Source: Demequina lutea (GTDB lineage: Bacteria; Actinomycetota; Actinomycetes; Actinomycetales; Demequinaceae). Taken from it: DNA of 64,000 nt. The notes beneath the pieces are model-generated. The model searched no databases, had not been told where the DNA came from, and saw nothing but the letters and a program-made list of their open reading frames with translations. The DNA is taken from contig NZ_JACBZO010000001.1 in NCBI RefSeq assembly GCF_013409005.1, forward strand, positions 1,240,001 through 1,304,000. The letters run 5' to 3'. This document shows, in pieces, positions 1-64,000 of the stretch. The first letter of the stretch is position 1. Each line of letters starts with the position of its first letter. The translations under genes were made by a program, and so were the position numbers.

Positions 1-291
1 CCCGACGCGCTCGTCGATGCTGTGGGCCACCTCGGTGACGGCCTGCAGTTGTTCGAGTTGACTGCGGCACGAGTGAGTAGCACGAACACGCACGGGACAG
101 GCTGCTCCCTCTCCTCCGCGGTCACCACACTTCAGGCGCAGCTCAGCCACTGGACTGTCGCCCTGACCGTCGCGAAAGCGTGGCTGCAGGACAGCATCCG
201 CCACGCCGACCAATTGGAGGTCGGGTCGGGCAATGGTCCCATCCACCATTTTCATCACCTGTGGGATGCCGCTTCGGAGGGGCAACGTTAG
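1..291 (+). CDS. thiD: ThiD, hydroxymethylpyrimidine (phosphate) kinase, C-terminal part
   Basis: The reading frame is open from base 1 and the start lies outside the window. ThiD phosphorylates HMP and HMP-P to HMP-PP for thiamine synthesis in the cytoplasm. The visible part carries the ribokinase-fold C-terminal signature NTHGTGCSLSSA, whose Asp/Gly/Cys-rich anion-hole loop closes the active site, followed by a helix and a short His-rich tail. It ends four bases inside a convergent transporter gene that is itself under a TPP riboswitch, which fits a thiamine role for the pair. Family is clear; only the last 96 or so residues are seen. Confidence 0.85.
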   Translation, partial: PDALVDAVGHLGDGLQLFELTAARVSSTNTHGTGCSLSSAVTTLQAQLSHWTVALTVAKAWLQDSIRHADQLEVGSGNGPIHHFHHLWDAASEGQR

Positions 292-1610
292 TTGAGAATC
301 CCGACTTTGTTCGTTTCCGGACCCGTGATTCCGCCGATGAATACCAGCACACCGCCGAGGACGAGGAGCGCTGCGATTGCCGTCTGCTGCCCAAGGGCCG
401 CTTGCAACGCTGGCAGGTAGTAGGGGTACAGCGCGGGGAGCACGATCGAGAGGCTGTACCCGACCCCGTACCCGCTGGAGCGAACGGCCGCAGGGAACCG
501 TTCGGCAAGATATGCGCCGACCGGACCGTAGCCGGAAACCGTCACTACTTGCAGCGCTACAACCAACACCAGGGCGACCGGAATTCCGTTGGTGCGGAAG
601 ATCGCGAGGAATGTGATCGGCGCGAACACGGCGGCGAGCAGTCCGAAGCCCATGAAAAAGGTGCGCCTTCCCAGCACCGTCGACAGGTGTCCTGCCGCGA
701 GCATCGTCACGGCCGATACTGCTGTGGCGCACAGCATCGTGAACGATATCGCTTGCGCACTCAGGTGGGAGGCAACCTTGAGCTCGCCAGTCAGAGTGGG
801 AATCGCCATATCTGTCATGAGCCATAACCCAGTCATCAACACGAAGACCTGCACGAGCGCGCGGCGGTGCGGGCCAACGAAGATTTCCTTCAGCGGGTTT
901 CGCGCCTTTAGCGCACCAGTCCAGACTGGTGAATCCACGACCGCAAAGCGGTAGTAGACCATCATCGCGACGGCAAGCGCCGACCCGAGCAGGAACGGAA
1001 TACGCCAACCCCATGCACCATACATTTCCGGAGTAGAGGTGCTGAGGAGCACAAACACAATCCCGGCGATCGTCGCGTTCGCCCACGGAGACATCCACAT
1101 GATGAACCCGCTGGCCAGACCTCGCCTCCTCGGGGCGGACCACTCCATCGCCAACGGCACAGCAGATGTATATTCCCCGCCCAGGAAGACCCCGCCCAGA
1201 AAACGCAGTCCGACGATGATGAATAGGGTTCCGTTACCCAGCACGGAATAGCCGGGGACCAGCGCAATGAGGAGCGTCGTCAGTGCGATCCCCGCGAGAG
1301 CAACTTTCGTCGTCCACGTCCGCCCAAACCGGTCAGCAATCGGACCAAAAATCGCGGCACCCAGAGGGCGGCCCAGAAGTGCCGCGACAAAAACTAGCCC
1401 GGCGTTGCCAACCAAATTGTTCGGACCGAACACCTCGGCGGCTGCGGGGGTCAAGGCAATAACTGGGAGGAAGATATCAAACTGATCAACGAAATTTCCG
1501 AAGATGCCACCGCGGAGTGCGCGGCGGACAGCGGTTGGCATCGTGGAGTTTCGCCCATCCGGGCGAACGAGGGCGGCCGCCTGGTTAGAGGGCTGGACAG
1601 AGTTATTCAC
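288..1610 (-). CDS. MFS transporter (metabolite:H+ symporter type) under TPP riboswitch control
   Basis: A 440-residue protein with about 12 hydrophobic segments. The loop after the second helix reads GPIADRFGRTWTTK, the major-facilitator motif, and the stretch GLRFLGGVFLGGEYTSAVPL is typical of the metabolite:H+ symporter branch. The GTG start at 1608-1610 directly follows a TPP riboswitch whose end contains the likely ribosome site AAGGAAGTGAG. Riboswitch control and the convergent thiD suggest uptake of thiamine or a precursor such as HMP or the thiazole. That substrate is inferred from context, not from residues in the protein. It overlaps the end of thiD by four bases, tail to tail. Confidence 0.85.
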   Translation of the reverse strand: MNNSVQPSNQAAALVRPDGRNSTMPTAVRRALRGGIFGNFVDQFDIFLPVIALTPAAAEVFGPNNLVGNAGLVFVAALLGRPLGAAIFGPIADRFGRTWTTKVALAGIALTTLLIALVPGYSVLGNGTLFIIVGLRFLGGVFLGGEYTSAVPLAMEWSAPRRRGLASGFIMWMSPWANATIAGIVFVLLSTSTPEMYGAWGWRIPFLLGSALAVAMMVYYRFAVVDSPVWTGALKARNPLKEIFVGPHRRALVQVFVLMTGLWLMTDMAIPTLTGELKVASHLSAQAISFTMLCATAVSAVTMLAAGHLSTVLGRRTFFMGFGLLAAVFAPITFLAIFRTNGIPVALVLVVALQVVTVSGYGPVGAYLAERFPAAVRSSGYGVGYSLSIVLPALYPYYLPALQAALGQQTAIAALLVLGGVLVFIGGITGPETNKVGILN

Positions 1611-1706
1611 CGAAGCTCACTTCCTTCGCCGGCATTACCCGGACAGGTTCAACGGTCGAAGCTGCGTCAGCTTCCTCTCAGCCCCTGCATCAGGGCTCCC
1701 GTGTGG
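1611..1706 (-). promoter_or_regulatory. TPP riboswitch (THI element)
   Basis: Read on the minus strand, this leader contains the conserved THI-box parts in order: GGGAGCCC, GGGGCTGAGAG, a variable GC hairpin (GAAGCTGACGCAGCTTC), ACCGTTGAACCTG, then CCGGGTAATGCCGGCGAAGG. These are the pyrimidine-sensor (CTGAGA) and pyrophosphate-sensor arms of the aptamer. The 3' end runs straight into the AAGGA ribosome site and the GTG start of the transporter, so ligand binding probably controls translation initiation. No separate terminator hairpin with a T-run is seen between aptamer and start. Confidence 0.95.
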
Positions 1707-1797
1707 ATAGACATGACTATAGCGTCAGCCGAGAAGGCGCAAGACGCCGCCAGGGGGGATTTGCCCAAGCGTCGTTGACTCGCTGTAGCCTCGGCGC

Positions 1798-2091
1798 GTG
1801 ACCTACACCTTCGCCGCCGAGCTCTACTTGTGGGCCGCACGCACCGACTGCTGGGTGTTCGCGAACCTCCCCGAGGACGTGGCCGACGAGATCGAGGATG
1901 CCGCACCCGAGCCCCGCAGGGGCTTTGGGGCCGTCAAGGTCGAGGTCACCGTGGGCTCCAGCACGTGGCGCACGTCGGTGTTCCCCTCGAAGCAGGACGC
2001 CACGTTCGTGCTCCCGGTCAAGAAGGCGATCCTCAAGGCCGAATCTCTCAGAGCGGGGGAGACCGCCACGTTCATCCTGCGCACCGTCTGA
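1798..2091 (+). CDS. DUF1905 domain protein
   Basis: A 97-residue protein starting at a GTG. It matches the DUF1905 pattern: an opening FAAELYLW strand, a central block with WVFANLP, VTVGSSTWRTSVFP and a C-terminal FVLPVKKAILKA followed by a strand with the word AGETATFILRTV. This small beta-rich domain is common in actinobacteria and has no assigned biochemical activity that can be claimed here. The gene stands alone, divergent from the riboswitch transporter and convergent with nnrD. Confidence 0.8.
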   Translation: MTYTFAAELYLWAARTDCWVFANLPEDVADEIEDAAPEPRRGFGAVKVEVTVGSSTWRTSVFPSKQDATFVLPVKKAILKAESLRAGETATFILRTV

Positions 2092-2145
2092 CAGGCGCAC
2101 GCCCGGCCGATAGGGCTAGGTCGTGGGTGACGACGATTTGGGCAA

Positions 2146-3000
2146 CTACGACCCCAGCAGCAGCTCCGCGATCACGGCCGGGAGTGCGTCGGCCACGTCC
2201 AGCGCGACGATGGGCCCGCCGCCAGAAGCCGCCTCCGCGGCCCGCGCGTGCACCCAGGACGCCGCCGCCCCGGCATCGGCCGCCGATAGCCCCGACGCGA
2301 GCAGCGCGCCCGCGATGCCCGCCAGCACGTCCCCGGCTCCGGCGGTCGCGAGCCATGCGGGGGCCTCCTCGAGCTCGACGACGGCGCCGCCTGCGGACGC
2401 GATGATCGTCCGCGAACCCTTCAGCAACACGGTGGCGCGAGCCGTCTCGGCGAGAAGCCGCGCGTGGCCCGCCCTGTCGCGCTCGACATCGGCCAGAGTC
2501 ACGTCGTGGCGAATTGCCGCGAGGGCCCTCACGAGCTCGCGCGCATGGGGCGTGAGGAGCACTCGGTCGGGTGGGGTTTGCCGAGCGCCCGCCGCACGTG
2601 ACCGCACGCAAGCCTCGAGCGCGCCGGCATCGGCCACCAGGGGCGTCCCGGAGGCAAGAGCCGCGCCAATGACGGCGTCCTGTCCTGGGTGATCGGCCAC
2701 GCCACTGCCCACGATCCACGCCGAGGCGTGGGGGAGACGGTCGGAGGCATCGGCTGGATCGTGAACGACGACCTCGGGCCGATACGCGAGAACCAGGTCC
2801 TGGGCGCGGCGAGGGCCGACGTAGCGCACCATCCCGACCCCAGCGCGCGCGGCGCCGCACGCGACCAAGACGGCCGCCCCCGGATAGGCCTCGGAGCCGG
2901 CGACAATGCCGACAACCCCTCGCGAATACTTGTCGTCGTGAGCCTGGGGGCGCGGCCACACCGCCGCGACCCAGGACCGATCTACGGAATCCATACCCAT
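2146..3000 (-). CDS. nnrD: ADP-dependent NAD(P)H-hydrate dehydratase
   Basis: A 284-residue ribokinase-like enzyme that dehydrates S-NAD(P)HX back to NAD(P)H using ADP. Diagnostic features are the start of the fold with DDKYSRGVVGIVAGS and YPGAAVLVACGAARAGVG, the VADAGAL turn near residue 120, and the catalytic anion-hole segment ATAGAGDVLAGIAGALLA, in which the Asp of GAGD is the base. The partner epimerase nnrE lies 600 bases away on the same strand, but the two are separated by peptide deformylase on the other strand, whereas in many bacteria they are fused or adjacent. Confidence 0.9.
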   Translation of the reverse strand: MGMDSVDRSWVAAVWPRPQAHDDKYSRGVVGIVAGSEAYPGAAVLVACGAARAGVGMVRYVGPRRAQDLVLAYRPEVVVHDPADASDRLPHASAWIVGSGVADHPGQDAVIGAALASGTPLVADAGALEACVRSRAAGARQTPPDRVLLTPHARELVRALAAIRHDVTLADVERDRAGHARLLAETARATVLLKGSRTIIASAGGAVVELEEAPAWLATAGAGDVLAGIAGALLASGLSAADAGAAASWVHARAAEAASGGGPIVALDVADALPAVIAELLLGS

Positions 3001-3074
3001 AGCCTGGCACGCGCGCCGCTAGCGGCGGACCTTGAGCGGCCCCGAGGCGCTTCGCGACGTGAAAGAATGCGTCC

Positions 3075-3569
3075 ATGGCCACGCGAGAAATCCGAGTGGT
3101 GGGCGACCCAGTGCTGCGCACCCCCTGCGAACCGATCACCGAAATCACCGAGAGCGTGCGCGCCTTGGTCGAGGACCTGCTCGAGACCGTCGATCACGAC
3201 GGCAGGGCCGGACTCGCGGCAAATCAGATCGGCGTGAGCCTGCGGGCCTTCTCCTGGAATATCGACGGAGACATCGGCTACGTGCTGAACCCCGAGATTG
3301 TGGAGAACTCCGCCGAGCTTCAGGAGCTCGGTGACGAGGGTTGCCTATCGGTTCCTGGTCTCTGGTTCGCGTGTGAGCGCCCGCTCTACGCGAAGGCGAT
3401 CGGCACCGACCTCAACGGCAATCAGGTGGTAGTCGAGGGCGAGGACATTTGGGCCCGGCTCGTCAACCACGAGGTAGATCACCTCGGCGGCAAGCTCTAC
3501 ATCGACAGGCTGGCCAAGGAAGAGCGCCGCAGGGCCATGAAGGAACTGCGCGCGCAAATCGACGCTTAG
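3075..3569 (+). CDS. def: Peptide deformylase
   Basis: A 164-residue metalloenzyme that removes the N-formyl group from new proteins. All three motifs are visible: GLAANQ (residues 46-51), EGCLS with metal ligand Cys90, and NHEVDH with ligands His132 and His136 and catalytic Glu133. Length is normal for the family. The ATG at 3075 is followed by the usual basic start of the fold ([12 protein letters not shown]). It sits between the two NAD(P)HX repair genes, on the opposite strand. Confidence 0.95.
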
Positions 3570-3595
3570 GGCGGCGACCTCCAGAGCTGCGACTT

Positions 3596-4282
3596 CTAAA
3601 CGACGTCGACACCCACGTCGGCCACGACGATGCGGCCCGCAGCCCCGGAAGCGGGGGCGGTTACGAGGCACCACGACGGAGCGGTGAACGCAACCGTCAC
3701 GTTGGCCGTTACATGCGTGCCCGTCACCTCTCCGCTATCGGCATCGAGGCCGCTCGGAAGATCGACGGAAACGATCACGGCGCTCGACGGGATGACGCTC
3801 ACCAGGTGATCCGCAGGGGCCCTCAAGCCCGCCGTGCCGCCCAGGCCAGCAATGCCATCGATCACCAGATCCGCCGTCTTGACCTCGGCATCTGCCGCGC
3901 GGAGCCCCGACTCGGCAATCGCGTTGAGGAGCACGCCACCCGCCGCATCGAACAACTCCTTGCCGCGAGCGTGGGCCGACGTCGAGACCTCCACCGCAGT
4001 CACATCGGCGCCGTCCTGGGCGAGGAGCGCGCCGGCCAGCAGCGCGTCACCGCCGTTGCGGCCAGAGCCCGCGAGAATGACCACGTGAGCGTTGGGGACC
4101 AATTGGCCCGCTGCCACGAGTTCCTCCCTTACTACCCTGGCGACGGCGCGCGCCGCGCGATCCATCAGGACGTCTTCGGGGGCGCGAGACAGGGCCACCA
4201 GTTCGGCTTCCTTGATCTGCGCGATGGTCAAGGGTGCGGGGAGAGCGGCGCTGGGAATGGGGACTTCGGTATCGTCGGTCAC
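3596..4282 (-). CDS. nnrE: NAD(P)H-hydrate epimerase
   Basis: A 228-residue YjeF N-terminal-type protein that interconverts R- and S-NAD(P)HX so that NnrD can repair both. The Rossmann-like nucleotide-binding loop is ILAGSGRNGGDAL near residues 69-81, the conserved acidic turn is VIDGIAGLGG, and SVDLPSGLDADSG carries the family's catalytic Asp. The N-terminal helix with LMDRAARAVA is also typical. It is a stand-alone domain here; the dehydratase is a separate gene. Confidence 0.9.
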   Translation of the reverse strand: MTDDTEVPIPSAALPAPLTIAQIKEAELVALSRAPEDVLMDRAARAVARVVREELVAAGQLVPNAHVVILAGSGRNGGDALLAGALLAQDGADVTAVEVSTSAHARGKELFDAAGGVLLNAIAESGLRAADAEVKTADLVIDGIAGLGGTAGLRAPADHLVSVIPSSAVIVSVDLPSGLDADSGEVTGTHVTANVTVAFTAPSWCLVTAPASGAAGRIVVADVGVDVV

Positions 4283-4489
4283 GCCTTCAGGGTCCCACGT
4301 TCGGCGATTGTCTGCTCACTCCTCGGGCAACGGGCGCGGGGCGGCATTCGACGCAGGCGACTTTGCCGACGCCACTCCGGCAGGTAACTGGCGCTTTGGG
4401 CGTTGCTGAGGCACCATAGAGGTACATCCGGAGAGCCGGACGCCTCGATAGGTCGTAGGGGAAGACGCACCTATCAACAAGGAGGGGTC

Positions 4490-4987
4490 ATGGCCGCCAT
4501 CACCCGCGGTGTTCTTTTTGTGCATTCGGCATCTCGAGCGATGTGCCCCCACGTGGAGTGGGCGGCACAGTCAGTGCTGGGCTCACGCGCCACTTTCGAC
4601 TGGATTGATCAGCCGGCTGGCACCAGCCTGTACCGTACCGAGGTCGCTTGGCAGGGCCATCAGGGCACGGGGGCGCGGCTCGCCTCAGCGCTGCGCGGTT
4701 GGGAGCATTTGCGCTACGAGGTCACCGAGGACCCGTCTTTTGGTTGTGATGGCGCCCGGTGGTCGCACACGCCTTCGCTCGGCATCTTTCACGCCGTGAC
4801 GGACGTCCACGGAAACATTTTGGTGCCCGAGGATCGCATCCGTGCCGCGATTGAGGACGGCGGATCGATTACCGAGGTGAAGCGGGCGATGGACCTCGCC
4901 CTGGGCACGGCATGGGACGACGAGCTCGAGCCGTTCCGTTACGCGGGCCAAGGCGCTCCAGTGCGCTGGCTCCACCGCGTGGGCTAG
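4490..4987 (+). CDS. DUF3145 family protein
   Basis: A 165-residue protein beginning at the ATG that follows a strong ribosome site, GGAGGGG; an upstream in-frame start is possible but lacks such a site. The sequence TRGVLFVHSASRAMCPHVEW and the central WHTPS-like block with SLGIFHAVTDVHGNILVPED identify the actinobacterial DUF3145 family, which has no known biochemical role. It is soluble, with no signal peptide. Two bases separate its stop codon from the start of the next gene, so the two are probably co-transcribed. Confidence 0.88.
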   Translation: MAAITRGVLFVHSASRAMCPHVEWAAQSVLGSRATFDWIDQPAGTSLYRTEVAWQGHQGTGARLASALRGWEHLRYEVTEDPSFGCDGARWSHTPSLGIFHAVTDVHGNILVPEDRIRAAIEDGGSITEVKRAMDLALGTAWDDELEPFRYAGQGAPVRWLHRVG

Positions 4988-4989
4988 CG

Positions 4990-5355
4990 ATGAACATCGA
5001 CGCCACCACCATCCTCACGCTGCAGGCGCTCGAAGAGGCGATGTGGCGCACCGAGACGCGTTTTGACCGTCGCCACATGGAGGCGGTGCTGCATCCGGAC
5101 TTCACCGAGATCGGCCGCTCGGGTCGCATATTTTCGCGTGCGAATGTTCTAGAGATGCCGCCAGTCGAGATAAGTATCGAGATTCCCTTGAGCGACCTGA
5201 CTTTCTCGGACGTTGCCGACGGTGCGGTACTGCTGACCTACACGACGGTGCCCGAACGATCCGAGCACGGTGCGGCGAGGCGGGCGTCGGTGTGGGTGCG
5301 AGAGGGCGAGCGCTGGCTTCTGCGCTACCACCAGGGTACGCCGACAAGCCTCTAA
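4990..5355 (+). CDS. NTF2-like (DUF4440-type) protein
   Basis: A 121-residue protein starting at the ATG two bases after the DUF3145 stop. It has the cone-shaped NTF2-like pattern: an N-terminal helix (LEEAMWRTETRFDR), the HMEAVLHPDFTEIGRSGRIF segment, and a final pair of strands with RASVWVREGERWLLRYHQGT. Members include small enzymes, binding proteins and toxin-immunity proteins, so no substrate is assigned. Close spacing suggests an operon with DUF3145. Confidence 0.75.
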   Translation: MNIDATTILTLQALEEAMWRTETRFDRRHMEAVLHPDFTEIGRSGRIFSRANVLEMPPVEISIEIPLSDLTFSDVADGAVLLTYTTVPERSEHGAARRASVWVREGERWLLRYHQGTPTSL

Positions 5356-5576
5356 TCCCCGCGACGGCCAGCGACCCTTCGGGCGGTAGGCGCTCGGATT
5401 CCCGGCGGGCGGACGTGCCCGAGCGAGCCCTCCCCGACGCTCCGAACCAAATTGCGACGCGACTCGCCGCTACGCGGGCGTTTGGAGCGGCAGACGCGGC
5501 GCGTCGGCGCTCTGATTGGTTCGTGGCGCTCGGTGGGGCGCAGCAGTGACGCAACGACGCCGTGACGCGGCGTGGG

Positions 5577-6812
5577 CTACGCCGTAGCGAACACCAGCGC
5601 GACGTTGTGGCCGCCGAAGCCGAACGAGTTGTTGATAGCGGCCAGATCGCCCGACGGGGCAAGGTCGGCCGGCTTGTCCCTCACCAGATTGATCGCGAGG
5701 TCTGGGTCCGGCTGAGACACGTTGATCGTAGGCGGCGCCTTGCGGTCGTGGAGCGCCATGATGGTGAACATCGACTCGAGTGCACCCGCGCCGCCAAGCA
5801 GGTGGCCCGTCATGGACTTGGTTGCCGAGACGAGCACATCGGCGGTGTGGTCGCCGAAGAGGCTCGCGATTCCGCGCGCCTCGATCGGGTCACCAACTTG
5901 CGTCGAGGTCGCGTGGGCGTTGACGTGGATGATGTCGGTGAGAGACAGGCCCGCGCGTTCGACGGCGAAGCGCATGGCGCGCGTCTGGCCCTCGCCTGAG
6001 GGTTCGGGGGCGGCAATGTGATACGCATCGGAGGTCATCCCTACGCCGAGCAGCCGCGCGTAAATCTTGGCGCCGCGGGCACGGGCGTGCTCCTCCGACT
6101 CAAGGACCAGGATCGCCGAGCCCTCGCCGAGCACAAAGCCATCCCGCCCGGTGTCATACGGACGCGAAGCGGCGGCGGGGTTGTCATTGCGCTTCGAAAG
6201 GGCCGCCATCGCCGCGAAGGCAGAGATTGGCAATGGGTGAATGGCCGCCTCCGTGCCCCCGGCGACAACGACATCGGCGCGACCAGACTCGATCATCTCG
6301 AAGGCCATGCCGATGGCCTCCGCTCCCGATGCGCATGCGGACACCGGTGCATGGGCGCCCGCCTTGGCCCCAACCTCCAGCTCGACGTATGCGGCAGGGG
6401 AGTTGGGCATCAGCATGGGCACCGTCATGGGCAGGACGCGCGCGGCGCCCCGCTCCTTGACGGTGTCCCACGCTGTCAAGAGCGTCCACACCCCACCAAT
6501 TCCCGACGAGACGACCGCGCCAAGGCGCTCGGGGTCGACCTTGGGGGACCCCGCATCGGCCCATGCCTCGCGCGTCGCGACGATCGCGTATTGGGCCGAG
6601 GGGTCCATCCGCTTGGTCTCCGGCCGCGTGAGGATGGTGTCGGGCCGCACGGCAAGCTGGCCCGCGAAGTTCACGGGCATGCCGTACAACTCCGCCCAGT
6701 CGTTGTCGAGAGTGCGCACGCCTGAACGTCCAGCGAGCGCAGCCTCCCACGTGCTGGACGCGTCCCCGCCGAGCGGGGTGGTCGCGCCTAGACCTGTGAC
6801 GACAACTGCCAT
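5577..6812 (-). CDS. fabF: Beta-ketoacyl-ACP synthase II
   Basis: A 411-residue condensing enzyme that extends acyl-ACP with malonyl-ACP. The active-site triad is intact: Cys160 in VSACASGAEA, His300 in HVNAHATSTQVGD and His337 in KSMTGHLLGGAGA, with Lys332 nearby. The ATG is preceded by GGAGGATCACC. It is the last gene of the fabD-fabH-acpP-fabF group. In mycobacteria the corresponding positions hold kasA/kasB; here the overall length and motifs fit an ordinary FabF. Confidence 0.95.
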   Translation of the reverse strand: MAVVVTGLGATTPLGGDASSTWEAALAGRSGVRTLDNDWAELYGMPVNFAGQLAVRPDTILTRPETKRMDPSAQYAIVATREAWADAGSPKVDPERLGAVVSSGIGGVWTLLTAWDTVKERGAARVLPMTVPMLMPNSPAAYVELEVGAKAGAHAPVSACASGAEAIGMAFEMIESGRADVVVAGGTEAAIHPLPISAFAAMAALSKRNDNPAAASRPYDTGRDGFVLGEGSAILVLESEEHARARGAKIYARLLGVGMTSDAYHIAAPEPSGEGQTRAMRFAVERAGLSLTDIIHVNAHATSTQVGDPIEARGIASLFGDHTADVLVSATKSMTGHLLGGAGALESMFTIMALHDRKAPPTINVSQPDPDLAINLVRDKPADLAPSGDLAAINNSFGFGGHNVALVFATA

Positions 6813-6857
6813 GGTGATCCTCCGGGATAAACGGGGTGAACGGGGACGGCTAAGCGC

Positions 6858-7106
6858 TTAGGCCTGTGCCGACGTGATGTACGAGACGGCGTCGCCGACG
6901 CTGACGAGGTTCTTGACCTCTTCGTCGGGGATGCGAACGTCGAACTTCTCTTCGGCGAGCGTGACGATGGTCATCATCGACAGTGAGTCGATGTCCAGGT
7001 CATCCGTGAAGGACTTGTCGAGTTGCACGTCGGCGGCGTCGACACCGGTTTCTTCGACCACGATTTCTGCGAGGCCGGCGAGGACTTCCTGCTCCGAGAG
7101 AGCCAT
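6858..7106 (-). CDS. acpP: Acyl carrier protein
   Basis: An 82-residue acidic carrier protein. Ser41 within DIDSLSMM is the phosphopantetheine attachment site, and the following helix TIVTLAEEKFDVRIPDEE is the partner-docking helix. The ATG at 7104-7106 follows AAGGAGAAAATC; an in-frame ATG further upstream has no ribosome site. It carries the growing acyl chain for FabD, FabH and FabF encoded on both sides. Confidence 0.95.
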   Translation of the reverse strand: MALSEQEVLAGLAEIVVEETGVDAADVQLDKSFTDDLDIDSLSMMTIVTLAEEKFDVRIPDEEVKNLVSVGDAVSYITSAQA

Positions 7107-7194
7107 CTGATTTTCTCCTTGGTTTGGTAGATGCCTCTTCGGCATCTGCACTATGGACGAACGTCTACCGAGGGTAGCGCCGCATGACCCACCA

Positions 7195-8193
7195 CTACGG
7201 CAGGACGATCACTTGCGCGGCGTATACGAGGCCCGCGCCAAATCCGATTTGAAGGGCGATGTCTCCCGACTTCACCGCGCCGTCACGATACAGGCGCTCC
7301 GCTGCCAGGGGAATCGACGCTGCGGAGGTGTTGCCCGAATCGACGATGTCGCGGCCAATGGCCACGCTTGCAGGGAGGCCGATCTGCTTAACCATCTGGT
7401 CGATGATGCGCATGTTTGCCTGGTGGGGGATGAACGCGTCGATGTCGCTCGGCGTCAGCCCCGCCGCCTCGATCGCCTTGAGCGCGATGGGCGCCATGTC
7501 AAACGCGGCCCACTTGAACACGCTCGGCCCCTCTTGGCGCAGGGTGGGGAATGAGGCGCCGTTGCGAACCTCGGTCCACGAGTGATTCTGGCCAACGAGG
7601 CCGGCTCCGGCGCCGTCCGAGCCCCAGATGGTGGGTCCGATGCCCGCAGTCTCGGAGGGACCGATGACGACGGCGCCCGCTGCATCGCCCAGCAGGAACG
7701 AAATCGAGCGGTCGGTGGGATCGATGTAGTCGGACATCTTCTCGGCGCCGACGACGAGAACATACGTGCTCTGTCCGGCGCGCACGAGCGCGTCGGCCTG
7801 GCCGACGCCGTAGCAGTAGCCGGCACAAGCCGCCGAAATGTCGAAGGCGGCCGCGGGGGTGGCGCCGAGCCGGTCGGCGAGCACGGGGGCGGCGCCGGGA
7901 GTGATGTGCGGGAAGGTAATGGTCGACACGATCACGGTGTCGATCTGGGAGGGTTCGATTCCCGCGTTGGCGATCGCCTCACGGGAAGCGCGCTCGGCGA
8001 GATCAATCATCTCCGTGCCCTCGGCAGCGCGGACGCGAGTGGCGATGCCCGTCATCTTGCGTATCCACTCGTCCGAGGAGTCGATTGGTCCGATGATGTC
8101 GGCGTTGGGCACCACGTTCTCGCCCCTGGCGACTCCGAGGCCCATGACGCGCGAAAACTCGGGTCCCTTGGTGATGCTGATCTTGCCTGTCAT
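7195..8193 (-). CDS. fabH: Beta-ketoacyl-ACP synthase III
   Basis: A 332-residue thiolase-fold enzyme that starts fatty-acid chains by condensing acyl-CoA with malonyl-ACP. Cys123 in ISAACAGYCYG, His257 in IPHQANMR and Asn288 in SGNTSAAS make the Cys-His-Asn triad. Its ATG overlaps the fabD stop by four bases, so translation is probably coupled. Primer preference, straight or branched, cannot be read from the sequence by eye. Confidence 0.95.
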   Translation of the reverse strand: MTGKISITKGPEFSRVMGLGVARGENVVPNADIIGPIDSSDEWIRKMTGIATRVRAAEGTEMIDLAERASREAIANAGIEPSQIDTVIVSTITFPHITPGAAPVLADRLGATPAAAFDISAACAGYCYGVGQADALVRAGQSTYVLVVGAEKMSDYIDPTDRSISFLLGDAAGAVVIGPSETAGIGPTIWGSDGAGAGLVGQNHSWTEVRNGASFPTLRQEGPSVFKWAAFDMAPIALKAIEAAGLTPSDIDAFIPHQANMRIIDQMVKQIGLPASVAIGRDIVDSGNTSAASIPLAAERLYRDGAVKSGDIALQIGFGAGLVYAAQVIVLP

Positions 8194-9101
8194 GCCACGC
8201 TCCTTGAGAGCTCGAGGGCGGCCTCAAGGTCGTCCGGGGTCTTGAGCGCCACCGAGGGCACGCCCTTCATGGACCGCTTGGCGAGCCCACTGAGGACGCC
8301 TCCTGGCGCAAGTTCGATGATCCCTGTCACTCCCAGAGCGATCAGGGTGTCCATACACAGATCCCAGCGCACGGGGCGCGCGATCTGGGCGATGAGGCCC
8401 GCCACCACATCGTCGCCCGTGGCGACCTCGCTGCCGTCGGCGTTCGTGAGAATCGCAATGGAGGGATTGTGGCGGATCACGGTCGAGGCCGCCTCGGCAA
8501 GGGCAGGGACGGCGGGCGCCATGAAACGCGTGTGGAACGCGCCTGCCACCTGCAGTTCGATCACTCGCGCGCGGGCAGGCGGGTTCGCGACCAGTTCGGC
8601 AATCGCGCTGGCGGTGCCCGCGGCGACGACCTGGCCGCCACCATTCATGTTTGCGGGGGTGAGGTCGAGGCTGAGGAGGGTCTGTGCGATCTCCGCGTCG
8701 TCTCCACCGAGAATCGCGGCCATCGACGTTGGCTCGGAGGCGGCTGCGGCGGCGGCCATCGCGACTCCACGAGCCCGCACGAGGCGCACGGCGTCGGTGG
8801 GAGAAAGCACGCCCGCTACGGCGGCCGCGGAGAATTCGCCGACGGAGTGCCCAGCGACGACGCCGGGCACGACTCCGTCAAGGGAGGCGTACGCCGCAAG
8901 CGCAGTGGCGACGAGGAGCGGCTGCGCGATGGAGGTGTCCCTGATCGTGTCAGCGTCCGCTGCGGTTCCGAGAGCGATGAGGTCCAGTCCCGCGGCGTCG
9001 GTGGAGAGCTCAAGGGAGTCGCGTGCAGAGGCCAGTTCGAGCCACGGGGACAACATTCCTGGACTTTGCGCGCCCTGGCCGGGACAGACGATGGCAAGCA
9101 T
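8190..9101 (-). CDS. fabD: Malonyl-CoA:ACP transacylase
   Basis: A 303-residue alpha/beta enzyme that loads malonate onto ACP. The oxyanion loop is PGQGAQSPGM at the N-terminus, the nucleophile Ser86 lies in GHSVGEF, and the catalytic His190 is in AGAFHTRFM. It is the first enzyme gene of the fab operon, 77 bases downstream of the regulator fasR on the same strand. Confidence 0.95.
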   Translation of the reverse strand: MLAIVCPGQGAQSPGMLSPWLELASARDSLELSTDAAGLDLIALGTAADADTIRDTSIAQPLLVATALAAYASLDGVVPGVVAGHSVGEFSAAAVAGVLSPTDAVRLVRARGVAMAAAAAASEPTSMAAILGGDDAEIAQTLLSLDLTPANMNGGGQVVAAGTASAIAELVANPPARARVIELQVAGAFHTRFMAPAVPALAEAASTVIRHNPSIAILTNADGSEVATGDDVVAGLIAQIARPVRWDLCMDTLIALGVTGIIELAPGGVLSGLAKRSMKGVPSVALKTPDDLEAALELSRSVA

Positions 9102-9178
9102 GTGTCAAGACTGCCTTATGTGGGGCGGTGTGCCGCGCTTTTGGGGTACCGACTTGCGGCGCCGCTATTGGAGGAAAC

Positions 9179-10351
9179 CTACAAACTGGCGCGGCCCGCG
9201 TCCCTCAAGCGACCGAGAGCGAAGGCGGTCTCGAGCACGTGGGCGTCCCGAGTGGACAACACATCCCACCCCGTCAGTTCGGATACCTTCTTGAGGCGGT
9301 AGCGAACCGTGTTTGCGTGGACGAACATCGTGCGTGCCGAGAGTTCAAGGGAGCGGCCGCAATCGAGGAACGTCGCGACCGTCTCTTGTAGAGACCCTCC
9401 AGCACGAACGATGGGGTCGTACGCGATGGAAATGAGACGATCCCTGGCGCCGGTGTCGCCAACGAGTACCCGTTCGGGAAGGAGGTCGTCGGCGAGGACG
9501 GGCCGCGGCGAAAGCGACCACGCCGGCGCGGCAACGACACCCGCGAACGCCGCCCGTGCGGAGCGTGCGACCTCAAGGAGAGTGACGGCCGGCGGACCGA
9601 TGACGACGGGACCAGGGCCAAAACTCTCCATGATGCTCGAGGCTAGTTCGCGCAGGTCTTGGTCCGAACGGGCGATGACGATGAGATCTTCGCCGTGGAT
9701 GCCCACCATCGCCCCAGTCGCGGCCCTGCGCATGGAGCGCCTGAGTTCGGCGGATTGCGTCTCGCCGAGTGGGCCGTGCGTACGGCCGACGACCACGAGA
9801 GTGGGTCCTGGCTTCCAGCCAAGTGCGGCGGCACGCGAGGGCAGGTCGTCGTCGACCTCACCGCGCACGAGCGCGTCGATGACGAGGGCCTCGAGCCGAG
9901 CGTCCCACGCGCCCCTGGTCTCGGCGGCACGCGCGTAGACCTCGGCCGCGCTGAAGGCCACCTCGCGCGAGTAGCGCAGGATCGCCTCGCGCAAGTGAGC
10001 CTCTCCGCCGACAGCGGCGAGCTCATCCGCGTTGTCCTCGACGACCTTGACGACGGTACGCACGATGCTCAGCGTGTGTTGCAGGGAAACGGACCGGGTC
10101 AACTCGGGCGGCGCGGCCGCGAAGATTTCCAGCGCTCCACGGTACGTTCCCGTCGGGTTCGCATACCAAGACACGAAGGAGGTAATGCCCGCCTGAGCCA
10201 CGGTGCCGACCCATGAGCGCTCCTGGGCGGGGAGCTCGCCGAACCAGCGGTAGTCGGCGTCCAGCTCTCGCAGGGCGGCCGTCGCCAACTTCCCCGTGCC
10301 CGACTTGAGCCTGCGCAGAGTTTCGTGGCGAACATCAACCGTGGCGACCAT
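9179..10351 (-). CDS. fasR: PucR/CdaR-type regulator of fatty-acid synthesis (FasR)
   Basis: A 390-residue protein ending in a PucR-type helix-turn-helix: VATFLDCGRSLELSARTMFV followed by HANTVRYRLKKVSELTGWD. The N-terminal two thirds form a GGDEF-like or effector-binding region typical of the CdaR family. A regulator of this family immediately upstream of fabD is known in Streptomyces and mycobacteria as FasR, an activator of the fab operon that responds to long-chain acyl-CoA. Assignment here rests on domain type plus that conserved position. Confidence 0.85.
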   Translation of the reverse strand: MVATVDVRHETLRRLKSGTGKLATAALRELDADYRWFGELPAQERSWVGTVAQAGITSFVSWYANPTGTYRGALEIFAAAPPELTRSVSLQHTLSIVRTVVKVVEDNADELAAVGGEAHLREAILRYSREVAFSAAEVYARAAETRGAWDARLEALVIDALVRGEVDDDLPSRAAALGWKPGPTLVVVGRTHGPLGETQSAELRRSMRRAATGAMVGIHGEDLIVIARSDQDLRELASSIMESFGPGPVVIGPPAVTLLEVARSARAAFAGVVAAPAWSLSPRPVLADDLLPERVLVGDTGARDRLISIAYDPIVRAGGSLQETVATFLDCGRSLELSARTMFVHANTVRYRLKKVSELTGWDVLSTRDAHVLETAFALGRLRDAGRASL

Positions 10352-10568
10352 ATCTCAAGCATAAGGCCAAATTGTGAGTGTTGCACAAAAACGCGCCCCC
10401 ATAATGGGGGGCAAGAAAAGGCACAAAGTGGGGCAAAAGGGGGCATCCACGCCACGAAATCGGTTTGAGATTGGGCAGTCTCACAGTTGAAGGCGCCTCA
10501 TGAGCGCTCACCGAGCGGCCGACAGCCGTCCTCGCTAGGCTTGTCGGCATAGCGAAAGCGGGAATGTC

Positions 10569-11738
10569 ATGGACGCCAAGCCCCGGCCTCTACTTGGATC
10601 CCTACTCGGGCTGTTGCTCGGAATCGTCGTTGTCGCCTTGCTGTGGCAACTGGGCGTGGTGCCGCCGGATCGGCTTGTCCTGTTTGGAGTTCTCGCTGTC
10701 ACGGTAGCTCTCGTGACGATCATTCTGACGCAGCGCACCGTGCTCGTGCGCAAGCGCTTCGTCATGTTGATGGTGTTGAGCGGGCTCTTGGCCGGAGTCG
10801 CCGTCGCGGGCATCCCGGACGCGATCGCAGGGGGATCGATAACGGACGGGTGCTCAGCCGATGGAACATCGTCGCTCGGCAGCAAGACGCCAGCCCAGAC
10901 ATCGATCGCCGACCCCTTTGCCGTCACCAGGACCGATACGGTGCAGTGGACCGCTGGGTCGACGGCTGTCTTGACGAACTGGCGGAGCGCGCTCGGCATG
11001 GACGTCGGAGGCTTCCAGGTGAAGACCTGGAGCGGTAGTTCCGCCAACAATGACCAGAAGCAGTCAAATTCTGGGTCTGCGGCTGTCGCGAGTCATCTGA
11101 AGGATATCGAGGGCAGCACGGGGATCACGCTTGCCGGGATTTACCACATGTACGGCCACCTCGATGCTGACCAACGCACGTGCGACATGAGCGCCTATGT
11201 GCGGGTGCAGGGTGAAGGGGCGTTCACGGGCGCCCTCAACAGGGGCTTGTGGATCGCCCTTGGTGCGTTGAGCCTCATCACCATCATCATGGCCGGCGTG
11301 GTTCGGCACTCCATCACGAGGGCAGCACGCGCCGCCGCGAGCGGTTTGGCACCCATGGCAGCGGCCCAGCCGCCCGCGACCAGCAAGCCTCCTGCGGAGC
11401 CAACGCAACCGTCCGAGGCTGGTCGTCAGACGAGTACCGACACCCGGAGTCGCCCACCCCAGGAGCCAAACAAGGCCGCGCCCGCGTCGAGGGAGACACC
11501 CGGTAGCAACGTGCGCGCAACGGACAACGCGCCGGTTGAGCAGATGGGCGCGCGGGGCGTGGAGCCGACGCAGGGCGTAGAGCCGATGCCAGGTAATGGC
11601 GAGGCTGCGGTGCCGGGAGCCGACGGAGACGTCCTCCCAGAGACCGACAATCCCGGCGCTACAACGCCTCTAAGTGACGGCCCCGAGGCGCCGCCGATTA
11701 CCGACAGCCCGGACAGGCCCGCGGGTGAAGCGGGCTGA
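10569..11738 (+). CDS. Membrane protein with proline-rich tail, unknown function
   Basis: A 389-residue protein not recognised as a known family. Three hydrophobic segments lie near residues 9-28, 36-53 and 66-85. They are followed by a polar domain of about 140 residues with two Cys (GCSADG near 95 and TCDMSAY near 205), a fourth membrane segment near 223-243, and a 140-residue tail rich in Pro, Ala, Thr and Glu with little order. The layout suggests one extracytoplasmic domain between membrane anchors, perhaps with a disulphide. It lies divergent from fasR and tail to tail with aceE, breaking the fasR-aceE neighbourhood seen in other actinobacteria. Confidence 0.7.
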   Translation: MDAKPRPLLGSLLGLLLGIVVVALLWQLGVVPPDRLVLFGVLAVTVALVTIILTQRTVLVRKRFVMLMVLSGLLAGVAVAGIPDAIAGGSITDGCSADGTSSLGSKTPAQTSIADPFAVTRTDTVQWTAGSTAVLTNWRSALGMDVGGFQVKTWSGSSANNDQKQSNSGSAAVASHLKDIEGSTGITLAGIYHMYGHLDADQRTCDMSAYVRVQGEGAFTGALNRGLWIALGALSLITIIMAGVVRHSITRAARAAASGLAPMAAAQPPATSKPPAEPTQPSEAGRQTSTDTRSRPPQEPNKAAPASRETPGSNVRATDNAPVEQMGARGVEPTQGVEPMPGNGEAAVPGADGDVLPETDNPGATTPLSDGPEAPPITDSPDRPAGEAG

Positions 11739-11772
11739 TCCGCGAGACGAGGTCGGCTAGGCCACTAAAACT

Positions 11773-14487
11773 CTAGGCCTCGCCACCAGAGTTGCCGGAG
11801 GTGCCTTTCCTCACGTCATGCAACTCGTAGCGCTCGATCGCCTTGGCGGTGGTCCCAGCAGGCACCTCGCCCTTGCGCTCAAGTTGCTGAAGCACTCGCG
11901 CGGCCGTCGAAGGTCCGTCGATGTGGAAGAACCTACGCGCGGCTTGACGTGTATCGGAGAAGCCGAAGCCGTCCGCCCCGAGCGTCGCGTAGTCGCCGGG
12001 AATCCAGGCGCGCACCTGATCGGGAACAAGGTGATCGAAGTCGGTCGTGGCAACGAATGGACCCTGCGCGCCTGCAAGCCTGCGCGTGAGGAACGGAATG
12101 CGTGCGGGCCTTTCGGGATACAAGAACTCGTCGCGCTCACAGCTGAGGGCCTCGCGGCGAAGTTCCGACCACGACGTCACGGACCACACGGTTGCGTGCA
12201 CGTTCCAGTGGGCCTCGAGCAGTTCCTGAGCCTCAAGCGCCCACGGCACCGCAACGCCTGAAGCGAGAATCTGTGCCTGCGGTCCATCGCCAGGCGCGGC
12301 ATCGGCGACCTTGTGGATGCCCTTGATGATGCCCTCGATGTCCACGTCCTCGGGCTCGACGGGTTGCTGGATCGGCTCGTTGTACACGGTGATGTAGAAC
12401 ATGACGTTCTGGTCGCGGCCATCGCCTGGGCCGTACATGCGCTCGATGCCGTCACGCACAATGTGCCTGATCTCGTAGCCGAACGCAGGGTCATAGATGA
12501 CCATTGCCGTGTTGGTGCCAGCGAGGATCGGCGAGTGGCCATCGGCGTGCTGCAGGCCCTCTCCCGTAAGCGTGGTGCGGCCTGCGGTGGCGCCGATGAT
12601 GAAGCCTCGGGTCATTTGGTCGCCCGCGGCCCAGAACTGGTCGCCCGTGCGCTGGAATCCGAACATTGAATAGAAGATGTAGACCGGAACCAGGGGATAC
12701 CCGTGCGTCGCGTACGACGTGCCTACGGCCTGGAATGCGGCCGCGGAGCCAGCCTCGTTGATCCCAGTGTGCATGATCTTGCCCTGCTCGGACTCCTTGT
12801 AGCTGAGCATGAGTTCGCGGTCGACCGGCAAGTAGTTCTGGCCCTGGGTATTGAAGATCTTGGCGGTGGGGAAGATCGCATCAAGGCCGAACGTGCGCGC
12901 CTCATCGGGGATGATCGGGACGATGCGATGGCCGAAGTTCTTGTCTTTGATGAGGTCCTTGAGCAAGCGAACGAACGCCATCGTGGTCGCGGCCTCTTGC
13001 TTGCCGGAGCCCTTCGCGAGGAGGTCGTAGACGGCGGGATCGGGCATCTCGATGGGATCGTGAGACACGCGCCTTTCGGGAACGAAGCCCCCCAACACCT
13101 TGCGCCGGCCAAGCATGTACTGGATCGCGGGGTCGTCCATGCCTGGGTGGAAGTACGGCGGGTTGTACGGGTCGTCGTCGATCTGCGCGTCCGTGAACGG
13201 GATGCTAAACGTGTCGCGCAGCACCTTGAGGTCCGCGGCCGCAAGCTTCTTCATCTGGTGAGTCGAGTTGCGGGCAGCAAAGTTGGTGCCCAGCCCGTAG
13301 CCCTTGATCGTCTTGGCAAGGATGACCGTGGGCTTGCCGTTCTTCTCCGTCGTGGCCTTGGCGTAGGCGGCGTAGAGCTTCTGGTAGTCGTGGCCGCCAC
13401 GCTTGAGCGCCCAGATCTCGTCGTCGGTCATGTCGGCGACAAGTTCCTTGGCGCGAGGGTCGCCGCCGAAGAACTGATCGCGGATGAAGGCACCCGACTC
13501 GGCGCGGAACGTCTGGAAGTCGCCGTCGGGGACGGTGTTCATGAGGTTGACGAGCGCACCCTCGTCGTCGCGAGCGAGTAGCGGGTCCCAGTTGCGGCCC
13601 CAAATGACCTTGATGACGTTCCAACCGGCACCGCGGAAGAATGCCTCGAGTTCCTGAATGATCTTGCCGTTGCCTCGCACGGGGCCGTCGAGACGCTGCA
13701 GGTTGCAGTTGACGACGAACGTGAGGTTGTCGAGCTTCTGGTTGGCCGCGTGTTGCAACATCCCGCGGCTCTCCGGCTCGTCCATCTCGCCGTCGCCAAG
13801 GAACGCCCACACATGCTGCTCGGACGTGTCCTTGAGGCCGCGCAGTTGGAGGTAGCGGTTGGTCCATGCCTGGTAGATCGCCGACGCGGGGCCAAGACCC
13901 ATCGAGACGGTGGGGAACTCCCACAAGTCGGGCATGAGGCGCGGGTGCGGGTAGGACGACAAGCCGCGGCCGGGGCCCGACTTCTCTTGCCTAAACGAGT
14001 CGAGGTCATCCTCGTTGAAACGGCCCTCGACCAGTCCACGCGCATATACGCCCGGCGCGGCGTGGCCCTGGAAGTAGACGTGGTCGCCGCCTCCCGGGTG
14101 GTCCTTGCCCTTGAAGAAGTGATTGAGGCCGACTTCGTACAGCGTCGCGACGGACGCGTAGGACGAGATGTGGCCACCGACACCCTTGCCCGCTGCCTGG
14201 GCGCGAGTCACCATCACCGCGGCGTTCCAACGAATCCATCCGCGGTAGCGACGCTCGATTTCCTCGTCGCCGGGAAACTCCGGCTCGTCGTCAACGTGGA
14301 TGGTGTTGACGTAGGGCGTGTTCAGGCTGAGCGGAACGGAAAGTTGCTTGGAGGCGGCGTGCTCAACCATCCTGTCGATGACGAACTCGGCACGCGTGGC
14401 GCCGCGTTCTTCAATCATCCCGTCGAGCGACTCGAGCCACTCGTTGGTCTCTGCCGGGTCCTTGTCAAGCGGGCCGTGTTGTGCCAC
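11773..14487 (-). CDS. aceE: Pyruvate dehydrogenase E1 component, homodimeric
   Basis: A 904-residue thiamine-diphosphate enzyme that decarboxylates pyruvate for the pyruvate dehydrogenase complex. The GTG start at 14485-14487 is preceded by GAAAGGTCCCCT; the frame continues upstream but without a ribosome site. Markers of the homodimeric family include [22 protein letters not shown], the TPP motif GDGEMDEPE leading to [16 protein letters not shown], and the C-terminal [10 protein letters not shown]. The E2 and E3 subunits are not in the window. A neighbouring TPP-regulated transporter supplies a loose link to its cofactor. Confidence 0.95.
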
Positions 14488-14658
14488 AGGGGACCTTTCG
14501 TAGGGGCGCAGGGTGTCGCGCCACGTCATGAGGATTCGTGGTTGCGGGGATGCCGCGTACCCCAACATTCTTGCCATATCCAGCCGCATTGTCACGCCAG
14601 CATGGGCCCGATGCCCTGGGAAGTACCCCAAACTACCCGCCTAGGTTGCTCTGGGCCG

Positions 14659-14688
14659 TTGCGACGGGCCATGGTCGCCCCGTACTGT
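14659..14688 (+). promoter_or_regulatory. Probable promoter of DUF3052-ahpE
   Basis: TTGCGA at 14659-14664 and TACTGT at 14683-14688 are separated by 18 bases and lie about 50 bases before the DUF3052 start. They resemble sigma-70-type -35 and -10 boxes. Found by eye only. Confidence 0.4.
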
Positions 14689-14741
14689 GTAGCGAACGAG
14701 CAACGAATACGGCGCTCCCGACGGAAAGAGGTACGCAGGCC

Positions 14742-15170
14742 GTGGCCACCACAGAGGGCTCGGAGACGCTAGACGTCTCCGTAGTGTCACGACTTGGGCT
14801 CAACCCCGGCATGGTCGTGCAGGAATTCGGCTTCGACGCCGACGTGTGCGAGGCGCTGAGGGCGGGCATCGAGGCCGTTACAGGCGAAAAACTTGTTGAC
14901 GAGGAGTTCGGAGACGTCACCGACTTCGCGATCGTCTGGTTCCGTGAGGGCGACGATGATCTCGCCGATTTGTTGATGGACGTTCAGGCGCTTCTCGATT
15001 CGGGAGGCCAAGTATTGCTCTTGACGCCCAAGGCGGGCCGTGCTGGCCACGTTCCACCGCACACGGTCCAAGAGGGGTCGTCACTTGGCGGCATGCACGC
15101 CACCTCGACCTTCGTGGTCGACGCGGATTGGGCGGCAACGGTGCTTGTGGAAAAGGGTCGCTCGAAGTGA
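14742..15170 (+). CDS. DUF3052 family protein
   Basis: A 142-residue protein with a GTG start preceded by GGAAAGAGG. The sequence LGLNPGMVVQEFGFDADVCE and the central DFAIVWFREGDDDLADLLMD segment followed by LLLTPKAGRAGHVPPH are typical of DUF3052, which is found next to aceE and ahpE in mycobacteria and Streptomyces. No biochemical function is established. Its stop overlaps the ahpE start (GTGA), so the two are translationally coupled. Confidence 0.88.
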   Translation: MATTEGSETLDVSVVSRLGLNPGMVVQEFGFDADVCEALRAGIEAVTGEKLVDEEFGDVTDFAIVWFREGDDDLADLLMDVQALLDSGGQVLLLTPKAGRAGHVPPHTVQEGSSLGGMHATSTFVVDADWAATVLVEKGRSK

Positions 15171-15625
15171 CCCACCCCCTTGTGGGTCATCCAGCTCCCG
15201 ATTTCAACCTTTCTGATCAGGACGGCGTGCCCGTGTCCCTCGTGGACCTTCGCGGCTCAGAGGCGCTCATTGTCTTTGTTCCCTTCGCGTTCTCACCCGT
15301 GTGCACGTATGAGCTCGAACAGTTGCGGGATGCGAGCGATCTCACGGCAGCGGGCGCGCGCATCCTGATCGTCAATTGCGACTCGACCTACGTCAACCAA
15401 GAGTGGGCGTATCAAAACAAGTTCGACGGCACGCTGCTCAGTGACTTCTGGCCGCACGGCGCAATGAGCGAGAGCTTTGGGGTCTTCGACGAGGAACTTG
15501 GGCGCGCGGGGCGCGGCACCTTCCACATCGACGCCAGTGGCATCGTCGATTGGGTCTTGGTGAACCCCACGGGCGATGCGCGCGACCTGGCCGAATACCG
15601 CAAGGTCTTGGGCGTTACCGCATAG
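15167..15625 (+). CDS. ahpE: AhpE-type one-Cys peroxiredoxin
   Basis: A 152-residue thioredoxin-fold peroxidase. The active-site loop PFAFSPVCTYEL carries the peroxidatic Cys46 after the usual aromatic-Pro/Ser context. There is no second conserved resolving Cys in the C-terminal half that is obvious, though one further Cys occurs in IVNCDSTYV. The GTG start overlaps the DUF3052 stop by four bases. The block DUF3052-ahpE next to aceE matches the mycobacterial Rv2238c-Rv2239c-Rv2241 order, supporting AhpE rather than a Bcp protein. Confidence 0.88.
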   Translation: MTHPLVGHPAPDFNLSDQDGVPVSLVDLRGSEALIVFVPFAFSPVCTYELEQLRDASDLTAAGARILIVNCDSTYVNQEWAYQNKFDGTLLSDFWPHGAMSESFGVFDEELGRAGRGTFHIDASGIVDWVLVNPTGDARDLAEYRKVLGVTA

Positions 15626-15688
15626 TTGCGACTCACGTGATGGGCGGCGTGCTCCCTGGGACGCCTCCCGATGGTGAAGAATGGTCCA

Positions 15689-15762
15689 GGGCCCTTAGCT
15701 CAGTTGGTTAGAGCACTGCGCTTACACCGCAGGTGTCATCGGTTCGAGTCCGGTAGGGCCCA
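15689..15762 (+). tRNA. tRNA-Val (anticodon TAC)
   Basis: A 74-base cloverleaf. The acceptor stem GGGCCCT pairs with AGGGCCC, the D arm holds AGCTCAGTTGGTTAGAGC, the anticodon arm CTGCG-CTTACAC-CGCAG has anticodon TAC, and the T loop is GGTTCGAGTCC. Discriminator base is A and CCA is not encoded. Confidence 0.95.
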
Positions 15763-15807
15763 CTAAAGAGAATCAAGGCGGTCGCCTCGAGCCGACCGGG
15801 TCAGGAA

Positions 15808-16635
15808 GTGCGCGTGGCCACTGTCGCCGATGTCGTTGCTTGGGCCGATCGCCGCTACCCGCCGAAGCTTGCCGAGGATTGGGATGCTCCGGGGCTGTCG
15901 GTTGGCGATCCGCGCCGGGTCGTACGGCATGTGCGCTTTGCGGTTGACCCCACCATTGCCGTGGCCCGCGAGGCGATCGCGGCCGGCGCCGACATGCTCA
16001 TCACTCACCACCCACTCATGCTGCGCGGCGTCACCACCGTCGCGGCCAATACCGCCCAGGGCGCGGTGGTCCACACGCTCATCGGCAATGGCTGCGCGCT
16101 CTTCGCCGCGCACACCAACGCCGATGCCGTCGACGGGGGAGTCGCCGAGGCGCTCGCGCTCGCGATCGGGATGAATGTCGAGGGGCCGCTTGTGCCCGTC
16201 GAGCCCGGGTCCGTCGATGGCACCGGTCGCATCGGGACCATCGCGCCGACGTCCCTGCGGGAATTTGCCGCCAGGGTCGCCGCCGTACTGCCCGCCACCG
16301 CGGGAGGCGTGTTGTTTGCCGGGAATCCCGACGGAATGGTCACGAGCGTCGCGGTCGTTGGCGGTTCAGGAGGCTCCTTCATCGGCGATGCCGTGTCCTC
16401 AGGTGTTGATGCGTTCGTCACCGCCGACCTGCGCCACCACCCAGCGACCGACGCCCGCGAGGCCGCCGCGCTTACCGACGGCAAGCCGTACCTCGTCAGC
16501 GTGTCCCACTCGGCATCCGAGTCGCTGTGGCTTGAAGGGGCCGCCGGCGAGCTGGCTCAAGCGCTCGATGTGACCACCTCGGTGAGTACGCTAAACACCG
16601 ATCCATGGACAGGCCACGCGCCGTCCACCATTTAA
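15808..16635 (+). CDS. Nif3-like dinuclear metal centre protein (DUF34/YbgI)
   Basis: A 275-residue protein. Metal ligands of the family are visible: the ITHHPLML pair of His near residues 70-71, HTNAD near 105 and SVSHSASESL near 228. The start segment EDWDAPGLSVGDP is also diagnostic. Members are often annotated as GTP cyclohydrolase 1 type 2, but the physiological role is unsettled. It begins the conserved block Nif3-zinc ribbon-histidine phosphatase seen in mycobacteria (Rv2230c-Rv2228c). The GTG start could be this one or the GTG two codons later. Confidence 0.88.
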   Translation: MRVATVADVVAWADRRYPPKLAEDWDAPGLSVGDPRRVVRHVRFAVDPTIAVAREAIAAGADMLITHHPLMLRGVTTVAANTAQGAVVHTLIGNGCALFAAHTNADAVDGGVAEALALAIGMNVEGPLVPVEPGSVDGTGRIGTIAPTSLREFAARVAAVLPATAGGVLFAGNPDGMVTSVAVVGGSGGSFIGDAVSSGVDAFVTADLRHHPATDAREAAALTDGKPYLVSVSHSASESLWLEGAAGELAQALDVTTSVSTLNTDPWTGHAPSTI

Positions 16636-16644
16636 GGAGACACA

Positions 16645-17382
16645 GTGCCCAAGGCCCCAGCAGCGGACCAACTGCGGTTGCTGACCGTTCAGGAGCTCGA
16701 CACGCGCGCGGCTCAGGCCCGCCACCGCCTCGACTCGCTTGAGTCCAAGGCGGAGCTCCAGAAGCTGCTCGAGCGCGAGGGTGAGCTGACGGGCCGGCGC
16801 ATCGAGGCCGACACCGCCATTTCGGACCTCAAGCGCGAGGTCACCAAAGCGGAGGACGACGTGCAGTCGGTGCGTGCCCGCGCCAAGCGAGACAACGACA
16901 GGCTCCTGGTGGGCGGCCAGACTCCCCGCGATCTGCAGGGGCTGCAGTCCGAGCTTGAGGTCTTGGTGAAGAGGCAATCCGACCTCGAGGAGATCGAGCT
17001 CGATGCGATGCAGCGACTCGAGGACGCCGAATCCGTTGCGGACGGTGTCGTTGCCGAGGCCGCCGTGATTGCGGCAGCGCTCGCAGATGTCCGTGCACGC
17101 GTCGAGACCGAGTCCGCCGCGATCGAAGCGGAACTCGCCGACGTGGCGCGCGAACGGATCAACGCTACCTTCAACCTCGACGAGTCTCTGCTGGCGCTCT
17201 ACGAGAAGTTGCGCGCCCAGAACGGCGATTCCGGTGCGGCCGCGCTCACGCGCGGAACCTGCCAGGGATGCCACATGAGCCTCAATCCCGCGGACCTCGC
17301 GGGCATCGAGGCGACCCCGGCGGACGAGGTCGTCAGGTGCGAGGAATGCGGCAGGATCCTCGTGCGTGGGACGACCGCGTGA
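16645..17382 (+). CDS. Coiled-coil zinc-ribbon protein (C4-type)
   Basis: A 245-residue protein made of a long charged helical region, residues about 10-185, with heptad-like pattern and many Glu/Arg, then a C-terminal zinc ribbon with CQGCH and CEECGR. It starts nine bases after the Nif3-like gene and its stop overlaps the next start, so it is mid-operon. The family is widespread and implicated in other bacteria as a chaperone-like or nucleic-acid-associated factor; no specific role is claimed here. Confidence 0.85.
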   Translation: MPKAPAADQLRLLTVQELDTRAAQARHRLDSLESKAELQKLLEREGELTGRRIEADTAISDLKREVTKAEDDVQSVRARAKRDNDRLLVGGQTPRDLQGLQSELEVLVKRQSDLEEIELDAMQRLEDAESVADGVVAEAAVIAAALADVRARVETESAAIEAELADVARERINATFNLDESLLALYEKLRAQNGDSGAAALTRGTCQGCHMSLNPADLAGIEATPADEVVRCEECGRILVRGTTA

Positions 17383-18131
17383 GTGGTGAGCAAGGCGCAT
17401 CGGTCGAGGCCACCGCGCCGTTGGTGTCTCTAGAGTCCTCCGAAGCGCACCTCATTTCTCCGCTCACGATCGTCTTGGTGAGGCATGGCGTGACCGATAT
17501 GACGGTCACCCGCAACTTCTCTGGCGGACAGGTTGAGGGCCCAGGCCTGAATGCTGCGGGCCGCGTCCAGGCCGCCAAGGCCGCCGATGCCGTCTACGCC
17601 ATCGGCCGCAAGTCGTGGATGAAGTTGCCGCGGGTCTCGCGGGTCTTCGCGTCCCCATTGACTCGGACTCAAGAGACGGGTGCCGCGGTCGCGCGTCGGC
17701 TCGGCCTGCACGTGGAGACCGAGCCCTTGCTGCGCGAGGTGGAATTTGGGCGTTGGGAGGGCCTCACGGCCGAGCAAATCGTTCTCCAGGATGGCGACGC
17801 GGTTCATCGGTGGCGCTTTGGTGAGATTGCCGCGCCCGGCGGCGAGTCCTTTGACGACGTTGGCGCCCGACTCGACGAGGTGCTGCGCGGCTTTGCCGCA
17901 GAACACGCGCGGCTGAGCGAATCAGGAGACGACGTCGAACGGGCCTGGTCCGCCGTCGCGCACGCGGTCGCCATCAAGTGTGCCGTCGGCGTCTCCCTCG
18001 GGGTCGACAAGCGATCGTGGGGAGCGATGTGGCCCGAGCCCGCATCCCTCACCATCCTGCAACTGCGAGTCTCCCGCGAAGGCGACATCGTCGAGAGGCA
18101 CCTCATGTGCCTCGGAGCGCCCACTCACTAG
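17379..18131 (+). CDS. Histidine phosphatase family protein
   Basis: A 250-residue protein of the phosphoglycerate-mutase-like superfamily. The phosphohistidine motif VLVRHGVTD is near residue 28, the second Arg of the pocket is in SPLTRTQETG, the acid is in EVEFGRWEG, and the second His is in AVAHAVAIK. The GTG start overlaps the preceding stop codon (GTGA). In mycobacteria the gene at this position is a fusion of RNase H and this phosphatase; here only the phosphatase is present and the N-terminus is a short tail without RNase H motifs. Substrate unknown. Confidence 0.85.
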   Translation: MSGEQGASVEATAPLVSLESSEAHLISPLTIVLVRHGVTDMTVTRNFSGGQVEGPGLNAAGRVQAAKAADAVYAIGRKSWMKLPRVSRVFASPLTRTQETGAAVARRLGLHVETEPLLREVEFGRWEGLTAEQIVLQDGDAVHRWRFGEIAAPGGESFDDVGARLDEVLRGFAAEHARLSESGDDVERAWSAVAHAVAIKCAVGVSLGVDKRSWGAMWPEPASLTILQLRVSREGDIVERHLMCLGAPTH

Positions 18132-18154
18132 CGTCGTGCCCAAGGAGGCAGTCA

Positions 18155-18685
18155 ATGTCTGTTGCATGGATGGCACCGTTGCCGGTGTGGAGAGAACCCC
18201 GGTGGGCGTCGATCCTTCGCGCGGGCGTTCGCCTGGTCCTCGCGATCTTCTGGGCCACGGCCGCCGTGGTTGTGCCCTGGAAGGGGCCCGCGCTGATCTT
18301 CGCGGTCTTCTCCTTGATCGCGCTCGCGCACACTGCGCTCGCGATCGCGAACCGCATGAAAAACCATGGTGTGCTTCTCCAACTCATGGGCTCGGGCACC
18401 CTCGAATGGCCGCGGTCCCTGCAGGAGCAGTGGCTGCGCAGGCCAGCAGACTGGGTGGACGGAGTCGCCATCGAGGTTGTCCCCATCGACCCCATTCCCG
18501 TGCGCGCACCAGCCGCGCCGCACGTCACGCTTTCGGGCGACAGTCACGAGATCGCGCGCCTGCCGTTGTACCGCCGCACCATGGTCGAATTCATGGATGA
18601 GGTAAACACGATTCTCGCCCCGAGGGGCGTCGCGCTTGTGTGGCAGGGAACGGTACGCAAGCCCCGCGGACGCGAAGCCGACTAA
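18155..18685 (+). CDS. Small membrane protein, unknown function
   Basis: A 176-residue protein beginning at the ATG after CAAGGAGGCAGTCA. Two hydrophobic segments, around residues 20-38 and 42-62, form a hairpin; the rest is a soluble C-terminal region of about 110 residues with mixed charge. No family recognised. It follows the phosphatase by 23 bases and probably belongs to the same transcript. Its last codons overlap the end of yaaA on the other strand by four bases. Confidence 0.7.
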   Translation: MSVAWMAPLPVWREPRWASILRAGVRLVLAIFWATAAVVVPWKGPALIFAVFSLIALAHTALAIANRMKNHGVLLQLMGSGTLEWPRSLQEQWLRRPADWVDGVAIEVVPIDPIPVRAPAAPHVTLSGDSHEIARLPLYRRTMVEFMDEVNTILAPRGVALVWQGTVRKPRGREAD

Positions 18686-19455
18686 CCGCCGATCACGAGC
18701 GTCAGTTCGTGAGGACCCTTCGCGCACGCAACGAGCGACAGGTCCACCAAGTGCGTCCCGATCATCGTCGCCGCAGCATCAGCCACGTCCGACGGTGTCT
18801 GAGGGACGGTATCCAAGGTCAACAGATGCGCCGTGAGAAGCCCTCGTGCGTGCTTCGCCATGTGGCTCACCACCGAGCGAGACCCGTCGCGCTCTCTCAA
18901 TACCTTCACCGCCACCCAGGGTGCGTCGATCGGCGACCAGACGGGCCCGTAGGCGCTTGACCGGCAATCCACGACGACGCCGTCCCCGGCAAGCGGGCGC
19001 AACACGGTGTCAAGGTTTCGCCTCCACAGGCCTGACAGGGACCCAATGCGGGGGATCGATGTCGTCATCGACAGGCGATACGCGGGGATCTTGTCCATGG
19101 GCGAAATGGCCCCCCAGAGCGCCGAGACGATGCGAATGCGCTCGTGGGCCCTTGCTTGCATGCGCGCGTCCCAGGAAGCCGCCTGTGCCGCGTCGTACAG
19201 CACTCCCGTGTACACGGTGGCCGCAGGTGCGGACAGGTTCTCCCACAGGGTCGTGTTGTGTCGCACCTCGGCCTCGAGCGAGGCACCGACGCCGAGCGCG
19301 GCCAAGGCGCCGCGGGTCTTGCTGACCCTCACCAGGGCATCACCCACGCGGCGGCGGATGTCGGAAAGTTCAGGGTGACTCAGGGAACTCAGCGCGACCG
19401 GCGAGCCGGTGGTGGGTGCTGTCTTGCCTTCCGACGGAGGCAAGAGGATAAGCAT
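18682..19455 (-). CDS. yaaA: YaaA family peroxide stress protein (DUF328)
   Basis: A 257-residue protein. It opens with MLILLPPSEGKT, and further on shows VYTGVLYD and ALWGAISPMDKIPAYRL, all characteristic of YaaA. In E. coli YaaA lowers intracellular iron-driven damage under hydrogen peroxide stress. The gene is divergent from rnpB with only about 50 bases between. No sign of damage. Confidence 0.9.
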   Translation of the reverse strand: MLILLPPSEGKTAPTTGSPVALSSLSHPELSDIRRRVGDALVRVSKTRGALAALGVGASLEAEVRHNTTLWENLSAPAATVYTGVLYDAAQAASWDARMQARAHERIRIVSALWGAISPMDKIPAYRLSMTTSIPRIGSLSGLWRRNLDTVLRPLAGDGVVVDCRSSAYGPVWSPIDAPWVAVKVLRERDGSRSVVSHMAKHARGLLTAHLLTLDTVPQTPSDVADAAATMIGTHLVDLSLVACAKGPHELTLVIGG

Positions 19456-19507
19456 GAGTCCAGGGTAGTGACGATGTGCGAAGGGTCATCACCGCGTAAA
19501 GTGGTCT

Positions 19508-19878
19508 CGGATGAGTTGGCCAGGCGGCCGCGTTGCGGGGAGACCCGTGCCGAGGAACGTCCGGGCTCCGTAGAGCAGGGTGATGGTTAATAGCCACCCG
19601 GGGTGACCCGCGGGAAAGTGCCACAGAAAATAACCGCCTCCGGCCTCGGCCGGCGGTAAGGGTGAAAAGGTGAGGTAAGAGCTCACCGCGTCGCTGGTGA
19701 CAGCGACGGTCACGGTAAACCCCACCCGGAGCAAGACCAGACAGGATGCGTTTGAGGGCTGCTCGCCCGAGTATCTGGGTAGGTTGCTAGAGGCGTGCGG
19801 CAACGTACGTCGTAGATGGATGGCCGCCCGTCTTCTTCGGAAGACGACAGAACCCGGCGTATCGGCCAACTCATCCGC
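19508..19878 (+). ncRNA. rnpB: RNase P RNA
   Basis: The catalytic RNA of RNase P, bacterial type A. Conserved blocks in order are GAGGAACGTCCGGGCTCC, GTGCCACAGAAAATAACCGC, GGTAAACCCCACCCGGAGCA, TAGATGGATGGCCGCC and ACAGAACCCGGCGTATCGGC. Helix P1 is perfect: CGGATGAGTTGGCC at 19508-19521 pairs with GGCCAACTCATCCG at 19864-19877. A TAAAGT box at 19497-19502 sits at the right distance to start transcription at about 19508. The 3' end of this gene is repeated twice further on and appears to be an integration site. A minus-strand reading frame across it is fortuitous. Confidence 0.95.
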
Positions 19879-19879
19879 C
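19852..19879 (+). repeat. rnpB 3' end, copy 1 (putative attL core)
   Basis: The final 28 bases of rnpB plus one or two bases. The same 28 bases occur exactly at 38593-38620, and a longer, diverged copy occurs at 42657-42778, all in the same orientation. The integrase remnant at 19954 points its 3' end at this site, 75 bases away. Confidence 0.75.
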
Positions 19880-19953
19880 TTAAGGTTCTTTACGAGGTGG
19901 TTTGCCCTACGCACTTCTGCGTTGTCCGCACGGTGTCCGCACCGCCAGAACTT

Positions 19954-20670
19954 TCACGCGCCGTGCGCCGAGAGATTGGGCCCCGTGAACTCAGGTCCCA
20001 GCACGTCATCAACGGCGTCGCGGGTGCGGTCCACCGAGTCGGGCCAGAGGTGGGCATAAGTGTCTAGAGTGTCAGAAGCGCTAGCGTGTCCGAGGCGTGC
20101 TTGGACGACTTTGACATTTTCACCTCGACGAATCAGCAGGCTGGCGTAGTAGTGGCGAAGGTCGTGAGACGTGATGCGATCCACGCCTGCGGATGCGCAT
20201 GCCTCATGAAGCGCGTCGTTGAACCGCCGCCACATCAATGGACGGCCCTGTTCGTCGACGAAGACTAGGTCGTCCCCATAACAGGGGCCCCGGGTCGCGA
20301 GATGCTCCTCAAGTGCATCACACACGACTTGAGGTAGGGGGACACTTCGGTAACTTGCGTCCGTTCTCAGTGGTCCGAATGATTTCCTTCCGTTGGTCGT
20401 CCGCATCAGTTGGCGGTCGATTTCGATTGTCTGAGCCTCCAGGTCAATCCGGTTTCGCGTCAAACCGAACGCTTCTGCCTGCCGGAGGCCGGTGCCAGCA
20501 CAGAGAATTATCAGCGCGCGGTGGCCGGTCGGCATTGCATCTGCGAGTGCAACGATTGAGTTCGTGTCCTTGGGTCGGATCCGTCGCGGGGTTACCTTTG
20601 GCGCTTTGACGCCGTGTGCCGGAGACTCCGCAATCAGGCGGTCTGCAACCGCCTGGGGCGTCGTTCTGAG
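19954..20670 (-). pseudogene. Tyrosine recombinase (integrase), N-terminally degraded
   Basis: The catalytic domain is complete: Arg in GTGLRQAEA, His-x-x-Arg in SHDLRHYY, His in RLGHASAS and the Tyr nucleophile in LDTYAHLW. The frame continues upstream of the first ATG (20535) through recognisable core-binding sequence, QAVADRLIAESPAHGVKAPK, but no ATG or GTG is found before a stop near 20790 and the N-terminal arm-binding domain is unrecognisable. It is therefore called a decayed integrase, though expression from 20535 is conceivable. It lies just beside the 3' end of rnpB, as integrases do beside their attachment site. Confidence 0.75.
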
Positions 20671-20905
20671 CGGCTTGGGCCGTGGGGCGCAGATCGTGGC
20701 CCACGCGGCTGGACCGGGCCGCCAACGTCTCGGCTCGCGTCCTCCGTGACTCCGGGGTGCCGACCGCTGTGGTCGTTATGGACGCCGTCTCGTGTGTCCC
20801 GCCGTGTGTCCAGTTGCTACGGAAGCCCTCCGCCAAGCCGCGGCGGTCAACATTGAGTAGACGGGGAATCAGGCCGCCAACGGTTCGTTCGAAGCCCGCT
20901 CACGA

Positions 20906-20935
20906 CGGTGGGGCCCCTTTCAAGGGGCCCCACCG
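20906..20935. terminator. Perfect 14-bp hairpin
   Basis: CGGTGGGGCCCCTT pairs with AAGGGGCCCCACCG around a two-base loop. It has no T-run on the plus strand, so it may be a symmetrical transcription block or protein site rather than a classical terminator. Confidence 0.4.
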
Positions 20936-21048
20936 TTTGCGTTGGGAGGCGACGAAGGGACGCGCAGGGACGCGCGCTCCGGGGCTTCAACCCCGTGCTA
21001 TCAACGATCCGGGCTCTGCACACGGTCTAGGGCGTGCCGCGTAAACTC

Positions 21049-21081
21049 GACCATCCCTCACCCGTGGGGTGAGGGATGGTC
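21049..21081. terminator. Perfect 15-bp hairpin
   Basis: GACCATCCCTCACCC pairs with GGGTGAGGGATGGTC around loop GTG. There is no clear T-run on either side; a bidirectional terminator is the simplest reading. Confidence 0.45.
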
Positions 21082-21211
21082 TGGCACGCGTCACCGTTGG
21101 TGCTGACAGGGAGCGGACAGAAGCGAAGTTGAACGCGAAATAGCCCTGTTGCGATTGACGCCCTGAGATAGCCTTGTCACGATACTTGCCGGTCGCGTGG
21201 AAGGGGGCGTC

Positions 21212-21589
21212 ATGAGGCGACGACTAGTGAGCATGGTCATCGTCCTTTGCGTCGCCCTCGTTGCCGGCGGAGCCTTCGCCTACCACAGCGCCTATGCCAC
21301 GTGGTGGGGAACGCCTGCTCGCCTCCATTACTGCGGGCGGGACTTCGTCCGTGGAACTCCCGATCTGACCCTCGCCGAGATCGTGGGGATCGGGGCCGCG
21401 TTGCCCGGCGATGCGCCCCATCCGGTCGTGACGGTCGCCACGGTCCCGCCGGTCGTCGGCCAACCCCTCGTCGCGGCCCTCCCCCCGCAAGCCGAACAGA
21501 GACGGCTCGGCTTGCCGTGCACCATGGCGGTCTACCTGAAGACCGGAACCGACGCGTACAGCGGTTACGTCCTCTCTGGCGGACCGTAG
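21212..21589 (+). CDS. Small exported protein, unknown function
   Basis: A 125-residue protein from the ATG that follows GGAAGGGGGC; a GTG five codons upstream is an alternative. Residues 1-25 form a signal-like segment, RRR then a run of Val/Ile/Ala/Leu ending GGAFA. The mature part is short, has two Cys (LHYCGRD and LPCTMAV) and a Pro/Val-rich middle, suggesting a small secreted or surface-exposed domain with one disulphide. No family recognised. It lies between decayed mobile elements and may be cargo. Confidence 0.55.
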   Translation: MRRRLVSMVIVLCVALVAGGAFAYHSAYATWWGTPARLHYCGRDFVRGTPDLTLAEIVGIGAALPGDAPHPVVTVATVPPVVGQPLVAALPPQAEQRRLGLPCTMAVYLKTGTDAYSGYVLSGGP

Positions 21590-21937
21590 ACGAGACCGGA
21601 GGAGACCCCTCCCCGCCCTCGACCACGCGGGATGGGCGCGCATGTCGACTAGGCGCTCTCAACGCCGCAGGTCTGGGCGACCTTGGTCGCCGTAAGTTTC
21701 GCTACTGGATCGGTGTCAGGTCACTGGTCTGACGCCGTCGCGGAAGTCATCGGGTCCTTCAGGTGACCATGCTGCCGCCCACAAGGGTCCAGGAGCGATG
21801 ACCCGAACGGGATTGCCGCTGAGCGCCGAATGGGTGGCTGGGGATGTGTCCAGGGCGTGCGGATTTCGCCCGTCTTGAAGTCACGCTCAGCCGCCGTTCA
21901 AGCAGGACTCGGGCCGCATCCGGTTCGCTGACTCACC
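21590..21937. other. Intergenic stretch, nothing recognised
   Basis: No coding region, tRNA or clear repeat is seen in these 348 bases, which lead into the tRNA-Pro fragment. Confidence 0.4.
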
Positions 21938-21979
21938 GGGGGTCAAGGGGTCGCAGGTTCAAATCCTGTCACCCCGACG
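21938..21979 (+). pseudogene. 3' half of a tRNA-Pro(GGG), attachment-site remnant
   Basis: Starts at the anticodon triplet GGG and continues with GGTCAAGGGGTCGCAGG, the T loop TTCAAAT and the acceptor strand CACCCCGA. The 5' half that would supply CGGGGTG is absent. Fragments running from anticodon to 3' end are the usual att core left by tRNA-targeting integrases. Two further diverged copies are at 23269 and 33232. Confidence 0.65.
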
Positions 21980-23200
21980 AATGTGATGTCTCAAGGCATC
22001 GTTCACAGGGGCTTCTCCTTCGGGAGGGGCCTTTTGTGGTTTCCGGGGTTGGTAGTCCTTGTCGGGGTTGATGGTGTGTTCGGCGAGGATTTCGCTGGTG
22101 GTGCGGTCGATGGTGATGGTGTGGGGTCCGTTGGTCAGGACGATGACGGGGCGGTGTTTGTGGGTGCGGCCGATGCCGAGGTGGCGTAGTTGGCCTGCGT
22201 GGCGCAGGGTGATGACGCCGGAGGCGTCGATGTGGTCGAAGCGGATTCGGTAGTGGTGTCCTGCGACGTTGATTGAGGGTGCGGCTGGGGGTGTGGCGGC
22301 GTGGACGGTTGCTGGGGTGCGTCTGCCGATCGCGCGGTGGGGGCGTTCGTGGTTGTAGACGTGGGTGAATTGGTCGAGTTGGTTTTGCAGGGCGGTCAGG
22401 GTGTCGGCTGCGGGGCGTGCGGTGAGCCAGCGTTTCAGGGTTTGGTGGAAGCGTTCGATTTTGCCTTGGGTTTGAGGGTGGCCGGGGTGGCCGTTCTTCT
22501 GACGGATCCCGAGGTCGTGGATGAGCTGTTCGAACTGGCCCAGTCCTGGTGTTCCGGTGGCGAAGCGTGCGGTGAAGATGCGTCCGTTGTCGGTCAGTGT
22601 CGATGCTGGTAGCCCGTGGCGTTCCGCGGCGGCGGTGAAGGTATCGACGACTGTTTTGGCGGTTACGACCTGGTGGGCCGAGATGTGCATGATCATTCGG
22701 GAGTGGTCGTCGAGCCACGTAATGATCTCGACACCGGTGGTGTCGTCCAAGCGCCAGTGGGTCATGTCTGATTGCCAGGTCTCGTTGGGTAGGGCCGCTT
22801 CGAAACGTGTCCACGACGAGCGGGGCCGTTTGTGGGGTTGAGGTGTCACCCGGTCGGTGGCGGCAAGGATGCGGTGGATCGTGGCCCGGGACGGCACTGT
22901 CAGCCCTGAGGCGTTCATCCGGTCCAGGATCGACTCCGCACCAGCGTCGAGACCCGCAGCGGTCAGCCTGTCGCGCTCCGCCACGATCGCGTGGCGGAGC
23001 GTGTCGTCCACCCTCGTCGGGGACGTTCTGGGCGCTTTTGAGCGGGGCGCGACCGCCTCGATGCCCTGTTCGCGGTAGCGGGCCAGCAGCACCCGCAGCC
23101 ACCGTTTCGATACCCCGAACCTGACGGCGGCGTCGGCAACACTCAGCCCGCCCTCCACGATCGCCAGCACCATGACCTCGTTCTTGACTCGTTGCGACAT
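21959..23200 (-). CDS. IS481-family transposase
   Basis: A 413-residue DDE transposase. An N-terminal helix-turn-helix (SVADAAVRFGVSKRWLRVLL) is followed by an rve integrase core with WQSDMTHW, TWLDDHSRM, LTDNGRIF and the Glu helix KIERFHQTLKRWL. A C-terminal beta-rich domain follows. The last eight codons and the stop lie outside the left inverted repeat, in the tRNA-Pro fragment, so the host flank supplies the stop codon. The protein otherwise looks intact. Confidence 0.9.
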   Translation of the reverse strand: MSQRVKNEVMVLAIVEGGLSVADAAVRFGVSKRWLRVLLARYREQGIEAVAPRSKAPRTSPTRVDDTLRHAIVAERDRLTAAGLDAGAESILDRMNASGLTVPSRATIHRILAATDRVTPQPHKRPRSSWTRFEAALPNETWQSDMTHWRLDDTTGVEIITWLDDHSRMIMHISAHQVVTAKTVVDTFTAAAERHGLPASTLTDNGRIFTARFATGTPGLGQFEQLIHDLGIRQKNGHPGHPQTQGKIERFHQTLKRWLTARPAADTLTALQNQLDQFTHVYNHERPHRAIGRRTPATVHAATPPAAPSINVAGHHYRIRFDHIDASGVITLRHAGQLRHLGIGRTHKHRPVIVLTNGPHTITIDRTTSEILAEHTINPDKDYQPRKPQKAPPEGEAPVNDALRHHIRRGDRI

Positions 23201-23268
23201 GCTCCATCGTCGTCAACGGGGTGAACGATGTCTTGAGACATAGGTGAACGATGTCCTGAGATCAGACA
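21982..23268. mobile_element. IS481-family insertion sequence
   Basis: Ends are imperfect inverted repeats: TGTGATGTCTCAAGGCATCG on the left and TGTCTGATCTCAGGACATCG read inward from the right. The right end carries a second, internal copy of GTGAACGATGTC. Both flanks contain CTGTCA-C/G-CCCGACG, either a target duplication of about 13 bases with one change or two att-like copies. One transposase gene fills the element. Confidence 0.85.
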
Positions 23269-23500
23269 CTGTCAGCCCGACGGGGTGAAAACAGGTCGGC
23301 CGAACGAAATCGCAACGACCACCGCCTTGTGATGGAGGTCGCCGCAGTGTGGTGTGGACGTGCGATCGAGCCGGCGCCCACGTGACGGCGCAAGCGTCTT
23401 TGCGCTGCTCAGGGGGTTAGAGGCTGGGGTCCTCTCCAGCGGCCAGTTCGCTGAGTGCCTTTGCCACGTCGCGCTGCCGCTCGCGTTGGGGTGTAGATCC
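23269..23500 (-). pseudogene. att fragment plus integrase C-terminal remnant
   Basis: The left end, CTGTCAGCCCGACG, matches the tRNA-Pro 3' end. After about 150 bases nearly identical to 33266-33420, the minus strand encodes QRERQRDVAKALSELAAGED then a stop, the tail of a tyrosine integrase like that at 38125. Only the tail survives. Unit order att, spacer, integrase tail is the same as in the copy at 33.3 kb. Confidence 0.6.
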
Positions 23501-23575
23501 TCTGCGGTGCACCGTCGGTGCCGGCCTGGTCCTCGTCGTAGCGCAACGGTGCGGGGAATATCACTACACTCTCCC

Positions 23576-23613
23576 TTGCGAAAATGTCACATTCTCCCTA
23601 GACTTTTGTGACA
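23576..23613 (+). promoter_or_regulatory. Promoter and operator of the AbiE pair
   Basis: TTGCGA at 23576-23581 and TAGACT at 23599-23604 are 17 bases apart. The inverted repeat TGTCAC (23585-23590) and GTGACA (23608-23613) flanks the -10 box. AbiEi antitoxins are known to repress their own operon by binding inverted repeats, so this arrangement fits autoregulation. Confidence 0.6.
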
Positions 23614-23621
23614 CGAACAAG

Positions 23622-24326
23622 ATGATCAGGATGATGAAGAAGAGGAGGAGCGAGATCACGATCATGACGAAGACGATGACTAGTCCTTCGAAGTCGAACG
23701 CGTCGATCAAGAGCTCGACGACGCCTGCCGCGGCGATTCGCGCACTCCCGGTGAAGTCCTTCGTGCGTCTGAGTGATCTTCCTGGCACGGATACGGCTCG
23801 CAGGAAGGCTGTGTCCCGCGCGGTTGATAGCGGTGACCTCCTCAAGGTGCGACGCGGTCTGTACTACCGCGGCAAGGCGACGCGATACGGAATGACGCAC
23901 CCCTCTACCGCTGATGTCGTCAACGTCGTGATGGGTCGCGTCGGTGTTGGTCTAGCCGGATTCTCGGCAGCCCGTGAATGGGGAGTGACGACTCAGTTGC
24001 CGGTCAGTGTTCACGTCGCGACCTTGAAGAAAGTTGAGGGTTTCGAGGGCGTGAAGCAGACGGTTCGAAGCAACTTGGCTCGCGCTGATCTCAACGCCAA
24101 GGAGATTGCTCTGCTGGAGTTGATGCGCGAACCTGACGTGTATGTCGAGGCGGGGTGGGACGCCCTTGTCGCGGCGGTTCGCGATGCGATCGTTACCCGT
24201 GCCGTCCGGGTCGACCGCCTCCGGTTCGCTGGGCACTGTGAGTATGACCTTGCGACTGGTTCGAACATTGACCGACTTCTCGATGACGTTGGCGACCTGT
24301 CGCCCACCGGCGCACGCGCGGCATGA
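23622..24326 (+). CDS. AbiEi-type antitoxin / transcriptional autorepressor
   Basis: A 234-residue protein. After a basic, low-complexity start comes a winged-helix segment, VRLSDLPGTDTARRKAVSRA followed by GDLLKVRRGLYYRG, which is the usual opening of AbiEi and related DUF6088 antitoxins. The C-terminal half is the antitoxin domain. Its stop overlaps the toxin start by four bases. The true start could be one of several ATGs up to 23667; 23622 is the first. In the family the antitoxin represses the operon and neutralises the toxin without stable binding (type IV). Confidence 0.75.
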   Translation: MIRMMKKRRSEITIMTKTMTSPSKSNASIKSSTTPAAAIRALPVKSFVRLSDLPGTDTARRKAVSRAVDSGDLLKVRRGLYYRGKATRYGMTHPSTADVVNVVMGRVGVGLAGFSAAREWGVTTQLPVSVHVATLKKVEGFEGVKQTVRSNLARADLNAKEIALLELMREPDVYVEAGWDALVAAVRDAIVTRAVRVDRLRFAGHCEYDLATGSNIDRLLDDVGDLSPTGARAA

Positions 24327-25291
24327 GCCCCCGCCTTCGCGAAGACGCCGATAGCCTCAACGCGCTTGTCGCCCAAACTGCACGCGCTCGTGGGCTGGAC
24401 CCGGCCTACGTCGAGAAGGACTTCTGGGTCACCGAAGTACTCCGGGCTGCTGCGATTGAGCGCACGATCGACGGGGCGAGCGAGGCTACCCGAGTTGTGT
24501 TCAAAGGAGGAACAAGTCTCAGCAGGGTCTTTGGACTCATAGAGAGGTTCTCCGAAGATATTGATCTGCTGGTGGTGTTCCCCGAGGGCCCGAGTGCCAA
24601 GGCCCGTCACAAGATATTTAGGAAGATCGACGCCGACGTGTGCTCCTGGCTCGGTACAGAGAGCAAGTCGCCAGACTCGAGCACAGGGATCCATCGCACG
24701 ACAACCTACGTGTATCCAGCCTCGTATGGATCGAGTGCGATCAAGGAGGTCGTTGTTCTCGAACTCGGCAGCCGCGGGGGCGAGATCCCCGCGAGTGAGC
24801 ACCAATACCGTTCCATGGTGGCGATCTACGCCGAGGAGACGTACGGCGACGACGAGAGTGTTTGGGAGGAGTTTGCCTCCTTCCCGGTCACGGTGCTTGC
24901 CCCCCAGCGCACTCTGCTTGAAAAGTTGGCGGCTGTTCATGCTGCGGTGACCAACAACGACCAACAGGCGATCTTCCAGTTTGGCCGGCACTTCTACGAC
25001 ATTGGGCGACTGCTCAAGTCGGAGCAGGTTCAAGGTGCTCTCGCTCTACTCGGTCCCGATGGAGTCGCGTCGCTCACTGACGACATCAACGACCGTAGCC
25101 AAGCAGCGGGCTGGAAGTGGGTACCGCGGCCGGATGGCGGCTTTGCCGACAGTCCCGCGTTCGACGACCAGCACGAGGCTCACGCGATTGTCCAACGCGG
25201 CTATACGGCGGCGCTGGAGTTGGTCCATGGCGTGGCCCCGTCACTCGCTGAAGTCGTCGACACGGTTCGTGCAAGTCGGGCAATTCTCTAG
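24323..25291 (+). CDS. AbiEii/AbiGii-type nucleotidyltransferase toxin
   Basis: A 322-residue protein. The nucleotidyltransferase core is clear: FKGGTSLSRVFGLIERFSED followed by IDLLV, with the two catalytic Asp of the DxD. The LLEKLAAVHAA helix and the late HFYDIGRLL segment are also typical. Family members transfer nucleotides to tRNA acceptor ends and stop growth, protecting populations from phage. It is coupled to the AbiEi-like gene by an ATGA overlap. No disruption seen, so the system may be active. Confidence 0.85.
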   Translation: MSPRLREDADSLNALVAQTARARGLDPAYVEKDFWVTEVLRAAAIERTIDGASEATRVVFKGGTSLSRVFGLIERFSEDIDLLVVFPEGPSAKARHKIFRKIDADVCSWLGTESKSPDSSTGIHRTTTYVYPASYGSSAIKEVVVLELGSRGGEIPASEHQYRSMVAIYAEETYGDDESVWEEFASFPVTVLAPQRTLLEKLAAVHAAVTNNDQQAIFQFGRHFYDIGRLLKSEQVQGALALLGPDGVASLTDDINDRSQAAGWKWVPRPDGGFADSPAFDDQHEAHAIVQRGYTAALELVHGVAPSLAEVVDTVRASRAIL

Positions 25292-25380
25292 TTCTACACG
25301 CAGCCATCGCCAGACCCCATTCGGGCGCAGGAGTCCGTTGCCGAATCCCTTGCGACGCGGTGGCGCGGCGGCGTGCTTGG

Positions 25381-25776
25381 CTACTGCGGTTCTGGGTAGT
25401 CGAGGCTGATGCGCCACTGTCGGAGCGACTCGAAGTCCGCCTGGGACAGGTATGAGTAGTTGCCACTGCGGTAGGCGGTGATGCCGCGCTGCGCAAGCCA
25501 GCGGCGAAGGCCCGTGCCGCTCACGTGGAGGGTGCGACGCGCCTCCGCGAGCGGCACAAACTCAGAGCGAGGCTTCAGTGTCACGGCGGTGCCGGTCGCG
25601 ACCTGGGAAAGGGCTGTGGTGATCTCGCTCAATGCCGCTGCCTCAGTGGTGTTCAGGCGACGTGTGGCGTTGTCGGGGCCGGCGAAGCGTCCATGGGTGA
25701 CGTTGTTCACCAGCGCGGTCAGCGCGAGTTGGTGCTGCTCGGTCATGGTGATGGTGGTGTGCTTCTGACCATACAT
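25381..25776 (-). CDS. Excisionase-like DNA-binding protein
   Basis: A 131-residue protein starting at an ATG with GAGGAG eight bases before. Its C-terminal 50 residues, LAEARRTLHVSGTGLRRWLA followed by QRGITAYRSGNYSYLSQADF, look like a MerR/excisionase-type helix-turn-helix with wing. The N-terminal half is helical and unrecognised. Integrative elements often carry such genes to control excision. About 75 bases of a second copy, from the C-terminal coding end, persist at 33494-33570. Confidence 0.6.
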   Translation of the reverse strand: MYGQKHTTITMTEQHQLALTALVNNVTHGRFAGPDNATRRLNTTEAAALSEITTALSQVATGTAVTLKPRSEFVPLAEARRTLHVSGTGLRRWLAQRGITAYRSGNYSYLSQADFESLRQWRISLDYPEPQ

Positions 25777-26074
25777 GTGGGCTCCTCAGGTGGGTGGTGG
25801 GGCGTCGTGTTTGCACGGTATCCACGCGGCCTGAAACGGTTGACTTGTGGGCAAGCCAGACCGATGCTCACCCGGTCTGAGGTGCGCCCGCTAATCCCAG
25901 AATGAGGGGTCTGGCGGCAGGTTGAACTGGCTCCGCCAACCCCTGCTAGGCGGAACTGACGCGGGCGCCACCAACACCTCGGTTGCATGGGAGCCGACCC
26001 CTTGCCCACAGTCGTGAAGGTGGTTGCAACAAGTCGTTGCCGCTGATGTCATACCCGTGTCGGACGGTGGTCTC

Positions 26075-26653
26075 ATGAAGATTGGCTATGCGCGTGTGTC
26101 GACGAAGGCGCAGGAGTACGGGATTGCGGCCCAGTCCGCTCAACTTGCTCAACTCGGGATCGAGCCCGCTCGTATCTATACCGATGAGGGCCTGACTGGC
26201 ACCAATCGTGACCGCCCGGGCCTCCGAGAGGCGATGGCCGCGTGCCGTGACGGAGACACCCTCGTCGTGACCAAACTTGACCGGCTTGCCCGCTCAGTCC
26301 TGGACGCCAGGAACATCGTCGACGAACTCGCGAGCCACGGTATTGCGCTGTCCATCGGTGGTTCGACCCATGACCCAAATGATCCTGTCAGTCGATTGCT
26401 GCTCAACGTGTTGTCCATGGTTGCTGAGTTCGAGGCGGACCTCATCCGCGCACGCACCCGGGAGGGAATGGCCGTCGCCGAGGCGAAGGGGAGACTGAAA
26501 GGCAAGAAGCCAAAGTTGTCGCGTCGTCAGGCGGCGCATCTTCTCGATCTTCATCAGGCGGGTCAGCACACGATCGCGGAACTCGCCGAGTTGTTTGGCG
26601 TGGGGCGCGCCACGGTGTACCGCGAGATTGAACGAGTTCCCGTGACGACCTGA
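26075..26653 (+). CDS. Serine recombinase (resolvase/invertase family)
   Basis: A 192-residue recombinase. Ser9 in IGYARVSTKAQ is the nucleophile; the Arg-containing motif VVTKLDRLARS and the SMVAEFEADLIRART helix are present, followed by the RLKGKKPKLS linker and a C-terminal helix-turn-helix, TIAELAELFGVGRATVYREI. Length and order match Tn3-type resolvases and Pin-type invertases. The start at 26075 was chosen because the domain begins there; an upstream in-frame start adds residues unlike the family. No matching transposase is nearby. Confidence 0.88.
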   Translation: MKIGYARVSTKAQEYGIAAQSAQLAQLGIEPARIYTDEGLTGTNRDRPGLREAMAACRDGDTLVVTKLDRLARSVLDARNIVDELASHGIALSIGGSTHDPNDPVSRLLLNVLSMVAEFEADLIRARTREGMAVAEAKGRLKGKKPKLSRRQAAHLLDLHQAGQHTIAELAELFGVGRATVYREIERVPVTT

Positions 26654-26841
26654 CCGTGTCCCAGTGATTATCTGACCGTTTGACGGGCCCCTACCGGGCA
26701 ATTCAACGGACGGGTCTTACGGACACCCTCCGTAAGCGTGCGGGTCCAGGACTCTGAGTGTGTCCGCTGGCCGGACGGCTTTCGGTCGGCTGGTGGTTGC
26801 GTCGTCGCGAGATGCCCCCGCAACAATCGGTCTTCCGAGGT

Positions 26842-26880
26842 GGGCCGGATGAACGGATAGGTGAAAGCCGCACACGGTCC
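26842..26880 (+). ncRNA. Possible group II intron domain V remnant
   Basis: GGGCCG pairs with CGGTCC, enclosing GATGAACGGATA and the capped helix GGTGAAAGCC. This resembles the domain V consensus GAGCCGGATG...GTGAAAG...CACG...CGGTTC, with a few extra bases. No reverse transcriptase or other intron domain is recognised nearby, so it is at most a relic. Confidence 0.3.
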
Positions 26881-27240
26881 AATCGCCTTACGGGACATAC
26901 CCCGGACGGTCGACCTGCTCAAGAGTTGCGGGTTTGCAATGCAACGGGCCGCTCAACTTGAAGTTCAGGGGAAGTCCCGTAGCCAAGTGTCGGCGCCGGG
27001 TGCTGTGAAGACGTCGCTACGCGCCGGAGGGTTCTCGCGGATTGGCGTTGATGTCGGTGTGAACTTGAACATCCGCAACGCCGAGAGCCCCGGCGATGGT
27101 CGACGGCGTGCTACACCACGGCGCGCCCCGCCACCAGGCGGGCCTGGCTCGCAGCCGGAGCAGCGGTCGCCCACGGCCTTTGAGGCGGCGCAGTCCGTCC
27201 CGAAGCCTCTCCCGTCCCGCATAACCGCAGACAAAGCGAT

Positions 27241-27345
27241 GGCCCGCCCCCTGACGGGGGACGGGCCTATGTCCAAAAGTTCTTCACCGTCATGCCTTGC
27301 TGGGTGCAGGTGAAGAACTCCACTCAGTGCACACTCGGGTGCACT
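27241..27345. terminator. Cluster of three hairpins downstream of the surface-protein gene
   Basis: GGCCCG...CGGGCC at 27241-27267; GTTCTTCACC at 27279-27288 with GGTGAAGAAC at 27309-27318; AGTGCAC at 27326-27332 with GTGCACT at 27339-27345. They lie 100-200 bases beyond the stop of the minus-strand beta-propeller gene and could end its transcript. Confidence 0.4.
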
Positions 27346-27448
27346 GTCGCTTGGAGACCAAGATAGCCGCCCTGCGCACGGTGATCCAGGGCGCGTTCCT
27401 CAATCGTGCCGCTCCCGGGTCGCAGCCGTTGGGTCTGCGACAGTTTCC

Positions 27449-29371
27449 CTAAGCAGCGTGGCTTCGACGGTACTTTGCCGCTAGGACGAGTAGCACGGCA
27501 CCGACAAGCAATGTTAGGACTCCACCAACACCCCAAGGCAGAACGTCGAATCCGGTGGCTGCCAGAACAGGCGCCACCACAGCGGCTGCTGCAACCGTGA
27601 CCGTGTAGGTCTTCGAGTTTGTCCCGGCACTGTTCGTTGCGGTGAGCGTGAACGTCGCAGAGCCTGTCGAGGTTGGGGTCCCTGACACCACCCCGGTGGT
27701 GGAGTTCAGGGTGAGTCCGGCGGGCAGGGTTCCCGATGACACGGTGAACGTGATCGGCCCGGTACCTGCAGCAACGGTTGCGGAATACGGTGTGCCCACT
27801 GTCGCGGCAGGAAGCGTGCTGGTCGTGATCGACGGGACCACAGCGGCGGCTGCAACCGCAACCGTGTAGGTCTTCGAGTTTGTTCCGGCACTGTTCGTTG
27901 CGGTGAGCGTGAACGTCGCAGAGCCTGTCGAGGTTGGGGTCCCTGACACCACCCCGGTGGTGGAGTTCAGGGTGAGTCCGGCGGGCAGGGTTCCCGATGA
28001 CACGGTGAACGTGATCGGCCCGGTACCTGCAGCAACGGTTGCGGAATACGGTGTGCCCACTGTCGCGGCAGGAAGCGTGCTGGTCGTGATCGACGGGACC
28101 ACAGCGGCGGCTGCAACCGTGACCGTGTAGGTCTTCGAGTTTGTTCCGGCACTGTTCGTTGCGGTGAGCGTGAACGTCGCAGAGCCTGTCGAGGTTGGGG
28201 TCCCTGACACCACCCCGGTGGTGGAGTTCAGGGTGAGTCCGGCGGGCAGGGTTCCCGATGACACGGTGAACGTGATCGGCCCGGTGCCTGCAGCAACGGT
28301 TGCGGAATACGGTGTGCCCACTGTCGCGGCAGGAAGCGTGCTGGTCGTGATCGACGGGGCCACCACAGCAGCCACCGAAATGACCGACACCGTACCGTCG
28401 TTCGCGTTGGCGACGTAGACGGTGTTCGTGGTCGCATTCACCGCCACCGCGGACGGGTAGGAGCCCACAGGGATGGTGGAGGTCACCACGCCCTTCAACC
28501 CATCGATCACCGACACCGAACTGCCCAGGTAGTTGGCGACGTAGACGGTGTTCGTGGTCGCATCCACCGCCACCCCGAACGGGTGAGAGCCCACAGGGAT
28601 GGTGGAGGTCACCGCGCCGGTCGCCCCATCGATCACCGACACCGAATTGTCGGACTCGTTGGTGACGTAGACGGTGTTCGTCGTCGCATTCACCGCCACC
28701 CCGAACGGGTTGGAGCCCACAGGGATGGTGGAGGTCACCACGCCCTTCAACCCATCGATCACCGACACCGAATTGCCCCAGTAGTTGGTGACGTAGACGG
28801 TGTTCGTGGTCGCATCCACCGCCACCCCGTACGGCCAGGGGCCCACAGTGATGGTGGAGGTCACCAAGCCGGTCGCCCCATCGATCACCGACACCGAATT
28901 GCCGTACTCGTTGGCGACGTAGACGGTGTTCGTGGTCGCATTCACCGCCACCGCGTACGGGTTGGAGCCCACAGTGATGGTGGAGGTCACCGTGCCGGTC
29001 GCCCCATCGATCACCGACACCGAATTGCCGATAATGTTAGTGCCGCCGGAGTTGGTGACGTAGACGGTGTTCGTGGTCGCATTCACCGCCACACCCCTCG
29101 GGCCTGAGCCCACAATGATGGCGGAGGTCACCACGCCCGTCGCCCCGTTGATCACCGACACCGAATTGCCCCAGTAGTTGGTGACGTAGATGGTGTTCGT
29201 GGTCGCATTCACCGCCACACCGTCCGGGCCTGAGCCCACAGTGATGGTGGAGGTCACCTGATAGGTCGACGTTGCCGCTTGCGCGGTCAGCGGAGCGAGG
29301 GTGGCCAGGACCAAACCACTCGCGAGTGCGAGCGCTACCCGTGCCAGATGTGACCGCGTGTGAGTTCTCAT
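27449..29371 (-). CDS. Cell-surface YVTN beta-propeller protein with Ig-like repeats and LAxTG anchor
   Basis: A 640-residue secreted protein. Residues 1-32 are a signal peptide. Next come about eight 42-43-residue blades with the signature GVAVNATTNTVYVTN and NSVSVIDG, a YVTN-type propeller. Then three nearly identical 87-residue Ig-like (He_PIG) repeats containing GTPYSATVAAGTGPITFTVS. The C-terminus has LAATG (from about residue 603), a hydrophobic helix and KYRRSHAA, matching class E sortase substrates of actinobacteria. The start at 29371 follows CAGGAGCACG. It is probably an adhesin or surface ligand; its partner is unknown. No sortase gene is in the window. Confidence 0.85.
   Translation of the reverse strand: MRTHTRSHLARVALALASGLVLATLAPLTAQAATSTYQVTSTITVGSGPDGVAVNATTNTIYVTNYWGNSVSVINGATGVVTSAIIVGSGPRGVAVNATTNTVYVTNSGGTNIIGNSVSVIDGATGTVTSTITVGSNPYAVAVNATTNTVYVANEYGNSVSVIDGATGLVTSTITVGPWPYGVAVDATTNTVYVTNYWGNSVSVIDGLKGVVTSTIPVGSNPFGVAVNATTNTVYVTNESDNSVSVIDGATGAVTSTIPVGSHPFGVAVDATTNTVYVANYLGSSVSVIDGLKGVVTSTIPVGSYPSAVAVNATTNTVYVANANDGTVSVISVAAVVAPSITTSTLPAATVGTPYSATVAAGTGPITFTVSSGTLPAGLTLNSTTGVVSGTPTSTGSATFTLTATNSAGTNSKTYTVTVAAAAVVPSITTSTLPAATVGTPYSATVAAGTGPITFTVSSGTLPAGLTLNSTTGVVSGTPTSTGSATFTLTATNSAGTNSKTYTVAVAAAAVVPSITTSTLPAATVGTPYSATVAAGTGPITFTVSSGTLPAGLTLNSTTGVVSGTPTSTGSATFTLTATNSAGTNSKTYTVTVAAAAVVAPVLAATGFDVLPWGVGGVLTLLVGAVLLVLAAKYRRSHAA
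27587..28369 (-). repeat. Three near-identical 261-bp tandem repeats
   Basis: Units of exactly 261 bases encode the Ig-like domains and differ at only a few bases, including GTGACC/GCAACC choices at their joints. Such identity means recent duplication or ongoing gene conversion, so copy number may vary between strains and could be collapsed in short-read assemblies. Confidence 0.9.
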
Positions 29372-29507
29372 CGTGCTCCTGAGTAGTGGTTGTAGGCAGA
29401 GGAGGTGACTGCAGACCGATCGCTCGCCCAACGGAGGTGCTAAACCACTTGCACGCTAGCAGAGAAAGCGAGGTTGTCCCGGGGGGCTATGGTCATTGGA
29501 CGCAACC

Positions 29508-29531
29508 AACTACCTAACGGCGCACGCCCTC
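29508..29531. repeat. 24-bp repeat, copy 1
   Basis: AACTACCTAACGGCGCACGC followed by CCTC. The same 24 bases in the same orientation occur at 37377-37400. This copy abuts the left end of the IS3 element. Confidence 0.7.
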
Positions 29532-29568
29532 GCCCGGGACTGCTGCACGGGTAGGTGACAGGTTGTAG

Positions 29569-30033
29569 TCACGCAGCCAGTGCGGCTGGCGTGTTCATGA
29601 TGATCTCGAATTCGACCGGGGTCAAACGGCCTAGCGCTGCTTGTCGACGACGCCGGTGGTAGGTCCGTTCGATCCAGGTCACGATCGCGATCCAGAGTTG
29701 CTCTTGGGTGGTCCAGGAGTGGCGGTCGAGGACATTCTTCTGTAGCAGCGCGAAGAAGCTCTCCATGGCTGCATTGTCGCCGCACGAGGCCACTCGACCC
29801 ATCGACCCGACCAGGCGGTGACGGTTCAGAGCGTGCAGGAACTTCCGGCTTCGAAATTGACTGCCTCGGTCGCTGTGGACCACGCAGCCGGCGACGTCGC
29901 CGCGCATCACGATGGCGTTCTCGAGCGCCAGGACAGCCAAGCTCGACTTCATCCTCGAGTCGATGGAGTATCCGACGATCTTGTTGGCGAACACGTCCTT
30001 GATCGCGCAGAGATAGAGTTTGCCCTCGGCGGC
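29569..30033 (-). pseudogene. IS3-family transposase orfB, 3' part
   Basis: The downstream piece of a DDE transposase. It reads KLYLCAIKDVFANKIVGYSI, VVHSDRGSQFRS with the second Asp, and the Glu in DNAAMESFFALLQKNVL, ending with a typical IS3 tail. Its upstream part is at 31670-32145 beyond the IS30 insertion; joining the two across the two-base duplication restores the sequence EHKTAAEGKLYL in one frame. Confidence 0.85.
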
Positions 30034-31669
30034 TTGGATTCCAGCAGTCGTCGCAACGGTGTGACCTACGTGGTGTTCAGTAAAGCAGTCATTCGTTCGG
30101 TGGGAGTGTCCCAGTCGAGGATTTTGCGGGGGCGGGCGTTGAGTTCCTCGGCGATCGCGGCGAGGTCGTGAGCGCTGTGAGCTCGGAGGTCGGTGCGTTT
30201 CGGGAGATATTGGCGGAGGAGCCCATTGGTGTTCTCGTTCGTGCCGCGCTGCCAGGGCGATGCGGGGTCGCAGAAGTAGACGGCCATGTCGGTCGCGACG
30301 GCGAATGCTTTGTGCTCGCTCATCTCCGCGCCCTGGTCCCAGGTAAGAGTGCGTCGCAGGCCAACGGGCAGGCCGACCAATGCAGTGACGAGGCTGTCGC
30401 GGACGGCTTCGGCGGTCCGCTCGATGGGGAGGTGGCCGAGAACGACGTAGCGCGTGGCACGCTCGACGACTGTCGCGACGGCGGAACCGTTCCCGGCGCC
30501 AAGGATGAGGTCACCTTCCCAGTGACCGGGTAAGGCACGGTCCTCGACTTCGGCGGGTCGGTCAGTCAGTGGCGTCATCGGGTCGGTGAACCTGCTGGTT
30601 CGCGCTTCCGGGTCGCGGTGGGGCTTCCGGCGCTTCCGGCCTCTGCGCAACGACGCCGCCAGTTCCCGTTTCAGCTCACCGTGAGCGTGAACGTAGATGG
30701 CCTGGTAGATCGTCTCGGGGCTCACGCGCATTCCAGGGTCATGCGGAAAGTCTCTACGAAGCCGATGGCTGATCTGCTCCGGCGACCAGCGCTTCTTCAA
30801 CTTCGCGGCCACGTAGTCACGCAACGGCCCCGCAGACGCGAGCTTCGCAACGCGAACCCGTTCGCGACGCTTAACAGAGGTCCGGTGCGCGGTGTGCGGC
30901 AGGTAGCCGCCCTTGCTGACCGTGTTCCGTCGCAGCTCACGGCTGATCGTCGACGGCGACCGTCCCATCGTCACGGCGATCTTCCGTATTGATGCGCTCG
31001 TCATCAGCAAGTCTTTGAGGCGCTCCCGCTCGATCAGGCTGAGGTAGCGAGGATCGATGACCTGTTCGACTTTGGCCAGGGAAACGCGTTCTCCCTGCAC
31101 CCACGCTGTTCTGCGGTTCTTCACATTCGCCAGTATCTCGGCCGGACGGTAGAGCACGACCCTTCCATCGGGGTAGACGCGGCCCTTCGAGAACACCCGA
31201 ATGCCCTTGTCCCAGTCCGAGGCCTGATGACTCTCGATCCCGAGCCGCGCCGTGGCAACTCGCCGGGACAGACCTTCGCGCCGTAACCGAAGGAACTCCT
31301 GCCGGTTCGCGTCGGCATACTCGGCGGCGAAGATCCCCGCCTTATGCGCCCAGACGTAGCAGGTTACCCGGTTGAAGCCGAGTTCGCGGGCTACGGACGA
31401 GATGTTTCCGCCCTCGGCGAGCCGACGAAAGAACAACGCCTTCTCCTCGGCCGAGTACCTCCGCTGGGTGCTCCGCGGCGTCGACAATCCCGCTTGTTTC
31501 ATCCACTTGTAGCCCGCGTCCGGATGCACCCCGACCGCGATCGCAGCAGCCCTCACCGACCCGCCCCGGTCGATCAACGCCATGAACGCCAACCGCTGCT
31601 GCTCGGTGTATTTTCTCGCCGGCATCCCAACTCCTCATCGCTAGTGTTGCTACGACTGCTGGAATCCAA
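30034..31669. mobile_element. IS30-family insertion sequence
   Basis: Imperfect inverted repeats TTGGATTCCAGCAGTCGT-C/A-GCAAC at both ends. Flanks show a two-base GC duplication of the IS3 orfB target, as expected for IS30. Length 1636 bases. One complete transposase gene. Confidence 0.88.
30066..31625 (-). CDS. IS30-family transposase
   Basis: A 519-residue DDE transposase. The N-terminal third has repeated helix-turn-helix units, GSVRAAAIAVGVHPDAGYKW and NISSVARELGFNRVTCYVW, and a third with SIRKIAVTMGRSPSTISREL. The catalytic core has GHWEGDLILG, LTWDQGAEMSEHK and the Glu region with WQRGTNENTNGLLRQYLPK. Longer than minimal IS30 transposases because of the extra N-terminal domains. It looks intact. 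Confidence 0.92.
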   Translation of the reverse strand: MPARKYTEQQRLAFMALIDRGGSVRAAAIAVGVHPDAGYKWMKQAGLSTPRSTQRRYSAEEKALFFRRLAEGGNISSVARELGFNRVTCYVWAHKAGIFAAEYADANRQEFLRLRREGLSRRVATARLGIESHQASDWDKGIRVFSKGRVYPDGRVVLYRPAEILANVKNRRTAWVQGERVSLAKVEQVIDPRYLSLIERERLKDLLMTSASIRKIAVTMGRSPSTISRELRRNTVSKGGYLPHTAHRTSVKRRERVRVAKLASAGPLRDYVAAKLKKRWSPEQISHRLRRDFPHDPGMRVSPETIYQAIYVHAHGELKRELAASLRRGRKRRKPHRDPEARTSRFTDPMTPLTDRPAEVEDRALPGHWEGDLILGAGNGSAVATVVERATRYVVLGHLPIERTAEAVRDSLVTALVGLPVGLRRTLTWDQGAEMSEHKAFAVATDMAVYFCDPASPWQRGTNENTNGLLRQYLPKRTDLRAHSAHDLAAIAEELNARPRKILDWDTPTERMTALLNTT

Positions 31670-32145
31670 GCGGTCTTGTGCTCGGTGATGTCGGTGAGCC
31701 AGAGCTGGTTCGGACCGTCGGCGGTGAACTCGTGCCGGGTCCGTCCGTCCTCGTCCGTGACGGTGCAGAGGTCGTTCTGGACTGGTGGACCCGGTTTCTT
31801 GCCGTTCTTGCCCCGCTTCTTCCCGAACGCGGACCACCAGCCGTTGTCCGAGGCGATCCGCCAGGCGGTCCGGTCCGACATCGCCTCACCGGCGTCTCGG
31901 GCCTCGTCGGCAAGGAGCCGGTGCCCGAACTCAGGATCATCCTTGTGTGCGTCAAACAACGCGTTCGCCCGATACGCCTCCACCACCTCGCTGGGCGTGA
32001 TGGGGTCAGCCAGCCACCGGTAGTAGGGCTGGCGTGAGAGCTTGAGGACCCGGCACGTCACCGTCACGGGGATCCCCGATGCGGCGAGCTCTGTCACGAG
32101 CGGGTACCACCTTTTCTCGGCAGGTTCGCCTGCGACAGATACGCC
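31670..32145 (-). pseudogene. IS3-family transposase orfB, 5' part
   Basis: Reads GIPVTVTCRVLKLSRQPYYR and FGHRLLADEARDAGEAMSDR, then LWLTDITEHKT with the first Asp, where IS30 interrupts it. The start is in the orfA overlap, near an A-AAA-G run (GAGAAAAGG at about 32113), a likely -1 frameshift site as in other IS3 elements. Confidence 0.8.
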
Positions 32146-32402
32146 GCCGCCCGCCGCAGCACCTCGTTCTCCTGCTCGAGCAGCCGGACCCGCTTCCGCG
32201 ATTCTCGCAACTCGGCGGACTCGGTGCGGGATTGGCCGGGTTTGGTTCCGTCGTCGACCGCGGCGCGCTGCAACCACTTCTGCAACGTCATCGGGTGAAC
32301 GCCGAAGTCTTTCGCGATCCGATCGATCGAAACACCAGGTTCACGGTTGCGCGCGACGCGCACCACGTCATCCCGGAACTCACTTGGATAGGGCTTGGGC
32401 AT
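32094..32402 (-). CDS. IS3-family transposase orfA
   Basis: A 102-residue helix-turn-helix protein: PYPSEFRDDVVRVARNREPG, then IDRIAKDFGVHPMTLQKWLQ and a leucine-zipper-like helix RKRVRLLEQENEVLRRAAAY. It binds the element ends in IS3 transposition, but the broken orfB means no active fusion transposase can be made from this copy. Confidence 0.88.
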   Translation of the reverse strand: MPKPYPSEFRDDVVRVARNREPGVSIDRIAKDFGVHPMTLQKWLQRAAVDDGTKPGQSRTESAELRESRKRVRLLEQENEVLRRAAAYLSQANLPRKGGTRS

Positions 32403-32472
32403 ATTGACATCCTTCCAGGCCCACCCCTCGGGCAAGCCAGATCAGATGTCACCTACCCGTGCAGCAGTCCCG

Positions 32473-32700
32473 CCTGCTGTCAGCGCAGGGCATGAGTACG
32501 CGCGCCGTCGCTCCGGCGGTGGGGGCGTCCCACATGGCGGTGCACCGCGACCGTGGCGCAGGTGTAACGGAGCGTTACACCTCAGTAGAGCCCATCGCAT
32601 ACATAGACCGCACCACGGGCGAAGTCCTGGACGCCCCTGCCTCGTCTGTCCGAGGTGTGGGCGGCTTCATCTTGCGCCTGGACACGATCCGCGCCAATAT
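32473..32700 (+). pseudogene. Remnant of a phage/plasmid-type helix-turn-helix gene
   Basis: Immediately after the IS3 end, one frame reads LLSAQGMSTRAVAPAVGASH and later ERYTS, IDRTTGEVLDAP, GVGGFILRLDTIRAN. The first part resembles the helix-turn-helix of ParB-like or replication-control proteins of actinobacterial mobile elements. The N-terminus is missing. A diverged copy of its tail (GVGGFVLRTATNRAT) is at 36871-36930. Confidence 0.4.
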
Positions 32701-32709
32701 ATGTACTCA

Positions 32710-32758
32710 CCCCGCCCGGATACGTCTCGCCCCCCTGAGACCCCGGGCGGGGCTTTTT
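32710..32758 (+). terminator. Rho-independent terminator, copy 1
   Basis: CCCCGCCCGG pairs with CCGGGCGGGG, with inner stem GTCTC/GAGAC, followed by CTTTTT. A copy with the same two stems is at 37524-37574. Confidence 0.85.
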
Positions 32759-32890
32759 GTGCGCGCCAACACCCCGCAGCGTTGCAGGCGCCGCCGCACC
32801 GCTCGCTCGCACATGACAAGACCCCCGGCGTCGATGGTCGCCGGGGTCTCTTTGGTGTGTGTCTCCCCTCAATCGGGACCAGCGCTGGGG

Positions 32891-33256
32891 CTAGTGCGAG
32901 CCGCTGACAATGCTGTCCATGTCGCCTGCCACGTCAAGCAGAATCCGCGCGCACCTTCGCATGGCGTCGGCGTTGGCGAATGCTGCGTGGAAACTGAAGT
33001 GCAGTTGCTCGATGATCGGCTCAGGTGCCCCGTGGGGGTCGTTCGGCTGAGCCGCTAACTCGAACATCAACGCCTCGTCGTCGTCGAGCATCGTGCCCGG
33101 CTCGGACCCAGAGCCCGGCAAGTAGTAGGCGCGCCCCACTGGAGCAACGAACCAGGGACCGCCGCCGTGTGGTGTGACCGTGCGCTCGAGTCGGCACCGA
33201 GGTGACGTCGCAAGAGTCTTTGCGCTGCCCAGGGGGTCAAGTGACCACAGTTTCAA
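32891..33256 (-). CDS. Small protein, unknown function (island family, copy 1)
   Basis: Up to 121 residues, with an internal ATG at 33091 giving a 66-residue alternative. The conserved core is EPIIEQLHFSFHAAFANADA followed by MRRCARILLDVAGDM, predicted helical. The upstream part contains WFVAPVGRAYYLPG, which looks protein-like and supports the longer form, but its first 30 codons overlap the tRNA-Pro/att repeat. A paralogue with a premature stop lies at 37949-38138, in a shared repeat of about 300 bases. No family recognised. Confidence 0.5.
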   Translation of the reverse strand: MKLWSLDPLGSAKTLATSPRCRLERTVTPHGGGPWFVAPVGRAYYLPGSGSEPGTMLDDDEALMFELAAQPNDPHGAPEPIIEQLHFSFHAAFANADAMRRCARILLDVAGDMDSIVSGSH

Positions 33257-33440
33257 ATCCTGTCAACCCGACGGGGTGAAAACTGGTCGGCCGAACGAAC
33301 TCGCTACGACCACCGCCTTGTGATGGAGGTCGCCGCCGTGTGCTGTGACCGTGCGCTCGATCCGCCGCCCAGGTGAGGAGGCAAGAGTGCTTGCGCGAAC
33401 CCACTGCTAGAGGTCGGGATCCTCGCCAGCGGCCGCCGAA
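33232..33440 (-). pseudogene. tRNA-Pro 3' fragment plus integrase C-terminal remnant
   Basis: GGGGGTCAAG, then TTCAAATCCTGTCAACCCGA, is a diverged copy of the tRNA-Pro half at 21938. The next 150 bases match 23275-23430 closely. The minus strand then encodes SAAAGEDPDL and a stop, an integrase tail like that at 23.45 kb. The sequence just left of the att (33160-33240) is a second partial copy of the same spacer, so the unit was present in tandem. Confidence 0.6.
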
Positions 33441-33489
33441 TTGTGTGGTTCTGGCGCTCTGGCGTCGGGGCCGTGCGCCCCCAGGTGCA

Positions 33490-33570
33490 ACTACTACGGT
33501 TCGGGGTAAACGAGGCTGATGCGCCACTGCCGCAGCGACTCGAAGTCCGCCCGGAAGAGGTACGACTGGA
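33490..33570 (-). pseudogene. Fragment of the excisionase-like gene
   Basis: About 75 bases match the 3' coding end at 25384-25460, including GAGGCTGATGCGCCACTG and GCGACTCGAAGTCCGCC. Nothing else of the gene remains. Confidence 0.6.
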
Positions 33571-33688
33571 TGCCACCACGATGGACCGTGATGGAGTCCG
33601 AGGGGGAAGCCCGGAACGGACACCCCAGGACCCGGAGCGGGGCGGGCACCTAGCGCTGCACTCTGATTAGGTCAGCATGCGCGTTTTT

Positions 33689-34111
33689 TTAGTCGCGGTC
33701 GGACATGGCCTTGATGTCGTTGTGGATCGTCTGCACGGTTACTTCGTGGCGAGCCGCGATTTCCGCCACTGAGAGCCCGTTGGCGCGGAGCCTAGTAACT
33801 TCTGCGCGTCTGGCCGCAATTCTGGCCTGCTTCGGGAACTGTGCTGCGACGACTCGACGCGATTGGCTGGCCGAGTACGTGCCGACGGCCCGGACCTGCT
33901 GAGGGGCCTTGCCGTTCGCGGCCATGGTCTGTGCCTGGGCTAGGCGCGCGCCGTCGGGGTCTCCGTATTTGCTGAGTGCGATGGTGCGGTGCCGCCCAGA
34001 TGACTGCTCCGGGCTGAGGACCTCCCAGGAGCGCCTGCCTCGTGCAGACTGCTCGGCAAGGTAAGCAGCGCGGCGTTGCGGTGAGAACTCGCCTGTTCCG
34101 TTTCCATGCAT
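33689..34111 (-). CDS. Helix-turn-helix protein, unknown function
   Basis: A 140-residue basic protein. Residues about 105-138, RAEVTRLRANGLSVAEIAAR followed by HEVTVQTIHNDIKAM, form a clear helix-turn-helix of the resolvase/DeoR sort. The first 100 residues are Arg/Ala/Gln rich with no recognised domain. It sits between decayed att units and the GGDEF-EAL gene and may be a plasmid or phage regulator. Intact frame, but function unassigned. Confidence 0.5.
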   Translation of the reverse strand: MHGNGTGEFSPQRRAAYLAEQSARGRRSWEVLSPEQSSGRHRTIALSKYGDPDGARLAQAQTMAANGKAPQQVRAVGTYSASQSRRVVAAQFPKQARIAARRAEVTRLRANGLSVAEIAARHEVTVQTIHNDIKAMSDRD

Positions 34112-34297
34112 CTCGCGCTATGTGAAGCGAGCCACGCTCTTGCCGCAGTCCCCTACGGGGGCTACGCGGCTTCCCTGACACGGAATCGTTAGTGCGTTGG
34201 GGTGCTTGCGGCGACTGAACGTATCGGGCATATGCCACGCCCCGTGCCGTCTTGCTCGGGAACGCGACCACCCGGTCCAGGCCTGCTGGATCCAGAA

Positions 34298-36703
34298 TCA
34301 GTGGGTGAGGGGTGTGCTGGCTGGTTTGCCGAAGTAGTAACCCTGTCCGCATTCCCATCCCTGGTCGCGCAGGATGTCGGCTTGCATCTGGGTTTCGATG
34401 CCTTCGGCGATGCCGGTCAGGTGCATGCCCTTGACCAGACCGTTCACGCCCTGGGTCAGGGCGTTGGCTTGGCTGTTACCGGCGGTGAGGTCGTGGACGA
34501 AGCGCAGGTCGAGTTTGACTCCGGTCACGGGCAGTTCCCGTAGCACCGAGATGGAGGAGTATCCGGTGCCGAAGTCGTCCAGGTGGATGCCAATACCGAG
34601 TTCGCGTAAGGATGTCAGTGCGGTTCGGGCGCAGCCCACCAGGCTCAGGACGGCGGTCTCGGTGACCTCGATCACGATCCGGGCGGGGTCGACCCGGTGG
34701 GCCGCCAGAGTGTCCCGCACGGTGGTGAGCCAGTCCGGCCTGGCCAACTGGACGGCCGAAACGTTGACGCTGACCGGACCGGGCAGGTCCGGATGTTCTG
34801 CGAGGAGGGCGCAGACCTGGTCCAGGACTTGGGCTCCGATGGCGGTGATCAGCCCGGTGGTCTCGGCGATTTCGAGGAATTCACCGGGGCTGAGTAGGCC
34901 GCGGGTGGGGTGCGCCCAACGTATGAGTGCTTCGTGTCCGACCACGTGGGTGTCGGCCAGGGCCACGATGGGTTGGTAAAACACCACGAACTGATTGGCG
35001 GTGATCGCCTCACGTAACTGGTCCTCTATGTTCAGACGGGCCAGAGCCTGGGCGTGCATCGTGTCGTCGAAGAAGTGCCAGCGCGCCCGTCCGTTGGTTT
35101 TGGCCCGGGATAGCGCGGAGTCGGCGTCGCGTAGCAGACTCTCGGGCGTCGACGTCGAGGTCGAGGTGGCGATACCGATGGACGCGGTCGGTACGATCCG
35201 GTGGCCTCGCACCTGCAGATCGGTGGCGATCGCGGCAGACACCCTCTCGGCGTAGCGTTCCATGTCTTGGATGTTTTGGACGCCCTGCACCACGATGATG
35301 AACTCGTCGCCCCCAAAACGTCCAACACGGTCCCCCGCGCGCACAGCGGCCACGATCCGGCCCGCCACCGTGGCCAACACCTCGTCGCCGGCCGCGTGAC
35401 CCAGCGAATCGTTCACGACCTTAAAGTTGTCCAGGTCCACGAACAGTGCCCCCACCGAACGTCCCTCCCGTTTGGCGATGCGCAGATCGACCTCCAGGAT
35501 GTCCAGGATCCAAGCCCGGTTGTGTAGCCCGGTCAGCGAGTCGTGGAAAGCCTGGTAAGTCAAAGCCTCCTGAGCCTTGTGCTCGACGGTGATGTCTTCC
35601 ACCTGGACCATGACCATGTTCGCCTCGCCGTCCTTACCGTGGAGCAGCAACTCCACCCGACGCACCCAGACGGTAGCGCCGTCGGCCCGCACCAGACGCA
35701 ACGTCGTGACGGCCTTCTCGGTCGATCCGGCGATGACCCGGGCGCGGGCCTGGAGAACTTCTTCGACGTCGTCGGGGTGCACGGCGTCCTGCAGTCGGTG
35801 TGCCAGGACGTACGCCTCGTCGTACCCAAGCAGGTCGCACAATGCACGGTTCACGACCTGGATAGAACCGTCCAGGTCGGCCAAGACGATACCAATCGAA
35901 GCAGAACCCATCACCGTACGGACCAGATCCTCCGCCGCAACCAGACTCCGCGCGGTCTCGGCCGCCTTCCTCTGCTCGGTCACATCCCGTGTGATCGTGG
36001 ACGCACCGACGATCGCACCGCCCGCATCATGGATCGGCGAGACGGTGATCGACACCGGGAGTGTGGTTCCGTCCTTGCGGACACGGATGGTCTCATAGTG
36101 CCCGCCAGGCTGACCTGCCCCAATCCTGGCCAGGGTGGCGTTTATGTCGCCGGGTCGATCCTCGAGGTTGAAGAGGTCGATAGGCTTGCCGACAGTTTCC
36201 TCGCTGGAGTACCCGAACATCCTCTCGGCAGCCGGGTTCCAGTTCATGACGATACCGTCGAGCGTCTTACCAACGATGGCGTCCTCAGAATTCCGGATGA
36301 TTGCTGCCATCTGCTGGAGTTCCTGTGCTGTCTTGATGCGCTCCGTGATGTCGCGGATGGCCGCTGTGACGAAGAGGCCGTCCTCGGTTTCGATGAAGGA
36401 CAAACTGACGTCGACGGGGAACTCGGTGCCATCCCGACGCCGTCCAGCCAACTGCAAACCGGTCCCCATGGCCCGAGCCTCCGGGTTGGCAAAGTATCCC
36501 GCCCGGTGCGCCAGGTGGCCCTTTCGGGACAACTCCGGCACCAGTATCTCCATGGGCTGACCCACCAGATCGGTGCGGTCGTAGTCGAACAACAACTCCG
36601 TCTGGCGATTGACAAACCGGATCACACCCGCCGGACCAATCCCCGCCATCGCATCAGGGGCTGCCTCTAGCAGGCCCTGGAAGTCCAACGGGTTTTGCAA
36701 CAT
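34298..36703 (-). CDS. PAS-PAS-PAS-GGDEF-EAL protein (c-di-GMP turnover)
   Basis: An 801-residue soluble signalling protein. Three PAS domains span about residues 8-125, 130-245 and 258-378, each ending in a DIT/DVT-ER motif. The GGDEF domain has an intact GGDEF at 464-468 and could synthesise c-di-GMP; the EAL domain begins with EALIRW at 591 and keeps the ETA, LDDFGTGYSS, KLD and EGIET motifs, so phosphodiesterase activity is also plausible. The PAS domains probably set which activity dominates. No transmembrane segment. It lies within the island, separated from other c-di-GMP genes at 42.8-46.1 kb. Confidence 0.9.
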   Translation of the reverse strand: MLQNPLDFQGLLEAAPDAMAGIGPAGVIRFVNRQTELLFDYDRTDLVGQPMEILVPELSRKGHLAHRAGYFANPEARAMGTGLQLAGRRRDGTEFPVDVSLSFIETEDGLFVTAAIRDITERIKTAQELQQMAAIIRNSEDAIVGKTLDGIVMNWNPAAERMFGYSSEETVGKPIDLFNLEDRPGDINATLARIGAGQPGGHYETIRVRKDGTTLPVSITVSPIHDAGGAIVGASTITRDVTEQRKAAETARSLVAAEDLVRTVMGSASIGIVLADLDGSIQVVNRALCDLLGYDEAYVLAHRLQDAVHPDDVEEVLQARARVIAGSTEKAVTTLRLVRADGATVWVRRVELLLHGKDGEANMVMVQVEDITVEHKAQEALTYQAFHDSLTGLHNRAWILDILEVDLRIAKREGRSVGALFVDLDNFKVVNDSLGHAAGDEVLATVAGRIVAAVRAGDRVGRFGGDEFIIVVQGVQNIQDMERYAERVSAAIATDLQVRGHRIVPTASIGIATSTSTSTPESLLRDADSALSRAKTNGRARWHFFDDTMHAQALARLNIEDQLREAITANQFVVFYQPIVALADTHVVGHEALIRWAHPTRGLLSPGEFLEIAETTGLITAIGAQVLDQVCALLAEHPDLPGPVSVNVSAVQLARPDWLTTVRDTLAAHRVDPARIVIEVTETAVLSLVGCARTALTSLRELGIGIHLDDFGTGYSSISVLRELPVTGVKLDLRFVHDLTAGNSQANALTQGVNGLVKGMHLTGIAEGIETQMQADILRDQGWECGQGYYFGKPASTPLTH

Positions 36704-37025
36704 GCGAATCCTTCCTCTCGCGCAATAGCAAATAGTTCGGATTTCACAAAGTCAGGACAACTCAAGAAACAACCCCGGGTCAACTTTGTGTGATGAATTG
36801 CCCTCGACCGCGTCGACCGCCTCAACGCCGACAACGGGCTCTTCACAAAAGGGGGGTGTGCTGAGCACGGCGCGTCTGTCCGGGGTAGGTGGCTTCGTCT
36901 TGCGCACGGCCACAAACCGCGCCACGCTAGGGGAGTCCCGCTCGGTGGGTCTCCCTCCCAGGGACGCCGCCGAGCGGGCGTGAGCAACCGCAGACGTGTA
37001 GCCAAAGTGCGGTGGTGGCGTGTAG
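36704..37025. other. Intergenic stretch with repeat fragment and hairpin
   Basis: Contains a copy of the helix-turn-helix gene tail (36871-36930) and a hairpin, CCCGCTCGG at 36937-36945 with CCGAGCGGG at 36970-36978, without a T-run. No gene. Confidence 0.45.
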
Positions 37026-37379
37026 TTATTCGAAGGCCAGTGCGGAAGACTTGGCGTTACGGATACGAGTTGCGAATTCGTTTTCCGTGAGAATTTCGAT
37101 CGGGTGTCCCTGTGCCCTCATGTCGGCCACCATGACGGCTACCAGTGTGGGGAAGTCTTGAGGCTCGTGACCTTCAAATCCGTCGCCGATGACCAGGATT
37201 GTCGTCTTGCTCGTCACGCCCCGTTGTAGTGTGCCCCCAAGGAGTGCGACCCGTGCGGCAACTTCGGCTCGTGACAGGCCCAGGGTGCCCGTGAATACGA
37301 CGTGTGCGCCGACGAACAGATCCGATCTACTGGTTTCGGTGTAACTGATGGTTGCGGGGCCTCCTCGATCGTGGCGAAC
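37026..37379 (-). pseudogene. BRCT-domain fragment of a larger DNA-metabolism protein
   Basis: The minus strand reads through about 117 codons: SDLFVGAHVVFTGTLGLSRA, then VALLGGTLQRGVTSKTTILV and IGDGFEG, a BRCT domain as found at the C-terminus of DnaQ-like exonucleases and NAD ligases. The frame is cut by a TAG inside the 24-bp repeat at 37377, so the N-terminal catalytic part is gone. A shorter reading from the ATG/GTG near 37217 would cover only half the domain. Confidence 0.65.
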
Positions 37380-37400
37380 TACCTAACGGCGCACGCCCTC
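37377..37400. repeat. 24-bp repeat, copy 2
   Basis: Identical to 29508-29531 and in the same orientation. It marks the exact point where the BRCT gene is truncated, so it is likely the end of a mobile element or a recombination scar. Confidence 0.7.
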
Positions 37401-37523
37401 ACCTGATCTCCCCGTCGCCATATTCCTAGCACTCGCCTTCGCGATACTGAAGCGTGCGCGGCACGATGTGGGACGACTCACACCAAGTTGCGCGTTTCGC
37501 GTGCACACAGCACTCTAAATACA

Positions 37524-37574
37524 CCCCGCCCGGATGTGTCTCGACCCCCCTCTGAGACCCCGGGCGGGGCTTTT
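37524..37574 (+). terminator. Rho-independent terminator, copy 2
   Basis: CCCCGCCCGG...CCGGGCGGGG with inner GTCTC/GAGAC and a trailing CTTTT. Copy of 32710-32758, two extra loop bases. Confidence 0.8.
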
Positions 37575-37646
37575 CGCGTCCTACAGCGCCCAGTCACCGT
37601 CGCAGGCTGCGCCGCGCCGTACCCCGCGCGGCAACGTAAGCGGAAA

Positions 37647-37808
37647 TTACTTCAGGAACTTGCGTAGCGCCTTTGCTGTCTGTCCGCTCGTTTTGCGATA
37701 TACAGCCTTGCGAACCTCACGCTGACCCAACGCGACCGGACCCTTACGTGCCGCACGCCCCGTCGCCGAGGCCCGGGCCATCCTGTACAACATCGAAGTT
37801 AAACTCAT
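37647..37808 (-). CDS. Small basic protein, unknown function
   Basis: A 53-residue protein from an ATG preceded by GATCTGGAC; a longer frame upstream overlaps a repeat. It is rich in Arg and Lys (ARASATGRAARK, REVRKAVYRKTSGQ) and probably helical. No family recognised. Could be a small DNA-binding or ribosome-associated peptide, or simply an open frame; the terminator at 37524 lies beyond its end on the other strand. Confidence 0.35.
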   Translation of the reverse strand: MSLTSMLYRMARASATGRAARKGPVALGQREVRKAVYRKTSGQTAKALRKFLK

Positions 37809-37948
37809 GTCCAGATCATATCGACGACAATGCCCGCCGAGCCGAAGCCGCCGCACACGTCGCTCACACATGACGAAACCCCCGGCGTGTCGGATCGCCG
37901 GGGCTCTCTCTGGTGTGTGTCTCCCCGCAATGGGGCCCATCGCTGGGG

Positions 37949-38138
37949 CTAGTGCGAGCCGCTTAGAATGCTGTCCGCGTGGTCTGCCACCTCGCGCAGA
38001 ATCCGCGCGTACCTTCGCATGGCGTCGGCGTTGGCGAATGCTACGTGGAAACTGAAGTGCAGTTGCTCGATGATCGGCCCGGGTGCCCCATTGGGATCGT
38101 TCGGTTAAGCCACCATCTCGAACGTCAATGCCTCGTGG
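37949..38138 (-). pseudogene. Small protein, island family, copy 2 (stop codon inside)
   Basis: Reads HEALTFEMVA, a stop, then PNDPNGAPGPIIEQLHFSFH and MRRYARILREV, parallel to the gene at 32891. The TAA in place of CAA near 38105 breaks the frame. It overlaps the end of the integrase remnant at 38125. Confidence 0.6.
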
Positions 38139-38493
38139 CCAGGGCGCTAAGCGACCTGGCCATGAGGCGCTGCCGCTCGCGTTGGACGTGCTGGTAGCGT
38201 GCCGCCGTCTTTGGTGATTTGTGGCCGAGGCGCGACATTACGTCGAAGCCGGATGCCTGGCCTGTCTGCGTCGCGAGGATGGCCAACGTGGGTTGAAATT
38301 CGTGGACACGCTTGTCGGGCACACAGTCTTCCGGCGGTCTTGACGTCGCTGCGCACGAATACGGCTTTGAAATTTGGCTGCCCAGAGCGGGTGGCTTCGG
38401 CTTGCGCACGTCCGCACGTCCGCACGTCCGCACGTCCGCACGTCCGCACGTCCGCCCGCAGCAGATTGTCCGCAAACTGTCCGCAGCACGCAT
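38125..38493 (-). pseudogene. Tyrosine integrase C-terminal remnant
   Basis: The last 45 codons read FDVMSRLGHKSPKTAARYQH followed by VQRERQRLMARSLSALA, keeping the second active-site His and the Tyr. Upstream, the frame runs into a tandem octamer encoding (RADVRTCG)n and lacks Arg and HxxR. It sits 100 bases from the exact 28-base rnpB copy at 38593, consistent with an integrase at the right end of an element. Confidence 0.65.
38407..38454. repeat. Six tandem copies of an octamer
   Basis: CACGTCCG repeated six times without error. It lies inside the integrase remnant and is absent from the related remnants at 23.4 and 33.4 kb. Confidence 0.9.
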
Positions 38494-38592
38494 GGCTCCA
38501 GATGGCTCAAGACGACGGTGAACGCCGTGTCATCCCTGGTAATTACGACATAGGTGGCTCTAGATGGCTCTAGGTGTACACGCAGGAGCATT

Positions 38593-38620
38593 ACCCGGCG
38601 TATCGGCCAACTCATCCGCC
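38593..38620 (+). repeat. rnpB 3' end, copy 2 (putative attR)
   Basis: Identical over 28 bases to rnpB positions 19852-19879, from ACCCGGCGTATCGG to CATCCGCC. Nothing of the rest of rnpB is present, and the sequences on both sides are unrelated to rnpB. Length and position suit a recombination core. Confidence 0.8.
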
Positions 38621-38750
38621 CGCCGACGGGCCCACTCGGCTCGTGCTGACGCGACCCTCTCGTATTCTGAGCAAACTCCCTGAATTCTCTGGGCCATTTG
38701 TTTCATTGGGAGCGTGGACTTTGGAATAGACCCCAGCCAGGGAGAGAACC

Positions 38751-40058
38751 ATGACCATGGAGAGCCCACAGCCCGCAGACCCGACGATTGACGCCGCACC
38801 TCAGCGTCGGCGGTCACGCTGGCGCGGGGCACTCCGCCCCAAGGTGGGCGTGATCGCCGCCTCGGTGCTCGCCCTGGCGTACGTCGCTGGGGTCGGCGTA
38901 TGGGCCGCGAGCACGAACACCACCTCAGCAGCGACGACGGCGCAGATCGGCACGGCACCGAGTCTGGGCAACGCGCCCTCGGGCGAGGCGGGTGGCGGCT
39001 ATGTGGGCCCGCGTCAGCGATATGTCGGGCCGCGCCAGGGCTACACCTACCCCGGGAACGGTACGACTTCGCCGGGGACCACGACCTCGACGGAGGCGGC
39101 CGCGACCACCGCGTCCGCCTCCGAGTCCACGGGCCTGGTCCTCATCGAGACCGTGCTCGGCTACGACCGGGCCGCGGCTGCAGGCACAGGCGTGGTGCTC
39201 ACGAGCGATGGACTGGTCCTCACCAACAACCACGTCATCGACGGCTCGACCGCGATATCGGTGACCATCGCTGCGACTGGCAAGACGTACACCGCGACTG
39301 TCGTGGGCACTGATGCGACGGACGATGTGGCCCTCCTCCAGCTCCAAGGTGCAACCGGTTTGGCCACGGCGACCCCGGATAAGAACGCCGAACCCGCCGT
39401 CGGCGCGGGTGTGACAGCGGTGGGTAACGCCTCCGGCGGCGGCGTGCTGTTGGCCGCAGACGGCGTGGTCACCCAACTGAATTCCTCCGTCACCACCTCG
39501 TCGGAATACACGGTGCAGGGGGAGACGCTCGGCGGGATGATCGAGTTCGACGCCGCCGTCGTGGGCGGCGATTCGGGCGGCGCGCTGCTTGACAAACAGG
39601 GTGAGGTGGTCGGCATCACGACCGCGGCCTCGGTCGGACGTGCCACCACGGTGGCCTACGCGATTCCGATCAACAGTGCGCTGGCGATCGTCGACCAGAT
39701 GCGGGCTGGCAACCTGTCTGCTGGCGTGAAGCTCGGCTACCCGGCCTTCCTGGGCGTCGCGATCGCGAGGGACGGCACGACCGGCATGCTGGTGCCCGGT
39801 CAGGGTGCTGGTGGGGCGAATGCGGTCGCAGGCGCACAACTCACCTACGTCTACGCCAACACCCCTGCGGCATCCGTGGGCCTGGTAGCGGGGGACACGA
39901 TCACCGCGATCGGCGGTCAATTGGTGACGAGCGCAGACGACCTGTCGACCGCGATCTCGGGCCACAAGCCAGGCGACTCTGTGAGCCTGACCTGGACGGA
40001 CACGGGCGGAGCGACTCAGTCCGCCACGGTGACGCTGATGCAAGGGCCTGCCGCGTAG
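38751..40058 (+). CDS. HtrA-like serine protease with PDZ domain
   Basis: A 435-residue membrane-anchored protease. A short cytoplasmic tail is followed by one transmembrane helix (residues about 31-52), a Gly/Thr/Ser-rich linker (55-125), a chymotrypsin-fold domain and a C-terminal PDZ domain (about 320-430). The triad is intact: His161 in TNNHVIDG, Asp191/192 in DATDDVALL and Ser275 in GGDSGGALL. It should act outside the membrane in envelope protein quality control. Two in-frame ATGs (38751, 38757) are possible; GGGAGAGAACC precedes. It lies between two rnpB copies, so may be island cargo. Confidence 0.9.
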   Translation: MTMESPQPADPTIDAAPQRRRSRWRGALRPKVGVIAASVLALAYVAGVGVWAASTNTTSAATTAQIGTAPSLGNAPSGEAGGGYVGPRQRYVGPRQGYTYPGNGTTSPGTTTSTEAAATTASASESTGLVLIETVLGYDRAAAAGTGVVLTSDGLVLTNNHVIDGSTAISVTIAATGKTYTATVVGTDATDDVALLQLQGATGLATATPDKNAEPAVGAGVTAVGNASGGGVLLAADGVVTQLNSSVTTSSEYTVQGETLGGMIEFDAAVVGGDSGGALLDKQGEVVGITTAASVGRATTVAYAIPINSALAIVDQMRAGNLSAGVKLGYPAFLGVAIARDGTTGMLVPGQGAGGANAVAGAQLTYVYANTPAASVGLVAGDTITAIGGQLVTSADDLSTAISGHKPGDSVSLTWTDTGGATQSATVTLMQGPAA

Positions 40059-40074
40059 CTGTCGTTCGGTGGCC

Positions 40075-42219
40075 TCAGCCGACGCCCTCCGCGGCGAGCG
40101 CGTCGGTGAGCAGACCGACTAGGGCTTCGAGTTGTACGTCCACAGATGCTTCGACGTCCTCGTCCGGCGCCCCATCCAAGGCCCGGGCCGCCAGGCCCGA
40201 CTTGGCGTCGATCAGCGCGGCGATCTTGGAGTCGATGGTCTGCGCGGCGATGACCCGCCACGCGGTGACGGGCTCCTCCTGGCCGATGCGGTGGATCCGG
40301 TCGATGGCCTGTGTCTGCTCGGCGTCGGTCCAGGACAATTCGGCGAGCACCAGGTTGGAGGCGACCTGAAGGTTCAGCCCCACGCCCGCCGCCATCAGGG
40401 AGCACACCGCGATCGCGACATCGGGGTCGTTCTGGAACGCGGCGATGTTCTTCTCGCGCGCCTTGGGTGTCTGGTCGCCGCGGATCGAGGAGTAGCGGAT
40501 GCCGCGATCGGCGAAGGTCTGCTCGGCCTGATCCATCACGTCGATGTGCTTGGCGAAGAACACGACCTTGCCGACGTTGCGCGCGAGTTGCGCGGCGTAG
40601 TCGGCGGCCAGTCCGGCCTTGGCTTGCCCGATCCTGCGGACCATCGTGAAGACGTTTTCCGCGCCGCCTTGCCCGCTCGACTCCTTGAGCTCCCACGACG
40701 CGACCCTGCGTATGAGTTCGTGGTCTATCCCGTCCACGACAACGCCGCTCCTGCGCGCCTCCAGCGCGGACCGGTAGCGACCGACCAGTCGAGCGGCAAG
40801 CGCGGCCTCGGCCGCGCGGATCGAGCGACCGGCCGCGCCGTCGAGCTCGACCGGCAGGTCCGCCACGCGGCGGGCGGGGATGTCGGCGGCGACGTCGATC
40901 TTGCGGCGGCGCACGATGCCCATGTCGATCACGCTTGCCCGCGCGGCGGAGTAGAAACCCTGGTCGACAGGAGTGAGTCCGGTCTCCTCGAGGACGCCCA
41001 TCAGTGCGCCGAGCGGCATCGTGTCGTCGATCCAGCCCAGGAACTGCCAGATCGCTCGGAAGTCCTCGATGTCGTTGATCAGAGGGGTGCCGGTGAGCGC
41101 CATCAGTAGCGGCCGGGCCGCGCGGGCGCGGATCCGGTCCGAAAGCGCAAGGATGTGTTGCGAGCGCTGGGAGCCCTTGTTCTTGATGAAGTGCGCCTCG
41201 TCGACGACCATGCCGCGGAAGCCGAGGTCTCCGAGCCAGCCGACGTGCCTATCCAGGAGCTCGTAGTTCACGATCACGATGTCCGCGAAGGCGTCGACCC
41301 GATCGCCGTCGCCGTGGACCACCGTGGACCGACGCTCGGGCGTCCACAGGTCGACCTCGTGCGCCCAGTTCGTCTTCACCACGTTGGGTGCCACTACGAG
41401 CAGCGGGTAGGCGTTGGCCGCCTGGGCGGCGAGCAGCGCCTGGGCCGTCTTGCCGAGCCCCGGTTCGTCCGCGAGTAGGAACGTGCGATGGCCGGCGGCC
41501 GCAGCCGCGACGACCTGCGCCTGGTGCGGCATGAGCTGTCGACCGAGGGGAGCGAACGTCGAACGGGCGGTAGGTAGCGGCATGCAGGCGGGCACGCCGT
41601 CGGTACCACGCTCGAAGGACCTGAAGAGAGGCTCAAGCAGCTCCCAGCCGGCCAGGCGCCGGGCCCGCGAGGCGGTCCGCGCGGCCGCGGCCTCGAAGTC
41701 GGGCGCAAGGAATGGGTTCGCGAGTTGGCGAGAGATCACCGACTGGGGCACCACCTGACTCTTGGCGCCCGGCAACGGCGCGGCGGGCGCCACGGGAGCT
41801 GGTTCCTCGGGCGGCTCCAGCCCCCCGGCACGCATGAGGGTCGCCTTGAAGGAGCGAGCAGAGTCGGAGACCCTGGCGTCGTCGGCGAGAAGCGTGAGCA
41901 GGGAGGTGTCGCGGGCGGCGGTCCTGGCAAGAAGGGTCGCCACCCCGTCGAGTTCCTTGAGCTTCTTGGTGCGTTGCGCATCGGTCGTGCCGGTGTCCGC
42001 CAATACCCGGGCCCTCTCCTCTCGCACGAGCAGCGCGACCACCTGAAACTTGGTGCGCACCACCGGGCGCGTCGGCGGTTGCCGCACGGCGCCTGCGACC
42101 TCCTGGGCGACGCCTGCGAGGACCGCGATGATTCCCTGCTGGGCGGGCGGCTTGCGGCGCTGCTGAGCGGCACGCGAAGTGCGCGCGCCACCGGACCGGC
42201 GTTGGCCTGCTCGTGCCAC
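40075..42219 (-). CDS. SNF2-type helicase/ATPase
   Basis: A 714-residue superfamily 2 ATPase. Motif I is DEPGLGKT (GLGKT at 254-258), motif II DEAH at 340-343, motif III LTGTP, and motif VI QAIDRIHRIGQ, the usual RapA/SNF2 set. An N-terminal region of about 200 residues is helical, basic at first (RRSGGARTSRAAQQRR) and unrecognised. The GTG start follows AAGGAGGAGAT. SNF2 proteins in bacterial islands often remodel nucleoprotein or belong to defence loci, but no nuclease, methylase or other partner is beside it. It is tail to tail with the protease gene. Confidence 0.88.
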   Translation of the reverse strand: MARAGQRRSGGARTSRAAQQRRKPPAQQGIIAVLAGVAQEVAGAVRQPPTRPVVRTKFQVVALLVREERARVLADTGTTDAQRTKKLKELDGVATLLARTAARDTSLLTLLADDARVSDSARSFKATLMRAGGLEPPEEPAPVAPAAPLPGAKSQVVPQSVISRQLANPFLAPDFEAAAARTASRARRLAGWELLEPLFRSFERGTDGVPACMPLPTARSTFAPLGRQLMPHQAQVVAAAAAGHRTFLLADEPGLGKTAQALLAAQAANAYPLLVVAPNVVKTNWAHEVDLWTPERRSTVVHGDGDRVDAFADIVIVNYELLDRHVGWLGDLGFRGMVVDEAHFIKNKGSQRSQHILALSDRIRARAARPLLMALTGTPLINDIEDFRAIWQFLGWIDDTMPLGALMGVLEETGLTPVDQGFYSAARASVIDMGIVRRRKIDVAADIPARRVADLPVELDGAAGRSIRAAEAALAARLVGRYRSALEARRSGVVVDGIDHELIRRVASWELKESSGQGGAENVFTMVRRIGQAKAGLAADYAAQLARNVGKVVFFAKHIDVMDQAEQTFADRGIRYSSIRGDQTPKAREKNIAAFQNDPDVAIAVCSLMAAGVGLNLQVASNLVLAELSWTDAEQTQAIDRIHRIGQEEPVTAWRVIAAQTIDSKIAALIDAKSGLAARALDGAPDEDVEASVDVQLEALVGLLTDALAAEGVG

Positions 42220-42656
42220 ATCTCCTCCTTCTCAGCGTTCGCGCCGTCATTGCGGTGTGACGCGTCATGCCGCGGCCTCCGGAGACTGGGCGGGTGTCGA
42301 GCCCGCGCCCGTGTCACTGGAAACCCGTGTCACTGGAAACCCAGGTCACGCAAAACCCAGACCAGGGCGACCACATGGGGCGCCCCGCCACCGCGCAACT
42401 TCTCCGGCTGCGTCCCCGACTGCGCCGAGCGCAGGTCCGTGCTCGTACCGATGGTGTCACGTCATTGTGCATCTTTGCGAACCACGGCGGGTTGGTGCCG
42501 TGGTCTTGCTGCCCAATGGAGAACCTGAAACGTCCCGCCAGACACGTCGTCCGAGTCCGGTCCGACAATGATCTCACGTGAAGCCCCTGGACCTGCAGCA
42601 GGCGGCTTGGCGGCCCGGAGCGGGTTCGCCACCACTATGGTCCATGCGATACCGAT
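42220..42656. other. Intergenic stretch with short tandem repeat
   Basis: No gene seen. Units CCCGTGTCACTGGAAA at 42308-42323 and 42324-42339 are identical, and a third, diverged unit follows to 42355. Confidence 0.5.
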
Positions 42657-42778
42657 CGAGCATCTGGGTAGGTTGCTAGAGGCGTGCGGCAACATGCGTC
42701 GTAGATGGATGGTCGCCCGTCGTGCCCCATGCACGACGACAGAACCCGGCGTATCGGCCAACTCCTCCACCTTCAGGG
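42657..42778 (+). repeat. rnpB 3' end, copy 3 (diverged, about 120 nt)
   Basis: Matches rnpB 19768-19885 almost throughout, including GGGTAGGTTGCTAGAGGCGT, TAGATGGATGG and AGAACCCGGCGTATCGGCCA. The variable stem differs but still pairs (GTCGTGC/GCACGAC here, GTCTTC/GAAGAC in rnpB). The P1 strand has two changes. The 5' two thirds of rnpB is absent, so it is not a second functional gene. Confidence 0.88.
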
Positions 42779-42845
42779 GCACTGACGGGGGCAAACGATG
42801 GTCGGCGCCCACTGAACTGGGCTTCGCTCGCAGAAATGTGAGGCT

Positions 42846-44112
42846 TCAGCCTTCTGCGTGGCTGGGGGCGTCCATTGAATCGGAGCGGACGACGCGGTTG
42901 CGGCCACTTCGTTTGGCGCTGTACAGGCGCGCGTCGGCGACGCCGAGCAGTTTCGAACTGCGCTGGCCTTCGATCGGCGCACCGGCGACGCCGATGCTCA
43001 CCGTTACCGGAATGCCCGTTGTGATCGGCCGCCAGTCGTGCTCCGCGATCGAGCGCCGCACCGCCTCGGCAAACCCGTCGGTCGCTTCCTCGTCGGTGCC
43101 GGGCAGGATCAGCAAGAACTCCTCGCCGCTGAGGCGGGCCGCGACGCCGCCAGGAACCGTGGCCGCCATCCGGCTGAGGATCTGACCGATGGCGCGCAGG
43201 ACGTCGTCGCCTACTTCGTGCGAGCGCAGGTCGTTGACACGTTTGAACAAGTCGATGTCGATCATGGCGATGGTGAGCGCTGGCCCGCCGTCACGCACCG
43301 CCATGAGGGACACGCTCAGCTGCTCGTCAATGTACCGGCGGTTGTACAGGCCAGTGTCAGCGGGTCCCGCTCGGCCAGGTCGTGGTAGCGCGCCGTCTCG
43401 CGCCGCGCCTCCGTCGTCTGAAAGGCGGCCTTGAGGAGCTTGCCACGGGCCTCGCGGGAGCTCGCGCTGTGCGCCTCGATCCGACTGTGGAAATCTTGAT
43501 AAGCCTCGTACGCGCCGCGGAAGTTCCCTGTCGCCGCGAAGATTTCCGCTTGCTCGCGTGCGGCGTCCGCCGCGCACCGGGACAGTTCGTAGGTTCGGCA
43601 CAACTCCTGGCAGCGATCGATGACCTCCTGCGCGCGACCGAACTCGCCCTGCGTGCGGTGGACCTCGGCGAGGGTGACCAGGCACGTCGCGACGGTTTCG
43701 GGAACGAACTCGGTGGCTTGCGCGTCCATCGCCGGGGCAAGCACCCGCTCCGCCTCGGCCACTCGGCCCGCCGTGAGGTAGACGCGCCCGACGGTGTCGC
43801 GGACGTGCATCGCGAGGGGGCGGTCGTTGATGGCCGACACCCTGAGCAGGTGATCCACGGCGGCGAGCGCCTCACTCATCTCATGCGACAGGAAGTAGGT
43901 GAAGGCCGAGTTGTTGAGGATCGTGTTGCGCAAGTTGGACGCGTCATCGTCGCCGACGAGTTGCAGTGCCTCGCTGTAGCGGCGTTGCGACTCGTCGTAG
44001 GATCCTGCCGAGCCGAGCCGAGCCGAGCCGAGCCGAGCGCGTCGGCAAGGCATAGGAGCGCTGCCGCGCGCATGAGCGGCACCTCGGACTCGTCGAGCAG
44101 GTCATCCTCCAC
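42846..44112 (-). pseudogene. TPR-GGDEF diguanylate cyclase, frameshifted
   Basis: Three overlapping frames make one gene. From the start: EDDLLDESEVPLMRAAALLC, then a pentanucleotide repeat where the frame changes, then TPR-like helices (YSEALQLVG to GAYEAYQDFHSR) ending ARYHDLAERDPLT. Two extra bases near 43351-43356 shift the frame, after which LYNRRYIDEQ and the GGDEF domain continue. The active motif is SGEEF, a variant that can be active in some cyclases. As sequenced, no full product can be made unless slippage restores the frame. Related intact cyclase genes lie at 34.3 and 44.5 kb. Confidence 0.8.
44007..44036. repeat. Six tandem copies of a pentanucleotide
   Basis: GCCGA repeated six times, within the coding part of the TPR-GGDEF gene. 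A gain or loss of one unit changes the reading frame. Confidence 0.95.
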
Positions 44113-44181
44113 GTGGCGAACGAGAACGACGACGCGTCGGCGTTCTACGTGGCACTCGGTTTCGAGTTCACGGGTGTCTAG
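44092..44181 (+). pseudogene. C-terminal fragment of a GNAT acetyltransferase
   Basis: Reads EQVILHVANENDDASAFYVA then LGFEFTGV and a stop, the end of a GNAT domain (last strand, helix with A-x-x-x-Y, LGF). No upstream domain is present; the frame is antisense to the start of the TPR gene. A recombination junction near 44.09 kb is likely. Confidence 0.5.
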
Positions 44182-44501
44182 ACGCTCTTCGGGGGACCGG
44201 GCGGCATGGTCGCCAGGGAAATACGACGGGGTCTGCGGGAGTGAAGGTCGCCCGCGCGCGCCGACGGTTCCCGCGGGCTCGGCGTTGTCGCGCAGGCATC
44301 TGCGGAACTTGGCGATTCGGCGGGCCGGCGTCTTGCCTTGGCCCGAGCGGGTGATCGTTCACTCCGCTTTGCAACTGCGGGGCGAATCCTGGGAGCCTCA
44401 CCCGGGGGAAGGGCAATCTGTTCACACCAAGAGCAAACGCGCCGATTGATGGACAAGAGGATCGTCCGGTCGCGCGATGCCGATGTGTCGGGAGGACAGC
44501 C
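44182..44501. other. Intergenic stretch, nothing recognised
   Basis: Holds the upstream region of the diguanylate cyclase at 44502; no clear promoter, RNA or repeat was seen. Confidence 0.4.
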
Positions 44502-46103
44502 ATGGTGAAGGTGCGTGCGTCCGAGCCGACTAGTAGCCCGGGGGCGACACGTGGTCCTTCGATCTGGCGCGACGGCCTGCTCATGGGGCTTGGCGCGCTC
44601 ATCGTTGGTTGCCTGATCGGCTACGGCCTGGACTTCGGTTCTTGGGCGTCCCAGGTGGCGGCCCTGTGGGTGCTGGTGCTCTTCATGCATATCATGCTGG
44701 TGCTCACAGCGGGCCGTGTCGCTCGTGCCGACGGTGCGACGACGGCGACCAGGCGGGTGTGGGGCGCGCTGAGTCTCGCAGGAGCCGCGTACGCCGTCGG
44801 TGACGGCATCCAAATGGTGGCGCTCGCGATCAATCCGATTCGGGGAGCGGAGCCCACAATGGCCTGGTTGACCCCGGGCCAGTCGATGTCGATCATGGTC
44901 GGAACCACCATCGTCGTCGTGGTGATGCTCACGACACCGACCGGGCTCGTCTCGCGACGGGACCGGACACGGTTCTGGCTCGACGTGAGCGTCGTGATGG
45001 CAGCGGCCACGACCTTCGGCGGCTACGTCTACCTTTCTGAGGATGCCTCGACCTTCACGGGCGTACTGTTCAGCATGTTGGCCGGACCCGGCGCGTTCCT
45101 GGTCGGAGCGTTCTCGGTGGTGAGGTTGGTGCTCAGCGAGCGATCGCCATTCTCCGCCCTGGCAGGACGCACGCTGGTAGCCGCGGCGGTATTGCAGGGG
45201 ACGGTGCAGGCGTCGAGCGTGCTGATGATCCAGAGTGGACGGTTGTCCTGGTATCTCGGCCTCGCGGCGATCGCCTCCACGCTGCTGCTGGCTTCCGCCC
45301 GCATTCAGCAACTCCAGGTTCGCGCAGACCCAAACTTCATGCACGCTCGGCCCCAACGCCGATTCAGCAAGCTCCCGTACGTCGCGATCGCTGCGACCTA
45401 CCTCCTCCTGGTGTGGGTCTTAAGAGAGGTCGGTCTCGACGTCCACATGTGGATCGTCGTTTGCGGCGCGATTGCCTCTACCGGACTGGTCATCGTGCGG
45501 CAGTTGGCCGCCTTTGCCGACAACGCCCACCTTCTTGACGAACTCGACGCCACGGTGGACCAACTCCGTCAGTCACTGGGCGAGCGGGAGCTCCTCACCG
45601 CCGAACTGCGCCACCAAGCCTTTCACGACCCGCTGACCGGTCTGTCCAACCGCGCGATGCTTGGCAACCGGCTGGAGCTCGCACTGAACGCGGTCGGCAT
45701 CGTCGCCAACCGCAGAGCGTTGATGATCGTCGATCTTGACGACTTCAAGGCGGTCAATGACGTGTTTGGCCACGCCGTTGGTGACGAGCTGCTGATCGTG
45801 GCTGCCCGCAGGTTGCGCGACTGCGTCCGCGGGTCCGATCTCGTTGCTCGGGTTGGCGGGGATGAGTTCGCCGTCCTTCTCGACAATCCACAGGACGGAA
45901 CTGACGAGATTGCCCAACGAATCGTTGACGCGATGGCGAAGCCCTTCATGGTCTCCGCCGGGACCGCCTCGGTGAGCGCGAGCGTCGGCGTTGTCGTTTT
46001 CGACGGTGTCGGACGCACCGCTGAAGAGCTCCTCCATGAGGCCGACACCTCGATGTACCAGGCGAAGCGCGAGGGTAAGGGCGAGTACCGCATTTGCGCA
46101 TGA
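44502..46103 (+). CDS. Membrane-bound diguanylate cyclase (GGDEF)
   Basis: A 533-residue protein. About eight to ten hydrophobic segments fill residues 25-325, an uncharacterised membrane sensor; a short coiled coil (LLDELDATVDQLRQSLGERE) links it to a C-terminal GGDEF domain with RVGGDEFAVLL around 452. The domain opening, HDPLTGLSNRAMLGNRL, and MIVDLDDFKAVND are canonical. The ATG follows GGGAGGACAGCC. It has no EAL domain, so it should only make c-di-GMP. Together with the GGDEF genes at 34.3 and 42.8 kb it gives a local concentration of c-di-GMP enzymes. Confidence 0.9.
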   Translation: MVKVRASEPTSSPGATRGPSIWRDGLLMGLGALIVGCLIGYGLDFGSWASQVAALWVLVLFMHIMLVLTAGRVARADGATTATRRVWGALSLAGAAYAVGDGIQMVALAINPIRGAEPTMAWLTPGQSMSIMVGTTIVVVVMLTTPTGLVSRRDRTRFWLDVSVVMAAATTFGGYVYLSEDASTFTGVLFSMLAGPGAFLVGAFSVVRLVLSERSPFSALAGRTLVAAAVLQGTVQASSVLMIQSGRLSWYLGLAAIASTLLLASARIQQLQVRADPNFMHARPQRRFSKLPYVAIAATYLLLVWVLREVGLDVHMWIVVCGAIASTGLVIVRQLAAFADNAHLLDELDATVDQLRQSLGERELLTAELRHQAFHDPLTGLSNRAMLGNRLELALNAVGIVANRRALMIVDLDDFKAVNDVFGHAVGDELLIVAARRLRDCVRGSDLVARVGGDEFAVLLDNPQDGTDEIAQRIVDAMAKPFMVSAGTASVSASVGVVVFDGVGRTAEELLHEADTSMYQAKREGKGEYRICA

Positions 46104-46582
46104 TCGGTTGCGGTCGATCGGGCGGCGGGAGCTCGCGATGGTGAGGCGGTGGACCCGGTGCCGTCGCGCGGGTCAGTTGCCCTTCGTGACGCTGCCGAAG
46201 ATGGGTTCGACGGCGCCCCAGTTGCCGCTCTCATGCTCGCCGATGACTCCCGTGTATTTCGCGTGACCTCGAAGGCGGCCGCGGGTGACGGGATGCGCGC
46301 GGCCGTCCGCGACCATACCTGGTTCGCCACGGCCCAGGCGATCCGCTGCATGACGCGACTCGAGATCGCCACCACCGTCCGGACCGCGGGTCATTCCGTC
46401 TGTCTAGAGCAGAGACCTTGCCTGGCGTTGTCGGCAAATCGGGGGGATCCTCGGTCTCGGGACACTCGTCCCTTTTGGTGCATGCGACACGGGACACGGT
46501 TGGGATATACGTCCGGGGTATTGCGCCAAAAATGCCCGGTAGGGTATCGCTGGAGACAACCAGTCAACGCAAAGAGGCACCA
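46104..46582. other. Intergenic stretch upstream of pntA
   Basis: 479 bases. Several short frames exist on both strands but none is convincing as a gene, and no riboswitch class was recognised. It must carry the pntAB promoter near its right end. Confidence 0.4.
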
Positions 46583-48193
46583 ATGACGTCTGTATCGAGC
46601 GTGCAGTCACCCGAGTCGGTTGAGACTGCACCACCCATGACACTTGGCATTCCCGCCGAGACCAAGAAGGGCGAGAGCCTTGTCGCGGCCAGCCCCAAGA
46701 CCGTCGGCCAGCTGGTGAAGCTGGGCTACTCGGTCATCGTGCAGAAGGGTGCTGGCGACAAGGCAACCTACTCCGACGCCGAGTACGCCGAGGCCGGGGC
46801 CAAGGTCGCCGATGCCAAGGCCGCGTGGGGTGCAGATATCGTCACCGCAGTCAACGCGCCCGGCAGCGCCGCGTTGGACAAGATGCGCAAGGGCTCGGTC
46901 CTCATCTCGATGATGAGCGCGCCCTCCAGCCCCGACTACATCGCCGATCTCGCGAAGCGCGGCATCACCGGAATGGCGCTCGACGCGGTCCCGCGCATCT
47001 CCCGCGCCCAGTCGATGGACGTGCTGTCGACCATGTCGAACGTGTCCGGCTACCGCGCCGTCATTGAGGCCGCCGAGAACTACGGCGGCATGTTCACCGG
47101 CCAGATGACGGCCGCAGGCAAGACGCCCCCCGCGAACGTGTTCGTGATCGGCGCAGGCGTCGCAGGATTGTCAGCGCTCGGCACCGCCGCGAGCCTGGGT
47201 GCCGAGGTCCGCGCGTTCGACGTGCGCCCCGAGGTGGGGGAGCAGATCGAGTCGATGGGCGCCACGTTCGTGCAGGCCGAGGCCGCCCAGCAAGAGGTTT
47301 CCTCCGACGGATACGCGAAGGCGCTGTCCGAGGAGCAGGAGAAGCTCACGGCCATCATGTACGCCGAGGAGAGCGCTAAGGCCGACGTGGTCATCACTAC
47401 CGCGCTTGTGCGCGGCAAGGCGGTGCGCACGATTTCGGCCGAGATGGTCGCTGGCATGAAGCCCGGTTCGGTCATCATTGACCTCGCCGCCATCGGCGGG
47501 GGCAACTGTGAACTGACCGTTCCCGGCGAGCGCATCGTGACCGACAACGGCGTGATCATCGTTGGTTACACGGACCTCACCAGCCGGATGCCCAAGCACA
47601 CGTCACAGTTGTTCGGTACCAACATCGTCAACGTGATGAAGCTCCTGACGCCCGGCAAGGACGGCCAAGCGGTCCTCAACTATGAGGACGAGGTGGTGCG
47701 CGGCATGACCGTCGCCCACGCGGGTGAGGTGATGTGGCCGCCGCCGCCGGTGAACGTTTCTGCGGCAGCAGGCGCTCCCGTCGCCGAGGTGCCCGTCGTG
47801 GATCCCGTGGAGAAGGCACGCCTCGCCGCCGAGGCTGCGGCCAAGAAGGCCAAGAGGCGCCTGATCGGGTCCGCGGTGGCCGCCGTGCTCGTGGTGCTCG
47901 CCATCGCGTCCTCGCCCATGTCATTCGTTTCGTACTTCACGGTCTTCCTCCTCGCCGTCGTGGTGGGCTATTACGTGATTTCCGGCGTGTCGCACGCGCT
48001 GCATACGCCGCTCATGGCTCAAACAAACGCGATCTCCGGAATCATCCTGGTCGGAGCGCTGATGCAACTGGGGTCGACGAATATCGCGGTCCTGGTGATG
48101 TCGTTTGTCGCGGCGTCCATCGCGTCCATCAACATCTTCGGTGGGTTCCTCGTGTCCTACCGGATGCTCGGCATGTTCCAAAAGGAGGCGTGA
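46583..48193 (+). CDS. pntA: NAD(P) transhydrogenase subunit alpha
   Basis: A 536-residue subunit. Domain I (NAD(H)-binding, alanine-dehydrogenase-like) opens with [20 protein letters not shown] and has the Rossmann loop [21 protein letters not shown] near 190; it is followed by an Ala/Lys-rich linker and four membrane segments at the C-terminus. This is the two-subunit PntA layout with the first membrane part fused on. It transfers hydride between NADH and NADP+ driven by the proton gradient. The ATG at 46583 follows AAAGAGGCACCA. Confidence 0.93.
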
Positions 48194-48198
48194 TCACT

Positions 48199-49641
48199 GT
48201 GACGATCATCGGACTGATTCAGGGCCTGTACATCGTTGCCGGCGTCATGTTCATCCTGTCGCTGGCTGGACTGTCAAAGCCGGCCACCGCTCGCGCAGGC
48301 AACACCATCGGCATCGCGGGCATGAGCCTTGCGCTTGCCGCGACGGTCTGGAACTCCCTGTACGAGTCGGCCGAAATGCCCGACCGCCAGTCGGTGTGGC
48401 TCACCGCGCTGCTCATCCTCGCCGTGCTCGCGATCGGCTTGTCGATCGGCGCTCCGATCGCCCGCAAGGTCGAGATGACCCAGATGCCTGAACTGATCGC
48501 CGCATTCCACTCGTTCGTGGGTATGGCAGCCGTGCTGGTGGGCGTCAACTCCTACCTTGCCGAGTCCGGTGGCGACACCGTCCACACCGTCGAGGTGGCG
48601 CTCGGCGTACTGATCGGTGCCTACACGTTCACCGGATCCATCGTGGCGTTCCTCAAGCTGTCGGCCAAGATGAGCTCCGCGCCGCTCGTGCTGCCTGGTC
48701 GCAACCTCATCAACGTGACCGCCTTTGCCGCCTTCGTCGCCCTGATGTTCTGGCTCATTGCGCTCGGTGACGGCAGCCGCACGCTGGGCCTCGTGCTCGT
48801 CGTGGTGATGGCAGTGATCGGGTTTGGGCTCGGCTGGCACATGGTGGCCGCCATTGGCGGTGGCGACATGCCCGTCGTCGTGTCGATGCTCAACAGCTAC
48901 TCCGGATGGGCCGCGGCCGCTGCGGGCTTCATGCTCGGCAACAACCTGCTCATCATTACGGGCGCACTGGTCGGTTCTTCAGGTGCAATCCTCAGTTACA
49001 TCATGTGCCGCGCGATGAACCGCTCGTTCATCTCCGTCATTCTGGGCGGCTTCGGTTCGGATGGCGCCGCCCCCACTGCGGGCGCCGACGGCCCGATGGG
49101 CGAATACACGGAGATTTCCGCCGAAGGCGCGGCCGAGGCGCTGATGTCGGCCAAGTCCGTGGTCATTACCCCCGGATACGGGATGGCGGTAGCCAAGGCT
49201 CAGTACCCAGTAGCCGAACTCACTCACCGCTTGCGAGCGCGGGGTATCAAGGTGCGCTTCGGAGTACACCCTGTCGCGGGGCGCCTGCCCGGCCACATGA
49301 ACGTGCTGCTGGCCGAGGCGAAGGTGCCGTATGACATCGTCCTGGAAATGGACGAGATTAACGACGATTTCGCCGATACCGACGTGGTGCTGGTGATCGG
49401 CGCCAACGACACCGTCAACCCCGCAGCAAACGACGACCCCTCGTCACCGATTGCCGGCATGCCGGTGCTTGAGGTGTGGAAAGCGCAGCACGTCATCGTG
49501 TTCAAGCGCTCCATGGCCACCGGATACGCAGGCGTGCAGAACCCGCTGTTCTTCAAGGAGAACACGGACATGCTGTTCGGCGACGCGAAGACCCAGGTCG
49601 AGGCGATCGTCGCGGCACTGCCCGCGCTGCAGAAGGCTTAG
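48199..49641 (+). CDS. pntB: NAD(P) transhydrogenase subunit beta
   Basis: A 480-residue subunit: nine or so membrane helices (domain II) then the NADP(H)-binding domain III with [40 protein letters not shown] and [15 protein letters not shown] at 48190 would overlap the pntA stop but sits two bases from the AAAGGAGG ribosome site; the GTG at 48199 is spaced ten bases from it and is preferred. With PntA it forms the proton-translocating transhydrogenase. Confidence 0.93.
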
Positions 49642-49772
49642 TCGCCGCGTTCCTGCGTGAGGGTTCGTCCCTTGCGCGGGGGCGTGTCGGCGACCGAGCG
49701 GGCGTCGAGGATGTCCGGTGACTGCGATGACACCGACGCGGCACGCATCCCTGCGCATGACAAGGTAGTGCC

Positions 49773-50531
49773 ATGAATGATTTCGATATCAGCGGCAAGA
49801 CGATGGTCATCACCGGCGCCACGAGTGGCATCGGCAGGGGCCTCGTTGACCACTTCATCGACCGCGGCGTGGTAGTCGCAGCCGTTGGCGGCCACGAGTC
49901 AACGGTTGAGCAGCTGCGGGATGAGTTGGAGGCGAGCGGCCGATCGGCGCGGACCTACGTTGCCGACTTGCGGGACGTGACGCACATCGCGCCGCTCTTC
50001 GACCGTATTGCGGCCGACCTCGGCCAGATCGACATCCTGGTCAACAACGCGGGGATGGGGCGCCCGATCCCTGCGATCGACGTCACGGTCGAGGACTGGG
50101 ACTCGATGATGGACCTCAATCTGCGGGCCGCGTTCTTCTGTGCGCAGGCCGCCGCTCGCCACATGCTTCCCCGCGGCTACGGCCGGATCATCAACATGAG
50201 TTCGCAGATCTCGGTGGTGGCGAACCAAGACGAGGTCGTCTACTGCGCCTCCAAGGGTGGCCTGAATCAGGTGACACGGACGTTGGCCCTCGAGTGGGGT
50301 GGCGCAGGCGTCGTCGTCACGGGTGTCGCACCGACCTTCACCTACACCGCCGGAACAGCCGAGCGGCTCGACACCCCGAGTTTCCGCGACGCCGTGCTGG
50401 CGAAGATCCCCCGCGGCCGCTTCGCGACGATCGGAGACATCGGGGCGGCCGTGCAGTACCTGGCCAGCGATGTGGGCGACATGGCAAATGGGTCGACGCT
50501 CATGGTCGACGGAGGCTGGACGATCGTCTGA
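49773..50531 (+). CDS. Short-chain dehydrogenase/reductase
   Basis: A 252-residue classical SDR. The cofactor loop is TGATSGIGRG, the NNAG motif is in VNNAGMGRP, the catalytic Ser is in NMSSQISV and the YxxxK pair is YCASK. ADL-type residues after strand 2 (VGGHEST) leave NAD or NADP preference open. The C-terminus ends DGGWTIV, a common SDR ending. It follows pntB by about 130 bases and is monocistronic. The substrate is unknown; the sequence is closest in style to 3-oxoacyl or gluconate-type reductases. Confidence 0.9.
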   Translation: MNDFDISGKTMVITGATSGIGRGLVDHFIDRGVVVAAVGGHESTVEQLRDELEASGRSARTYVADLRDVTHIAPLFDRIAADLGQIDILVNNAGMGRPIPAIDVTVEDWDSMMDLNLRAAFFCAQAAARHMLPRGYGRIINMSSQISVVANQDEVVYCASKGGLNQVTRTLALEWGGAGVVVTGVAPTFTYTAGTAERLDTPSFRDAVLAKIPRGRFATIGDIGAAVQYLASDVGDMANGSTLMVDGGWTIV

Positions 50532-50637
50532 GCGGTGGTATCGCCGTCCGCGTCGTGTGCGCGTGCATCGACAGGGCAACCCCCGAGGTGTTCGTGGGTC
50601 ACATCGATTCAGGAAGCTGTTCGACGTGATGGTCGGC

Positions 50638-51492
50638 CTATTCGTCGGGGCTCACGCCTTGCTTGCGAAGGTAGCGCCTGTCGTCGTTGGCGTAGGCGTA
50701 GTAATAACCGATGAGCAGGCCTCCACCGACGAAGTTGCCCACCAACACGATGGCGATGTTGCCCGCCGCCATTCCGACGTTGAGGCCGTGCTGGAGTCCG
50801 ACGATGGTGAACAGCACCGTGTTCGCGACCGAGTGCTCGAAGCCGAGGAAGGCGAAAACGAACACGCTCATGATCATGGCGAGAGATTTGGTGAAGTCGT
50901 CCTTGATGCGGCCGTTGTAGACCATCAACATTGCCAGGTTGATCATGAAGTTGCAGAGGACGGCGCGCACGAACAGGTCCGAGTACCCCGAAAGGCCCTC
51001 GGACAGGTATGCCAGCTTGTGGTCGACGGCGGCTTCCATCTGGGTGCCTACCGCCCCGTCGCCGAGGCTCGAGCCCGCAACCAGGAGCGCGACAACGAGT
51101 CCGCCGATGAAGTTACCCACGTAGCACAACAGCAGGATGCGCAGCGCCTTGAGGGGTGTGGTCCGGCGGTGGTACGCACCGATCGCGACGATCATCATGT
51201 TCGACGTCAGGAGCTCGGACTTGCTGTAGTAGATGAAGACCAGGGCGAAGCCGAACACGAGGGCACCCACCATGCGGCCGATTCCCACCAGATCGCCGTT
51301 GCCGATGCCGCCGAAAGTTGCCACCACCGCAAAGTCGGCCATGTACATGATCCCCGCAAGCCCGCCGGCCATGGCGGCCCTCATGAGGTAGATGCGAGCG
51401 ACGCCTGCGCTCATCGCGGTCTTGGTCTCGAGCGAGTCGAGAACGGTCGAAATGAAGTACCTACCGGGGAAGAGCCCGTTCTGATCGGTCAT
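50638..51492 (-). CDS. Formate/nitrite transporter family channel
   Basis: A 284-residue pentameric channel protein with six membrane helices. Family signatures are KSELLTSNMM after the second helix, LCNFMINLAMLM, and the filter region LGFEHSVANTVLF with the conserved His. An N-terminal amphipathic helix precedes the first membrane span. It would pass formate, nitrite, hydrosulphide or a similar small anion; which one cannot be told here. No formate or nitrite enzyme is adjacent. Confidence 0.9.
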   Translation of the reverse strand: MTDQNGLFPGRYFISTVLDSLETKTAMSAGVARIYLMRAAMAGGLAGIMYMADFAVVATFGGIGNGDLVGIGRMVGALVFGFALVFIYYSKSELLTSNMMIVAIGAYHRRTTPLKALRILLLCYVGNFIGGLVVALLVAGSSLGDGAVGTQMEAAVDHKLAYLSEGLSGYSDLFVRAVLCNFMINLAMLMVYNGRIKDDFTKSLAMIMSVFVFAFLGFEHSVANTVLFTIVGLQHGLNVGMAAGNIAIVLVGNFVGGGLLIGYYYAYANDDRRYLRKQGVSPDE

Positions 51493-51524
51493 GGGTCTAA
51501 GGCTCTCACGGAGTATCGGAGAGC

Positions 51525-52493
51525 CTAGAACCCCGCAGGTCGCCGAGGCGTGTAGTGCTCCTCGAGCGCAGTGACCTCATCGTCGGTAAGTTCGATGTCG
51601 AGCGCGGCCACCGCATCGTCCAAGTGCTGGACCTTGGTGCTGCCCACAATGGGTGCCGACACCACGGGGTTGCGCAGCACCCATGCGAGCGCGATCTGGG
51701 CCATCGCCACGCCTCGCTCGGCCGCGACCGCCTCGACGGCGTTGACGATCGGTTCGTCGGCGTCCACGAAGGTCCGGTCTTGGACCGCGTCGTTGCTGTT
51801 GCGGGCCGTGGTTGTGCCCCACGGGTGCGTCACGCGGCCCTTGGCGAGCGGGCTGTAGGGGATCGATCCGACGCCCTGGTGGGCGAGCAGGCCGAACATC
51901 TCGCGTTCCTCCTCGCGGTACAGCAGGGAGTACTGATCCTGCATCGACACAAACCGGGTCCAGCCGTTTAGGTCGGCGGCGTGCTGCATCGACGCGAACT
52001 GCCAGGTCCACATGGCCGAGGCGCCGATGTACCTGGCCTTGCCGGCCTTGACGACATCGTGCAGCGCCTCCATCGTCTCCTCGATCGGGGTGGTGGGGTC
52101 GAAGCGGTGGATTTGGTAGAGATCCACGTAGTCGGTGCCGAGGCGCTTCAGCGAGGCGTCGATGTTCTCCATGATCGCCTTGCGCGACTGCCCGGAGCCG
52201 CCCGGGCCATCGTGCATGGGGAAGTGGACCTTGGTGGCCAAGACGACGTTGTCGCGAGTGCTGTACTTGCGCATCGCGCGGCCGACGATCTCTTCCGAGG
52301 ACCCCGCCGAATATACGTTTGCGGTGTCCCAGAACGTGATGCCGAGTTCGACGGCCTGGCGGAAGAAAGGCTGAGCCGCGTCCTCGTCCATCGCCCAGGC
52401 GGGAAACGCCTTGTCGGGGGCGCCATAACTCATGGTGCCGAGCGCGAGGCGGCTGATCTTCAGTCCGGTCGAACCAAGTCGGGTGTACTCCAC
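51525..52493 (-). CDS. Aldo/keto reductase
   Basis: A 322-residue TIM-barrel oxidoreductase. Catalytic Asp, Tyr, Lys and His are seen in WDTANVYSAG, VLATKVHFP and YQIHRFDP, and the C-terminal NADPH-binding part reads RNPVVSAPIVGSTKVQHLDD. The pattern fits the YajO/Tas-like branch that accepts general aldehydes and quinones. It lies head to head with the LCP gene, separated by about 300 bases. Confidence 0.92.
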   Translation of the reverse strand: MEYTRLGSTGLKISRLALGTMSYGAPDKAFPAWAMDEDAAQPFFRQAVELGITFWDTANVYSAGSSEEIVGRAMRKYSTRDNVVLATKVHFPMHDGPGGSGQSRKAIMENIDASLKRLGTDYVDLYQIHRFDPTTPIEETMEALHDVVKAGKARYIGASAMWTWQFASMQHAADLNGWTRFVSMQDQYSLLYREEEREMFGLLAHQGVGSIPYSPLAKGRVTHPWGTTTARNSNDAVQDRTFVDADEPIVNAVEAVAAERGVAMAQIALAWVLRNPVVSAPIVGSTKVQHLDDAVAALDIELTDDEVTALEEHYTPRRPAGF

Positions 52494-52795
52494 GGTGATT
52501 CCTTTCGTCGTGCGTGCAGCGCGGGTGCGAACCCGTCCGAGGTCGGGCCTCGGGGACCGCGAGACGGCCTTGTTGCCTGTGCCACCGAAGCCTTACTTGA
52601 CCGACCGACCGGCTGGCCGTCCGCGCCCGCGATCGTGCGGAGCGCAGGAACCTCGAGAATACTCCGGCGATCCTCGCCCCGACTGCTCGGACTTTGTCGT
52701 CCGGGACCCACGCCGCGCTTCCATCCGGCGCTCACCGCGAGGGACAAGGCCCGGCGCGCGTGCGTGGCGCGCGCGTGCGCTGGGGTTAACCTCGC
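52494..52795. other. Divergent promoter region
   Basis: About 300 bases between the aldo/keto reductase and the LCP gene; no gene, RNA or operator was recognised. Confidence 0.4.
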
Positions 52796-54271
52796 GTGGT
52801 GAGCAATCCCGGTGGTGAAGATCGACGCGACGATGACGCTCGGCCGCAGGGCCAACGTCGGCCGATGCCTCCGTCGATTGAGCCAAGGAAGAGCGGGTCC
52901 GCGGGTGCTCCGGTGCCCGAACCACCAAGAGACGCGCCTCGCCCGCGTGCGGTGCCGCCGCGTAGGTCGGTGCAGGACTCTCGCGGGCGTCCCGCTCGGG
53001 CGGACATCACCAGGCAAGGTTCGGACTGGCCGTCCGCGTCGAGACCGTCCACCCCGCGCTCGTCCGCAATGCCGCCCAGCGAGTCACGCCCGCCAAGGGC
53101 GCCAACACCGCATGCTCTGTCACCGCATGCTCCGTCACCGACCGCGCAGTCGCCCAGGGCATCGGTATCGCACACGCCGCTACCCTCACCTCGCACACCC
53201 TCACCTCGCACACCCTCTCCTCGCACCTCCTCATCGCGCGCCCCCCACACGCGGCCCCCGGACGGCCCACCTCTGCGGCCAGCTCCGCAAGAGCGCAGGC
53301 CCTCCGCGAGGCTGGAGGTGCCGCGCAAGGCCCGACGCTCCCGCTGGCGTCGCGTACGGGGCGTACTCCTCGCGCTCGTCGCGGTCCTGGTGGTGTCGGC
53401 CGTCGCGATCAATGCGTGGGTTGAGCATCGGATCACGACGGTGGACGCGCTCAGTGGCGCCGCCAATACGCCCGGTCAGACGTATCTCATCGTCGGCTCC
53501 GACTCGAGGGCGGGGTGGATGAACGACGGCACAGTGGGTGCGCGCACGGACACCATCATGGTGATGCACCAACCCGTCCACGGTCCCACCGCGCTCATTT
53601 CGATCCCTCGCGACTCGTATGTCGCCATCCCAGGTCACGGGCAGAACAAGATCAATGCGGCCTTCGCGTTCGGTGGCCCCCAGCTGCTGGTACAGACCGT
53701 CGAGCAACTGACGGGCCTCACGATCGACCGCTATGTTGAGGTCGGATTTCTCGGCGTCGAGGACGTGGTCAATGGGCTCGGAGGGGTCAACCTGTGTTAC
53801 GACGCCGACGTGAATGACCCCTACAGCACACTCGTCTGGCAAGCGGGATGCCATCAGGCAGACGGGGCGACAGCCCTCGCTTTCTCACGCATGCGCTACG
53901 CGGATCCGCTGGGGGACATCGGCCGCACACAGCGTCAGCAACAGGTGTTGTCGGCGGTGGCAAAAAAGGCCCTGAGCCCCTCGACTTTCCTCAATCCGTT
54001 CAAGGCGAAGAGAGTGGCCGAGGCGGGCCTGCAGAGCTTCAGGGTGAGCAACGGCACGCACACTCTCGACCTCGCGCGAATGGCCAGTGTGTTCAACGCC
54101 GCCAGGGGCGCCGATGCCGTGACAGGCACTCCGCCCATCGCCACAATCGACTACCAAGTGGCCGGTGTCGGCTCATGTGTCCTGCTCGATCCAAAGACCG
54201 TCGGCGAGTTTTGGACTCAAATCGCCGCGGGCACCTACGCGCCAGGCACCCACACGGGTGGGATCGGGTAG
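52796..54271 (+). CDS. LytR-CpsA-Psr family protein (glycopolymer transferase)
   Basis: A 491-residue protein. The first 185 residues are a cytoplasmic, Pro/Arg/Ser-rich tail with repeated SPRTPSPRT-like units; one membrane helix follows (about 188-206), then the LCP catalytic domain. It carries LIVGSDSRAG, GARTDTIMVMH, SIPRDSYV and GRTQRQQQVL, which line the polyprenyl-phosphate pocket. LCP proteins attach teichoic acids, arabinogalactan or capsule to peptidoglycan. Paired GTGs at 52796 and 52799 are alternative starts. The long tail is unusual and may bind partners or be phosphorylated. Confidence 0.92.
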   Translation: MVSNPGGEDRRDDDARPQGQRRPMPPSIEPRKSGSAGAPVPEPPRDAPRPRAVPPRRSVQDSRGRPARADITRQGSDWPSASRPSTPRSSAMPPSESRPPRAPTPHALSPHAPSPTAQSPRASVSHTPLPSPRTPSPRTPSPRTSSSRAPHTRPPDGPPLRPAPQERRPSARLEVPRKARRSRWRRVRGVLLALVAVLVVSAVAINAWVEHRITTVDALSGAANTPGQTYLIVGSDSRAGWMNDGTVGARTDTIMVMHQPVHGPTALISIPRDSYVAIPGHGQNKINAAFAFGGPQLLVQTVEQLTGLTIDRYVEVGFLGVEDVVNGLGGVNLCYDADVNDPYSTLVWQAGCHQADGATALAFSRMRYADPLGDIGRTQRQQQVLSAVAKKALSPSTFLNPFKAKRVAEAGLQSFRVSNGTHTLDLARMASVFNAARGADAVTGTPPIATIDYQVAGVGSCVLLDPKTVGEFWTQIAAGTYAPGTHTGGIG

Positions 54272-54515
54272 GGCGGGAGCGAGAGGCGATCAAAGTGATG
54301 AGCGCCCCCACGTTGTAGTGGCACTCGGGCAGGGAGTGCGCCACATCCTTGTCGTTCCGTCATCGAGAACTCTGAGCGCCGATGGGAAACCAGCCTGGTT
54401 TTTCGTGCGTTAATGGGGTGACCTATTCTCGAGCAGGGCAGTTCCGATGTCCCACTGGGCGAGAGCCGCGGCGCGGCGTTACATGAGGCCGAGGCCTGAG
54501 GAGGGACGTCGAGGG

Positions 54516-55934
54516 ATGCACCAGGAAACACACGCGCCCAAGGTCGGTTGGATGACTTCCGAACGTGTTCGCGACTACGTGACCGTGTGGACGGTCGTGC
54601 TCTTGATGTCTGGACAGGGCTTCCGGTACTTGATGGGCCTTCCTGCCTACGCGGTGTTATGCGTCATCACAGTGGCGGCCGTCGCCGCGACGATGCGCAC
54701 GTCGATGTCGGGTCTGAGGCTTCCCGTGCTGCTCTCGGCCTTCCTGGGGCTCGCAGTTGCCAGCGTCTTATGGTCTGCGACTCGGGCAGTCACGGCGCTG
54801 GCCGTCGCGGTGCTGCTGGCGACCACCTACGTGGCAGTCGCAACCGTACGCCGCACGAGCGGGGCGCGATTCATGGAATTGCTGTACCGAGGGTTCCAAG
54901 TCAGTCTCTTCGGGGGTGTCGCTTTCGAGGGCGTCGTGACCTTTGTCGTGAGGCACCCGATCGCCCCTCTCGTCGGTGATCTGGGGAGCCTGGCCAGCAA
55001 CGTTTCTGGCAATCCGAGCCTTATGTGGTCGCGGGACATGTTGCTCTCTGGAGGTCCGCTCGAAGGATTCGTCGGGAACCGCAACCCCTTTGCAGCGATC
55101 GCGCTGTTTGCGGCAATCACAGCCGTGGTGTTGCTCATGGAGCGGCGAATTCGAGTCATCGACGGGGTCGCGACGTTGGTAACGGCCGGAGCGGTTCACT
55201 TGCTGACTCAATCCGCCACGGTCACGATCGCGATTGCATATCTCACCGCCCTCGTCATCGCCGCGCTCGTCATTCGTCGCGTGACACTTCGCGCCAAGAA
55301 AATCCTCTCATTCGCTGTTCTCGCATGCACAGCGGTCGCCGGGGTTTTGACCGTCAAGTTCCATGCCGAGCTCTTCGCGATGGTCGACCGAAGCCCGGAA
55401 GCCTCCTTCCGCACCGACATCTGGCGCCAGGTGTCCGCCGTCGCCGAGCAGCGCCCAGAGGGCTGGGGATACGTGGGGTACTGGCCGGTCTGGGAACAGC
55501 CCTACCGGGGGATCGTCGAGCGGTATGGCTTGGTGGTCACTCACGCGCACAACGCCTTCCTCGACTCGTGGCTTCAACTCGGACTCATCGGGCTCGCGCT
55601 TCTCGCCGGGCTGCTCTTGCTCACGTTCGGGAGCGCCTGGCGGCTCGTCGAACGAGCGGGCCGTGGCGACACGTTCATCCCCTTGGGGTGGGTCATGCTG
55701 ACTGCAGCGCTGGCGTTGCAGGCGCTCACCGAGTCGCGATTGCTGGTAGAGGGCGGTTGGTACATGCTCGTCGCCTTGTATTGCTCCGCACCGCAAGTGT
55801 TTGCGCTGACAATCGTGGATCCGGAGTATGTCCACTCTGTAGACCGCCTAGCAGCGACACGTACCGGTATTGGGGGTGCGGTCACGAACGTGACTGCTCA
55901 GAAGGCGAAGCGCGCCACGCGCGCCGTGCCCTAA
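54516..55934 (+). CDS. O-antigen ligase/polymerase-like membrane protein (Wzy/WaaL type)
   Basis: A 472-residue polytopic protein with about ten to twelve membrane spans. A large loop before the last spans holds FRTDIWRQVSA, EGWGYVGYWPVW and THAHNAFLDSWLQLGLIGLA, the typical Wzy_C ligase region with the functional His and Arg. The ATG at 54516 follows GAGGAGGG by ten bases; upstream in-frame starts have no ribosome site. It follows the LCP gene on the same strand, which suggests a surface polysaccharide pathway, but no glycosyltransferases are in the window. Confidence 0.85.
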   Translation: MHQETHAPKVGWMTSERVRDYVTVWTVVLLMSGQGFRYLMGLPAYAVLCVITVAAVAATMRTSMSGLRLPVLLSAFLGLAVASVLWSATRAVTALAVAVLLATTYVAVATVRRTSGARFMELLYRGFQVSLFGGVAFEGVVTFVVRHPIAPLVGDLGSLASNVSGNPSLMWSRDMLLSGGPLEGFVGNRNPFAAIALFAAITAVVLLMERRIRVIDGVATLVTAGAVHLLTQSATVTIAIAYLTALVIAALVIRRVTLRAKKILSFAVLACTAVAGVLTVKFHAELFAMVDRSPEASFRTDIWRQVSAVAEQRPEGWGYVGYWPVWEQPYRGIVERYGLVVTHAHNAFLDSWLQLGLIGLALLAGLLLLTFGSAWRLVERAGRGDTFIPLGWVMLTAALALQALTESRLLVEGGWYMLVALYCSAPQVFALTIVDPEYVHSVDRLAATRTGIGGAVTNVTAQKAKRATRAVP

Positions 55935-55959
55935 CGCGTGGGGTCATCGGGAAGGGTGG

Positions 55960-56220
55960 TGGTCAGACCCCAGCGCACGGCCTTCGTGGCAAGCGCTCCG
56001 CCCACTTCGCCCGCCCACCGTGGCAAGCGACTGTGGATGTCGAGTGCCGCGGTCAGTTCGGCGGTCGTGGTAGGCACGTCCGTCGCGTCGATCCTCATCG
56101 ATGAATTCGCCAGACATGATCATGTTGAGAGCCGCCTTGAGGTCAGCGTCTGACTCACAGAACTCACCAGGGCGATAGCCGCTCGGCAGGAGTGCGACGG
56201 CTTCCGCTCTACGGGCTGAG
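55960..56220 (-). pseudogene. Scrambled duplicate of mpaB-like and glgP segments
   Basis: Three consecutive blocks resemble downstream genes in the same order. 55965-56042 matches the end of the oxygenase gene (56770-56850). 56043-56088 matches its middle (57010-57055). 56100-56210 matches glgP near its 3' end (57888-57990), with the peptide SGYRPGEFCESDADLKAALN against SGYHPDEFYESDADLKAALD. The blocks are out of frame with one another and not expressed as either protein. Confidence 0.75.
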
Positions 56221-56741
56221 TTCGAGCGCCCACGCGTTGACTGTGAGTGTCGTTCCCCTGAAAGGGAACGACTCGATTCCATGGTTCTTGAATCCTGCGC
56301 TCGAGCACAGATGGTTCGAAGCGGCGTTGTCTACCGAAGGAAACGCGGTGAGCAATCGCCTTTCTCCGTGTGAACGGGCATCCGTGATGAGCAGCGCGAC
56401 CGCGGACTTCGCTATGCCTCGGCCTTGCGCCTCGGGCACTACGCCCCATCCCGCCTCGTAGACGGGCTGGTCGCGCCACGTGGTGAGCCACCATCCCACG
56501 CCTCCGACAACCCCTCGTCGGCGTCGTTGCCAGATTCAATGATTGCGAACATCCGCGCCTCACCCGTGCCCCACATGCGCACGTAGCGCAGCTGGCGGGC
56601 CTCGACGGCTTTGTCGGTCTCGGGCCCGCCGACGTACTGGGTCATGGCGAGGGTGTTCGAATGATGAAGAATGCCGACGTCACCAGCTTGCCACGGCCGC
56701 AGCCTGATCCCGCGCGCACCGGCACTTCCCATCGAGGTCAT
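56209..56741 (-). pseudogene. GNAT acetyltransferase with a frameshift
   Basis: From the ATG at 56739-56741 the first frame reads IRLRPWQAGDVGILHHSNTL to MFAIIESGNDADEG; the rest, WWLTTWRDQPVYEAGWGVVP then EAQGRGIAKSAVALLI with the acetyl-CoA loop, is in another frame, shifted near 56516. Together they make a normal GNAT of about 175 residues. The start overlaps the oxygenase stop by four bases (ATGA), so it was once coupled to it. A single-base sequencing or real deletion would explain the break. Confidence 0.75.
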
Positions 56742-57613
56742 AGCGTGGGGTAGTCGGGCAGTGCCGCGCTCAGACCCCAGCGCACGGCCTTGGTAGCGAG
56801 CGCCCCGCCCCGCTCTCCCGCCCAATGTGGCAAGCGGCTGTGGATGTCGAGTTCGTCGCGGGCCCACGCAGGCAACAAAGCCACGCCACCAGCGGCGATG
56901 AGCGCGTAGGGCGCGCGTGCGGTCCACGGTAGTGGCGGCTCGCGCAACAGAAAGTGCGCCGTGTCCTTCGCGGCCTCGGACGCCGCGAGTTCTGGTCGGT
57001 ACCGGTCGAGCGCTGCGGCGAGTTCTGCGGTCGTGGTGGGCACGTCCGTCGCCCCAAGGGCAACCGCGACCCGCGCCGCTTGGCTCACATACTCATCGGC
57101 CTGGGAAGGGCTCAACGGGCGCGCACCGTACCGCTGGTGGGCGGTGAGGAACGAGTCGGCCTCTGCGATGTGTACCCAGGTGAGCAAGTGCGGGTCGCTT
57201 GCGCTGTAGGGGCGGCCGTCGGGGGCCTTTCCGCGCACGCGTTCGTGGACGGCGCGAATGCGATCGATCATGGCCTGGGCATCGTCCGCCGCCCCGAACG
57301 TCGTATATGCGATGAAGGTCGACGTGCGCTCGAGCCGACCCCACGGGTCGCCTCGATACCCGGAGTGGCCCGCGACACCCGCCATGGTCAGCGGGTGGAG
57401 CGACTGCAACAGAAGGGCGCGCAGGCCACCCACCCACATGGAGGCATCCCCGTGGACGCGACGAATCGCGGAGCCCTTGGGGAACCAGCGCGGTCCCGGC
57501 GTCTCGTGAACTAGCCTGCGCGCGTCGTGCCCATTGGGTCCGGCGACGCGCGCAAACAACGCCTCGCCGACTCGCGAGCGGACGCGTGCGACGGGGCTTG
57601 CTGAGGTAGTCAC
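56738..57613 (-). CDS. MpaB-type oxygenase (DUF2236)
   Basis: A 291-residue protein from a GTG preceded by GGAAGT; longer upstream frames overlap glgP. Features of the family are RRVHGDASMWVGGLRALLLQ, SLHPLTMAGVAGHSGYRGDP with probable haem-ligand His, and LTWVHIAEADSFL. Related proteins include the latex-clearing/MpaB type haem oxygenases; natural substrates in actinobacteria are mostly unknown. Parts of it are duplicated at 55.96-56.09 kb. It is followed by glgP 23 bases upstream on the same strand, so they may share a transcript. Confidence 0.82.
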   Translation of the reverse strand: MTTSASPVARVRSRVGEALFARVAGPNGHDARRLVHETPGPRWFPKGSAIRRVHGDASMWVGGLRALLLQSLHPLTMAGVAGHSGYRGDPWGRLERTSTFIAYTTFGAADDAQAMIDRIRAVHERVRGKAPDGRPYSASDPHLLTWVHIAEADSFLTAHQRYGARPLSPSQADEYVSQAARVAVALGATDVPTTTAELAAALDRYRPELAASEAAKDTAHFLLREPPLPWTARAPYALIAAGGVALLPAWARDELDIHSRLPHWAGERGGALATKAVRWGLSAALPDYPTL

Positions 57614-57635
57614 ACTTCCAGTATCACCCCGCGCG

Positions 57636-60110
57636 TCAGGCGTTCTGGTCGATTGGCTTGGCCTTCCAGATGCGGTCGAGGTAGTCCCGAATGGAGCGAT
57701 CCGAGGAGAAGAAGCCGCTGCGGGCGACGTTGAGGACCGCGGAGCGGCTCCACGCGTCCTGATCGGCGTACGCCGCCTCGACCTTGGCCTGCGCGTCAAG
57801 GTAGGACCTGAAGTCCGCGAGCGCCATGAACCGATCGTGCTCGGTGAGGTCGGCGAAGATGGACGTCACGGCGCCGCCTTGGTCCCCGCCCGTGAATGCC
57901 CCAGACGCGATCATGTCGAGCGCCGCCTTGAGGTCCGCATCGGACTCGTAGAACTCGTCCGGGTGATAGCCGCTTGCCTGGAGCGCGGCGGCTGCCGGCT
58001 CATCCATGCCGAACAGGAAGAAGTTCTCGTCGCCAACGAGCTTGCGGATCTCGACGTTCGCGCCGTCGTCCGTCCCGATGGTCAAGGCGCCATTCAACGC
58101 GAACTTCATGTTGCCGGTGCCGGATGCTTCCTTGCCGGCGAGCGAGATCTGCTCGGAGAGATCGGCAGCGGGGATGAGTACCTCGGCGAGGGTCACGTTG
58201 TAGTTCGCGGGGAACGCGACCTTGAGGCGGCCCTTGAGCGACGCGTCGGCGTTGATGGTGCGGCCTACCGCATTGATGAGCTCGATGGTCTCCTTGGCGC
58301 GCACGTACCCGGGTGCGGCCTTCGCTCCGAACACGAAGGTGCGGGGTGTGACCGAGTCCAGGGGGATGCGTCCTGAGCATATTCCCTCGTAAACCGAAAC
58401 AATGTGCAGCAGCTTGAGGCTCTGGCGCTTGTATTCGTGGAGGCGCTTGACCATGGCGTCGACCATGCCGTCGCCCGCCAACTCGATGTCGCCTCGCTTG
58501 GCCAGGACTCCCGCGAGTCTGACCTTGTTCGAGCTCTTGATCTCCCGGAAGCGGCGCCTGAATTCGGCATCGTCGGCGAGCGGCTCGAGGCGGCTCAACT
58601 GGTCGAGATCGGTGATCCAGCCATCGCCGATCGCCTCGGTGATGAGTCCGGACAGCCCCGGGTTGGAGAGGCGAACAAAGCGCCTCGGGGTGATGCCGTT
58701 GGTCACGTTGGTGAACTTCTCCGGCCACATCTGCGCGAAGTCGACGAGCAGCTTCTCGGCCAACAATTTAGAGTGCAGGGCGGCCACCCCATTGACCTTG
58801 AAGCCTGCGACCGTGGCCAGGTGCGCCATTCGCACCGCCCTGACGGGATGCTCGGCGACGATCGACATGCGCCTGACGCGGAGCTCATCGCCAGGGTACG
58901 CGGCACGTACCTGGTCGACGAATTCATCGTTGATCTGGTAAATGATCTCGAGGTGGCGCGGGAGCAACTTGCCGAGGAGGTCGGTCGGCCACACCTCAAG
59001 CGCCTCAGGAAGCAGCGTGTGGCACGTATAGGCGAAGACCTGTTGCGTGATGCCCCAGGCCTTGTCCCAGTCCCAGCCCCTCTCATCGATGAGGATGCGC
59101 ATGAGCTCGGGCACCGCAATGACCGGGTGAGTGTCGTTGAGTTGCCACGTGACGCGGTTGGGCAGGTTCTCGAGCGGGTAGTCGGGCGGCAAGACGTTGG
59201 TCAGGAAGTCGCGGAGCGACGCCGCGACGAAGAAGTACTGCTGCTGCAGACGCAGTTCCTTTCCTTGAGGCGTCGAGTCTTCGGGGTAGATCACCTTGGA
59301 GATGTTCTCCGCGAAGGTCTGGGCGCGGACGGCCTCCTCGTAGTCGCCCTCGTTGAAGATCTGGAGGTCGAACGCTCGCGTCGCCTTGGCGCTCCAGAGG
59401 CGGAGCGTGTTGACGCGACCGTTGCGGTAGCCGGGCACCATGTAGTTATACGGGACGGCCATGACGTGCCAGTCGGGGAGCCAAGCGCGTGCTCCCTCGG
59501 CGCCGCCGTGGGCCTTCTTGGTGTGACCACCAAAGTGCACCTCCACCGCGTTTTCAGGGTGGGCGATCTCCCAAGGCGAACCAAGGCGCAACCAGTCATC
59601 CGGCTTCTCAACCTGTTTGCCGTCCACGAAGGTCTGACGGAAGATGCCGTACTCGTAGCGAATGCCATAGCCGATCGAGGGCACGTTGAGTGTCGCGAGC
59701 GAGTCGATGAAGCACGCGGCGAGGCGGCCGAGGCCGCCGTTGCCGAGACCAGGCTCAATCTCGACGCCGCGCAATTCTTCGATGTCGATCCCGAGGCCTC
59801 GGAGGGACTCGGCGGCGATGGAGTCGAGATTCGCGGCCAGCATGCTGTTCTCGAGTTGGGGGCCCAACAGGAACTCCGCTGACAGGTACGCGACGGTCTT
59901 GGCCTGGTCGGTGTACTGGTTGCGCAGCGTCTCGAGCCATCTCGTCATCAGGTAGTGACGAACGGTCTTGGCGAGCGCCAGGTACTTGTCATTATCAGAG
60001 GCCCGATCGAGATCGACGCCCTGGCTGAAGTTGAGTTCGCGGAGGAACTCCCTGGTAAAGCTCTCGACGGTGTGCTCGCGTGCCGCAACGGGCGGAGTGT
60101 TCTCATTCAC
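57636..60110 (-). CDS. glgP: Glycogen/alpha-glucan phosphorylase
   Basis: An 824-residue enzyme that releases glucose-1-phosphate from alpha-1,4-glucans. The PLP lysine lies in EASGTGNMKFALNGALTIGT, and GLGNGGLGRLAACFIDS and TNGITPRRFVRLSNP are conserved. Length equals E. coli GlgP/MalP. The GTG start at 60108-60110 was chosen because the family homology begins there; no strong ribosome site is present. It is divergent from the LacI-type gene, and an operator-like AACCGGT lies in the shared upstream region, so joint control by sugar is likely. Confidence 0.92.
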   Translation of the reverse strand: MNENTPPVAAREHTVESFTREFLRELNFSQGVDLDRASDNDKYLALAKTVRHYLMTRWLETLRNQYTDQAKTVAYLSAEFLLGPQLENSMLAANLDSIAAESLRGLGIDIEELRGVEIEPGLGNGGLGRLAACFIDSLATLNVPSIGYGIRYEYGIFRQTFVDGKQVEKPDDWLRLGSPWEIAHPENAVEVHFGGHTKKAHGGAEGARAWLPDWHVMAVPYNYMVPGYRNGRVNTLRLWSAKATRAFDLQIFNEGDYEEAVRAQTFAENISKVIYPEDSTPQGKELRLQQQYFFVAASLRDFLTNVLPPDYPLENLPNRVTWQLNDTHPVIAVPELMRILIDERGWDWDKAWGITQQVFAYTCHTLLPEALEVWPTDLLGKLLPRHLEIIYQINDEFVDQVRAAYPGDELRVRRMSIVAEHPVRAVRMAHLATVAGFKVNGVAALHSKLLAEKLLVDFAQMWPEKFTNVTNGITPRRFVRLSNPGLSGLITEAIGDGWITDLDQLSRLEPLADDAEFRRRFREIKSSNKVRLAGVLAKRGDIELAGDGMVDAMVKRLHEYKRQSLKLLHIVSVYEGICSGRIPLDSVTPRTFVFGAKAAPGYVRAKETIELINAVGRTINADASLKGRLKVAFPANYNVTLAEVLIPAADLSEQISLAGKEASGTGNMKFALNGALTIGTDDGANVEIRKLVGDENFFLFGMDEPAAAALQASGYHPDEFYESDADLKAALDMIASGAFTGGDQGGAVTSIFADLTEHDRFMALADFRSYLDAQAKVEAAYADQDAWSRSAVLNVARSGFFSSDRSIRDYLDRIWKAKPIDQNA

Positions 60111-60248
60111 AGGCACCAATGTAATCGCTTGCAGGCAGAACGTGAAGTCAATCGGCGTGGCGAAATTCGACGGCAATACGCCCGTAAGAGAACCGCAAGG
60201 AGGCTCAACACGGCGACCATCGTCGGCGGGCTTCAACGGGTCGTTCCA

Positions 60249-60262
60249 GCGAACCGGTATCC
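60249..60262. promoter_or_regulatory. Operator-like half-palindrome between glgP and the LacI-type gene
   Basis: GCGAACCGGTATCC shares AACCGGT with the two sites at 61.5 kb, one half being weaker. Position between divergent genes suits autoregulation and glgP control. Confidence 0.4.
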
Positions 60263-60307
60263 TCGCTGAATACTCCAATAGATGTTGGGTAGGGAAAGGG
60301 GCCCGTG

Positions 60308-61312
60308 ATGGCGACCATTGGCGATGTCGCACGTGAGGCGGGCGTTGCCCGGAGCACGGTCTCGTCGGTGTTGACGGGCCGAAAGTTCGTGAATCCAGAG
60401 ACCAAGGCGCGCGTCGAGGCGGCGATCGCCGCGCTGGACTACACGGTGAACCAGGGGGCTCGTGCCCTTGCCACGTCGCGGTCGATGACGCTTGGCCTCG
60501 TGGTGCGCTTTCACGAGTCTGAATTCAGCCCCGCTCTTGCCACCTACATCGTGGCGGTGACCGATGTGGCTCGCGCCAACGGGTATCGCACGCTGCTCTT
60601 GACCGACTTCGATGGCGCCGATGCCGTGCGAACTGTCATTAGAACCCGCCAGGTCGACGGTCTCGTGCTGCTCAATGTGGTCGAGGACGACGCGCGCATC
60701 GCTCCCATCGTGGACGCGGGCTTCCCCGCAGTGCTTGTGGGAATGCCCGCCGAGCCGAGCGGCATCGACGCAGTTGACCTCGACTTCTCAGCGGGTGCAC
60801 GCATGCTCGTGGATCACCTGGCGGACGCGGGCCACCGCGCGGCGACCTTTGTGACCTGGCCGGAAGAGGTCTTTGTGGCAGGAAGAACGTACGCGGCGCA
60901 CTTCAGGGATGCGTGTCTCGAGGAGGCTCGCAGCAGGGGCCTGGAGTTACGGGTTCTGCACGCCCCTGTGGGCCCTGAGGCGGTGAAGGACGCGCTGCGG
61001 CACTTGCTCGACACGGAGAAACGCCCGACGGCACTCATCGTTCACAACGATGCGGCGATCGCGATGCTCCCGCTGGTGCTCAGAGACCTGGGGCTTGACG
61101 TGCCGCGAGACTGCTCGGTCGTGAGTCTGCACTCTGCGGAGCTTGGGCGTCAGTTCGGGATTCCATACACGGCGGTTGAGTCTCAGCCGGAGCGCGTGTC
61201 AGAACTGGCGGTCGAGAAGTTGGTCGCCCGACTGGGCTCGCCGCCTGAAGCGGCATCGACGGTTCTTGTTGAGCCACCGTTGATCGTCAGGGGAAGTGTC
61301 GCGGGGCTCTAG
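60308..61312 (+). CDS. LacI-family transcriptional regulator
   Basis: A 334-residue repressor-type protein. The helix-turn-helix and hinge, TIGDVAREAGVARSTVSSVL followed by ALDYTVNQGARALAT, give the classic LacI fold, with a periplasmic-binding-like effector domain after it (SMTLGLVVRF to LVEPPLIVRGS). The ATG at 60308 follows GGGAAAGGGGCCC. It lies between glgP and a sugar ABC operon and near palindromes AACCGGTT, so it very likely controls both. The sugar is not identifiable; an alpha-glucoside such as maltose or trehalose is a guess from glgP. Confidence 0.92.
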   Translation: MATIGDVAREAGVARSTVSSVLTGRKFVNPETKARVEAAIAALDYTVNQGARALATSRSMTLGLVVRFHESEFSPALATYIVAVTDVARANGYRTLLLTDFDGADAVRTVIRTRQVDGLVLLNVVEDDARIAPIVDAGFPAVLVGMPAEPSGIDAVDLDFSAGARMLVDHLADAGHRAATFVTWPEEVFVAGRTYAAHFRDACLEEARSRGLELRVLHAPVGPEAVKDALRHLLDTEKRPTALIVHNDAAIAMLPLVLRDLGLDVPRDCSVVSLHSAELGRQFGIPYTAVESQPERVSELAVEKLVARLGSPPEAASTVLVEPPLIVRGSVAGL

Positions 61313-61475
61313 GGTCCCCCAGCGGAGGACTTCCCGGCCAGGCCAGGCGAGTGCAGCGCACGTCCGCGGGCGCCGTTGACGGTGATTACCAGATGAAATA
61401 CGCATCGTCGAGGCTCTGCGCGCGCGACGGCGACAACGCCAGCAACCCGCCTATATCAAATCGTTACCAAGCCAG

Positions 61476-61534
61476 GGAACCGGTTTGCTTGACGCGCGGC
61501 GATGCGTCGTGTCAGACTCAGCGAACCGGTTTGC
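61476..61534. promoter_or_regulatory. Two LacI-type operators upstream of the ABC operon
   Basis: GGAACCGGTTTGC at 61476-61488 and GCGAACCGGTTTGC at 61521-61534 share the palindrome AACCGGTT, centred 46 bases apart, about 135-190 bases before the binding-protein start. TTGCTTGAC and TTGCTGGCG overlap them and could be part of a promoter. Confidence 0.7.
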
Positions 61535-61669
61535 TGGCGAATACGGTCCCCGAAGCTGAGGGCCTCGCACTCGCAGGATGGCCCGGTGCTAGCGGTGACA
61601 CGGACCGGGCGTAGGAGCCTGGAACGGGCTTGCGAGCTAGTTCAACTCAACGAAGAGAGGAATCAGAAG

Positions 61670-62938
61670 ATGAGTCGTCTGAACACGCGCCGCGCGGTGC
61701 AACTCGGCGCACTGGCCACAAGCGCAGTCTTGGTACTCGCTGCCTGCTCGTCGAACGGGAGTCCGGCTCCCGCGGCAAGCGGAGCCGCCTCGCAGGGAAC
61801 CGTCACGGCAACTATCAAGTTCTGGGACCCGTACCCTCAGCGCGAAGCGGGTTCGGACTGGGACAAGCTCGTGAAGTCCTGCGCCCCCGCGGGCTCCACG
61901 ATCGAGCGGACAAGCGCCCCCCAGACCGACCTGCTCAACCAGCTCACGAGTGCGGTCAAGGAGGGCAACGCCCCCGACGTCGTCCTTCTTGACAACCCGC
62001 TGATGCCCGATGCTGCGTCGTCAGGGCTGCTGGCCACGGCAAAGCAGGCGGGGATCGACGTCTCAGGCATTGACGCGAACCTGGAGGGCCCCGGTTTGGT
62101 CGATGGCGTCGCGTACGGCGTCCCCATGGGTTCGAATGCACTCGGCCTGTATTACAACAAGGACGTCCTCACGGCCGCAGGCGTAGACGTGTCCACGATC
62201 ACCAACTGGGACACGCTCAATGCGGCCATCGGCAAGGTCGTCGACAGCGGAGCCAAGGGGATCACCTTCTCGGGAATCGCGGGCGAGGAGGGTGTCTTTC
62301 AGTTTGAGCCGTGGTTCTGGGGTTCGGGCGCAAAGCTGAGCGACATCAAGTCGGCCGACGCCGTGAGTGCGGGTCAGCTTCTGTCGGACTGGGTGGGCAA
62401 GGGATGGGCCCCCAAGTCGGCGGCCACAGACAACCAGTCCGCGTCGTGGGACCTGTTTCTCACCGGCGCGTACGGATTTGGCGAAAACGGTTCTTGGTTT
62501 GCCTCCGCTGCGGCCGCGAATAAGGGCTTCTCGATCGGCATGATTCCGATTCCAGCGAAGGACTCGGCCGTGGCCCCCGTCCCGACGGGCGGCGAGTTTG
62601 CGGTCGCACCGTTGCAGTCGAGCAACGCATCCGATCACTACGCCAACGCGTCGGCAGTGATCTCGTGCCTCACGAGCGGTGCCAACGCCAACGTCACGAG
62701 CGAGACCCTCGGATACCTGTCCGCTAAGGCCGACGTCCGTGCAGCGCAGGTTGCGGCGAACCCGATGTGGACACCCTGGGTGAGCATCGTCGAGGGAGCC
62801 CAAGGTCGCACCACGGATCTCGGTGCAGGCTATGTCGGTGTCTCCGCGCAGTTGTCCCAGGCGCTCCAGGGCGCGCTCAATGCCGCAGGCAACGCCGATC
62901 AGGTGAAGTCCTCGTTCGAGAACGCCTCCGGGTTGTAG
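61670..62938 (+). CDS. Sugar ABC transporter substrate-binding lipoprotein
   Basis: A 422-residue extracellular solute-binding protein (family 1). Signal peptide with lipobox VLAAC (Cys26), then a Ser/Ala/Pro-rich tether, ATIKFWDPYP at the start of the fold, and GVAYGVPMGSNALGLYYNKD typical of sugar binders. ATG 61670 follows AGAGAGGAATCAGAAG. It is first in the operon after the operators; the permease follows 91 bases later past a strong hairpin, as usual for highly expressed binding proteins. Confidence 0.93.
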   Translation: MSRLNTRRAVQLGALATSAVLVLAACSSNGSPAPAASGAASQGTVTATIKFWDPYPQREAGSDWDKLVKSCAPAGSTIERTSAPQTDLLNQLTSAVKEGNAPDVVLLDNPLMPDAASSGLLATAKQAGIDVSGIDANLEGPGLVDGVAYGVPMGSNALGLYYNKDVLTAAGVDVSTITNWDTLNAAIGKVVDSGAKGITFSGIAGEEGVFQFEPWFWGSGAKLSDIKSADAVSAGQLLSDWVGKGWAPKSAATDNQSASWDLFLTGAYGFGENGSWFASAAAANKGFSIGMIPIPAKDSAVAPVPTGGEFAVAPLQSSNASDHYANASAVISCLTSGANANVTSETLGYLSAKADVRAAQVAANPMWTPWVSIVEGAQGRTTDLGAGYVGVSAQLSQALQGALNAAGNADQVKSSFENASGL

Positions 62939-62941
62939 TGC

Positions 62942-62987
62942 CCATGCGGGTGGAGTGCGGGCAATCCCCGCCACTCCACCCGCATGG
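62942..62987 (+). terminator. Intercistronic hairpin
   Basis: CCATGCGGGTGGAGTG pairs with CACTCCACCCGCATGG, with a small inner hairpin and no T-run after it. Likely stabilises or partly terminates the transcript between binding protein and permease. Confidence 0.7.
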
Positions 62988-63029
62988 TTCCCGGCCCTAC
63001 AACGCAGTCAATGCAAGGTGCGAATCGAC

Positions 63030-63995
63030 ATGACACTTCTCTCGCAGGATCCGCCTGCCGGGCTCCGACAGCCACGCCGGTTGGACGCGGAGCGCGTGCT
63101 GAGCCGCAAGAAGCGAAACCGTGCCGCGATGCTGGCCTCCCTCGGCTTCATCGCGCCGCTCGCGATCTACCTGTTCGTCTTTTACCTCTTTCCGCTTGTC
63201 CAGAACGTGGTGATGAGCCTCGAGCGCTATGACAGGGGCACCTTCGTCCACGGCGGTGCGCCGTTCGTGGGACTCGGCATCTACCGCGAGGTGATTGGCA
63301 GCTCAAGGTTCTGGCCCGTCGTCGGCCACACGGCGGTGTTCACTCTTGCCTCGATCACGGTCCAGTACGCCGTGGGATTGGCGCTCGCCGTCTTCTTCAA
63401 GTCAAACTTCCGCCTGTCGGCGACGCTCAGGGCATTGTTCCTGATGCCGTGGCTCCTGCCCGTTATCGTGTCCGGCACAACGTGGCAGTGGATGATGAAT
63501 CCTGACAACGGCGTCCTCAATAACGTTCTCGGGTTCTTTGGTGTCGACCCCGTGTGGTGGTTGAGCGCCGACAACGCGTTGTGGTCGGTACTCATCGCCA
63601 ACATCTGGCTGGGAATCCCGTTCAATCTGGTGATTCTCTACTCGGGTCTCCAGAGCATTCCCGAGTCGCTCTACGAGGCCGCCGCGCTCGATGGCGCCGG
63701 TGCCTGGCGCCGATTCCGTAGCATCACATTGCCGTCCCTGCGCCCGGTGACTCTCATCACCCTGCTGCTCGGCCTGGTGTACACGCTCAAGGTGGTCGAC
63801 ATCATCTGGATTATGACCATGGGCACCGGAACGTCCCAAACGCTCGCGACGTGGTCCTACGGAATGGCCTTCGGTAAGGGCACGTCCGCGGTGGTGCGTT
63901 ACTCCGAGGCATCGGCGGTGGGCAGCATCCTGCTCGTAGTCGCTCTCGCATTCGGGTTGCTCTACGTCTTCACTCAACGCAAGGAGAGTGATTAG
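63030..63995 (+). CDS. Sugar ABC transporter permease (MalF-like)
   Basis: A 321-residue membrane permease with six spans. The cytoplasmic EAA loop is EAAALDGAGAWRRFRSITLP, where the ATPase docks. The first span region is FIAPLAIYLFVFYLFPLVQN. The ATG at 63030 follows the previous gene by 91 bases. The next gene starts two bases after its stop, so a second permease probably follows beyond the window, giving the usual binding protein-permease-permease order. Confidence 0.93.
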   Translation: MTLLSQDPPAGLRQPRRLDAERVLSRKKRNRAAMLASLGFIAPLAIYLFVFYLFPLVQNVVMSLERYDRGTFVHGGAPFVGLGIYREVIGSSRFWPVVGHTAVFTLASITVQYAVGLALAVFFKSNFRLSATLRALFLMPWLLPVIVSGTTWQWMMNPDNGVLNNVLGFFGVDPVWWLSADNALWSVLIANIWLGIPFNLVILYSGLQSIPESLYEAAALDGAGAWRRFRSITLPSLRPVTLITLLLGLVYTLKVVDIIWIMTMGTGTSQTLATWSYGMAFGKGTSAVVRYSEASAVGSILLVVALAFGLLYVFTQRKESD

Positions 63996-63996
63996 C

Positions 63997-64000
63997 ATGC
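63997..64000 (+). CDS. Start of the next gene, probably the second permease
   Basis: ATG at 63997-63999, 8-15 bases after AAGGAGAGTG. Only the first codon is in the window; identity is inferred from operon order. Confidence 0.35.

Follow-up and report, generated by a model that had tools for sequence, protein, structure and literature searches.

The analysed window, a stretch of 64 kb of Demequina lutea, carries the gene of the RNase P RNA, rnpB, an essential and usually single-copy ribozyme gene. At 19508-19879 on the plus strand lies a complete class A gene (RF00010 at 19512-19877 on the plus strand, 320.9 bits), left whole with a match over positions 1-367 of the family. The 5' strand of helix P1, GGATGAGTTGGCC, starts at 19509, and the 3' strand is part of the last 28 nt of the gene, 19852-19879, referred to as copy 1. 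These 28 nt recurred without mismatch (28/28) at 38593-38620 on the plus strand (copy 2). A longer piece of the rnpB 3' end was found at 42657-42777, also on the plus strand (copy 3), with 86.8 % identity over 121 columns and 26 of 28 identical positions to the end of the gene at 42744-42771. The earlier note had described an intact rnpB, an exact second occurrence of its last 28 nt and a third of about 120 nt near 42.7 kb, and these descriptions held. A 21-nt piece of the core occurred with up to three mismatches at these three places only in the whole 3.1-Mb genome, the reversed pattern nowhere.

Copies 1 and 2 delimit a body of 18.7 kb (19880-38592), and the island proper is thus smaller than the 23 kb of the earlier note. 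Two pairs of arm-type sites, GTCCGCA-n4-GTCCGCA as read on the plus strand, were present in the 64-kb window, both annotated on the minus strand: one at 19924-19941, 44 nt past rnpB, and one at 38468-38485, 125 nt before the core of copy 2. An integrase remnant on the minus strand begins 75 nt past rnpB (19954-20652; from the first ATG, 19954-20535). It is a single open frame with the catalytic domain (PF00589, E 1.4e-26), with a stop upstream and the N-terminal part missing, and it aligned with residues 137-354 of the intact integrase of relative G001 (P0001) with 49.8 % identity (tblastn, E 6e-68). Both integrase remnants of the earlier note were found again, the one beside copy 2 (38125-38340, minus strand) only as a weak trace of a tyrosine recombinase: its last 71 residues matched a PHROG integrase with E 1.2e-4, and no Pfam family matched at E 0.01. 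The interior holds a transposase with rve domain (21959-23200, minus strand), a serine resolvase (26024-26653, plus strand, PF00239) and, at 29569-32435 on the minus strand, transposase pieces together with one transposase with HTH_38 and rve domains (30066-31625). The cargo consists of an AbiEi/AbiEii toxin-antitoxin-like pair (23622-25291, plus strand), a protein with beta-propeller and Ig-like repeats (27449-29431, minus strand; He_PIG, NHL, YNCE) and a PAS-GGDEF-EAL protein (34298-36703, minus strand). Genes for virion formation, packaging or transfer were absent among the island proteins scanned, a subset of the island ORFs. Judged from its sequence, this copy of the element is probably dead, because the integrase has lost its N-terminal part and transposases lie inside.

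Relatives of the integrase were collected by protein similarity alone, and the best 80 of 149 loci were kept. In this set 68 of 80 loci carried rnpB. Integrase and rnpB 3' end were no more than 600 nt apart in 49 of 80, and 31-75 nt separated them in 38 of these 49; the simple chance expectation was 0.02. ARAGORN placed no tRNA or tmRNA at this position in any of the 80. A distal copy of the own rnpB end, 25-37 nt long, was present in 24 loci of the set; relative G001 combined an intact integrase with an exact 28-nt distal copy. Twelve of the best 80 of 149 loci lacked rnpB, and in a quick version of the integrase tree one inner group seems to use another target. The arm pair was detected in 45 of 73 attL and 17 of 29 attR regions vs 3 of 1298 random stretches; as searched, it was absent from the other 28 attL and 12 attR regions. 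Nine far arm pairs were retrieved, seven of them with the core, and attP-like sites occurred in viral contigs. Many other attL regions share a spacer motif, which neither the window nor G001 has. Of 396 genomes of the phylum, the window's own was the single one with the strict attL signature; a relaxed signature turned up in 10 of 394 genomes of the class, again including the own genome; the reversed controls of both gave none among the matches listed. Phage records contained nine matches at E 1e-30, the best with 37 % identity. Five sibling integrases with 33-38 % identity lie near the same arm motif, at tRNA-Tyr or tRNA-Arg. The rnpB loci, the distal copies, the empty site described below, the attP-like sites and these tRNA-sited siblings indicate that one integrase clade is largely specialised on rnpB.

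We interpret copies 1 and 2 as attL and attR, left when a tyrosine integrase inserted an integrative element into the rnpB 3' end, with a probability of about 94 %. This reading draws on features present in the DNA: both cores, both arm pairs, the integrase remnant, the rnpB-associated clade, the attP-like sites and the empty site of relatives. The circular element would carry an attP whose core, about 28 nt long, copies the rnpB 3' end with the P1 3' strand, flanked by arm-site pairs with an 11-bp period, about 44 nt away on one side and 110-140 nt on the other. Protein binding, crossover position and excision are the parts we infer: the integrase would bind core and arms, and strands would be exchanged inside the core. 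Since attP would supply an equivalent 3' end, rnpB would stay whole after the insertion, and the duplicate core would mark the far end of the element. The target is rnpB, neither a tRNA nor a tmRNA gene; the sole tRNA of the window is at 15689-15763.

Of 78 Mycobacterium genomes, 49 have the predicted empty site of the M. aurum element in one piece; in M. aurum the site is split, with a 29-nt core in both parts. For the window's own element, a comparable arrangement was seen only in the distant relative G009, where HtrA directly follows rnpB as it follows copy 2 here; none of the close relatives offered an empty site. The attempt to find the empty site in Geodermatophilus failed: the sequence past the attR of locus L081 matched other attL regions or lay beyond a decayed piece. 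Arm sites, distal cores, the empty site and the integrase clade beside rnpB across the Actinomycetota lend strong support to the earlier proposal that rnpB acts as an att site.

The several transposase genes in the island could point to plain segmental or IS-borne duplications with no link to an integrase, but for copies 1 and 2 this is contradicted by the exact core, by an arm pair on either side, by the clade of integrases and by the empty site, and we consider it highly improbable. The attL/attR model accounts for these two copies and leaves copy 3 outside. The earlier note had suggested a tandem use of rnpB, with elements at 19.88-38.62 and 38.6-42.78 kb. Three rnpB ends in the same orientation would agree with it, and tandem use exists elsewhere (L126): just past the attR of Promicromonospora iranensis lies a second, decayed integrase (E 4e-14). 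However, the 64-kb search gave no arm pair at copy 3 or anywhere from 38.6 to 42.8 kb, and neither of the two proteins scanned in this segment matched an integrase. These are an HtrA-like protease (38751-40058, plus strand), directly after rnpB in G009, and an SNF2-family helicase (40075-42219, minus strand), single-copy in this genome and near rnpB in many relatives; both lie outside the element. Copy 3 measures about 120 nt vs the 25-37 nt of distal copies in 24 other loci (among the best 80 of 149), and it carries the hairpin type of relatives G013 and G032. A second element was rejected because arm sites are absent and HtrA and SNF2 flank rnpB in relatives; a tandem is very unlikely here. 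By its length, copy 3 was also ruled out as a normal attR.

Copy 3 would stem from an event separate from, and older than, the insertion of the element. It may be the displaced native rnpB 3' end, left by an older recombination inside rnpB, either homologous or by another integrase; we give this even odds. The gene would, with the same balance of chances, have gained a foreign last third while the native third was pushed to 42.7 kb. Copy 3 matched rnpB of G032 in 104 and of G013 in 103 of 111 positions, the own rnpB in just 96 of 111, and the window's rnpB was 97.2 % identical to that of G032 in the 5' part vs 89.3 % in the 3' part. Unless it keeps the older sequence, a fragment no longer under selection would not be expected to lie nearer to the relatives. 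Against this, the hairpin varies fast, with yet another type in the close relative G003, and therefore the hairpin of the window's rnpB may simply have mutated. Moreover, the two genes just left of copy 3 are closest to G013, those farther right to G032 or G003, and no single event fits. Extra rnpB ends, all short, occurred in four of 36 relatives; in five of these 36 the available downstream sequence was shorter than 7 kb.

Textbook RNA docking sites are tRNA and tmRNA genes; tyrosine-integrase islands and prophages in them are reportedly the subject of Williams (2002) and Islander. The rnpB elements resemble such islands in the integrase abutting the 3' end of the RNA gene, the restoration of the gene by attP, the direct core repeat and the arm sites, and through siblings of the integrase that sit at tRNA-Tyr or tRNA-Arg with this arm motif nearby; they differ in the target and in a core formed by P1 and the rnpB 3' end. 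Further classes for comparison are phage satellites and integrative mobilizable elements. Genes for phage capsid and large terminase are present in some rnpB elements, a TrwC relaxase in others; the integration module is what they have in common, and their cargo differs. The scanned proteins of the window's island included neither type. Tyrosine integrases in actinobacteria are shared with the prophage att systems of mycobacteria: in M. abscessus, 16 of 23 prophage att sites were tRNA or tmRNA genes and seven were other sites (PMC10654092). The portion of that text available contains neither 'rnp' nor 'ribonuclease P', and rnpB is not named as integration site in it or in the available portions of PMC2386152, PMC2516327, PMC2705793, PMC2864759, PMC3751929, PMC7921747, PMC6582537, PMC10111431, PMC12884075, PMC8776855 and PMC8371274. 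PMC8776855, in the portion available, used the rnpB promoter and reported integration at tRNA-Leu. Searches of open-access literature, a scope outside which most subscription papers fall, found no report of rnpB as att site.

As a tentative view, somewhat short of even odds, rnpB may be a docking hub of the Actinomycetota, in which an integrase clade, sister to tRNA-targeting ones, has specialised on the conserved P1 and 3' end of an essential ribozyme and is used alike by satellites, mobilizable elements and small cassettes; copy 3 hints that recombination at the site may also exchange the last third of the RNase P RNA, so that mobile DNA would remodel the host ribozyme. A dedicated integrase clade at an essential RNA gene, usually present in single copy, would add a class of att sites, point prophage and island finders to a further locus and explain fragments of rnpB ends in genomes. 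The integrases would offer a conserved natural landing site for actinobacteria with few genetic tools. The move of the clade from tRNA genes to rnpB and then to protein genes becomes testable, as does the effect of insertion on RNase P.

The rnpB gene of the window was complete. Both repeats of its 3' end described in the earlier note were recovered, the last 28 nt (the core) exactly at 38593-38620 (copy 2, attR) and the last ~118 nt, noted before as about 120 bases near 42.7 kb, at 42657-42777 with 86.8 % identity (copy 3). Allowing up to 3 mismatches, a 21-nt piece of the core had no further site in the genome (3.1 Mb). The tyrosine-integrase remnant, likewise described beside copy 1, lay 75 nt beyond rnpB and was homologous in a single open frame to residues 137-354 of an intact relative, with a stop codon upstream. 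Putative arm-type sites of the integrase, GTCCGCA-n4-GTCCGCA, occurred in their loose pattern at two sites only in the window, 19924 and 38468. An 8-bp tandem repeat (CGTCCGCA-like, about 38403-38456) adjoined the second of these pairs, that of attR, and has the appearance of an arm half-site copied several times. The island cargo comprised an AbiE pair, a resolvase, a beta-propeller/Ig-like protein, a PAS-GGDEF-EAL protein and transposases. One of the latter, bearing HTH_38 and rve domains (30066-31625), was flanked by pieces of another (29569-32435), probably nested insertion sequences. A small gene of unknown function was present twice in the island, at 32891-33256 and about 37.9-38.1 kb, and a relative of it was located just within the distal att of the element in G001, a same-genus relative. 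A TPP riboswitch at 1604-1712 on the minus strand was ordinary.

The G001 integrase was aligned with 22 homologues and used to scan genome contigs. One hundred forty-nine stretches encoded an integrase relative, the best 80 of these were retained. In 49 of these best 80 loci the rnpB 3' end lay within 600 nt of the integrase end, with a gap of 31-75 nt in 38 of the 49, for a chance expectation of 0.02 loci by a simple estimate. ARAGORN detected a tRNA or tmRNA at the integrase-adjoining site in none of the 80. The rnpB gene was elsewhere in the locus, 0.6-9.6 kb from the integrase, in 19 loci and absent from 12, two of which (L105, L135) had a core-like sequence. Two loci with odd titles, L077 ('Bacillus') and L105 ('Bacteroidales'), we read as presumably misassigned contigs. 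A second layout, rnpB first and the integrase after it on the same strand, was seen in six of these 19 loci, L113, L128, L131, L132, L134 and L142, four of the six being mycobacterial. The anticipated downstream copy of the own rnpB end was found in 24 loci over 25-37 nt, starting mostly with CCCGG or TCCGG about 25 nt before the end. In Promicromonospora iranensis (L206, 18-322) a decayed second integrase immediately past attR revealed tandem elements at rnpB.

Of 73 loci, 45 had the direct arm pair between core and integrase, at 43-49 nt from the end of rnpB. Of 29 distal cores, 17 were preceded by a similar pair, at a distance of 108-138 nt in 16 of the 17 (nearest pair counted); the background was 3 of 1298 random 260-nt stretches. 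The pair often overlapped the integrase gene end, which may be the reason for the nearly invariant C-terminal residues. A second, CTGACCTGC-like motif, picked after inspecting the sequences, was present in the spacer in 34 of 44 loci versus 76 of 2040 background stretches; it was absent from the window and from G001. The strict pair was present in 17 of 19 genomes scanned, the reversed control yielded 0. Of nine far arm pairs fetched, seven came with the core as expected (27-32 of 32 positions matched), an eighth with a weak core (24 of 32) and the ninth with none; the implied element lengths were about 12-24 kb. Among viral contigs, which may be fragments, L159 and L168 carried the core flanked by arm pairs on both sides and no rnpB, L161 one fitting and one imperfect pair, and L154 core and arms at the contig end opposite the integrase.

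Empty sites were sought in 78 Mycobacterium genomes with a query joined from rnpB, the core and what follows attR in M. aurum. Forty-nine were contiguous (query start ≤27 and end ≥463, tallied from the match listing). In M. aurum the query matched in two parts 16 kb from each other, both of which contained positions 151-179, and in six further genomes (G127, G129, G138, G170, G172, G185) a second copy of the core was present at a place apart from rnpB. In the remaining 22, matches were separate or partial and no second core was among those listed, or there was no match (n=1). G150 and G153 showed, besides the contiguous rnpB-end match, positions 1-174 again at a far second place, possibly extra rnpB copies. 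Relatives without the island were expected in the earlier note to continue from rnpB into the sequence at 42.8 kb. In the distant relative G009 rnpB was followed by HtrA, and this stretch aligned with copy 2 and the HtrA gene behind it in the window. Without the core this alignment scored 73.5, to which HtrA coding similarity contributes, versus 9.5 for the best of 200 shuffles. Four of 36 same-genus relatives, probably Demequina to judge by how one close integrase hit is named, had extra rnpB ends (G001, G002, G020, G024). G001 carried an intact 376-aa integrase immediately 3' of rnpB, an exact 28-nt copy 9.6 kb downstream and, in between, a terminase small subunit and excisionase-like and repressor-like HTH proteins. 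The copies of G002 and G024 enclosed only about 1.2-1.3 kb, with no integrase among the called genes.

Copy 3 matched rnpB of the relatives G032 and G013 in 104/111 and 103/111 positions, that of the window in 96/111, and its hairpin was of the G032/G013 type; the 5' part of the window rnpB was 97.2 % identical to G032. From these sequences we take copy 3 for what looks like the displaced native rnpB end. The leading rival reading is that the hairpin of the window's own rnpB has mutated, with which a differing hairpin in G003 is consistent. The neighbouring SNF2 helicase gene (40075-42219, minus strand) was convergent with rnpB in G000, G013, G020 and G035 and codirectional in many other relatives; its best PADLOC matches were DpdE/ZorD-like, yet it was single-copy in the genome.

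Twenty-five elements with both ends, chosen through their integrase, shared a small HTH gene in 12 cases; five had a phage capsid gene (L104, L110, L114, L120, L134), accompanied in two of these by a large terminase. A TrwC relaxase was encoded by three elements (L088, L102, L107). Of 394 genomes of the class, 10, the window's own among them, had an attL signature. Of 25 rnpB genes in a Geodermatophilus set, 14 had integrase sequence no more than 1.5 kb away; two additional ones had the arm pair only. The integration mechanism is the already known one. The rnpB target, considered uncommon in the earlier note, and its dedicated integrase clade appear unreported in what was searched of the open-access literature. 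In a tree of 115 integrase rows, obtained by a quick method, all 80 rnpB-labelled rows (56 adjacent, 19 in the locus, 5 viral contigs with core) fell inside one group of 100 (SH-aLRT 94), with five sibling integrases at tRNA genes outside. The label required 13 changes versus a shuffled mean of 30.2, as low in 0 of 500 shuffles, and did not split cleanly along one branch. An inner group of seven rows was without rnpB; its member L098 sits within what we take, by eye, for a TadA/CpaF-type ATPase gene, and L147, elsewhere in the tree, abuts a presumably YajQ-like gene, also named by eye. Thus the integrase target probably switched again, away from rnpB.
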